From Diplocarpon mali (lineage: Eukaryota > Ascomycota > Leotiomycetes > Helotiales > Drepanopezizaceae), in NCBI GenBank assembly GCA_024741835.1, contig JAENRP010000314.1, positions 1 to 51,874 on the forward strand: 51,874 bases of DNA, read 5' to 3'. Shown here piece by piece: positions 1 to 51,874 of the stretch; the stretch's first letter is position 1; each line of letters starts with the position of its first letter. The position numbers were made by a program, and so were the translations under genes. The notes under the pieces are model-generated. The model was not told the origin of the DNA, ran no database searches, and worked only from the letters and a program-made list of their open reading frames with translations.

Positions 1-84
1 ATAAATAATAATTATAAAGTAATCTTTAAGACTAAAATCAAAGATAGACTTTATATTATCTTAAAGGTAATATTATAAAAATTG

Positions 85-554
85 ACTCTTAGGCTAGACT
101 TATAAATAGATTCCTTTAAAGAAAGTATACTCTTCGCCTTAATATAATTAAGCAAGGATAAGGAAAATAGATAGACTCTTAAACTAAGATCGCAAGTGAA
201 ATTCGCGAAAATGACTCTTAAGCTAGGATTATAGGTAGAATGTAATATATCTTTAAAGATGACTCTTAAACTAAGATCATAAGTGAATTTAATAGAAATG
301 ACTTTTAGGCTAAAATTGCAAGTAGATTTTGCAAATTTACTAATAATAACTCTTAAGCTAAAATCGCAAGTGAAATTCGTAGAAATAACTCTTAAGCTAG
401 GACCGCGACTGAACTTCGCAGATTTATTAAAAACGACTCTTAAGCTAAGACTGCAAGTAGATCTTACTATTTCTAGGAAATCGACTCTTAAGCCAAGACT
501 GCAAGTAGATCTTATAGTTTTATTAAAAACAACTCCTAAGCCAGACTTGCAATT
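85..554 (+). repeat. In-frame tandem array of the 23-bp motif, ten copies (element B)
   Basis: Copies start at 85, 175, 214, 262, 301, 349, 388, 436, 484 and 532. Spacings are 90, 39, 48, 39, 48, 39, 48, 48 and 48 bp, all multiples of three. Each copy is 23 bp, of the form ACTC-N15-(G/C)(A/G)AGT, blurred by C-to-T and G-to-A changes. Each is read with ACT as a codon, giving T-x6-V-like peptides. The sister element A has only seven copies in the same place. Confidence 0.9.
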
Positions 555-770
555 GGAAAATAGTAAAACCTTAAACTGCTATTATTATTCCTTTCTAGCT
601 ACTAATAATAAAGTATTAACTAACGATAGGCTACTAAAGCTATTAGAAGTTAAAAGCCTATTAAGGTATTAGCTAATATATAGAAGATTCGCGTATCTAA
701 AGCTAAAGAAATTGAAGGGCCTATATAAGGTCTTAACCTTAAAACAGAAGATCTAAATACTAAAGGATCG

Positions 771-775
771 CCTAG
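771..775. repeat. Target site duplication of element E (left copy)
   Basis: cctag immediately before the E 5' LTR is repeated at 6311-6315 right after the E 3' LTR. Removing E and one copy restores the sequence seen uninterrupted in element A near 10616-10630 (integrase C-x2-C region). Confidence 0.9.
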
Positions 776-1008
776 TGTTGCAGGTATGCCCGTTACATAT
801 TTGTCACATGATCTGTCATATGACACATCATACACATGATATGTCATATGACTTGCCACATGACTTAGTGGCAGCCCTTATTAAATAGCTTGTAGTTAGA
901 GAGCTCTTATGAATCAAGATATCCAATATCGTCGTTTGCACCTCATACTTCTTCGTACCCTCTTCTAATCTACTATCAAGTTTACTATTAGAGAACCTTA
1001 TTACTATA
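776..1008 (+). repeat. 5' LTR of element E
   Basis: 233 bp, matching 6078-6310 base for base apart from C/T and G/A differences. The first 90 bases are crowded with CATATG/TCATATGA-type palindromes. It ends ..ttactata, directly followed by the primer site. Confidence 0.93.
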
Positions 1009-1020
1009 GGTTATAAGCCC
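1009..1020 (+). other. Primer binding site of element E (initiator tRNA-Met type)
   Basis: ggttataagccc directly follows the LTR. It equals the complement of the anticodon stem-loop of initiator tRNA-Met (GGTTATGAGCCC) with one TG-to-TA change. Copia of Drosophila is known to prime from the 5' half of this tRNA. Confidence 0.75.
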
Positions 1021-2457
1021 TATATGCCTATAAATAGCATTCGATAAATTCCATCGATTAGAGTCTCTTTTATAAACGAAAAGGCTGATCGATATTTTAA
1101 GTTTTACTTAACTAACAATATATAATAGCGTTATTTTAATAATAAAACAGTGGCTACTCCCCTTTCGGAGCGCTATGCAATAATCTAAGCTTACGCAAGA
1201 TTCGTCACTATAGCTGAATCATTAGGACTAATAGCTAAGATTACTAGCTTAATTGCTAAAAGTACTCTACTACTTGAATCACCTAATTTTAAAGGGATTG
1301 ATATATAGTACCTTAAACTCGAATTCAATAGTTCATCTCCTTCTCTTCCTCCTCCTCCTTTCGATAACTCTATATATATATATATAAATAAGATATTATT
1401 GTCTTCGGCTGCCTTTAGCCTCTTTAAGTCTTAAAAGCTTAAAGGCGCAAAGGACTATAGCTAGTAGAGGAATAAGGTTTTGAACTTTGCAAAGTCAAAC
1501 GCCTTAACTATATATCTCTATACAAAAGCTAGAATATATGCTTTACCTAAGGTTGACTTATAAGACTATTCTATTATACTTAAGGAAAGGGATAATTAGG
1601 TTAAATAGGAAGCTAAGGAATCTCAAATAAAGCTTACTATTATACTTAATTGCAAACTAGGCCTATTAGCTTATATAAAAGGCGATAAATCTGCCTTAAA
1701 TATATAAGAAGCTTTTTAAAAATAGTATAAAGGATTTAGAATAGTGCTTAAATATAACGCTATATAGACTTATATTACTATTAAATATAATAACTTCAAC
1801 TTACTCAAAGCTTACGTCATCGCCTTTAGACTTTTAATCATTAAATTGAAAGCTTTCGACTCTGCCTCTCCCTTTTACTAATACCCTATTATATTTATTG
1901 CTAGCTATTCCAATAGATAGCCTATTTAGGTAAATCGATAACGCTTTAACCTTCGCTTAGCTATAGCTGCTAGACGAAAATCAAAGATTACGCTTAAAGC
2001 TCTTATTAAAAATATTACTAATAAAGCTCAAGCCTTATAGAGTTTAAAAATGAATAGAACCGTCTTATATAATAATAAATCAGCTAATAAGCTATATTCC
2101 TCTAATTATAAGAAGTCAGAAAATAAGAGAGGTTTCAAAGACTTAAAGAAAAGTACCTCTAGGAATACTACTAACTCCCTTAATTCCCCTAACTCCCTCT
2201 ATCCTTATTATAAGCAATGAGAGCTATACTATAAGGCAGAAGATTGCTTTGCAATTAACAAATCGAAAAGAGAGGCTTAGGAGAAGGATTTAAAGAAGAA
2301 GTACGTATTCTATTACCTTAAAGGTAAGGACGATAAGTCCTTACTATTATTATCAAAAGGTAAGAAGCCTTTTAAGAAGATTCAAAAGGAAGACGAAGAG
2401 CTAGATAATAATCTCTTTAGGCATATTATGCTATTACTAACCCTAGGGCTAATTCTC

Positions 2458-2546
2458 ACTCGCGAGCCGGGCCTAAGAGTCAATTCCTCACTAGGAGGCG
2501 ACTCCTCCCTAAGGCCAATTTCCACTCGCAGGCCGGGCCTAGGAGT
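2458..2546 (-). repeat. Two 23-bp motif copies in element E (2458-2480, 2524-2546)
   Basis: Both copies are in the opposite orientation to the copy at 3961, yet both are still read as ACT-CGC-... with the closing R-V or G-V pair, because the motif is palindromic at its ends. They sit between the zinc knuckle and the protease. The 43 bases between them contain a further GGAG/CTCC inverted repeat. Confidence 0.85.
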
Positions 2547-3960
2547 CAGTTCTTTTACCTCCTACTTTTTATTAAAATTGAGGAATCGTTAGCTATACGA
2601 TATAGGTGCTAGTAAGTACGTTTCTAATAATCTCTCTAAGTTTACCTCTTATACTACTTAAGATAATCTACCCTCCTTAAGTACAATTAATAGATCTATT
2701 TAACCTTTTAGTATTAGCACTTACAAAGTTAATGCACTAAAATCTAATAGAAAGGTATATATTCTTAAGTTAATTAATACTCTTTATATACCTTAATTAC
2801 CTATCTGCCTATACTTAAGTAGTAAACTTAATAAAATCAAAGGCTTCTATCGAAATAGCAAGCTATTCCTATCTAATAAGAAGGAAATTTGCACTATTAA
2901 TAATAATATATATATTAATAAGGAATAGCCTTCTACTAACTCCTCTAGTTATATAAGTGGATATGCTCTCTTAGCTGCTATCGAGAATAGACCTCTTAAT
3001 ATTAAGCTTTGGCACCGTCGATTAGGCTACGCTAGCCTATAAACGGTTAAAAAGACCTAATCTACTATTACTAATATATAGATTAAGGAAATAAAATTAA
3101 AGAAGACGCGAATTTGCGCTCCTTGCGAAAAGGGCAGACCTCTCTAATATATTAATAAACGTTTAGCTTACCCTCGACCTATAAAGGCACTTGACGAGCT
3201 ATACGTTAACGTTATTTATTTAAAGCTAATTGGCCTTAATAGTTATAAATACGCCTCTATCTTCACTTGCCTAGCTATAATAGCTAGATAGGTATAGATA
3301 TATATAAATAAATCTAATGCCTTTAAGGTAAATAAGAAGATAATTAGCCTTTTATAAACTTAGTATAATTATATAATCAAGCGGTAAAGAACTGATAAAG
3401 GCAAGGAGTACTCTCTTATATAGATGCAAATACTTATAGAAAACCTTAGTATAATTTTAAAGGAATCTACTTTATATATACTAAAATAAGATGGTAGATT
3501 GGAATGATCAATTTATACACTAATAGAAAAGTTGCAAATAGCTATAATTGACTAAAATATCCTCTCCTTTCTCTAGCCTTACCTCCTTCTTTTGATAATA
3601 TATATTACTAATCTTATTGCCTTTAATATTCTAAGTGGTAAGACTCTATATAAGGTCTTTTAGGACGATATTAAGCCTAATAAGCCGTATACTCCTTTAG
3701 TTAAGCATCTTCGAGTATTAGGCTATTGCGTCTATATGCTAATCGAGAAAGAAAAGCGAACTTAAAGTAATAAACTCGCTTTAAGAGCAAAGGTAGGTAC
3801 TCTTATCGGATTTAATAATAGAAGTATCTATCAGATTTATATGCTATTGCAAATAGGTAAAAAGATTATTCGATCGTCTTATATTCGATTCGATAAAGAT
3901 AGCTTGATTATAGAGCCATACCTTAAGGAAAACTCCTATTCTTAATTAAGGGGTGATTTC

Positions 3961-3983
3961 ACTCCTGGGCCGGGACCGCGAGT
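3961..3983 (+). repeat. 23-bp motif copy, GC-intact (element E, between integrase and RT)
   Basis: A perfect ACTC-N15-GAGT unit with almost no RIP damage, encoding T-P-G-P-G-P-R-V. It sits in a linker before the basic stretch R-K-R-G-R-P-P-G. It keeps the polyprotein phase. Confidence 0.9.
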
Positions 3984-5796
3984 CAATTCTTCTGATTCAG
4001 GAGAAGCTAATGAAGCTGCGCTTCCAACTCTAAGAAAGAGAGGAAGACCTCCTGGTTTAAAGAATAAGGCTTACCCTTAGCCTTCCGAGAAGAGAGCTAC
4101 TCGCTCTACTGCTCTTAGATTCAAAGCTAATAACTCTAATGATAAGGAAGCCTATTTAAGCGCCTTCTATATAGCCTTACTCGACTTTCTATACTTAAAT
4201 AACCTAAAAACAGTCGAATAAGCCCTCTCTTATGCTAATGCCGATAAATGGCGATCTGCGATCAACTTTAAATATAATTCCCTTACTTATAAGAATATAT
4301 AAGTGATAGTGAAACGCTTAGAACTCTTTAAAGATAATAGAGTACTTAGATTAAGGCTTATCTTTAAAATAAAAAGAGACTAAAACGGGGAAATCTCTTA
4401 ATAGAAGGTTAGATTTATTATATAAGGCTATATATAATAATAAGGTCGAGATTATAACTAAACCTTTGCTAGCGTTTGCAAATCTGCCGTTTAAAAGATT
4501 GCAATTGCGCTTGCAGCTCTTTACAACTTTGAGCTAGATCAGTTTAATATTAAGATAGCTTTCCTTAATTTAGAAGCTGACTCTAATATTTATATTAAGT
4601 TACCTCTTAAATACACTTAAGATAAGGTCGTTCTTTTACCTTAAGACTACTGTCTTAAGCTTCTTAAGGCCTTATATAGCTTAAAGTAATCTCTACAACT
4701 ATAATAAGAAAAGCTATAGTTCAAGCTGTAAAAGCTTGATTTTCAACCTTTTAATACTAACAATTGTATATATATCAACCGCGCCTCTCGGATTCTTATT
4801 ATTACCTATATCGACGACTTCCTTATAGTAGCTAAGAAAGGTGATATATATAAGAAGTTTAAGAGAGATCTTCGCAACCTCTTTAAGATTATAGGTAGCG
4901 AACTGGCTAACTACTTCTTAAGAGTTTATATAGTTAGAGATTGATAAAATAGAACGATCTTGCTTTATTAAGACGCTTATATTAATAAGGTTCTTAAACG
5001 TTTTTATATAACTAATTATAAGAGCGTACCTACGCCTTTTGCCAATGGCTATAAAGTTTATATAGTCAAATTTAAAGGCTAAGCCACTTTATAGGAAGTA
5101 AAGCTATACTAAGAGATCTGCGGTTCTTTATAATACCTTGCGCACTATATGCGTTAGGATATACTATACTACTGCTCTATTCTTAGCAAACTCCTTACTA
5201 ACCCTTTACTATAATATATAGTAGCTTTAAAATGAGTTTTATAATACTTGTAAGGAATGCGATTCTATTATACTACCTTTAGAAGTAAAACAACTGACTT
5301 AGAGCTTTAGAAATTGCATAGCTACTGCGATTCTAACTAGGTAGGTAATAGAGGAAGTAGAGCCTCTTATTCTAAGGCCGTCTTCTTCCTTAATAATAGC
5401 ATAATTACCGCCTCTTCTAAGCGATAGACTATTATTACTCTCTTATTTATAGAAGTAGAGTATATCGCTATATATAAATTCATATAAGAGGCCTTTTAAA
5501 TACGCTAGGTACTTAAGGAAATAGGCTATAGCAGCGATGATGCTACTAAAGTCGAGATGATCTGCAATAACCAAAGAGCCCTTTATCTTATCGAAAACCC
5601 CGAATATTATTAGAGAATAAAGCATATTAATATCAAGTTCTATTATATTCGGCAAGAGCTTCGGAAAGGCCATTTAGACCTTTAGTATACAAATACTAAA
5701 GATAATGCCGCTAACGGTCTTACTAAGAGCTTAAATAGCTCCAACTACGCCGCCTTTATCAAATTGTTAAATATAAAGGTTCTACACCTTGATTAA

Positions 5797-6077
5797 GGGG
5801 TGATTTTTTTTTATACCTCTATTATAAGGTGATTTTTTTTTTTTTATACTTCTATTAAGAGGTGATTTTTTTTTTTACTCCCGGGCCGGGCCCGCGAGTT
5901 GATTTTGACTTTTTTAAGGGGTGGATTTCCTACTCTAAAGTAGAGCGCGCTAGCGAATTCTACTCTATTTCCTATATCTGCAGGTTGATTTTTCATACGA
6001 AACTATAGATTATAATCAAAGTTATAACATTATATATATTGCTAGCGAGTACCTTTAAAGGTCTCCCTAAAGGGGTA
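5797..6077 (+). repeat. 3' untranslated region of E with three ggtga-T(n) units and a 23-bp motif
   Basis: Three near-repeats of ggtga followed by 9 to 13 T lie between 5798 and 5876. The last runs straight into a GC-intact 23-bp motif at 5877-5899. A purine tract (taaaggggta) directly precedes the 3' LTR and is the likely plus-strand primer. No reading frame is seen here. Confidence 0.75.
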
Positions 6078-6310
6078 TATTACAGGTATACCCGTCATAT
6101 ATTTATCATATGATCTATCATATGACACATTATATATATGATATATCATATGACTTGCCATATGACTTAGTGGCAGCCCTTGTTAAATAGCTTATAATTA
6201 GAGAGCTCTTATGAATCAAGACATCCAATATCGTCGTTTGCACCTCATACTTCTTCGTGCCTTCTTCTAGTCTACTATCAAGTTTACTATCAGAGAACCT
6301 TATTGCTATA
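6078..6310 (+). repeat. 3' LTR of element E
   Basis: 233 bp, the same length as the 5' LTR. It is more RIP-damaged (tgttgcagg has become tattacagg). It is followed by the second cctag. Confidence 0.93.
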
Positions 6311-6315
6311 CCTAG

Positions 6316-7945
6316 TATACCGAATTTGCAAGCTAATAAAACTTCAAAATCGGACGCGAATTAAGCTTAGTCTATAGAAAGATTCGATACTAGCGCTAAT
6401 ATCTATTAATACTATTAAACTATTTACAACTTTAATTAAAGGAAATAATTGGTTTTTTTAAATAGTAGATAACTCTACTTAATAGATATAGACTATTTGC
6501 GCTAAGACTAAATTTAAGCTTATAGAAAAGCTGGAAACTTGGAAAGTAATAAAGGAACGCTAGACTTAGTTAAAGCTAATAGCTATTAGGTCTAATAACG
6601 TATTAGAGATTAAGGTAAAGCTAGATAAATAGGCAAAATAAGGAGTTTATTATAAACTAATTATAATATATAAAGGTTCCTATTAGAATAGCATTACTAA
6701 GCGAAGCATTTAGCAAGTAGAAACTGACTATCGCGCTCTATTGCAAGATGCTAACCTACTATTAGAATTCTAGGACCTTGCAGTTAAGGCAGATATATAC
6801 TTATAAAATAGAATAGGTAGTGGACTAATAGTTAATAGCACTTAAATATTGCTATATAAGGCATATTTCAAATAGAAACTAAGCTTAAACTATATCTATA
6901 TCTTTAAAAGCGTTTGCTACTCCTATATTAGCCTAAAGTCCTAGCCCGCGGGTATAAAGAGTAAGAAGCTAATAGACTAAGGTAAAGAGTATATATTTAT
7001 TAAGTATATTAAATAGATAATAAAGCAATAGATAATATATGCGCTAGATCTAAGGCGAGTAATTATATCTTTTATAATTGAGTTCGACGAATTTTAAAAT
7101 AAGGGAGAGCTATCCTTAAAGCTCTATATACCTAGAGATTCGTAAAGTATACTATTCAATAGTAATACTATTAAGCCAAACTAATAACCCCTTTCTCTTA
7201 GCTTAAGTATATTAAGCGCACCTGCTGATCGACGACTTGCTAATCGCCTAAAGGCCGAATAGACTATTCCTATTATCTGCAAACTACCTAAAGTATAGAA
7301 CAACTTCGATATTATTATCCCTTTAATTAAAGCACCTATAGTAAAGGATATTCCTAAAATAGGTATAAGTAATAATAAGCCTTTATTATCGGAAAGCGGT
7401 TCCTTAGATAATAAGCCTATAGAACCTATAGCTGAACCTACGCCTTTAAAGAGGAATAGAGACTTAGAACCGGAAGATACCTTAGACAAATATAAGTTTA
7501 AGCATATCTAGGCTATAATAGCGCATAGGATCTATAAGCTTAAACTTTAATAGAGCTTTAATAAAGATAATGCATTCCTAGCCACTAAGGAGATAATGAA
7601 AATCTCTCTTCTAAAGACGTATAATAAAGCTATTAACGATCTAGAGAATAGAGCAATATAGAATAAAGCAATTTAAAAGGAGATAAGCTCTCTTATTATA
7701 AATAATATATAAATAGAGGAACTAATGCCAAAGGATATAAACCTAGTTTTAATAAAGTGGGTCTTTATAATCAAGATATATGCAGATAGGACCTTAAAAC
7801 ATTATAAAGCAAGGCTTATAGCTAAGGGCTTCTCCTAATAGTATGGAGAAGACTACTTCGATACGTTCGCACTAATAGTTCGTATAAATACCCTTTGCAT
7901 ATTTATAGTAATAGTAGCTACTAAGAACCTTAAATGCAAATAGTA
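6316..7945 (+). pseudogene. Copia B polyprotein fragment: integrase core to start of RT
   Basis: Aligns with 10626-12250 of element A. It holds the C-x2-C end of the integrase zinc domain (now degraded), the catalytic core, the integrase/RT linker and the first RT motif (K-A-R-L-I-A-K-G near 7805-7835). It stops at the tagta target of element A in the middle of RT. Many CAA/CAG/TGG codons are now stops. Confidence 0.85.
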
Positions 7946-8140
7946 TGTTGAGATGGGTGATACAGCCATCACTCCGATGTATTGTCATATGACCCTACTG
8001 CTTAGTCAGTAGGATATTGATATATATATAGCTGTAGGAAAGAAAGGGGTAACCTTCCTTCCTTAACTCTTACTAATATATTAACCATCGACCTTTAGAA
8101 GTTTCCTATACCTACTGCGCCGACTTACTTAAGCTTAATA
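7946..8140 (+). repeat. 5' LTR of element A
   Basis: 195 bp starting tgttgagatggg. It carries a stem-loop near 7996-8012 (CCTACTG..CAGTAGG) and a TATA-like run at 8021-8030. Further copies are at 13741-13935, 35052-35246 and 50337-50531, all 195 bp. Confidence 0.95.
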
Positions 8141-8152
8141 GGTTATAAGCCT
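8141..8152 (+). other. Primer binding site of element A (initiator tRNA-Met type)
   Basis: ggttataagcc follows the LTR without spacer. It is the same tRNA-Met anticodon-loop complement as in element E, with a TG-to-TA change. Copy F has the same site at 50532. Confidence 0.75.
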
Positions 8153-8262
8153 TGGATAGACCAATAATAGATTATTAACTTCCCTTAGAAAGCACTTGCG
8201 CCGCAACTGTTAGTAGGAAGTTAAATAAGACTTATAGTAAAAGGCGAGCAATCGGCAAATAG

Positions 8263-8387
8263 GAGGTGTGATTCCCTATTTAGCTAACCCGTATTGCAAG
8301 AGGTATGATTCCTTGCTCTACAACCCCTTTGGTACTGCAAGAGGTGTAATTCCTTGCTTTACTATGTTTTATAAGAGGTGTGATTCC
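8263..8387 (+). repeat. Four-fold leader repeat (gaggtgtgattcc) upstream of gag in element A
   Basis: Copies start at 8263, 8300, 8341 and 8375, so the spacings are 37, 41 and 34. Three carry flanking complementary arms (gcaag..cttgc type) and could form short hairpins. Copy F has the same four units at 50654, 50691, 50732 and 50766 with identical spacing. It lies in the untranslated leader, where packaging or dimerisation signals would be expected. Confidence 0.75.
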
Positions 8388-8546
8388 CTGCGTTATAGCC
8401 CAAAAACCCTTTTCGACAAGAGGACTTCCTCCCTATTTAATACTTCTATAACACCCGCTATTTAATCATTTCGACTTTTCGATAGGAGGAGTGCCCTTAA
8501 CTATTTAATTTATTTGATTTTAAACGCAATTCTATTCGAAACGGCA

Positions 8547-11500
8547 ATGGCTTCCGATTCCGATCGAAATACTAGGCCTAGAGACCTCTAACTCTCTTGA
8601 AAGAACTGGCAACAATGGTTCGACGATTTAGAGCTTTACTTTAAGAGCAAAGGCATTAAAATAGCGATTCAAAAGACACTTATTAAATACGCGAGAATAG
8701 CCTCCTATACTCCCTCTACCGATTTGTCTACTTCTACTTTAATAGCTAATACAACTGCTAAGGATTTGCCAGATATACTAAATAAGCTTAGCCTAAGAGC
8801 TTTAGTAGATAATAATTGAGAATCCCAAAGGCAGATTTTAAATATAGAAAAGGAGAAGGAGTATAGGCTGGCCTTAGCCAAATGCAAGCTTAAGATCAAC
8901 AGAGGTTTAAGCGACGAAGACCGAGATTTTGTTCGAATTCACAATGACGCGAAGATAAGATAGGATACTTTAAAGGTAAAATACTCTTAGACAATTGCCC
9001 TCGACACCTAGTATCTACTATAGCAGATCACTTCATTTTAGTATAGAAAAGATAAAGATAGCAAGGATATAGATATAAATATAGACTCTACTTAGTTTAT
9101 ACTACGTAAAGCGAGGAGGAGAGTAAAAGCCGTAGATCCTAGGATAGCTATGACTTTTAGGGAAACTTAGCTTTTTAGTTTCCTACTTAATAGCCTCCCT
9201 CTTAAGTTCGCTATTGTAAAACAATCTCTTCTTATTTAACCTAACCTTAAGATCTACGAGAAGATCGACCTCCTTCGAACTGTTGAGCAAGACCTCAAAG
9301 GATACTCTGAATCGGCAAATGCCGCGTTATAGGGTAAAGACAAGCCTAAAAAGAGGAAGGAGCGCGGGACGAGCCCTTGAGCTTATCGGGGATGCTACTT
9401 CTATAACGGTACTTATAATATTACTAATTGTGAAGTTAGAAGGCAACTGATTAATATAGTCGCCAGCTTTAATATTAAGAAGCAATCGAAGTAGAAGTTA
9501 AGAAGTAAACTGCCCTTATCCTACCGAAGGCCGCAACTATTAAGGAAAGGCAAAGGAAAAGGCTATTTAGCTAGAACTTTAGCAGACACCTTTAATAATA
9601 ATAGTAGGTTATCTAAACCTGAATCCACTTCTAATGATTTAAATAATAATTATAATAAAGATGCTTACGTTTTAAAAGCCGATCTTTATAAGATCCTTGA
9701 ATCCAATTGGTATAGTAATACTAATTGTATAGCATATATAATTGATAAATCCTACCTATTTAAAGGCCTGCTTACTAAAATAAAAAGGCGCTCTATTAAG
9801 GTTGGTAGTAGAAGGTTATATACAGACTTGATAGGTATAGTAGAGATGAATATCGCTAGCGTTTCTTTCCTTTTGCAAAATGTTCTCCTTATGCCTAGCT
9901 TAGGTATCAATCTCTTATCTAACTGCAAGATCTATATAGAGTTGAATTATATAGGAGTTTTTAATAATCAATTTATATAGTTTATAAATAACAATTATAA
10001 AGTGATCTTTAAAGTTAAAATTAAAGATAGACTTTATATTATCTTAAAGGTGATATTATAGAAATTGACTCTTAGGCCGGACCTACGAGTAGGTTCCTTT
10101 AAGGAAAGTGCACTCTCTGCCCTAATACAATTGAGCAAGGATAAGGAGAATAGATGGACTCTTAAGCTGGGATCGCGAGTAAAATTCGCGAAAATGACTC
10201 CTAAGCTAGGACTATAGGTGGATTGCAAAGTGTCTTCGAAAATGACTCTTAAGCTAGGATCATAAGTGAATTTGGTAGAAATGACTCCTGGGCTAGGACT
10301 GCGAGTGGATTCTGCAAATTCCGGGAAATCGACTCCTAAGCTAGGACTGCGAGTAGATCTCGCGATTTTATTAAAAACGACTCCTAAGCCGGGCTCTCAA
10401 TTGGAAAATAGTAAAACCTCGAACTGCTATTACTAGTCCTTTCTAGCTGCCGACGATAAAGTATCGACTGACGATAGGCTACTAAAGCTATTAGAAACCG
10501 AAAGCCTATTAAGGTATTAGCTAATGCATAGAAGATTCGCGCATCTAAGACCAGAGAAATTAAGGGGCCTGCATAAGGTCTTGACCCTAAAACGGAAGAT
10601 CTAAGTACTAAAGGATCGCCTGGTGTGCCGAATTTGTAAGCTAATAAAACTTCGAAATCGGACGCGAACTAAGCTCAGTCTATAGAAAGATTCGATACTA
10701 GCGCTAATATCTATTAATACTACCGGACCATTTACGACCTTAATCAAAGGAAATAATTAGTTTTCTTAAATAGTAGATAATTCTACTTAGTAGATATAGA
10801 CTATTTGCGCTAGGACTAAATTTAAGCTTATAGAAAAGCTGGAAACTTGGAAAGTGATAGAGGAACGCTAGACCTAGTTAAAGCTAATGGCTATTAGGTC
10901 TGATAACGCATTAGAGATTAGGGCAAAACTTAATAAATAGGCAAAATAAGGAGTTTGTTATAAACTAACTATAATATACAAAGGTTCCTATTAGAATAGC
11001 ATCGCCGAGCGAAGCATTTAGCAAGTAGAGACTAACTATCGCGCTCTACTGCGAGATGCTGACCTACCACTGGAATTCTAAGACCTTGCGATTAAGGCAG
11101 ACGTATACTTGCGAAATAGAATAGGTAATAGACTAATAGTTAATAGCACCCGAATATCGCTATATAAGGCATATTTCAAACAGAAACCAAGCCTGGACTA
11201 TATCTGCGTCTTTAGAAGCGTCTGCTACTCCTATATTAGCCCAAAGTCCTAGCCCGCGGGTATAAAGAGCAAGAAGCTAATAGACCGAGGTAGAGAGTAT
11301 ATATTTATTAAGTATATTAAACAGATAATAAAGCAATAGATAGTATACGCGCTAGACCTAAGGCAAGTAATCACATCCTCAGTAGTTAAGTTCGATAAAT
11401 CTCGAAATAGGAGGGAGCTATCCTTAAAGCTCTATATACCTAGAGATTCGCAAGGTATACCACTTAATAGTAATACTATTAAGCCGAACTAATAACCCCT

Positions 11501-13499
11501 CTCTCTAAGCTCAGGTACATCAAGCGCACCCGCTGATTAACGACCTATTAGTTACCCAAAGACCGAATAGACTATTCCTATCGTCCGCGAACTGCCTAAA
11601 GTATAGAACAACTTTAATATTATTATCCCTTTAATTAAAGCACCTATAGTAAAGAATGTTCCTGAAACAGGTATAAGTAACAATAAGCCTCTACTACTAG
11701 AAAGCAGTTCCCCAGATGATAAGCCTATAGAACCTATAGCTGAACCTACGCCTTTAAAGAGGAATAGAGACCTAAAACCAGAAGATACCTTAGACGAACG
11801 CAAGTCTAAGCGTATCTAAGCTATAATAGCGCATAGGATCTACGAGCTCGAACTTCAATAGAGCTTAGATAAAGATAATACGTTCCTAGCCGCTAAGGGG
11901 ATAATGAAAATCTCTTTTCTAAAGATATATAATAAAGCTGTTAACGATTTAAAGAATAGAGCAGTATAAAGTAAGGCAATCTAAGAGGAGATAAGCTCTC
12001 TTATTGCAAATAGCATATAGATAGAGGAACCGACGCTAAAGGACGTGAACCTAGTATTAACAAAGTAGGTCTTTACAATTAAGATATATGCAGATAGAAC
12101 CCTAAAGCGTTATAAGGCAAGGCTTATAGCTAAGGGCTTCTCCTAACAGTATAAAGAAGACTACTTCGACACGTTCGCGCCGATAGTTCGCATAGACACC
12201 CTTCGCATATTCATAGCAATAGTAGCCGCTAAGGACCTTAAATGCAGATAGTACGATATTAAAAATGCATTTACTAAAGCAATTATAAAAGAACGGATTT
12301 TTCTCTCCTAACCTAATAGTATTCCTATACGCGCTAGCCACTCTCTTTGTATACTCCGCAGTATCTACAGGCTTAAACAATCAGCCTATAATTAAAACCT
12401 CTTATATAGCTCTGCTCTAATAGAAATGGGATTCATTTAGAGCCTAGCTAACCCTTGTCTGTTTACCTATGCTAAGCGTAGAATTAAGTTGCTACTATAT
12501 ATTGATGATATTGCTATAGCTGCGAAAATAACCACTCAATTGGATTAGTTCTTTATAATAATTCGGAAACGTTTTAATACTAAGGATCTAAAGGGAATTT
12601 ATAAGATCCTTAGCATCTGCGTTATAAGGAACCGCTTTACTTAAGAACTCTAGTTGGATCAAGAGTAGTATATTAAGAAGATCCTAGACCGAATAGGACT
12701 CTCCACTTATGCTCCTAACTTTAAGCTAAAGCATACTCCAATCGAAGGAAAGTATAATAAGTTAAAGCCTGCTAATAAAAATAAGCAAAGAGGAGATCTA
12801 AAGAAGTACTAATAGGATATTAGAGCGATTATATATACTATAGTATATATAAGACCAGATATCGCCTTTATTACTAGGCAACTTAGTCAGAACTTAAAGG
12901 ATCTGACGATTTGATATAAGAATGCAGTCAAGCGACTTAAAAGGTACCTTCGATCGACAATCATATAAAAGGTGAGATATAGACTAACGAAATATATAAG
13001 CGCAAAGCTTAAGGTATATACCGATTCCGACTGGGCAAATATAAAAGGTTGGAAAAGTATATCTAGAAGCGTAGTAGTACTATATAGCAGACCTATGTTA
13101 TAAGGAAGTAGGAAGCAGAAATCAATAGCTATCGCAAGCACTAAGGCCGAATATATATTAATATTATCAAATTGCAAGTAAGGATTATAGATCGCCTAAG
13201 TTCTAAAAGATATAGGTTTCGCTAAGTATATTAGACGAGATAGGAACTGTATTAATCTTTAAGCAGATAATACAAGGGCGATTGCACTTGTAAAGAATCC
13301 ACACTTGCATAAGCAATCGAAACATATCGATATTACCTATTACTTTATCCGCGACCTTATTGTAAAGAACAAGTTATCAATCACCTATATCCTAATCGAT
13401 CAAATAGTAGCAGATGGATTTACAAAGCCACTAGAGACGGTTGCAAAGTTCAAAGCGTTTAAAGATATACTAGGGTTGCAGAAGACAGTAGGGGCTTAG
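8547..13499 (+). pseudogene. Gag-Pol polyprotein of Copia element A (RIP-inactivated, 1650 codons plus stop)
   Basis: The frame runs from ATG at 8547 (M-A-S-D-S-D-R) to TAG at 13497-13499 with no shift. Landmarks in phase: a zinc knuckle remnant at about 9380-9440; the protease region at about 9700-9960; the seven-unit motif array at 10068-10402; the integrase zinc domain with M-H-R-R-F-A-H at 10523-10543 and C-R-I-C at 10626-10637; RT motif K-A-R-L-I-A-K-G at about 12110 and box Y-I-D-D at 12498-12509; and an RNase H box Y-T-D-S-D-W-A at about 13018-13040. The last 65 codons (13305-13499) are free of stops. Internal stops are nearly all TAA or TAG where Gln or Trp is expected. Confidence 0.92.
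10068..10402 (+). repeat. In-frame array of the 23-bp motif, seven copies (element A)
   Basis: Copies start at 10068, 10158, 10197, 10245, 10284, 10332 and 10380 (spacings 90, 39, 48, 39, 48, 48). All are 23 bp and all are in phase with the polyprotein (10068 minus 8547 is divisible by three). They encode T-(L/P)-(G/K/R)-x-x-(L/S)-R-V peptides between protease and integrase. The last copy has lost its GAGT end. Confidence 0.92.
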
Positions 13500-13513
13500 C
13501 AGGCTTAAGGACG

Positions 13514-13602
13514 ACTCCTAGGCCCGCCCCGCGAGTTAGGTCACGTGGTCTTATAAAGGAACATCTTTTAGGAAATTTGACTCCTGGTCCCACCCCGCGA
13601 GT
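13514..13602 (+). repeat. Two 23-bp motif copies in the 3' UTR of element A (13514-13536, 13580-13602)
   Basis: Both are GC-rich and well preserved, 66 bp apart, downstream of the polyprotein stop. The matching part of B (34762-34912) has three copies. Confidence 0.9.
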
Positions 13603-13740
13603 AGGATTAGTGATTTCAATAGAGGTTGCTATTGATTAATTGTTTTTGATTTAGAGAGATACTTAAGAGTTGGATTGGCGCAAAAGGATAGTTATTATTT
13701 TCCCGACTATAGGTCAATTGGAGTAAGGTCTGAGTAAGGG

Positions 13741-13935
13741 TATTAAGATAGGTGATATAGCTATCACTCTGATGTATTATCATATGACCCTACTGCTTAG
13801 TCAATAGGATATTAACACGTATATAGCTATAGGAAAGAAAGGGGTAACCTTCCTTCCCTAACTCTTACTAATATATCGACCATCGACCTCTAGAAGTTTC
13901 CTATACCTACTGCGCCGACTTACTTAAGCTCAATA
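13741..13935 (+). repeat. 3' LTR of element A
   Basis: 195 bp, starting tattaagatagg (TG to TA at the end) and finishing ctcaata. It is preceded by the purine-rich gagtaaggg, probably the plus-strand primer, and followed by the tagta duplication. Confidence 0.95.
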
Positions 13936-13940
13936 TAGTA

Positions 13941-14930
13941 TAATATTAAAAATGCATTTACTAAAGCGATTATAAAGGAATAGATTTTTCTCTCTTAACC
14001 TAATAGTATTCTTATATACGCTAGCTACTCTCTTTATATACTCTATAGTATCTATAGGCTTAAATAATCAGCCTATAATTAAAACCTCTTATATAGCTCT
14101 ACTTTAGTAGAAATAGGATTCGTTTAAAGCTTAGCTAACCCTTATCTATTTACCTATACTAAGCATAGAATTAAATTGCTATTATATATTAACGATATTA
14201 CTATAGCTGCGAAAATAACTATTTAATTAGATTAGTTCTTTATAACTATTTAGAAATATTTTAATACTAAAGATCTAAGGGGAATTTATAAGATCCTTAG
14301 CATCTGCGTTATAAGGAACCGCTCTACTTAAGAACTCTAGTTAAACTAAGAGCAGTATATTAAAAAGATCCTAGACCAAATAGGACTTTTTACTTATACT
14401 CCTAACTTTAAGCTAAAGCGTACTCTAATTAAAGGAAAGTATAATAAGTTAGAGCTTACTAATGAAAATAAGTAGAAAGGAGATTTAAAGAAGTACTAAT
14501 AAAAAATTAAAGCAATTATATATACTATAGTATATATAAGACCAGATATTGCCTTTATTATTAGGCAACTTAGTCAGAATCTAAAGGATCTGACGATTTA
14601 ATATAAAAATGCAATTAAGCGACTTAAAAGGTACCTTCGATCGATAATTATATAAAAGGTAAGATATAGACTAATGAAATATATAAGCGCAAAGCTTAAG
14701 GTATATACCGATTCTAATTAGGCAAATATAAAAGGTTAGAAAAGTATATCTAAAAGCGTAGTAGTACTATATAGCAAACCTATATTATAAGAAAGTAGGA
14801 AGCAGAAATCAGTAGCTACTGCAAATACTAAGGCTAAATATATATTAATATTATCAAATTACAAATAAGGATTATAAATCGCTTAAGTTTTAAAAGATAT
14901 AGGTTTTACTAAGTATATTAAATAAGATAG
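13941..14930 (+). pseudogene. Copia B polyprotein fragment: RT core to RNase H
   Basis: Continues B's RT after element A. The RT catalytic box reads Y-I-N-D near 14185-14196 (an active-site Asp lost), and the RNase H box reads Y-T-D-S-N (Asp lost) near 14703. It aligns throughout with 12256-13235 of A. It ends at the atag target of element C. Confidence 0.88.
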
Positions 14931-15176
14931 TATAAAACAGAGGGGAGACAACACAAGAATAGGCCTAAGGGAAGACCTAAAAACAAGAGGAGGAAGCACC
15001 ATAAGCGGGCTCTCTTAGATAAGATGTTAGGAATAAGTCCCAAGTATAGGGTATATTTAGTACTTATAGCGACGCGCGCTGTTTCTATATATAGAAGATG
15101 GCCCTTTTATCCTCTTACTATCCTACGCCAATTATATAATATATATTATAAGACCTATCTATCTTAAGTCTTTATA
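14931..15176 (-). repeat. 3' LTR of element C (left end)
   Basis: 246 bp, matching 34242-34487 and 51461-51706. On the minus strand it holds a TATA-like ggataaaagggcc and a ctatatatag. Ends were TG..CA before RIP. Confidence 0.92.
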
Positions 15177-15528
15177 TATATTTTAAATAATAAAAGTAGT
15201 AGCCCCTACTACTATTAGTAAAGAATATAAAATAATATAAGTTAAGGTAATAGTATATTAATTATTAGCAAACCCTTAAGTGCGAGAAAACTAATATATT
15301 AAAAGGCTTAAACTAGGGCTATATTATTATTAAAGGTAAAAGAAAAAGAAAAAAAAGAAGAGTTTTNNNNNNNNNNNNNNNNNNNNNNNNNNNNNNNNNN
15401 NNNNNNNNNNNNNNNNNATACGCTTTTTACTTATAGACCGGGCCTAGGAGTTAAAAAACGAAACTAGCAAAACAAACAAATAAGCTATAGAGTTGTAAAA
15501 ACAATTAAAAATAGTATTAACCTAAATA
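15177..15528. other. 3' non-coding region of C, with assembly gap and one motif copy
   Basis: No frame is visible. 15340-15366 is an A/G-rich run leading into 51 N at 15367-15417. A 23-bp motif lies at 15429-15451. The first 170 bases are repeated nearly exactly after the LTR at 51707, so they belong to the element. Confidence 0.8.
15367..15417. other. Assembly gap (51 N)
   Basis: A run of N next to a purine-rich low-complexity tract. The true length is unknown. Confidence 0.99.
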
Positions 15529-18500
15529 TCAATTTTCCTTAGTTCTCTTTAAAGGATAGGAAGAACTATTACTAGATAATACTCTCTTTATAAAGCGCCT
15601 ACTTCTTTTTAATAGTTTACTATTAGTATTAGAAGAGTCTAGTCTTAGTATTATAAGAGCTTTAATATTTTGTAAAGATGCTAGTATAATTTGACAGCTT
15701 TTGCCGATAGGGAGAGAGACTTAATTCTCTAAGCTCGAGTCGACTTAATTGTTAGTTCTATTATCACTTTAGAGTCTTCTTCTCTTATATTAATTCTTAT
15801 TTCTTAGCGATTTCTCAGCTTTAGGGACCTCTTTTAAAGGATCTTCTATTAATACTCTTAGATTTGGTAACTAAGGTTTATCCAAACTATCTCGTAGGCT
15901 TAAGCTAGCTGAGTCTAACCTTACTCGTAGGCTAGGCTCGCGAGTCAGTCTTAGCGTTTCTAAGCTTAAGGGTAAAAATAGGGGATTGGTTCCTAAATTA
16001 AGGTCTAATACTATATTAGCGTCTCGGTTTATCTCTTTTTTAAATTTTCTTATAATAATGCCTTTATCAATTAATACATTAGGCTCTTAAATAGCATTTA
16101 CTTTATTATACTATCCCTAAGACTTAAGTCTATAAAGAAGCGACTTAGTGTTTATAATATTCGTTTAGGCCTTAATAAGGGCGTTAAAGAGCTTCTAATT
16201 ATATTCTATAAGGTGGATTTTCAATTCGTCTTTATTAAGAAGAAATAACTCCTATACTTCGATTATAACCGATAGATCTATTTAAAAGCGTCGATTAATA
16301 ATAGCTTTAAAGAGGCTACCGCAGTTCTTAAGATAAAAAGCTGCCTTAAAAGGTGCAGTAGTTCTACTTGCGTTAATCTATTAAGGTACTAAAGGTTGCT
16401 TTAAAGTAGAGATTGAAAAGATAAAATCGAAGATTCGAGTCTCATTTTCTAAGGTATTCTTATTAAGGACGGCTGTATAATTATTATAAAAGGCTATAAA
16501 ACTACTAGTCCTATAAGAATTATCTAAAAGCATTTTAAAAAGGTATCCCTATTTTATTATTACTATAATTGGATTGCTATTATTAGTAATAGGTCGCAAG
16601 ATCTCCTTTCGCTTTAATTTTACAATTATTTAAGCTAATTGAGATTTTGAACTAAGTGCTTAGGAAGTCTATTAACTTATCTTCTTTATAGATAGAGTGA
16701 GTTTTATAATCGACTAAGAGCCGACCTACCTATTAAGGCTTTTAAAAGCTAGCCCTTATCCGATCGATAGGATCTAATAATCTAAGACTTACTTTCTAAT
16801 AAAATTGACTTGCGGGCTAAGACCGCGAGTGAAAATCGGAATTTCTTTATTAGTAGTACTTATATCTCTCTTTATTAAAACGACTTGATTATAAAGACTA
16901 AGGCCAATTAATTAAAGAGGTTCGAGGTAGGCTATAAGCTAATAGGTTCCTTTACTTTTTACTATTATAGTTAAGAGGTAGAATCTATAGTATATTTAAA
17001 GGACTTATTAAATAAGATTAAATATTATATTATAAAGAAAATAAAAAGGTATAAAGGTCGCGCTATCTTTAAGGCAGAAGTAATAAAGATATATCTCTAC
17101 TTCTTATCTTATAATAGAGAGGAATATACTTATAAAAGTACTATTATCAATAGTAAAATTATCGGTTAGGAAGCGGTATCTAAAGGGCTTATGTATTATA
17201 ATTGACCCTTCTTCTTCTATTTCCTCCTACTATTTATTACTTAATAATATCGATAAGAAGGAATTATTCTATTTAATTAGCTCTAACGCTTTTAAGGCTT
17301 TAGGATCAGCCCTGAATTTTGCAGCACTTAAAGATGCCTTTATTATTAATAGGTTGGATTTGCAAGTCTTTGAAAAGATAAAGAACTAATTATTAAAGTA
17401 GATTAGAAAAAGATCGATATCTTCTACCGTATAGAGAAGTTCAAAGTATTTAATAATTTTATTAATATTAAATCCTTTATAATTAAGACTATAGTAAACC
17501 GAAACAGAGTAAATATAAAGGTCGTAAAGTCTTCTCCCTTCGATTCCTATACTAAGAAGATACTATTAAAAGCGAGTCTTTATTATAAAGGATACTTAAA
17601 TGTTATATCGTTCTTTAAGCTTAAGGTTGAAAATGACCGATTAAGGCATATTACTATAATTACAAATATCCTAATTAATAGATTCCTCTTTACATTCTCT
17701 TTCTTATAAGATAAAATAGTCTTATTTAGCATTTGAAAGACTAAGTTCTTAACTTTTATAATTATTAAAGAATTGAATAATATTTATAAGGGCGAACTCG
17801 TTTAAGATAAGCTATTAAATCTATCTAATAGCTCTTCTAATTGTCTTTAAAGCAATTAGAATAGGGTCTTCCTTTATATTATCGTTTTTAAAACAGTTGC
17901 ATATAAATATAAAGAAGTCAAGAACTAGCTCCTTTAAGTTATTAAGAAAGGAGTTTAAGTAAGCGCGCAATCCTTTAATTTCAAATTGCAAATCAGCTAA
18001 AGTAGCTATTAAACGATCTATCCTTTTTAAAAGTTAAGCTAAAATAGGTCGTTTAATTAAAGGAGAGTCCTTTAAAGATTCTGAAAATTTTAAAAAGGCT
18101 GCGCTAAGCGTTTAGGCAGTTTATTCGGCAGCGGTTTCTAAAATCATTTTAATAAGAGGTAAGTTAGGTCTAATTTTAAAATTCTTATTTCTAACTCTTA
18201 ATCTAAGACTATAAGTCAAATTATATAGTTTAGCACTTATTATATCTTTAAGTTAAGAAGCGAATTTTAAGGTAGGCTTAACTATAAATAACTAATTCCC
18301 TTCTTTATTATTAAAGAAATCTTATCTAAACCTTAGTATAGGAGTCCAGTTCTCTTTTAAAATAAGCAAACTATAAGCAGAAGCGTAGAGCCTTAGCATA
18401 TTAATAATAGTACTATTAAGTAAGGTAATATCTACAGCCTAATTTGATCTTTTTATAGCCCTATTAGCTACTATAAGTACTGTATTAGATAAGCCTATAA

Positions 18501-19041
18501 ATCTGCGATTGCGAATTCGATTGCCTTAGAATTTTACTACTCCTTTTTAAATAATAAAGAAATTGAGAATCTGAATAGCTTTAGCTATAGGAGTGTTTTC
18601 CTTAAGAATTTTTAATAATACTCGCCTTCTATTATTAGAATCAATATTTATTAGGAAGCGCAAATAAAACAGGAGTCCTCTCTTATTAGTGGCTAAATTA
18701 TCCAATTGTTAAATAGATTCTTCCCTTTTATCTCGGTCTATTTTGAAAGTGTCGGCTAAGGTTATATATTAATCTGCGTTAGCTAAGAATTCCTCTTTAA
18801 AGATTCCCTTTAATCTCAATTCTTTAATTAGAAAGTTGTCAAATTAGAGAATTCCAAGGGCCACTTAGGTTAAAAGGTTATTAATAGCATTCGCATAAGC
18901 TAAAAGGAGTTTTTATTACTTTATATCTCCTAAGGCTGCGTAGGTCGATTTAAAGCTCTTTAATAATGCAATAGCTCTACTATCTTAAGAGAAGTTTATA
19001 ACTAGTGCTTATTTATCCCTTATTATAGTAGATAAAACCAT
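15529..19041 (-). pseudogene. Extra large ORF downstream of pol in Gypsy element C (1170 codons plus stop), unknown protein
   Basis: The frame starts at ATG 19041-19039 (M-V-L-S-T-I-I-R) and ends at TGA 15531-15529. The length is exactly divisible by three. I followed the same phase through 18000, 16533 and the end without any shift; stops inside are TAA/TAG at Gln/Trp-like positions. About 400 bp without a frame separate it from the integrase. I recognise no domain. The first 350 residues look helical and hydrophilic, the middle is rich in Ile/Leu/Phe/Tyr, and the last 150 are Ser/Lys/Arg-rich. There is no clear signal peptide or transmembrane anchor, so an envelope protein is not supported. 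Three 23-bp motifs (18194, 16808, 15923) are embedded in phase. Confidence 0.75.
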
Positions 19042-19456
19042 TTGTGAATTCTTTAAAGGCATATTACTTATAAAAGATAGGGAGTATAAATAAGAAAGTT
19101 TAATAAGGTATAAGAATTAAAAGGGCATATAAGCTGCAATAGGTTTGCTATATATATATTAAGGAAATTGGACTTTTTATTTATTATTTAAGGAAAGTAA
19201 TAGGAATACTATAATTAAAGGCTAATATTAAGAATATAAAATAAGTTAAAGTAGGCAAGAATTTAGGATGATCTTAAAAGATCTATATTTTAAATAATAA
19301 AAGAGGCGACCTTATTGAAAATGTAAAAACAAGGATTATAAGAAGGTAGGACAATTAATAGGCTAGGAAATTATTTAATATTCCTATCTGCGTTCTTTGG
19401 ATATTTTAAAAATAATAACTTAAGGTTATGATTCATTAGGTATTTTAATATTCTTT
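19042..19456. other. Spacer between integrase and the extra ORF of element C
   Basis: AT-rich, with no reading frame followed on either strand. It could hold a promoter or splice signals for the downstream ORF, but I see no convincing motif. A 23-bp motif lies at its integrase-side edge, 19457-19479. Confidence 0.5.
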
Positions 19457-22400
19457 ACTTATAGGACCGGCTTATAAGTCAAGTTGGAAAAATCTTAGTC
19501 TTTGTCTAAGGGTTCAAAATTGCTTATATTGCCATCGGTTCCTATAGAAGATTCGGAGGTTATATTAATTTCTAATTCGTCTTTTAAAGGGAATAAGGTC
19601 TAGTCGCGTTAATAAAAGCGCTTTAGTCAGTTGGCTGCGAAGGTTCCTTTAATATTAATTCTATTAAGTTCCTAAAGAGAATAGTATCCCTTTTCTTTCT
19701 ACTTAGACTTAACTTTAAATAGACTAAGCTATTAATAGTCAAGTTTAGTATTTGCTAATATATTAATACTTCTTATAATATTATAGACTAGGACGAGATT
19801 ATCTTTTTAAATAGGATGCGTTTTAAGTACTTTAAAAGCAGCTTATACTTCCTTAGCTTTTTCCTAATATCGTTTCTTTTATAAAATGATTTCCTTTATA
19901 TCTATATCTTAAAGCTTAAGTTGTTAGTATCTTATTATAAGCAAATCGGAACGGTTTTAAATTTGACTATAATCGAATAATCTTTAAATAGGCTATTAGA
20001 ATTCAAGAGGAAGCTATGCCTCTTTGCTATAGATAAGGAAAAATAGTATAACTCCAGTTAGTTTATAGATTATCATTTGATAAGTAAAGAGTATTTTATA
20101 AAAGTATTTTATCTAATTTTTAAATCCTTTATAAGTAACTTTAGATAGCCTATTAAGAATGTTGCAATATCCTTACTCTACTATTCTATTAGCTTTTAAA
20201 TTATACGCTAAGATTTGAACCTATTTAATACTATATTTTTATAAAAAAGCTTGAACTACTCCTTTATTTTTAAGGCCTTTATTAATAGTTAGTCTATTAA
20301 AAAGTCTATAGCAATAGACTATATCTTCTTAAAGGAACTTTTTAATAGATTCAAAGTTAGCAGATCTTAAAGGTTGCCCTTTAGGCTATCCTAATAGGTC
20401 TTCCTTTATTAAAATAAAATATATAATCCTATTTTCAATTGTTAATACTTATATAATATTAAGACTGACTTTATAAAAAAGGCTTAATAGCTAGGTTAGG
20501 AATAGGGGATTCTCTTTATAATTAGGTTTTCGTTTCTAATAGGAGATGCAACTTTTCACAAAGGCTTTGCAGTCTTTAAAAGAACCCTTTTAAAAGAATT
20601 TCCTTAAGAGTTGGTAGTAGGTAGACTTAGCTCTTTAGTAGCCAGTTTCCTTATAAATATCCTAGATAGCCTTAGCTTATAGTTTATTATCATTTAAATA
20701 GAGCTATATAAGAAATGAGTTATCGCTCCTTTTAAATAATCGCTATTCTTATATTAGATAAATCAGAGCTTTAGCTTTAAACTTCTGAAAATCCTTAAGA
20801 GGAACTGTCTTTAGTCGTTTAAGCGTAATTAAAAATTTCGCGATTTCTTTAGAGTCACTTAAGTAGTTAGGTAATAAAATTCTCTCATTTGACTTGCAGG
20901 CTAGGACTAGGAGTCGAGTCCCTTTAAGGCGATATATTAATAAATAACTAACTTCGTTCTTTACCTACTTATTAATATCTATTTCATCTTCTTTAATCAA
21001 ATTAGAAGGGTAGGGGCAAGTTCTTCTTAAAAGGCTATCGGTAGTAGTGTTTTTTATTCTTAAAATGTATTTGACTTCAAAGTCCATTAGTCTTATTTAA
21101 GTAATCTATTTTATTAGCAAGGCTTCTAATAGGTCGCTTACAGCTTTATTCAATTATTCTACTAATACTTTAGCATTAGTTTTAAGGATAAAGTAAGTAC
21201 TATAAAGGTTGCTTCTTATCTTTTTCATTGCCTTTAAGGCGCCTTTATATTCCTATTTAATAGTATTATACTTTATCTCTACTAGATTCTAAAGACTACT
21301 TTTAAAGCGAGCTAGATGTCTTTTCTATTAGCTATTAGCTTATTAAAGGATAGCACCCTATCCGATTAAGCTTGCGTCAACTATTAGTATAATTAGCCTA
21401 GCATTAGCTCTATAGTCTATTTTGATTAGATATAGCGCTTTAAGCAATGCTTGCTTTAGTTGTTTTATAGCCTTTATTTAAGGTTCCTCTTATTAAAACT
21501 CAGCCCTTTTCCGAAATAAAGCGTAAATAGGTACTGCCTTTTTAATAAAATCTTTGATTTAAATGCAATAGTATACTATAATGCTAATAAACGCGCAGGC
21601 TTTTGCCATATCGTTATACCTCTTCCATTTATTGATTTTAAGTACTTTAGCCCTTTAAGGACTTCGGCTATTGGAATTAGTAATAAAACTAATAATTTCT
21701 ATCGATAGAAGATAGTATTATAACTTCGGACCAACTATTGCTCTTACCCTTTTAAATTATATAAGCACCTAATTTAAGTTCTAAATGTGTTCTATTATAA
21801 ATTATTATATATTAAAGAGAACTTCTTTATAGTTATAGAATGATCTTAATCCTTTTACTCTTATATTATCTATATAAGGGAGCGTAATATTAGGTATATA
21901 ATCTACTAGTATCTTATAGATTACTTAGACAAATTGAGCAATCGAATTTATAGCTCTTTAAGGTAATCTTATCATCTAAAGTAGCTTAAGAGGGGTTTAA
22001 ATTGCTATTATATCTTTTAATTTAATATTAAGAATAAATTGGTCGTATTTAAAGAAGAAGTTAATAAGAGAGCTGCAGGTTAATCCTGCGAATTTATTTA
22101 AGAACTTATCTATATTTAAAGGAATATTAGCGTCCTTAATAGTTACTCGGTTCATCTCTACTACTACTATTATTAATCTATAAGTTCCCTTCTCTTTCTT
22201 AATAACTAAGAACCATTTGTTCTTATAAAGGCTATTACAGAACTTAAGAATACCTTGCTTTAGCCTATCCTTTAATATTTCGATTACCTTTTCCTAAAGA
22301 GCTTTAGGGACCTTAAATGTTTTCTCTTACTAGGCTTTATAAGGTATTATCTTAATCTTAATATAAGGCGTAACCTCTTTTTAAATCTGGCTAAGTTCTG

Positions 22401-24005
22401 TCTAATCAAAAGTCAAAGCATCCTCTCGATTTATTAAGGTTTTATAAAGTAGTTCGCATTCTTACTCTATTAAGTCTTCTCTAATTTTCAATATATTAAA
22501 ACGTTCTTTTATTAGCCGATATCCGATAGGTTTATTAGAAAATCTGCCTATAATAAACTTATCGAATTTGCTACCTAGCTTTAGAGGTCGAAGCTTCTTA
22601 TCTTATTTAAACCAATTATCTAATCCTTTAAGCTTTGAGCTATTAGAGATTCCCTAATCTACTAGTTGTACTTTATTAGCCTTGCTTTTATATATAGTTT
22701 AAATATTAATTAATACTATATTTCTCTACTTCTTTCCTTTTTTATCAAATCCTATAAAACGGTCCGAATTTTCCTTTTTAAAAATAAATAAAAGATTTTC
22801 TAAGTTATTAATTTAAAGTGTATAGATAGAAATATTATTAGTAATTTTATTGTTTTTCACTTACAGATCTAGCCTATAAGTGGTTTTTAGGTTTTTTAAA
22901 ATGATTAATAAACTATCGAAATTTATAAAACGAACCCTCTTCTTTACTTTATTTTTCTTTTTTTTAATTATTAATCTAATAAAACGCTAATTGTACTATT
23001 TTTCAAAATTCCAGATTTGACTCTTAGTCTAGGACTATAAGTTAAATCTCTATTATTCAAAATCGGCAAACTCACCTTTCTTTCGCTATAACTCCTTGCT
23101 AAGTGCCTTCTTTTACTAGTATTAAGCCTAGCCCTTATACTAGCTAATTGTTTCCTAAAACCTTATTTTAAAATTCGGCTATATCTCTTACGATAACTAT
23201 TTATCCTTTTAAAGATCGATCTATATTTTAAAGATTAGCTTTTATAAGACCTTCTTTAGGATAGTTAAATATTAGCTAAGATTTTAAAATAAAGGGCATT
23301 TTTAAAAGAATATCATTTGAAGAATTCTCTATTATTAGAAAGTTAGTATAATTAACAATTCTTCTGACTTTAACCTTTATATTTTTCACCTATCTATTAA
23401 AATTGTATTTCGATTTAGAGATAGTCGAATAAATAAGGAGTCGATCGCTAACAATTATCAATTAAGCTATTTCTACCACTTTTCTAATTATTATATTAAC
23501 TTCTGAACTATAATCGATTAAAGCTTTTGCTTTAACTAATTCTTCTATTAAATAAATAATAATAAGGCTTTTTATTACAATTGCTAAACAATTTCAATTA
23601 ATATTCCAAGATATTAAAGCTATTGCTATAATATTGTAGTATCTTTAGGTTCCTTTATTTTTTAAAATTTAAAGATATTTAATTAAGGCTAAGTGCTTCT
23701 TAGAGTTCTTTTATATTATAATTTCCATTTCCTTATTATTATTCAAATCTTTAAAGGCAACTAGGATATGCTTTCCTAGCACTTTATCAAAGCGTTTAAT
23801 TAAACTAAATAGGTCTTTAAATGTAAGGTTAATTTACTAAGCTATAATATTCTCTATAGCTTTCTCTATTATAATTAAACTAGCGTATTTATTAACGAAT
23901 TTTTCCCGTTTTAATATCTGTCTCTTTCGCTTAAGGTCAGAGGTCCGCGTAATAACTTCAACTTCTTAATCTTCAAGCTTAAAGCTATCTTTATCTACTA
24001 TATCT
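19457..24005 (-). pseudogene. Pol of Gypsy element C: protease, RT, RNase H, integrase (RIP-inactivated)
   Basis: Read right to left. The protease core I-D-Y-S-S-E-V-N-I-I (from D-[ST]-G) is at about 23488-23518, in phase with gag. The RT begins at about 22300 (K-N-K-W-F-L-V-I-K-K) with the catalytic box P-Y-I-D-N at 21865-21876 (was D-D), and RNase H is at about 21000-21650. The integrase has a decayed zinc domain near 20600, a core with A-N-x-I-V-E at about 20190, and a tail near 19600 (G-T-F-A-A-N-W-L-K-R-F-Y). RT is in a different phase from protease, so either a programmed shift or an indel lies between 23500 and 22300. 23-bp motifs lie at 23020, 22859, 20892 and 19457. Confidence 0.85.
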
Positions 24006-24010
24006 CTAAT

Positions 24011-24208
24011 ATGGTGCGGTCGGCTGGAGGGCCTTTATTAGGTCGCTTAGGAGGCTTGCTAATATAGATAAAGATAATTGATTGTATTATTATTTAATGT
24101 ATATATAGTAAGGAGACTTTAGAAAGAAAAGGGAGAGTCTATGACTTAGCAAGAGTCATATAGAGGGTCTTTAGAATAAGTAGAGACTCCGCCTATTCTA
24201 TATAATAT
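24011..24208 (-). repeat. 3' LTR of element G (left end)
   Basis: 198 bp aligned with 31410-31607, differing almost only by C/T and G/A. A related fragment is at 38194-38295. Confidence 0.9.
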
Positions 24209-24559
24209 ACCCCTTAGTTAGGCGATGCTCTTAGAATCGCTTAGCTATATAGATAAAATAAAAGAAAAAATAGCAGTTATAAGGAAAAGAGGCTCTATCT
24301 TATATGCCGCCCTTTTAAAGGTCGTTCCTTTTAGAATAAGAAGGGTTGCTATAGGCAATAAGCGCGCTTAGGAATCTTTGCGATTCTATACTAGTGCTCT
24401 ATTAGGCTTCTTATAAAGTATTTCTATCGCAGAGGTTCTCCTTCCCTTCTTTTAAAAACAACCCTCTTTTATTATTTAAAAATATTATCTTTATACTAAA
24501 AATTTTTAAATATAAAAGGAACTCCCGCTTATTATAGCCTTAGCTGCCCTTGTAAAGTA

Positions 24560-25520
24560 AGACCCTTAAAGTCCTTATACCTTGCGTTATACTAACTTTG
24601 CGCTAGGTTGCTAGCGCTCTTATAAGAGCTATAACCCTGGCGCGGTCTTCCTAGCGCCTACTAAGCAATAAGCCGCTATCGCCGTCCCTGCCGCCCTTGC
24701 TGCTACTGCTACTGCTATTGCCGCCTGAGAGCCCTGCCCCTGCTGCGCGCTATATGCCTAAGCCTATAATAGAGTGCAATAATGCGTGCGTGCGTTATAT
24801 TATATATAAGAGTATTAGCAATCTTAATTGTTAGTGCTTTAATAGCACCTTTAGTATGCGTTACATTTATTATATAGTGCTAAGCAATAGCTGCTAGTAG
24901 GCCAGCGGACCTCTCCTTGCCTTTTAGGAGGCTGTTATATTAACCTGCGCCTGCGGCGCCTTTAAGGAGGAGGTAGTACTATTGCTTAATATAGTAAAGG
25001 GTGCGCTTTAAAGCTTCTATAGTACGTTTATCGAGTCTTATTAAGTTCTAGGCTAATTTTAAAAGATAAGAGCGATTGGACCTTAGTACTAAGAGGGCCT
25101 GCTACTCCTGCGAGTAGTAGTATCGCTGCCTCCCTTGCTCTTGGCATACCGTTCCCGTTCGCTCCTAGGCCCTCTAGCTTAGACCCGTTCGCTCCTACTA
25201 TCGCTACCGCCGCTCTTATCCCCTTTACCTCTGCTATTGCAGCCGCTACTATAGTCTCCCTATTCGTCTCCCTGGCCTTTGCCGTTGCCGCGCCCTTTCT
25301 CGCTCCCGCCGCCTTCGCCCCTGCCGCCCCTATCGCCGCACCCCTTGCCTTTGCCTCTACTATCGCTAGTATATTTGCCAGCAGGCCTTTAGCCAAGGGA
25401 GTGCTAATAGGCCTCTTTTAAGAGGAGATCTATGCGGAACTCTTAGCTATAGCGTCCTAGCTCCTAGCCTTAGCTAAGAGAATCTAAGAGAGGGTCGCGC
25501 CTTATAATAGCAGCTTAGGA
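24560..25520 (-). pseudogene. GC-rich RGG/poly-Gln low-complexity coding region behind RNase H in element G
   Basis: In a window of mostly AT-rich DNA this kilobase is rich in gcc/ggc/cag. One minus-strand frame gives a hydrophilic chain of Gly-Ser-Arg-Lys with RGG-like runs (about 25080-25370). Further downstream is a Gln run flanked by Arg (about 24680-24740, cag mostly turned to tag). That composition is typical of RNA-binding disordered tails. Another minus-strand frame (25028-25396) is completely open but Ala/Gly-rich and begins with TTG, so I think it is a by-product of the repeat. The stops in the RGG frame are TAG/TAA, as for RIP. Whether it was a separate protein, a polyprotein tail or an untranslated repeat is open. 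Confidence 0.45.
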
Positions 25521-25639
25521 ATATTACCTATTTTATATTTTTAAAAAAGGAGAGCTTTTGCAGTACGCTTTATAAGAGAAAATAAATAAACGTGACTATA
25601 AGAGAGTAAGAGCTTATAAGTATAAGTCTCTTAGTAATA

Positions 25640-28600
25640 AGTGACTATTTACTAGCAAGTGCGAGTTGCTAAACGATTGTTTAAAAGCTCTAAAGGTTTA
25701 ATAAACAAACGAAGCTCTTAAACTTCTAGCGGTCTAGGTTCTTAGTAAGCCCGTTTATATGCATCTCCTTAGTAAAGAGGTAGATTATCTAAAAGCTTCC
25801 TCTTTAATACTCTTAGCAGATTTATATATTACTGATTTCGATATATTAAAGGCTTGTCTTAATCTTCTTATTCTCTATGATAATTAGCCGAATCGTCTAT
25901 TAGTTATTGCAATATATATTCTATTTGAAAAGGGAGTCTATGCGAATCTCTTTAAAGAGGCGTTTTATAGCTATTATCTCCTTTGTAATAGAAACCATAC
26001 TATAAAGTTCTACTTTAATAGAAGAGAGTATGACAGTTGCTTAGCGATTCGCTTTTTAAATAATCGGTCCTTTAAATAGGAAAAAGACGTATCCTTAAGA
26101 GGATCTACAGGTCTTTCGATCATCTTTAAAAGAAGCATCTGAAGATGCGATTAGTTAATATTCCTTAGCCTTAAAGCTATAGGCAATTCCTAAAAAGCGC
26201 GTATTATATAAGTATTAAAGTATCCAGTCCGCGGCTAAAAGGTACTTAAAGCTTAGATTAGTTAAGAAGAAAGACAATTAGGAGGCTGCGAACGTAATAT
26301 CTGGGCGTATTATAATTACTATATAAAGAATAGAGCCTATTTTCTCTTAGTACTCCTTTACCTTTTCTAAAGAAGCTTGCCTTAAGTTCTTGACAAACTC
26401 CTTCTTTAGTAGTAGAGTATTAAGCACTTTCCTTATATTAGTTTTAAACTTTTGAGCGATCTTCTTAATATAAGTATTATAAACTAAAGAGATCCTCTTT
26501 ACCTTCCTATTTCAAATAATCCTTAGTTTAAGGAACTAGGAGATATCTCCTATAATAATAAGCTCGTATGCCCTCTTTAGGTCTTCAATCAGATGAGTCG
26601 CCTAATCTAGGTTAGAGGCCTTATATAACACTTAAATATTATTAATATAAAATGCTATAAAGACTATGCGATCCTTTATTATGAAAATACAAGGCTCCTC
26701 GCCTAGTAGCTTAAGTTAAAGGCCTTTAAGCGTTCCTGCGAAGTTCCTATACTATAGCGCTAAAGAGTCTTTTAGCCTATAGAGCGCGCGGTCCAGTTCT
26801 ACTACTATACTAAGGCGCTTAAAGCCATCTAGTAAGAAGTATGTGACTAGAGCACTCCTTAGGTCTCTAGGAGCGTTAATGAATGCGTTAATAATATCGA
26901 ACTACTTTACTTCTATATTAAAGTACGCGGTAAGTGCTATTAGTACTTTAAAAGACCTTGCTATAAGCGTGGCTGCGTAGGTTGAGAAAATTGAAGCTTT
27001 ATCTTAAAGATCCCTTTGCATAATTAGCTATAATCGGCACTTTAAAAGCTTACTAAAGCTATTAACCTTATAGGTAAAAACCTATTTTAATAGTATTAGT
27101 AGGGGCTTTAAGTAGTCCTTTTATATAATTCTTTAGTAACTTTGAGATTTTAAATTCCTAATCTCCTAGCGCCTTCCTTCCTTAAATCGTTTGCTAAAAG
27201 GGTACTTCTTTAAGTCTAGCTATCCTTTTAAAGGCTTTAGCAAAGAGCCTTAGTACTATAAGCAGTTAAGAGACTGCGCTTTATCCTTTGCCTAACTATC
27301 AATTATAGCTTTAATAACTATATAAACTATTAAATAGTCCTTCTTATCCTTTCTTATCTATTTATTTGCTTAAAAGGTCGATATAAACTCTTACGCATAT
27401 AAGGAGTAAGGTAAATCAATATTGCTTTAAGAGAGCATATGCTTTAAAGTAGTAGCGTATACTTTTGAAATCTCCTATTACTTAACGCTTAAGCGTCTTA
27501 TCCTCTTTTGCTTAAGAAGAGGGAGTTCCTCTTTGCGCTTTTCTTTATAAGTCTCTTCCTCTATTTTTATTATTATTAAAGGTTCTTTTAAGAGTTTAAG
27601 TAGCTCTATCTCTTAAGCCTATAGTCTTTAAGCTAGTATTACAACTTAAGGTATTATATTATTAAGGCCTACTCCTCTTATTAAGTCGCTTTTTATAAGA
27701 CTATTAAAGCTCCTTCTAAATCTTAGTAGTAGTACTTCTAGCCTTCTACTAGAGTTTACTAAGGCTTACCTTTATAATTAAAGACTCTATCTTAGAGCCC
27801 TTAAGCCATCTTTATTCCTATATAAAATAGCGGCTAAAGATCTGCCGATCGCCTTATAGAACTTATCTCTAAAGACTCCCTTAGAGTCGTCTATAGTTCC
27901 TTCTTTAGTAGGGCCTCTATAAGGAATCATTACCCTTAAGCTCTAGTTGCTATTTGCCTTCTTAAAGACTGGCGAAGTGGCTTCTAATTCACTTGCTTTT
28001 ACCTTTAAGTTTCTAAGCGGGTCTCTTAGAGAATTTGGATTTAAGTTAAGGCCTTTTATATTATTAGTTAAAGGCTATAGAGCAGCGTTGGTCTATAATA
28101 TAGGCTCTTCTTATATAGCGGCTTCTTTTGCAGCGATTGCATTCAGCCTTGCGATAAGCTCTAATTTCTTAAAAATGCCTTCGAACTTAGCGTCCTAAGC
28201 TCCCTCTCCCTTTCTAATTAATTAGAGGGTTATCTTAAGTTCCTAATGCGATATAGGGTTTATACGCTTAGCTTTTGGACTATAAAAGAGAGACTTATCG
28301 AATTCGATATTATAAGTTGTTATTACTTGCTAAAGTATAAGAACCTAGATTCTATAAATATTCGAGGTAATATATCTAATTAAGTAACCTAAGTACCCTT
28401 ATAGTTCAATTTTAAAAGTTCGGTAGTCCCTTCCTACCTTCTTCTCCTTAATTAAAGGGTATGCGCAAGCGCTATATATATAAATGCGACTCTAGTTAGG
28501 CTTTAAGCTCGCTGTTATTTGCTTAATAAGCAGCAGCTTATAGAATCGAAAATACTACTTAAACTAACTATAGAGAGCTTTACTTAATAAGATCATCTTC

Positions 28601-31300
28601 TTCCTAGTAAGTAAGGAGATATTATAAAAGTATATAGCAGCCTCTATAACCTTTAGCCAAAGGCTTGCTAAGAGCCTAGCGTAGATCCTCATTTTAATAA
28701 AGCGTTTAATCAACTCCCTTCTTACTTGCTTCGCGCCTTTATTAGGTTAATATATATAAGTAGGAGTAAGCTTTAAATCAATTCCCTCCTCTTTTACTTA
28801 TCTTTAGTACTTTATAAGAGAGTCTTCCCTTAAAGAGATTATTAAAGTGTTATTATCTTGCCTAATCTTACAAATTGAAAGCCTATATTAGTATTTCACT
28901 TATACTTTAAAGGCCTAAAGGACCTTTATAACTATATCTTTACCCTTCGATCTTAATAGGAACGTCTAAAGTATACTACTATACTTATCCTTAATTAAAA
29001 GAACCTATAAGCAACTATTATATAAATTATTTAAAAAGTTAAAGAGATCTTAAAAGATCCTAAAGAAGGGCCTTAGAGATCGGTTCTTAAAGGTAGCGCG
29101 AGAAATAACTTACTTAGCAGACGCTACTGCATATACAAGGCACTTTAGCCTTTATATTCCCTTAATCTTTACTCTCTTAGCGTACTTGATTAGCACTTAA
29201 AGAGCCTCTGCGCCTAAGTAGCTAGTGCAAAGGTGCTAAGTATATATATTATCATCTTATACTTTAATAGGTATATAGCTAAACTGGAACCTATTATAAA
29301 GCGTTATCTTAGCTATAGGAAATGCTATTAAAGTAGAGAAGTTATATTAAAGTATATTTAGGAGATCTAAATAGTTAATAGGCTTATATTTAAAGAAAAT
29401 AAGATTATAGTAACGCTTTAATTAAGCTCGCTTTATAGAATCTTTAATGCTCTTAGAGCGCAAAGTAAGGTCTACCCTAGAGTATTAAAAACCCTTGTCT
29501 ATAAAGAGCCTCTTTAAGATAATATTAGTAGTAAATTCCTTTATAATAGTAATATTGCAAAGCGTTATCCTTATAAGAGAGCTATTATACTATAAAAGAG
29601 AGTCTACTATATATCTATCACTTCTCCTAATGATTAGGAGTCTTAAGGTACCTGCTTTAATATATTGCTACGAGTTGCTAAAAGGCTTAAAGGTGCCTGC
29701 GATAAGTAAATCCTTTGAATTAATAATATAAGTAGCTATGCAATTATTAAGGAGCGTACTTAAGGAGAGTGGGTGGCGTTCCAGCTTAAAGAGGTAATAG
29801 ACATTGAACGATTCTTCAAAAGCGTCGAAGGCAGAGGGATCTATTATTATAAAGATTAGTAAGTTCTCCCTTTTATTGCTTAAACTATCCTTCTTAAAGG
29901 CTAAAGCCTTTCCCTTGAATTTATCAATTGCTATTACTATAATATCATTCTCCTTAAGCTATGCTTAAAGACCCTTAAACTAGTCTCTTGCGTTTAACGC
30001 CTTTTATATTTGTAAGACCTCCTCTTATAAGGGGAGAACCTTTATATTTTCCTTATGCCCGTTTATAGTAAATAATGGTTTCCGATAGTCCTAGGGCTTC
30101 TAATAGTGATTTTTAAAGCCTTTATAAGGGCACTTAGGCCTAATCTCCCTTCTAGAGCTTATAAAGCGATTTCGGGAGCTGCTCGCTAGAGCCTACGAAA
30201 GGGTTTCAGCATTTAGGAGAGACTCTTAAGTAGTAAAAACTGCTAGCCCTTTATTATCAATTGCTCTATTAGATTCAATACTTGCTAAAGCGCGGCTTAG
30301 CTGCATTAGGTTGTACTTATATAGGGTTCCTATTTACTTATTAGTAATAATTTCCTCCTTTAAGCGAGTCGCCTAACTTAGATTGATCTTTACTATAATT
30401 AAATCTAAAAAGTTAGTAACTCCTAGTCTTCCTTTAATCTTAAGGAGATTGTATTATTCTATTAAGTAGTACGCCTCCTATTACTCCTAGATCTACTACT
30501 AAGTATTAGTTCTCTTAGTTTTGCCTTAGTATAGTATATTATAGTACTAGAGCCTTATCTAAGACTAAATAGCCTTATTAGAAGGCGCAATATCACACTT
30601 TAAAATAGATATTAGGCCTTAGAGTAAGAGTTGCTAGTTTACCAAATTAGTATATAAGTCGTTAGTAGTAATTCCACTTATAGGAGTGTTTCTATTAAGT
30701 ATTAAAGAAGAGAGCTTCTTAACTTGGATTTGTACTTAAGCTATTGCGGAAGCTAGGAGCGTTCCGTCGATAGTCTTAAAGACCTATTTTAAGAGTAGTT
30801 TATAGTATTTGCATTAAGTCTTCTAAGTCTCCTTGCGAATATGGTGCTCCTTTATTAGGATTTTATATTTATCCTTAATATCCTTATAAGAAGCCTATAG
30901 AAGAGGAGCCTTTAATAGATCTCCTAGGGGAAAGCGGGCGTAAATCTATTTAAATAGAATTGCTATATACTTTTTATATAACCTTATATATATTATACAA
31001 AGGTTAGCTATTTCCAATTCCTTAAGCTCCTATATAAAGGGAGCTTAAGGCTCAGTCTCTATAATTGACTTAAATAGGAGTCTTAGATCGGTAAAAATAG
31101 TGATATTATAAAGCTTAGCGAAGAATATATATTTATTAAACTACTTCACTTAAGAGGCAGAAGTATTAAAGCAAGGCTTAAAGATGCTTAAAGAGTTAGA
31201 TATATTAAATAGAGTCTAGTAAAAAAGGTTAGGTATATAAATAAAGTTTTTAAATAAGGTTCGATCGGAAATTAGAGATTTATTAATTAAAAATAAAGGT
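25640..31300 (-). pseudogene. Gag-Pol polyprotein of Copia element G (RIP-inactivated)
   Basis: Right to left: gag from about 31300; a zinc knuckle remnant near 30120 (K-C-P-Y-K-G-F-K-N-H); the protease just after; the integrase through 29500-27800; the RT with F-D-I-I-N-A-F-I-N-A-P near 26890 and A-L-Y-R-L-K-D-S near 26780. The catalytic box reads Y-I-N-N at 26638-26649 (both Asp lost). The RNase H has S-S-D-A-S-F near 26130, ending near 25690 with N-G-L-T-K. The order protease-integrase-RT is Copia. I did not follow one phase through all of it, so small shifts are possible. Stretches open on the plus strand (27947-28198, 29495-29731) are antisense shadows. Confidence 0.8.
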
Positions 31301-31409
31301 CCTTTAAGTTATTATAAATACTTGAAAAGTCGGTTAGGAGCTTAAAGGGCCCTTTAGCTGGTTGCATGCGAAGAGAAAGCATATTAAAATGCTTATAGGG
31401 CTTATAACT

Positions 31410-31607
31410 ATAGTGCGGTCGGCTAGAGGGCCTTTATTAGGTCGCTTAAAAGGCTTGCTAATATAGATAAAGATGATTAATTATATTATTATCTAATATA
31501 TATATAGTAAGGAGACTTCGGAAAGAAAAGGGAGAGTCTATGACTTAGCAGGAGTCACGTAGAGGGTCTCCAGAATAAGTGGAGACTCCGCCCATTCTGC
31601 ACGACAT
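31410..31607 (-). repeat. 5' LTR of element G (right end)
   Basis: 198 bp. The terminal 90 bases are nearly free of RIP and contain a 7-bp inverted repeat GTCTCCA-N7-TGGAGAC. It is followed by the ctaat duplication. Confidence 0.9.
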
Positions 31608-33955
31608 CTAATTAATTCATTTGCTATATCAGCTTTATCCTTATCTACTGCGGTTTTAGATTATTAAGTATCTTTTAGCGTTTGGACTCTATATTGAGAT
31701 TCTTAAGTTATATGCGTTAATTTCTGGACTTTGGCTGGTTTTATTAGTATTAAAGGAGTGGTAGATCTAGAAGGACGCTAAGTATTCTAAGGGTTTCTAA
31801 ATATAGAAGTAGTATTAATATCAGTAGATACATTATTATTAACCTATCCTAAGATAGAGATACCTTTAACTTCTATAGCTATTTAATTAGAAGCTAGGTC
31901 CTTAAGAACTCCCTTAGGTAGGTTACCAGTTAGACTAGTATATATATAAGTTGGAATTTTAGCATTTATATCTATAATATACTATCGTTCGACTAAATTC
32001 TTATCCTATTTTATACTATATATTATTATTCGAATAGTCTATAACTATAAGCGATTCTAATGCTTTTTAATAAGGATAGCTTTTAGCCTAAGATCTCTAA
32101 TACAAAGCATCCTATACTTATTAATATATATAACCCTAGTATTAATAAAACGATAGAAAAGAGGGCAATCGTTGCGATACTTATATAAAGCGCAGTTAGG
32201 TTCTTTATTATTGCAAAAGTTGCAAATTAATCGTCTTCTATTGCCATTCCCTTAATACTTTATAGTATTAATATTAGCAAAGTGCTAATTAGGATTAATT
32301 TCTCCTTCTTCAATCAACTATTAAGTTCTTATATTAGCTAGTTGTTCCGAATGACAAGAAGCAAGAGTCTAGTAATAGGAACTACTAGGTTAGCTTATAA
32401 TAGCTGAGTTTTATTTATTATTAAATTAGGGAATATACTATTTTTCTTATAAGAGATTATTAATTCTAGTTTCTAAGCTTTAGATTTAGAGTTTTGCAAA
32501 TTAGGTCTTAAGTTCCTTAATTCTAGGGTTGGATCTCACTCTTAAGTTAGGCCTATAAGTGAAAGGTATAATTACTAGGTTCTTCTTTGCCTCTTTTATA
32601 ACTTCTAGCGCTTTTGAGTATTCTTAGACCAGACTCTTAAGGTCTTTAGTATAAGAGGGAGTAGGGGCTTTTTCCTATTTTATAGCATTAATAGTTCTTT
32701 TACTAAGATCTGATTTTAAAGTAAAGGCTGAGAATTCCTTAAATAAGGCGAAGGTTATAGGATCTTACTTATTAATCTTAAAATGCTTAATAATCTTATT
32801 TTAAAGGCCAATAGGTAATCTAAGTAAGAAAAGGCGGCCTCTTTCAACTTTACTAAGTATTTTTTAACTAATTAAGGTATTTGATATATAAGTAAAAGTC
32901 CGATAGTAGTTCTTAAGTTCCTTAAGAGTATAAGTGATCAGAACAAATTCCTTTAAGAAAGCTAGAGTATTGCGAATCTACTATCTATCAAATTCTCGGA
33001 ATTCAGACTTAAGAGCCTTAATAAGGAGTTCTTATAAACTATACGTTTTCTATTTAAGGAGGGATTTAATAATATCTTTACTTATATAGTTATAATAGCA
33101 AAGAAGTTAGGAAATCATATCCTCTTATATAATACTAAAATTGTAATAAGTTTCCTTATATTGCTTAAGGAAATCAGTAATATTAGCGCTTATAAAGTAA
33201 GGAGCGCTAGGGGAATTAAGGAAGGGAAAGTGATTAGTAATAGCCCTAAATGCAGCTATTATCGTTTTATACTAACCGTCTAAGTTAATAGAATCTATAA
33301 GGGGTAAAGGGGAAGCTTTGATATTACGAGATTGATTGCTAAAAGGAGTACTTCGAAATTCAAAAGGGCTTAAAGAACGTTTAGAATCCGAGTCAATTTT
33401 AAAGTAATTAAAACGAGTTTGAAAAGATTTAAACAAAGGGTTAATAAAAAGTTTAAAATTATTATTATTTTTAATATTTTCTAATATTAATATTAAAAAA
33501 GTAGGTAGTAGTCTTAAGTTATTTAAGAACGTCTTTTTATCCTCTTACTTATAGGCTAAGCCTAGGAGTAGAATTCCAGATTCTATTAAAAGTTTAATCT
33601 AAATTTGCTAAAAGATTTTAAGTAAGTGCTAAATAGCTAATAAAAGCGTTATAATTAATTGTAATAAGATAAGGTTTACTTAATCTAAGACTAATTTCTA
33701 AAATAAGGTTTATATCTAAGATTCTTCTTAGCCTTTAGGCTAATTCCTATTAGTCCTTAGAATAAAGGGGTCTTTAAAGATAATTCTAAAGCAATTTTTA
33801 AAGTTCTATTAAGCTAAAGCAGCTGAATTATTAGATTCGGATTTCTAAAGATTTTAAAGAGGCACTTCTAATTGGAGTTTACACTTAGTATTACTTAAGT
33901 ACTCGAAACTACTGCTATTTGAGATTGCTATTATAGGGTTTGCTAAACTTTTCAT
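31608..33955 (-). pseudogene. Gag of Gypsy element C, continuing into protease after element G
   Basis: Starts at ATG 33955 (M-K-S-L-A-N-P-I-I) and stays in phase with the protease core at 23515 once G and one ctaat are removed (2838 nt, divisible by three). A Cys-rich nucleocapsid motif (C-N-F-C..C-x-L-Y..D-C) lies at about 32165-32224. Two 23-bp motifs lie inside: 32538-32560, in phase with the start, and 33547-33569, out of phase by simple counting, so a small indel lies nearby or that copy was not translated the same way. The upstream 286 bp to the LTR are leader. Confidence 0.78.
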
Positions 33956-34241
33956 ATTAGGAAGCTGAAAATTCTGAAAATCTTAAAGTTAAGGAAGAAA
34001 ATAAGGGTTTTCGAAGCAGAGCCGAAAAGGGAAAATCTAAGGTTATTAATAGTTGCTAAATGAAAATCGATAGTTCTAAGTAATTAAGCGATTAAGGATA
34101 AGGTTTTTAAAGTTAATTAAAATGCTATAAGTGTTTTAAAGACATATTTCAAAGGCCGGTCTTTTATCTATAAATCAAGAGATTAATAAGGTTGTATAGG
34201 GACGGAAATCTTAAGAAATCGGTCCTTGCGTAGGTTACTAA
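33956..34241 (-). other. Leader and primer-site region of element C
   Basis: Between gag and the 5' LTR, with no reading frame. Directly inside the LTR the minus strand reads ttagtaacctacgc, compatible with a TGG-starting primer site after TG-to-TA change. I cannot name the tRNA. Confidence 0.5.
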
Positions 34242-34487
34242 TATAAAACAGAAGGGAGACAATATAAGAATAGGCCTAAGGGAAGACCTAAAAACAAGAG
34301 GAAGAAGTACTATAAGCAAGCTCTTTTAGATAAGATATTAGGAATAAGTCCTAAGTATAGGGTATATTTAGTACTTATAGCGACGCGCGCTATTTCTATA
34401 TATAGAAGATGGCCCTTTTATCCTCCTACCGTCCTGCGCCGATTATATGATATATGTCACAAGACCTATCCATCTCAGGTCTTCATA
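34242..34487 (-). repeat. 5' LTR of element C (right end)
   Basis: 246 bp. Minus-strand TATA-like ggataaaagggcc near 34410-34425. Less RIP-damaged at its outer end. Followed by atag and the remainder of B. Confidence 0.92.
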
Positions 34488-34491
34488 ATAG

Positions 34492-35051
34492 GAACTATAT
34501 TAATCTTTAAGTAGATAATATAAAGGCAATTACACTTATAAAGAATCTATACTTATATAAGTGATCGAAATATATTAATATTACCTATTACTTTATTTAT
34601 AACCTTATTATAAAAAATAAGTTATTAATTACCTATATCCTAATTGATCAAATAGTAGCAAATGGATTTATAAAGCTACTAAAGACGATTGCAAAGTTTA
34701 AAGCATTTAAAGATATACTAAGGTTATAAAAGATAATAAGGGCTTAATAAGCTTAAGGATAACTCTTAGGCCCGCCCTGCGAATTAGATTATATAGTTTT
34801 ATAAAAGAAAGTTTTTTTAAATCGACTCTTAGGCCTAGACTATAAGTTAAGTTATATAGTCTTATAAAGGAACGCTTTTAGGAAAATTGACTCCTGGTCC
34901 TACCCTGCGAGTAGAGTTTGGTAATTTCAATAGAAGTTATTCTTAATTGATTGTTTTTAATTTAGAAAGATATTTAAAAGTTGGATTAGCGTAAAAGGAT
35001 AGTTATTATTTTCCTAACTATAAGTCAATTAGAGTAAGGTCTAAGTAAGGG
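34492..35051 (+). pseudogene. Copia B RNase H end and 3' UTR
   Basis: Aligns with 13230-13740 of element A. The end of the polyprotein reaches the same C-terminal region near 34745. Three 23-bp motif copies follow in the 3' UTR (34762-34784, 34825-34847, 34890-34912), where A has two. The extra copy comes with about 60 bp of flanking sequence that looks like a duplicate of the neighbouring unit. Confidence 0.88.
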
Positions 35052-35246
35052 TATTAAGATAGGTGATATAGCTATTACTCTAATATATTATCATATAACC
35101 CTACTACTTAATTAGTAGGATATTAATATATATATAGCTATAGAGAAGAAAGGGGTAACATTCCTTCCTTAACTCTTATTAATATATCGACCATCGACCT
35201 TTAGAAGTTTCCGTTACCTACTACGCCGACTCACTTAAGCTCAATA
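35052..35246 (+). repeat. 3' LTR of Copia B
   Basis: 195 bp, tattaag..ctcaata, the most heavily RIP-mutated of the four LTR copies of this family. Its internal stem has become a perfect palindrome (cctactacttaattagtagg). Confidence 0.95.
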
Positions 35247-35924
35247 AAAACAGCACTTCGCATAGCTACTAGAGCTTAAAAAGTAGTCCAATTCGCTTAA
35301 TCATCTCTCTAAGTATAATAAGCTAAAATAAAACGGCTTACAGATCTCTACCGCCGGCCAGTTGATTAGATTATAAAAGATAATGTGCTAATTAGTATTA
35401 AAAATTGGAAACTGGACCGGCTGAGCCGAAAGCTCTCCGATAAGTAGTATAGCCTAGTAAAAGTACTAGAAAAGCTAGAAGAAAGCTAAAAGCTACAATT
35501 GCCTGATTCGCTCTATTCGATCTACCTTATATTCTACTCCTACTTATTGCGGAAATACGTTCCTAACCCTTTACTAGGCTAAGCTTAGGAACTTCCTGCC
35601 CTAATTAAAGTACTGCTAAAATAAGAGGAGTGGGAGATAGAAGAAATAATTGGATCTTATATTTAAGCTAAGAAGCTCGAATATCAGATTAAGTAGAAAG
35701 GAGCTAATGAAGACCTCGAATAGTACCTATACTCTAATGCTATAATAGCGCCGCATACTATTTGAGATTTCTATTTAAAAAACCCTTAAGCTAAGGGGCC
35801 ATTAAGGGCGCTATTAAGCTGGCTTAAGTCATATAACAATAGAGTTGACGATTATAGGGGCCTAAAGGATAATACGCCTATAGATACAACTGCGCAAGCG
35901 CAGTTTTTCAAAGGGAGAGGGTAG
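35247..35924 (+). pseudogene. Gypsy L integrase C-terminus with chromodomain
   Basis: The first 380 bp match the integrase tail that follows the catalytic core (K-V-L-E-K-L-E-E-S.. L-Q-L-P-D-S.. L-R-K-Y-V-P-N-P). A chromodomain follows at about 35628-35790: E-W-E-I-E-E-I-I-G, then K-L-E-Y-Q-x-K-x-K-G-A, then W/stop-Y-L-Y-S-N-A and a final D-F-Y-L-K-N-P. Chromodomains at this place define chromoviruses, where they direct integration to heterochromatin. The frame ends at TAG 35922-35924, directly after the purine tract aaagggagaggg. The rest of the element lies outside the window beyond B. Confidence 0.82.
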
Positions 35925-36320
35925 TATTACGGCCGCATCATATGCATAGTTATATCATATATCGAAGTCAGGTGCACGCTAAGGTAGCAAGGTGGCTAGA
36001 TCACGTGCACGCTAGTGAAGCACCTATACTTATTCTGGAAGAGCTTTACTAGAGACTCTCTCTTCTTCATCTTTTCTTCTCTATTATATAGCGTACCTTT
36101 TGAGGTAATACAGCCAGCGTTATTCGATTATCGCCCCTCTGTACGCTCCAGAGCAAGTCGTAATATACTTGTTATTACTGCCTTCTTTTATCTTTTTCTT
36201 ACTTATCTGCAAGTACTTGCATTTTTTTATCAATATATTCCTATACTTATTATTACTACCTTCTTTTATCTTTTTCTTACTTACCTGCGAGTACTTGCAT
36301 TTTTTTTTATCACTTGAATA
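35922..36320 (+). repeat. Probable 3' LTR of Gypsy L with a 78-bp tandem duplication
   Basis: Begins after the purine tract, near tattacggccgc. No second copy is present, so the right end (about 36312-36320) is a guess. Two units of 78 bp start at 36164 and 36242 and differ at few positions. An open stretch at 36015-36317 starts with GTG and covers these repeats; I do not regard it as a gene. Confidence 0.6.
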
Positions 36321-38193
36321 GTACTTAAGAAGGAGATTATAGCAAAGCAGCGATTATTATATTGCTAAAAATAACGATCTACTAATAATTCTACCTTTAA
36401 TAAGCACCTATCTTAAGTATTAGGATTTCTAGGGTATAGTTCCTTAGCCGCCTAAGTCCTAGAGGCCTTACTATCTGAAATAGCGACTAAGTTGGCCTAT
36501 TCCTTTTGAGCTTATACTTAAGCGAGGGCGGCCGCGATCTCTATTAGATTAGGTTTATTTAAATCATTAAGATCCAGATCCTTACCTTTTAAAGAGCCTT
36601 TAAAAGGTACCTATCTACCCTTGCCTTTTTAGCGGCAGATATTATTAAAGGGAGCTTAAGAGCGACCTCTAGCTGAGTTGGATAGCCCCTTTATATGTTA
36701 AAGGGAGCCGAGCACCTTAGCGCCTTAAGTTTTAAGACGCCTAAGGGCTATATTACTGCCTCGGATGGCGCGCAATAGATCCTGCGAATAGTTAGTTATT
36801 AATATTAGATAGATTCAAAGGCACTTATAGCTTATTAAGTATTTGCAAGGTTGATATTATAGTAAAGGGTATAAGCTTTATTTAGCTAGGCTAGCTAAAG
36901 GGCATCCTAAGTCTTTAAGACTATAGAGATTTATATTTAAATCTCCTTAAATAGGATTTAAGCCGCCTCTTAAATCGTATTAATATCGCCGCTAACCTAA
37001 GCATTTTAAAAGATGATATACTTATCTTAAGCTTAGATAGGTATTTAAAATAGATATCTATTAAAGGATATTAAAGTAAGAGGATATTAAAGGGCACTTA
37101 TTAGGATACACTTTACCTATTGCGCAATATAGTAGTTATACTTCTTAAAAGTAAGAGTATTAAATGCGTATATATAGCTGGTATTATTCTTATTAGCCTC
37201 CTTTCTTAATATTATATGCGTATAACGTACGCATAGCATTCGAAAAGCCTTAGGCAGGTCCTTAGGATTACATTTAAGCACTATCTAAGTTAGTAATATA
37301 TATATTAAAAGGGGTCGGCTAATAATTAAAGCACTTACTAATAATAATAATAGTAATAATAGGATAATATAAGATAAGATCTACTATAAGGTTAATTAAC
37401 TTAAAAGTAAGAGGGGGAATCGACCTACTTATAAGAAGTAAGAGTTAGAATTGAAAGATCAAAGGAAAAGGGAAGCTTAATATATATGCCTTCTTAAAGG
37501 CCCCTCTTTTCCCTTTTATAAATTATTATAATTTATAGTTATAGTGGATTATAACTTTAGATAACTCTTTAATAAAGAGTCTTGAACCTATTAGAACGCA
37601 ACCGGACTATAATCGTACTACTATAAGGCTTAAATAAAGACTTTAGATTACTTCTATCACTTAAATACCTTTCCTTTCCCTCTTTACTATTTACCTATAT
37701 CTTTGCTATTCTACTTCTTATATACTATCCTTATTACCTATTATACTTACCTTTACTATTAAGCTATTTATCTTTACTATTTTATTCTTTATTGCTATTT
37801 GATTATTTGCTACCGATTTGCCTCCTTTATATACCTATTCTATATACTTCCTTATGCGAGTTGAAAAGGTCTTTTCAAAAGAGAGTACTGCTAGTATTAG
37901 TACGTAGATTCCTATGCAAGAGGCAAGCTGCCCTCGTTCCTAGGGTCATTCTATACAGCTATACCATATGCGATATAAGGGGTTTCGTATATATTTCAAA
38001 CGGCTATTCAGCCGGAGGACTTTAGAAGGATATTTATATGCGGCTAGGAGGGACTATAAGAAGGAGGATATTTATAAGTATAAAGGTACTATCTCAATTA
38101 TATAGAAATAGACAAATATTATAATAGATTCTTTTTAATAATAAGTACTTAACTATATTCACGTGAATATCGATTACCGGTATAGAACCTATA
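36321..38193 (-). other. Unidentified region with a degenerate minus-strand reading frame
   Basis: On the minus strand from about 37290 to 36580 one phase can be read with only TAA/TAG interruptions at Gln-like places, and composition rich in Ala, Gln, Leu and Ile. From about 36580 to 36400 a neighbouring phase looks better (L-I-E-I-A-A-A-L-A..), suggesting one indel. Upstream on the same strand, at 37498-37522, is a strong TATA-like tttataaaaggg. I do not recognise the protein; a gag-like or ORF1-like product of another element is possible. The plus-strand open stretch 37792-38025 starts with TTG and has no homology I can see. Confidence 0.35.
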
Positions 38194-38295
38194 ATAGTAA
38201 AGAGACTTTGGAAAGAAAAGGGAGAGTCTATGACTTAGCAGAGTCACGTGGAGGGTCTTTAGAATAAGTGGAGACTCCGCCCATTCTGCACGATA
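38194..38295 (-). repeat. Truncated LTR of the G family
   Basis: Matches the right-hand 102 bases of the G LTR, ending cgata (was cgaca). The other half is missing. The right edge abuts Gypsy K' RNase H directly, which supports gaca as the true LTR end. Confidence 0.85.
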
Positions 38296-39534
38296 CGTTC
38301 GCCTTAACTAAGGAATAATAGGACGCATTTAAATAATTAAAAAAGCGACTATTAACCGCTCTTACCTTACTATACTTTAAAAACCACTGATTAATAAGGA
38401 TTAAGACCGACTGCTTAAACCTAGCGGCAGCTAAAGTACTTAGCTAAAAGGATGAAAACGATAAATAATAGCACCTTATTGCTTTCTTTTTTAAAGGATT
38501 ATAGAATATAGAATCATATTATAAAATCTATAATAAAGAGATGCTAGCAATTATACTAGCTTTAAAGGAATAGGACGCAGAGTTATAAAGTATATTAAGC
38601 TTCTTAGTAATTACCGATTATAAAGCTCTAAAGTACTTTAGTATTAAAAAACTCCTTAATAAATAATAAATCTAATAGATAGACGTACTTTTAAGATATA
38701 ATTACTAGATTACCTATCGCCTTAGAAAGGAGAATATAATAGCCGATATACTATTATAAAAAGACGAACTTACACTTACTTAAAAAGCTGTAAAAGAAGC
38801 TAAGAGAACTTAATAGCTTCTTAACTTAGCTAGTATTATTTAGGATCGTCTTATAATAGCTTTAGTCGATCTTATAGCATTTAAAAACCATTCCTTTATT
38901 AATAATTTCCAAATAATAGAAGAAGTCTTTAATGCTAACCGAACTAATAAGTCGCTGTAACTAAAGTAAGAGAAAGCTATTAGAAAAGAGACTCTTTAGA
39001 CCCTATTAAAGGATAGACTACTCCTATATAATAGAAGGCTAATAGTCTTTAAAAAACTAGATAATCTCCGCACCTGCCTATTCTATTAAATCTATAATAG
39101 TACGTTAATAGCTTACCTTAAAAGAACCAAGACTATATAATTCCTTTAATACTACTACTAATAGCCTATATACTACTGCGATATAAAGAGGTATATTGCT
39201 AACTATTATAACTGCTAACGTTTATATAAACCTTAAGATAAGACGCTAGGACTCCTTAAATTATTGCCTATCTTTTTATATATATAAGACGACCTATTTA
39301 TAGACTTTTATACTCTTAGATCAATTAGTAATAGCTATAATATTATATTTATTATAGTTGACCGACTCTTTAAGCGGTATATCTACCTATTAATAATAAA
39401 GAAGGCTATTGCGCGGACTGCTGCCTCCTTATTTTACTAATATATTTAAAGGTTTAAAGGAAGCCCTCTTACTATTACTAGCAATTAAGGACCTTAGTTT
39501 ATCTCCGACTTTATAAACGAACTATTAACGCTAG
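38296..39534 (+). pseudogene. Gypsy K' RNase H and first part of integrase
   Basis: RNase H is clear at 38300-38790: T-K-E near the start, E-M-L-A-I-I-L-A-L-K-E near 38540, I-T-D-Y-K-A-L-K-Y-F near 38615-38645, and a final I-A-D-I-L-L near 38735-38755. The integrase follows, with a decayed zinc domain near 39060-39210 and a core to F-I-S-D-F-I-N-E-L at about 39500. It breaks at gctag just before the catalytic Glu region. Stops are of the RIP type. Confidence 0.85.
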
Positions 39535-39840
39535 TATGACGGCGGAAGCAAGGCATAAGTCGATAAAGTCACTGAGATCAAGGCTGCCAAATCGTATAGA
39601 ATTCAAAGCTAAGGAGTATGTATAAAGTAGGAAGCCTTCCTCCTAATATGCTTTCCTTAGCCTACGACTCTTAGAAGTCGATTTCTATTAATAAGTCATA
39701 TTCTATCTATTAAAGGAAAGGTATAGTAAAGGTGCAGCGTATCTATTGCATTAGTCTATTTCGCCTCTATTTGCACTACTATTTCCATTGCACCTGCTTT
39801 GACAGTTCTATTACAACCATAATACAACTATGCTATAATA
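39535..39840 (-). repeat. 3' LTR of element K (left end)
   Basis: 306 bp, aligned with 47293-47598 by C/T and G/A differences only. The purine tract of the minus strand lies right next to it at 39841-39856. Confidence 0.92.
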
Positions 39841-41120
39841 TTACCCCCCCCTCTTAAGAAGCGAGGTGCCCTTATCTCAACCTATTCTTAGATAAAGTTG
39901 TATATAATTCGATTTTCGGCTCTATTAATAAAGCCCTTTATCTTTTCGCTCGTCGGATCCCCTTCTGCTTAGATAGTCTTAACGGCAGTCTTGACCAGTT
40001 CATTTAGATTGTCGAATGCACTAATTAACTTTCGATCACAAGGGTCTTTAAGTTCGCGATATTATTATTGATTTTCGCATACTTGCTTCGGCCAACCTAT
40101 TTGATTTGACTTTTGGCGTTTAGTAGGAGTGCTAGCAGTAGTAGTAGGGGTGGCTTTCCTCTTCTATATTATAGTATAAGTAGCGACTTACCTTTGCAGT
40201 TTATTATAGTCGTCCTCTAAGGCTTAGAGCTTTGCGTATAGTGTCTTTAATTCGCATGACTTCTTATCGAGGTTATTATATAGACAGTTGAATTCGACTG
40301 CCTTAAATAGTATAACGAAAACTATATATCTACCTTATATGAAAGTTCCTCCCTTAGCCTCGATCTTAGCGACTACCTTATCTATATTAATAGGTAGGCG
40401 TTCCTCGCTTTGCGTAGCTTTAATAACTATCTTCCAAATGCGCTATTCAGACGCTCTAAATCTAGTAGGCCTTAAGTTGACCTACGTCTTACCTTAATCA
40501 GAGATATTTTAGCGTAGCTATCTTTAAAGGTTATTCCTTAAGAGTCTTAACTTGCTAAGTTGTAATTCTCTAATTATTGTACCGTCTTTCCTTTTTATTA
40601 GCGTGCTATCCCTCTTTATCTTAATAGGCGTAGGTCAATCATCTTCGTTGTTCTTATTCTTTAACTTATCGCAGAGCTAGTTAAAAGGGACCTTCTTACT
40701 AAGGGTAGTGCTATTTCTAAATAGGAAGGGGATCAAAGTTAGCAAGGCGGCAGGTTCATTATCTTTGTCTATAAATAAGAGGGGCGTCAGTAATAGCAAG
40801 GCCGCAGGTTCGTCGTCTTCGTCGCTCTTGGATTCGCTATTCGTATCACTTATAGCCGAGAGAGAAGAGGTATTTCTAGCTAGCCTAATTAGCGTCATAG
40901 GTTAGTCGTCCATTAGCCGTTAGGCGAGGGCAGCCTGCACAAGGTCCTCCTTTATTAAAAAGGCCATAGCATTATTAATACTAATTATAGAATCGTCTTA
41001 TGCATTAAAGGAGTCGGTAGGCGCGATAGCAGGCGTAATAGTCTTGTTATTAAAGGGAAGAGGGTTGTTTATTAGTTCACTTATAGTAATAGTTAGCCAA
41101 GTGGTTCCGTTCGATAACAT
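39828..41120 (-). pseudogene. Extra ORF downstream of pol in Gypsy K (about 430 codons)
   Basis: Starts at ATG 41120-41118 (M-L-S-N-G-T-T-W-L) and keeps phase to the purine tract. There it encodes F-L-R-G-G-G-N-I-I-A and runs into the LTR, meeting a stop at 39830-39828 that was probably CAG. Internal stops are TAA/TAG. Features: an acidic Ser/Asp/Glu stretch (S-E-S-K-S-D-E-D-D-E), a repeated A-A-L-L-x-L-x-P segment near 40700-40830, a coiled-coil-like heptad region (L-K-T-L-Y-A-K-L..L-E-D-D-Y-N-K-L) near 40210-40250, then basic K-R-Q-K. The open stretch 40677-40898 belongs to it. K' has the same ORF at 48825-50156. No known domain is recognised; there is no signal peptide or membrane anchor. 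Confidence 0.75.
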
Positions 41121-41339
41121 AATATATAGCGGTAGGGCGGTAGGTCAAAAGAGTGAGTTAATTAATTTATAAAAGCAAAGCAAAGGTAGTAGGAAGGAGA
41201 AGTATTTATAAGGAAATAGATCTAAGCAAAAGTACTAGCGTAGAACTAAGAACAAAGGAATAGAATAGTAAAGAATAGCAAGTAGTAAAGCAGTGAATCA
41301 TAAGAATAGTTCAAAGGGAGGGTAGTCTTTATTATATAT

Positions 41340-44300
41340 TCTAAATAGGTACGTTAGCGTCTAGCGCTTTATTCCTAGTCTCTATTAAGGTTGAATTGTT
41401 ATAAGGGTATCTACTATTATCGCCAGCGCGTTTAGTAATAACCTTCGTTCTTAAGGGCATTATCCAATAGGTGGTCTAGGTTAAGTTCATCTTTAAAGGC
41501 GGCTTCTAACTAGGTTTGCAATCTTACCAAGGGCCTAAGGGCATTAGGGTAGTTGGAGTAGAACTTCTTAAATAGTATAGCCGCGTTCTTAAAGTTACTA
41601 GTAGGGTACTATTAATCGTTAGGATCCTATCCTACTTAGCTGACTTTATAATAGAGTTACTTTCACTATATATCAGATACTAAGATTTGGTCGACTTCCT
41701 ATTCTAAATAGGTATTAATAATAATAGGTTCTGCCAGCAGGTTGATCTACTTAAGCAAAGGGTTATTAGCAGCTTTCCTTAGTCTATTAGCATAGAAGAT
41801 ATTATATATTTAATAGGATAGGGGTAGGTCTACCTTATAAGAGTAGTAGATTAGGCCGATGATTTTAAAAGGGCCTACGATAAGGAAGTTAAGCTTATCA
41901 AAGGGTCGATCTGTTTTCTAAGCTCTCTTTATAATATATACCAGGTCTCCTAGGCCGAAGTCGGATTAGCGTCGCTTTTTATTTACTTATTTAGATTATC
42001 TCTCTTAAGCGGTTAGCATAGATTCTTAGGCAAACTGGACTGCTTTATCGATTCTTCTAGCCTATACTTGCGCTTCTTCCTTATTTAGCTTCTCTTAAGG
42101 GTTTAAGTGCTTAATAGTACAGACGGTTTAGTCAAAATCCAAGCAGGGTTTATAACTATAATCAACTATAAAGGGAGAGAGACTAATTAACTCATTTAAG
42201 CAAGCGGCACTAGCAGCGTCTATAGTAAGGAGTAAGTCAGCCTAATCATCCTAGAAGTGGTTGATAAAGGGGCGTAGTTATATATCAATTATCTAATTGA
42301 TAATCTCAATCTATCTATCTATCTAAGCGTATTCAAAGGTCGATAGCTAGAGCTTAACCTACGCTAGCATTAATAGCTCATTTATAAAGTCGGAGATAAA
42401 CTAAGGTCCTTAGTCGCTAGTAATAGTAAAAGGGCTCCCTCTAAACCTCCAGATATATTAGTAAAACAGAGAGGCAGCAGTCCGCGCAGTAGCCTTCTTT
42501 ATTATTAATAGGTAGATATGCCGCTTAGAGAGTCGGTTAACTATAACAAATATAGTATCGCAGCTATTACTAGTTAATCCAAGAGTATAAAAGTCTATAG
42601 ATAGGTCGTCCTATATACGTAAGGGGATAGGCAGTAGTTTAAAGAGTCCTAGCGTCTTATCTCAAGGTTTATATAAACGTCGATAGTTATAATAGTTAGC
42701 GATATACCTCTTTGCGTCGCAGTAGTACATAGGCTACTAATAGTAGTATTAAAGGAACTGTATAGTCTTGGTTCTACTAAGGTGAGCTATTGATATGCTA
42801 TTATAGATTTGGTAGAGTAGGCGGGTATAGAGATTATCCAGTTCTTTAGGAACTATTAGCCTTCTATTGTATAAGAGTAGTCCGTCCTCTAATAGGGTCT
42901 AAGGAGTCTCTTTTCTAATAGCTTTCTCTTGCTTTAGTCGCAGCGACTTATAAGTTCAGTTAGCGTTAAGGACTTCTTCTATTATTTGGAAATTATTAAT
43001 AAAGGAGCATTCCTCAATTGTCGTAAGGTCGACTGGAGCTATTATAAGATAATCCTAAATAATACTAGCTAAGTTAAGAAGCTATCGGGTTCTCTCAGCT
43101 TCTCTTACAGCTTTCTAAGTAGGCGTGAGTTCGTCTTTCTACAATAGTATATCAGCTATTATATTCTCCTTTCTAAAGCAATAGGTAATCTAGTAATTGT
43201 ATCTTAAGAGTACGTCTATCTATCGGATTTGTCGTTCGTTAAGGAGTTTTTTGGTTTTAAAGTACTCTAAAGCCTTATGATTAGTAATCACTAAGAAGCT
43301 TAATACACTTTGCAACTCTGCGTCCTATTCTTTTAAAGCTAGTATGACTGCTAGCATCTCTTTATTATAGATTTTATAATATAATTCCGCATTCTACAAT
43401 CCTTTAAAGAAGAAGGCGATAGGGTACCATTATTTATCGCCCTTATCTTTTTAGCTAAGCACTCCGGCCGCCGCTAGGTCTAAGCAGTCGGTCTCAATCC
43501 TTATTAGTTAGTGGTTTTTAAAGTATAGTAATATAAGCACATTTAATAGCTGCTTTTTCAATTGTTCAAATGCGTCTTATTATTCCTCAGTTAAGACGAA
43601 CGTCGGGCTGGTTTCCTTTATTATTAGCTAGTTAAAAGGGCGCGCAATTCGACTATAGGCTTTGATAAATCTCTAATAGAAGTTGCAAAATCCTAAGAAC
43701 AACTATACTTATTTCTTTATTAATAGAAGGGTCTATTCTTTAATAACCTTAACCTTAGCAGGGTCGACTTGCACTCCTTAATTAGTAATAATAAAACCTA
43801 GGAATTTAGTACTAATAACTTCGAATTCGCATTTCTTAATATCAACCTATAAGCCAGCTTTATATAGTCTTTTTAAAACCTATCTAATATAGCGTTAATA
43901 CTCTTCTTTAGTTTTTAAGAAGATTAAGATATTATTAATATATATAAAGCAAAAGTCGTCTAAGTATTCTATTAAGATAGTATTAATATACTGCTAAAAG
44001 GTAGCTAGGCTATTGTATAGTCTAAAGGGGAGTACTACTGGTTCGAAGGAGCTGTACCTTATCCTAAAGGCTGCTTATATTATAAAGTCAGGGTCTATTA
44101 GGATGCGATAGAACGCGTAGCAGACGTCAAGCTTCGTAAAGAGCGTCGTATTCCTAAGTCGGTCGAGGGTTTCTGTGATTAAAGGGAGAGGGTATTAATC
44201 TTTTTTAATAAGTCTATTTAACTCTTAGTAGTTAATGCAAAACCGCAGGCCGCCTTTAGGTTTCTTTACAAATAGGATAGGTAATAAGAAGGTAGTATTA

Positions 44301-45590
44301 GATAGTTATATAAATCCCTTCTTTAGATTGTCTATAAGGTATTCCTTTATCTTTTCAAGTTTGGGCTTGCTTATTTTATATAAGTAGGCGGTTTTTATTA
44401 TTAATAGTAATCCTTTAAACTTAATCTTATAATTAATTGGCCGCGATAGAAGTAGCGTATTTATAGCGCTTTTAAAGAAGCATATGGCTAGGTTATAAAG
44501 GAAGGGTGGTAACTTGGCGTATAACTTATAGGCCTCTTAAGGTCCTAGAGCGTTATGCTCGCTAAGCGCGTTGGGTTCTTCCTCTTTTATTATATAAATC
44601 GGGGTCCTATCTATCCCTAAGTCTAAATGGCGAATGATAGCTTTATATTAAGTTGGGACGTAAAGGGTCCTCCTATCTCTTTTTTTAAGGAGATAATCTA
44701 GTTCTATAAGCGTAACTGACCCGATCTTAGTATTAGTCTAATAGAGGCTAACTCTAAAGGCTGGTCTTAAGATTGTTAATATATTTATACTTATTGGTTA
44801 AAGGGTATTAATATCAAGTTCCTCTCTTTATTATTTATAGTTAGCAAGGCAGGTATTAAAGTCCTATATCGGCATATCCTTAGACTTAGTTAGGGGTTCT
44901 TTAGGAGCTTTCAATAGTCTAAGGATACTAGTCTTATTAAGCTATCGCTAGTCTCTTTAGTCGGCGTCCTATTGATCCAATTGATAAACGTTAAGCTAAT
45001 ATAGCTTCTTCCTTTTGCAATTAACGATTACGTCTTATTCAGCTAGCCACTTGCGACTTAAGATTATATTATACGAACCTAAGTCGGCGGCTAGGAAGAA
45101 CTATCCTTTGAAGTCGTGTTTATCAATTATAATATCTATTTATATAACCTGCTAAATAGCCTCGCTCAGTTGTCTATCAAATCCTTATAGAGGGATCGGT
45201 CTCTTAAGGTAGTGAGTTAGTAGCTTTAGCTATATAGTTAAGAAGAGGAGTATCTTGCGATTGATAATTCTTAAGGCATTAGTCCTATAGTCTATTAAAG
45301 CTATTAGGTCGGTATAGCGCCCTTTCTAATAGAATCGGCACTAGGTTACGAATTGCTAGCCTTTAATTAGCTTAGATAGGTCGACCGATTCCTAATATCA
45401 GTTGCGTTTTAAGAGTGACACTTAAAATCCTAAAGCGATTCGTTTCCTAATTCCTCTATATCATCTATTATCTTGGCGTTATTCTCTAGTTTATCGCAGC
45501 CTTTCTCTACTAGTATGATCTTGTATTATTTAGGGTAGTCTTAGCTATAGTGCCCTTTTTGTCTATACTTGTAGCAAGTATTATTAGTCT
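41340..45590 (-). pseudogene. Pol of Gypsy K: protease, RT, RNase H, integrase, chromodomain
   Basis: Right to left: a zinc knuckle C-Y-K-Y-R-Q-K-G-H-Y at 45535-45576 closes gag. The protease is at about 45000-45200 and RT at about 43700-44400, with E-Y-L-D-D-F-C-F-I-Y followed by the catalytic box I-Y-I-N-N at 43931-43942 (was Y-I-D-D). RNase H is at about 43000-43650. The integrase is at about 41800-42950, and the chromodomain-like tail at about 41560-41760. The integrase tail matches K' 47604-48520 on the other strand. Inactivated by stops and loss of active-site Asp. Confidence 0.85.
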
Positions 45591-47292
45591 TCGGGGTTCA
45601 GTTGTAAGGGGCGCATTTATTATCTCTAGGTACTAAAGGTCTAGGGGTAGCGCTTAATTCCTTTTAAAGATAACTTAGGGCTTATTTATGACATACAGGT
45701 CCTATTTATTATAAGGTAGAGGAGGGCCGGTTAGAAGTTTTAGCCCAATACTCGTTTCGGTTAGAGCGTTATAGTAAGAGGCAGAGTTATCAATTCTCCT
45801 TATCTATAAACCATTCGGCCAAGTCTCTAGGGTAGTCGAACTTTCGATCGGAGAATTGCTTTAATAGGAACACTTTTACCTTATCCTAGAGCGCCTTATA
45901 TTAGTCGCTAGTCGACTTCCTTAGCTTAGAAGCTAATCTGCAGAAGTCGGCCTAAAAGGCTATAAAAGGGGTATTTCCCTATTTAAGCTTTATCCAATCG
46001 TCTTTAGCTATCTATTGCTCTATTTCTTTGCTAACTCTATAGGCCCTTTATAGGATTCGGAATAGCTGCGCAGCCGTCTCAATTTATCTAATAGATCCTT
46101 CTATAAGCCGATCTTAGATTAAGCTTTAGGTATCCCCTATTATCAAACTAGTAGCATATACTAAAGCGACCGATTTATTAAAGAACTTTATATAATTAAC
46201 CTTCATCTTCTACTATATATTAAAGATCTAGTCCTCAACCTTTATATCTCCTTTACCTAAGAAGGGGTTCGGATCCTTAATCTTTGCTAAGCGGACCCGG
46301 CGACTAGGTTTAAGGGTTCGACTCTGTCCTCCGAAATCAAGGGTATTGGAGTAGGGTTCCCTTTCGATAGGCTATTTAGGCTAAGCGGTAGGGGGATCTC
46401 TATAGGGATTTTCAAGGAGAGGTCGGCTTTATAAAGTAGGGGTAGCCAGCTGGCTAGCTGAGTTTATATATCGTTGCTCTTCTGCTAAGTTCTTTTAGTA
46501 TACGCTAGTTTCTTAAGTTATTCTAAGCTCTTCTTATAGCTATGCAATTATAGGTACAGTTGCTTCTTCTATTCTTTAGATATAATTATAAAAACTCTGA
46601 ACTATTGAATCTTATTATTTAATATATTAGTAGTAGTATTCCACCAGGCGTTCCTCTACTGCTAGTCAATCCTTATATATGGCAGATCTTTTGCCTGCCT
46701 TAATTTAGAACTCTAGTAATATAAAGAAGTCGTCTCTCTTAGCCTTTACATTAATATAAGAGATAGGTCGGATTAAGGCTTTTTATTTAAAGGAGGTTAA
46801 TATATCTTCTATATTATATAAGGTTCGTTTCAAAGAGGGGGCTAGTCGAGGCTCGCTAGTAGAGTCGGCCAGTATAGGAGATTCGTCGTCCGCAGGGTTT
46901 TAAAAGGTATCCTTTCTAATTAAGAGGTTGCTTAACTTAAGAGGTACTAGTATTATTATCTTAAGGTTAATTTTCCTAAAGTAAAAGGTCCTCTTATAAT
47001 ATTTTCGTCCTATTAAAGGCTATAGTTAGGAAATGCCTTAACTTACAAATTCTACAATTTCTTTTAAAGTCAGCCGAGAGCTACTGACTATCGATAGTTA
47101 TTCTAGCTGAGTCCACTAGCTCTTCTTTCAATTCTTGAGTTCAGGAAGGGACCGAACGTTAAGGCCATTCTTTAAGTTGCTTCTGCGTATCGTAGGAGTC
47201 GGTTAGAAGAAGGGTCTCTAAGGGGGTACTAGTCCTCTGCTAAGTATATTATATTACCTTATAAGGCCGAAGGGGGTATAAGCTTTAAATTA
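45591..47292 (-). pseudogene. Gag region and leader of Gypsy K
   Basis: The stretch between the 5' LTR and the zinc knuckle should hold gag. I could not fix the start codon: a minus-strand ATG near 47165 lies in a poor frame. Composition and RIP-type stops on the minus strand support decayed coding sequence over most of it. Confidence 0.5.
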
Positions 47293-47598
47293 TATAATAG
47301 CGAAAGCAAGGTATAAGTTAATAAAGTCACTAAGATTAAGGCTGCTAAATCGTATAGAATTCAAAGCTAAAGAGTGTATATAAAGTAGGAAGCCTTCCTT
47401 CTAATATGCTTTCCTTAGCCTACAACTCTTAGAAGTCGATTTCTACTAATAAGTCATATTCTGTTTACTAAAGGAAAGGTATAGTAAAGGTGCAGCGTAT
47501 CTATTGCACCAGTCTATTTCGCCTTTATTTGTACTACTATCTCCATTGCACCTACTCTGACAGTTCTGTTGCGACCATGATACAACTGTGCCGTGACA
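47293..47598 (-). repeat. 5' LTR of element K (right end)
   Basis: 306 bp. Its outer 100 bases are little affected by RIP. It ends ccgtgaca and is followed by gctag. Confidence 0.92.
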
Positions 47599-47603
47599 GC
47601 TAG

Positions 47604-48520
47604 TATAGGTTAAGCTCTAATTATCAACCTTTAAATACGCTTAAATAAATAGATAGACTAAGATTATTAATTAGATAATCAATATACAGCTGCGACCTTT
47701 TATTAACTACTTTTAAAACGATTAGGCCGACTTACTTTTAATTATAAATGCTATTAGCGCCGCTTGCCCAAACGAGTCAACTGGCCTCTCCCCTTTTATA
47801 ATCGATTATAGCTATAAACCTCGCTTGGATTTCGACTAGACCGCTTATACTATTAAGCACTCAAACGTTAAAGAGAAGCTAAATAAGAAAGAAGCGCAAG
47901 CATAGGCTAAAAGAATCGATAAAGCAGTCCAGTTTGCCTAAGAATCTATATTAGTAGCTTAAGAAAGATAATCTAAATAGGTAAATAAAAAGCAACGCTA
48001 ACCCAACTTCGGCCTAAGAGACCTAGTATATATTATAAAAAGGGCTTAGAAAACGGACTAACCCTTTAATAAACTCGACTTCCTTATCGTAGGTCTATTT
48101 AAAATCATTAGCCTAGTCTACTACTCTTATAAAGTAGACCTACCTCTATCCTATTATATATATAATATCTTTTATACTAATAGATTAAGGAAAGCTACTA
48201 ATAACCCTTTGCTTAAGCAAATCAACCTATTAATAGAACCTATTAATATTAATAGCTATTTAAAATAGGAAGTCGATTAAATCCTAGCGTCTAATATATA
48301 ATAGAAGCAACTCTATTATAAAGTCAGCTAAGTAAGATAGGATCCTAACGATTAATAGTACCTTATTAGCAACTTTAAGAACGCAGCTATACTATTTAAA
48401 GAATTTCACTTCAACTACCCTAATGCTTTTAGCCTCTTAGCGAGATTGCAAACCTAATTAAAAGTCGCTTTTAAAGATAAACTCGACTTAAACTACCTAT
48501 TAAATAATACCCTTAAGAAT
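47604..48520 (+). pseudogene. Gypsy K' integrase end and chromodomain
   Basis: Resumes the integrase after K. The tail has the conserved G-L-R-D-L-V-Y near 48010-48035, L-D-F-L-I-V-G-L-F-K-I near 48068-48100, Y-K-V-D-L-P and N-I-F-Y-T-N-R-L-R-K. A chromodomain-like segment follows at 48266-48430 (W-E-V-D-x-I-L-A-S, then K-V-S, then E-F-H-F). The same order is seen on the minus strand in K. Confidence 0.82.
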
Positions 48521-48824
48521 AAGGGATATTACTAAACGTGCTAGCAATAATACTAGATGCCCTTATAATAATCTAACTTTAATAGTAATTAAGAATAAAG
48601 CGCTAGACGCTAATGCACCTATTCAAAACGCATAATAAAGACTACCCTCCTTTTGAACTATTCTTATAATTCACTACCTATTCTATTTCTTTATTCTTAA
48701 TTCCACGCTAGTACTACTGCTTTAATTTATTCTCTTATAAATACCTCTCTTTCTACTACCTTCGCTTTCCTTTTACAAATTAATCAACTCGCTCTTTTAA
48801 CCTACCGCCTTGCTACTATATACT
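48521..48824 (+). other. Spacer between pol and the extra ORF of K'
   Basis: About 300 bp of AT-rich sequence, matching 41125-41430 on the minus strand of K. I see no frame and no clear signal. Confidence 0.5.
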
Positions 48825-50156
48825 ATATTATTAAATTAAACTACTCGATCAACTATTACTATAAGCAAACTAATAAATAACCCTTTTCCCTTTAACAATA
48901 AGACTACTACGCCTACTATCCCCCTGCCTAACTCCTTTAATACCTAAGACGATTCTATAATTAGAGTTAACGACGCTATAGCATTCCTAATAGAAGAAGA
49001 CCTTATATAAGCCGCCCTTGCCTAATAAGTGATAGATAACCAACTTATAACGCCTATTAAGGTAAAGCAAATAGATTTCTAATTACTATCTGCGAGTAAT
49101 ATAAATAGCGACTCTAATAACTCTAATAATAATAAAGACATTAAGCCTATTGCTTTACTATTACTAACCCTACTTTTAATAAATGATAAAGAGAACGAAC
49201 TTACTGCCTCGCTAACCTTAACCCTAATCCCCTTCCTATTTAAAAATAGCACTACCTTTAGTAAGAAGGTCTCTCTTAACTAGCTTTATAATAAATTAAA
49301 GAATAAGAATAATAAAGATAACCGACCTACGCCTATTAAGATAAAGAGGGATAGTATATTAATAAAAAGGAAGAATAGTATAATAATTCAAAAGTCGCAA
49401 CTTAGCAAATTAAGACTATTGAGGAATAACATTTAAAGATAGTTATACTAAAATATCTCTAATTAAGGTAAGATATAGGTTAACCTAAAGCCTATTAGAT
49501 TTAAAGTATTAGAATAGCGAATCTAAAAAACGGTAATAAAGGCTATTTAAAATAAAGAGCGCTTACCTACTAATATTAATAAGGTAGTCGCTAAGATTAA
49601 AGCTAAGAGAGAAACCTTTATATAAGGTAGTTATATAATATTTATTATACTATTTAAAGCAATTGAGTTTAACTACCTATATAATAATCTTAATAAATAA
49701 TCTCGCGAATTAAAGGCCCTGCGCGCTAAATTAAAAGAGGACAAATAGAAACTAAAGGCATTATAAGATAAGAATAATTAGCTATAAAGATAAGTCGCTA
49801 CTTATATAATTATATAAAAGAGAAAGGCTACCTCTGCTACTACTAGCACCCTCGCTAAGTATTAAAAGTCAAATTAGATAGATTAGCTAAAATAGATACG
49901 TGAAAACTAATAATAATATCGCGATTTAAAAGACTCTTATAATAGAAAGCTTATTAGTGCATTCGACAATCTTAATAAACTAGTTAAGACCGCCGTCGAA
50001 ACTATTTATACAAAAGGGGATCTAGCAAATGAAAAAATAAAGGGCTTTATTAATAGAGCCGAAAATAGGATTATATACGACTTTATCTAAGAGTTGGTGA
50101 AGATAAGGGCACCTCGCTTCTTAAGAGGGGGAGGTAATATTATAATTATATTATAA
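48825..50156 (+). pseudogene. Extra ORF downstream of pol in Gypsy K' (about 443 codons)
   Basis: Counterpart of 41120-39828. The start codon has decayed to ATA (48825). The phase holds to F-L-R-G-G-G-N-I-I over the purine tract (50118-50144) and on to TAA at 50154-50156 in the LTR. It is 11 codons longer than in K before the tract, mainly in the coiled-coil part (E-L-K-A-L-R-A-K-L-K-E-D-K). Two independently mutated copies with the same length, phase and end argue for a real protein-coding gene of the family. Confidence 0.72.
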
Positions 50157-50336
50157 AACTATTAAAGCACCTACAATAGAAACAGTAGTATAAATATAAC
50201 AAAACCGACTAATATGGTAGATACGCCGCCTCTTGGCTATACCTTTCCTTTAGTAGATAGAATATAACTTCTTAATAGAAATCGACCTTTCTAGGTCCTA
50301 GGCTAAAGAGGGCATATTAGGAGAAAGGTTTCCTAT
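50138..50336 (+). repeat. Partial 3' LTR of Gypsy K'
   Basis: Aligns with the minus strand of 39840-39640, in a shorter and more decayed form, and is cut by the F LTR. It is preceded by the purine tract aagagggggagg. Confidence 0.82.
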
Positions 50337-50531
50337 TATTGAGATGGGTGATACAGCCATCACTCTGATGTATTGTCATATGACCCTATTGCTTAGTTAG
50401 TAGGATATTGATATATATATAGCTATAAGGAAGAAAGGGGTAACCTTCCTTTCTTAACTCTTATTAATATATCGACTATCGACCTTTAGAAGCCTCCTTT
50501 ACCTACTGCGCCGACTCACTTAAGCTTAATA
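50337..50531 (+). repeat. 5' LTR of Copia F
   Basis: 195 bp. Little RIP in its first 70 bases (gagatgggtgatacagccat is identical to the A 5' LTR). Confidence 0.95.
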
Positions 50532-50935
50532 GGTTATAAGTCCCAGCTAGACCGATAATAGATTATTAACTTCCTTTAGAAAGCACTTGTACTATAACTA
50601 TTAATAGGAAGTTGAATAAGACTTATAGTAAGAGGCGAGCAATTGGCGAATAGGAGGTGTGATTCCTTATTCTGCCAACTTATATTGCAAGAGGTGTGAT
50701 TCCTTACTTTATAATCCCTTTGGTACTATAAGAGGTATGATTCCTTACTTTACTATGTTTTATAAGAGGTATGATTCCTTGCGTTATAGCTTAAAAACCC
50801 TTTTCGATAAGAGGACTTCCTCCTTATTTAATACTTTTATAATACCTACTATTTAATCATTTTAACTTTTCGATAGGAGGAGTGCCTTTAACTATTTAAT
50901 TTATTTGATTTTAATGTAATTCTATTCGAAACGGC

Positions 50936-51460
50936 ATTAGCTTCCGATTCTAATCGAAATACTAGACCTAGAGACCTTTAATTCTTTCGAAAGAACTGGC
51001 AATAATAGTTCGATGATTTAGAGCTTTACTTTAAGAGCAAAGGTATTAAAATGGCGATTTAAAAGACACTTATTAAATATATAAGAATAGCCCCTTATAC
51101 TCCTTCTACCGATTCGTCTACTTCTACTTTAATAGTTAATATAACTGCTAAGGATTTGCCAAATATATTAAATAAGCTTAGCTTAAAAGCTTTAGTAGAT
51201 AATAACCAAGAATCCTAAAGGCAGATTTTAAATATAAAAAAGGAGAAGGAGTATAGGCTGGCCTTAGCTAAATGTAAGCTTAAGATTAATAGAGGTTTAA
51301 GCGATAAAGACTAAGATTTTATTTAAGTTTATAATAATGCGAAGATAAGATAGGATACTTTAAAAGTAAAATACTCTTAAACAACTGCCTTTAATACTTA
51401 GTATCTACTATAGTAGATTACTTTATTTTAATATAAAAAAGATAAAGATAGTAAGGATAT
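50936..51460 (+). pseudogene. Gag fragment of Copia F
   Basis: Homologous to the first 175 codons of the A polyprotein (F-D-D-L-E-L-Y-F-K-S-K-G-I-K; E-K-E-Y-R-L-A-L-A-K). It lacks the start ATG and has added TAA/TAG stops. Truncated by the insertion at 51461. Confidence 0.85.
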
Positions 51461-51874
51461 TATAAAACAGAGGGGAGACAATACAAGAATAGGCCTAAGG
51501 GAAGACCCAAAAACAAGAGGAGGAAGCACTATAAGCGGGCTCTCTTAGATAAGATGTTAGGAATAAGTCCTAAGTATAAGGTATATTTAGTACTTATAGC
51601 GACGCGCGCTGTCTTTATATATAAAAGGTGGCCCTTTTATCCTCTTACTATCTTATGCCGATTATATAATATATATTATAAGACCTATCTATCTTAGGTC
51701 TTTATATATATCTTAAATAATAAAAGTAGTAGCCCTTACTACTATTAGTAAAGAATATAAAATAATATAGGTTAAGGCAATAGTATATCAATTACTAGCA
51801 AACCTTAAGTGCGAGAAAACTAATATATTAAAAGGCTTAAACTAGGACTATATTATTATTAAAGGTAAAAGGAA
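51461..51874 (-). mobile_element. Second element of Gypsy family C, left end only
   Basis: LTR 51461-51706 (246 bp), then 168 bp nearly identical to 15177-15345. By orientation this is the 3' end of a minus-strand element continuing beyond the window. It could supply the sequence hidden by the N gap of C. Confidence 0.9.

What the first reader, a model, noticed from the sequence alone, without database searches (positions are those of the whole stretch)
85..34912. A 23-bp palindromic mini-element (ACTC-N15-GAGT) scattered through three unrelated retrotransposon families
I count about 35 copies: E (2458, 2524, 3961, 5877), A (10068-10402 array, 13514, 13580), B (85-554 array, 34762, 34825, 34890) and Gypsy C (15429, 15923, 16808, 18194, 19457, 20892, 22859, 23020, 32538, 33547). 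Every one is exactly 23 bp, with ACT(C/T) at one end and its complement at the other and a GC-rich core in undamaged copies. Copia and Gypsy share no ancestry at these sites, so the unit must have spread between elements. I noticed no copies in G, K or L. It resembles mobile GC clusters or a very small hairpin element, but I know no described unit like it.
Basis: seen in the sequence. Interest (0 to 1): 0.88.

Follow-up and report, generated by a model that had tools for sequence, protein, structure and literature searches.

The report
Palindromic insert in fungal retrotransposon genes
A fungal genome carries about a thousand intact copies of one 35-base near-palindrome at fixed places inside unrelated jumping-gene families, mostly in step with their protein code; it looks like a tiny in-frame DNA insert, though its own movement has not been shown.

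Summary
The finding is real and larger than reported. A frequency model finds 38 units in the window (0 to 0.4 in shuffles). The strict core ACTCSYRGKCYNRGMCYRSGAGT occurs 988 times genome-wide against 0 for the reversed control. The unit is longer than 23 bp: 985 of 988 also have a pyrimidine at -2 and a purine at +2, and in 26 chosen contexts conservation runs to about +/-6, a 35-bp imperfect palindrome. Other Copia and Gypsy families lack them in the stretches read. Within a family the sites are shared, so most copies spread with the retrotransposon; unit number at a site changes, mostly in 45-bp in-frame steps. In coding regions 16 of 18 contexts read in one codon phase (16 of 21 on the harshest count), in both orientations. 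No empty site, target-site duplication or arm covariation was found. Best reading: a frame-locked palindromic coding mini-element working like Rickettsia palindromic elements. Independent mobility is not shown. A symmetric protein-binding site is the main rival. The fungus is probably Diplocarpon coronariae.

The parts
79..560 (+).
   Evidence: PWM scan; spacings 90, 39 and 48, all multiples of 3; homologous to 9984-10626
2452..2486 (-). Unit in Copia E, before a protease-like start (core 2458-2480); strand = orientation of the ACTCC..CGAGT form
   Evidence: annotated D. coronariae fragments P0004/P0005 read through it in the ACT frame
2518..2552 (-). Second unit of the same E linker (core 2524-2546)
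   Evidence: the linker between the two varies by 6 or 12 bp among copies
3955..3989 (+). Unit in E just upstream of RT (core 3961-3983)
   Evidence: same phase as the RT match at 4222; 9 of 9 units of this site in four other copies in RT phase
5871..5905 (+). Unit in E downstream of RT, near the 3' end (core 5877-5899), perhaps 3' UTR
   Evidence: not in RT phase; in five other copies of the site a stop lies just upstream in the ACT phase
6925..6959 (.). Weak unit in A' (core 6931)
   Evidence: PWM score 17, begins GCC
10062..10408 (+). Array of 7 units in Copia A (core starts 10068,10158,10197,10245,10284,10332,10380)
   Evidence: all starts 0 mod 3, same frame as RT 12039-12707
11233..11267 (.). 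Weak unit in A between array and RT (core 11239)
   Evidence: PWM score 19; not in RT phase
13508..13608 (+). Two units near the 3' end of A (cores 13514, 13580)
   Evidence: not in RT phase; homologous to the 34762-34890 group
15423..15457 (.). Unit in C near its LTR (core 15429)
   Evidence: same site in L011 and L005
15917..15951 (.). Unit in C (core 15923)
   Evidence: 40 of 40 scored matches keep +23 bp at this site
16802..16836 (.). Unit in C (core 16808)
18188..18222 (.). Unit in C (core 18194)
19451..19485 (.). Unit in C (core 19457); decayed but present in L011
20886..20920 (.). Unit in C (core 20892); one of the two C units out of the main phase
22853..22887 (.). Unit in C (core 22859)
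23014..23048 (.). Unit in C (core 23020)
32532..32566 (.). Unit in C (core 32538)
33541..33575 (.). Unit in C (core 33547); the other C unit out of the main phase
34756..34918 (+). Three units at the 3' end of A' (cores 34762,34825,34890)
   Evidence: A has two at the homologous place
12039..12707 (+). RT (PF07727) of Copia A, sets the reading frame
   Evidence: 114 bits

Best explanation
It is an imperfect palindrome of about 35 bp (RAWTYN-ACTC-N15-GAGT-NRAWTY). It behaves as a palindromic coding mini-element carried inside LTR-retrotransposon polyprotein genes. In the codon phase seen in 16 of 18 coding contexts it encodes about 12 residues, such as D-L-T-P-G-P-G-P-R-V-N-S, or T-R-x-P-G-x-G-V in the other orientation, placed in linkers between domains where insertions are tolerated. 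Shown: presence at places with unlike flanks in Copia and Gypsy families, phase bias, both orientations, sites shared by the copies of a family, and in-frame change of unit number at a site. Inferred: each dispersed site began by copying an existing unit (35 bp plus about one base, 12 codons) into a new place, for example by template switching between co-packaged RNAs or by templated repair, after which the family spread it. The enzyme or mechanism is unknown.
For: 988 strict copies against 0 reversed; 985 of 988 with the -2/+2 letters; +2 purine in 52 of 52 half-sites of 26 chosen contexts. Phase: A array in RT frame, E upstream pair, E unit before RT 9 of 9 in four copies, Gypsy pol, Gypsy gag side, and C 11 of 13 against the frame with fewest stops. 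Both orientations in frame. At one Gypsy site the 40 scored matches have 23 bp (12), 68 (22), 77 (1), 113 (4) or 158 (1) between the flanks, that is mostly one to four units in 45-bp steps, seen directly in L077 and L078. Families without units coexist with them. Flanks of the A array, A 3' group, E pair, E 3961, E 5877 and the C sites fall into separate clusters at E<=1e-12.
Against: No empty site found (C site 40 of 40 with the unit, Gypsy site 40 of 40 with one or more unit lengths, E site seven of seven loci read). No target-site duplication (direct-repeat excess p = 0.08). No partner enzyme was looked for or seen. Copies of a family share the sites, so no recent movement is visible. One of four A-family copies checked (L007) has its array out of phase with its RT, perhaps from decay. 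Two of 13 C units are out of phase. The weak A unit 11239 and the 3' units of A and E are out of RT phase; I took the 3' ones as non-coding, partly for that reason.
Confidence: 0.5

Rival explanations
1. A two-fold symmetric binding site for a host or element protein (insulator, silencing, targeting or packaging factor) that retrotransposons need in several copies. DNA recognition, not movement, keeps the palindrome.
For: Symmetry of conservation without base-pair covariation fits double-stranded recognition; many sites per element (14 in a 15.8-kb C copy); a well kept core at E 5877, which is not in RT phase; conserved flank letters.
Against: Over 30 bits of specificity (my estimate) is long for one site. 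Codon-phase bias (16 of 18) is not expected of a binding site. Several families in the same genome have none in the stretches read.
Confidence: 0.27
2. Selection on the encoded peptide: a Pro/Gly-rich hinge or a polyprotein cleavage signal between domains, with the DNA palindrome incidental.
For: One codon phase; locations before the protease-like start, just upstream of RT, and between RT and the integrase core; five of the seven third-codon positions are the more variable ones.
Against: The third-codon T of ACT is kept in 22 of 26 contexts and the A of CGA/GGA in 25 of 26; the two orientations give different residues at two places; copies persist out of RT phase.
Confidence: 0.13
3. Ordinary shared descent: all units derive from one ancestral element and the flanks have simply diverged.
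For: Within each family the sites are shared and unit number changes in place.
Against: Sites lie at different places of Copia and Gypsy genes; 17 to 23 flank clusters depending on stringency; 14 different places in one element.
Confidence: 0.06
4. Chance or RIP artefact.
For: RIP makes repeats look alike and can account for much C/T and G/A variation within the unit.
Against: Shuffles and reversed-pattern controls give almost none; the little decayed E copy L085 keeps two full cores.
Confidence: 0.01

Closest known systems
Rickettsia palindromic elements (RPE)
   Same: Palindromic DNA inserted in frame in unrelated protein genes, adding a peptide
   Different: RPEs are about 150 bp and bacterial (passages of PMC10969869; empty sites recalled); here 35 bp, fungal, in retrotransposon genes, no empty site found
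PARCEL repeats (palindromic amphipathic repeat coding elements)
   Same: Coding repeats with dyad symmetry, tandem copy-number change, linked to mobile elements
   Different: PARCELs are 25-residue tandem amphipathic domains, often of membrane proteins (abstract of PMC2996958)
Yeast mitochondrial GC clusters
   Same: Short GC-rich palindromes scattered in AT-rich DNA
   Different: Mitochondrial, 42-nt example, with putative target duplication and presence/absence variation (abstract, opening text and one section of PMC4478555)
Bacterial REP sequences
   Same: 20-40 bp palindromic repeats in high copy
   Different: Extragenic and prokaryotic (start of abstract of PMC3733652 in a search listing)

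Membership tests
Rickettsia palindromic elements | palindromic repeat inside unrelated protein-coding genes, read in frame | tested here: met
   16 of 18 coding contexts in one phase; only retrotransposon genes were seen
Rickettsia palindromic elements | element length about 100-150 bp | tested here: not met
   unit is about 35 bp
Rickettsia palindromic elements | sequence homology to an RPE family | not tested
   no RPE sequence was compared
Rickettsia palindromic elements | homologous genes without the insert (empty sites) | tested here: inconclusive
   none in 40 of 40 C-site matches, 40 of 40 Gypsy-site matches and seven of seven E loci read; sister families too diverged
Mitochondrial GC clusters | short GC-rich palindrome in AT-rich DNA | tested here: met
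Mitochondrial GC clusters | target-site duplication | tested here: not met
   p=0.08 against shuffled flank pairing, 26 contexts
Mitochondrial GC clusters | located in mitochondrial DNA | tested here: not met
   units lie in LTR elements on many contigs, the longest 560 kb
MITE | target duplication at the ends of an inverted-repeat element | tested here: not met
PARCEL | 25-residue amphipathic tandem domains | tested here: not met
   12-codon unit, Pro/Gly rich

The most novel reading that the evidence does not exclude
A nuclear, frame-locked selfish palindrome of only 35 bp that lives in retrotransposon polyproteins, passed between Copia and Ty3 families of one fungus by copying, reads safely in frame in either orientation, and then rides the retrotransposons to a thousand or more copies: a parasite of parasites.
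Probability: 0.33. Interest if true: 0.86.

Novelty: new variant of a known kind. Interest (0 to 1): 0.62.

Why it matters
As far as I know, palindromic inserts that sit in frame in coding genes are described mainly from Rickettsia, and mobile mini-palindromes mainly from organelles and bacteria. A nuclear fungal case shared by Copia and Ty3 elements would show that a few dozen bases can spread between unrelated retrotransposons and be tolerated, or used, as protein linkers. It also gives a clear test system for how such palindromes are copied.

Tried and rejected
Hairpin selected as RNA or single-stranded DNA: rejected for lack of covariation. Over 26 contexts no variable pair shows clear excess pairing (9/15 is the nearest, p = 0.052), and 5/19 avoids pairing (5 of 26, 11.7 expected). 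Among 45 distinct undamaged units 5/19 is C.C in 40, G.C in 5, C.G in 0. Target duplication: direct-repeat excess p = 0.08, inverted p = 0.78. Empty sites; one short E match (C297, 190 bases for 200) still held a unit when read. Pfam on open pieces gave nothing for 7 of 10, 9 of 10 and 7 of 10. Protein search of one C piece scored none of 60 candidates at E<=0.001; that piece was read on the strand opposite to C's protease piece. Paper searches for a described unit of this kind showed none that I recognised in the listings; this is not proof that none is in print. Exact-pattern scans of the collections needed more fixed bases and were dropped, so presence in other genomes was not tested. The first flank clustering (17 clusters, one of 87) lumped arrays and AT-rich flanks; stricter cut-offs gave 21 and 23. 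The search tool's note says that this genome gives no file, so a genome-wide phase count was not possible.
Full report
CHECK. The 21 coordinates that I looked up all carry the unit, two with a decayed end. With ACT[CT]-Nk-[AG]AGT the window has 35 matches at k=15 and 2 to 15 at every other k from 5 to 30; six of the 35 do not otherwise fit the unit. A symmetric frequency table built from the units finds 38 in the window at score >=12, with 0.4 in five first-order shuffles (0 at score 14). In the window plus L001-L024 it finds 140 at score 14 against 0.2 in shuffles (L025-L034 were left out). In the own genome (49.4 Mb, 676 contigs, some stretches masked) ACTC-N15-GAGT occurs 3306 times against 476 for the reversed pattern. 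The strict form occurs 988 times against 0.

SIZE OF THE UNIT. Adding only Y at -2 and R at +2 keeps 985 of 988; by my reckoning about a quarter would be expected if these letters were free. In the window, with its decayed units, 36 of 38 have each letter. In 26 contexts that I picked, 14 of them from one C copy and some of them neighbours, +2 is a purine in 52 of 52 half-sites and conservation fades after +6. The unit is therefore about 35 bp. It is oriented: positions 5 and 19 are C.C (or G.G on the other strand) in 40 of 45 distinct undamaged units. The pyrimidine/purine variation inside is what RIP or C deamination could leave. The little decayed E copy L085 (GC 0.46) has ACTCCCGGTCCGGGACCGCGAGT and ACTCCCGGGCCGGGACCGCGAGT.

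WHERE IT SITS. A and B are thus one family. A has RT at 12039-12707. C looks Ty3/Gypsy-like with its protein genes on the minus strand: a less decayed 15.8-kb copy on another contig has an aspartyl protease piece there (Pfam Asp_protease_2, E=5e-7, over the cut-off) and a weak integrase piece (E=0.01, under it). That copy has 14 units. The window copy has 10; the other four lie in a 3.8-kb part that it lacks. Another Gypsy family outside the window has units upstream of pol (gag side) and between RT and the integrase core. Of 12 Copia RT regions fetched, the four of the E family have units and the other eight have none; L035 (Copia) and L036 (Gypsy) have none in 4.5 and 4.0 kb. Of five 10-kb samples with GC 0.48-0.59, four have no unit and one (L015) a single weak match; two AT-rich samples (L021, L023) also have none, and two samples were mostly masked.

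FAMILY HISTORY. In C copies the units occupy the same places; at the place of W_19457, L011 has a decayed remnant. At the 15923 site all 40 scored matches keep exactly 23 extra bases relative to the joined flanks. At the Gypsy pol site, 12 matches have 23 bases between the flanks and 28 have 68 (22), 77 (1), 113 (4) or 158 (1), that is mostly two to four units in 45-bp steps, seen directly in L077 and L078. In E, 11 of 11 aligned copies have both upstream units, and seven of seven fetched loci of the 3961 site have one or more, four in L080. Zero was never seen. Only the best 40 of 174 to 239 candidates were scored in each search, so rare empty sites could be missed.

READING FRAME. Contexts with a frame from homology or annotation: A array (all 7 units in RT frame in the window; also in L024 and L010, not in L007). 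E upstream pair (C207: unit to RT 1917 bases, 3 x 639; Diplocarpon fragments P0004 and P0005 read through both units into a protease-like start). E unit before RT (9 of 9 units in L085, L086, L092 and L094; window 3961 against 4222). Gypsy pol (L008, L012). Gypsy gag side (both units in one 116-aa open frame of L012; the annotated relative P0002 has TTNPGPRV there). In the C copy the frame with fewest stops lies on the minus strand in each third, clearly in the first (70 against 110 stops), narrowly in the others (63 against 75, 48 against 50), and 11 of 13 units are in it: 7 of 7, 3 of 4, 1 of 2. The 14th, at 846, lies outside these ranges, and the first third has no recognised protein, so that its coding status is unproven. 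In total 16 of 18; binomial against one third 1.7e-6, not adjusted for dependence. Left out: the weak unit 11239 and the 3' units of A and E, all out of RT phase. Counting 11239 gives 16 of 19 (7e-6); counting also the 3' groups of A and E gives 16 of 21 (7e-5). Units in undamaged form have no stop in any frame (from the sequence), so stop avoidance alone does not explain the bias. Both orientations occur in frame (TPGPGPRV-like and TRxPGLGV-like peptides).

DNA OR PEPTIDE. The third-codon T of ACT is kept in 22 of 26 contexts and the A of CGA/GGA in 25 of 26, and the unit at E 5877, out of RT phase, keeps one of the best cores in the window. This points to DNA-level descent or constraint. On the other side, the other five third-codon positions (6, 9, 12, 15, 18) are among the variable ones, so some peptide constraint is possible too.

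ORGANISM. The matches of two unit-bearing pieces were all Diplocarpon coronariae proteins, 3 of 3 and 2 of 2. A genome paper (PMC11527701, passages) gives assemblies of about 50-54 Mb with about 20% Copia and 6% Ty3; 'palindrom' occurs 0 times in its main text. That species or a close relative is therefore likely.

VERDICT. 'Spread between elements' is likely, but 'mobile' is unproven. It works most like an in-frame palindromic insert (RPE-like) and is not a member of the RPE, PARCEL, GC-cluster or MITE families by the features tested.

Noticed in passing
L072+L073 (C12:227500-244000); window 15417-24000: C is a very long Ty3-type element (15.8 kb, about 242-bp LTRs). About 7 kb beyond its weak integrase-like piece has a low-stop frame on the same strand (70 stops in 2,367 codons); a 145-aa piece read on the opposite strand had no Pfam hit and no homologue.
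   Followed up: partly
L085, linker before RT: In a little decayed Copia E copy the units are followed by TPRKRGRPPSSKNK, which resembles an AT-hook or nuclear signal (motif name recalled).
   Followed up: no
window 24010-31598: Nested element K with 190-bp end repeats (91% identical) and no units.
   Followed up: no
window 38295-48675: Large inverted repeats (86% and 84% arms) with Gypsy pol matches on both strands, no units.
   Followed up: no
window; spacer scan: ACT[CT]-N20-[AG]AGT is also above background (15 in window, 36 in 200 kb of samples); not explained.
   Followed up: no
window 6931 and 11239: A weaker relative beginning GCCYAAAGTCCTAGCC at the homologous place in both A copies: about half of it fits the unit.
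   Followed up: no
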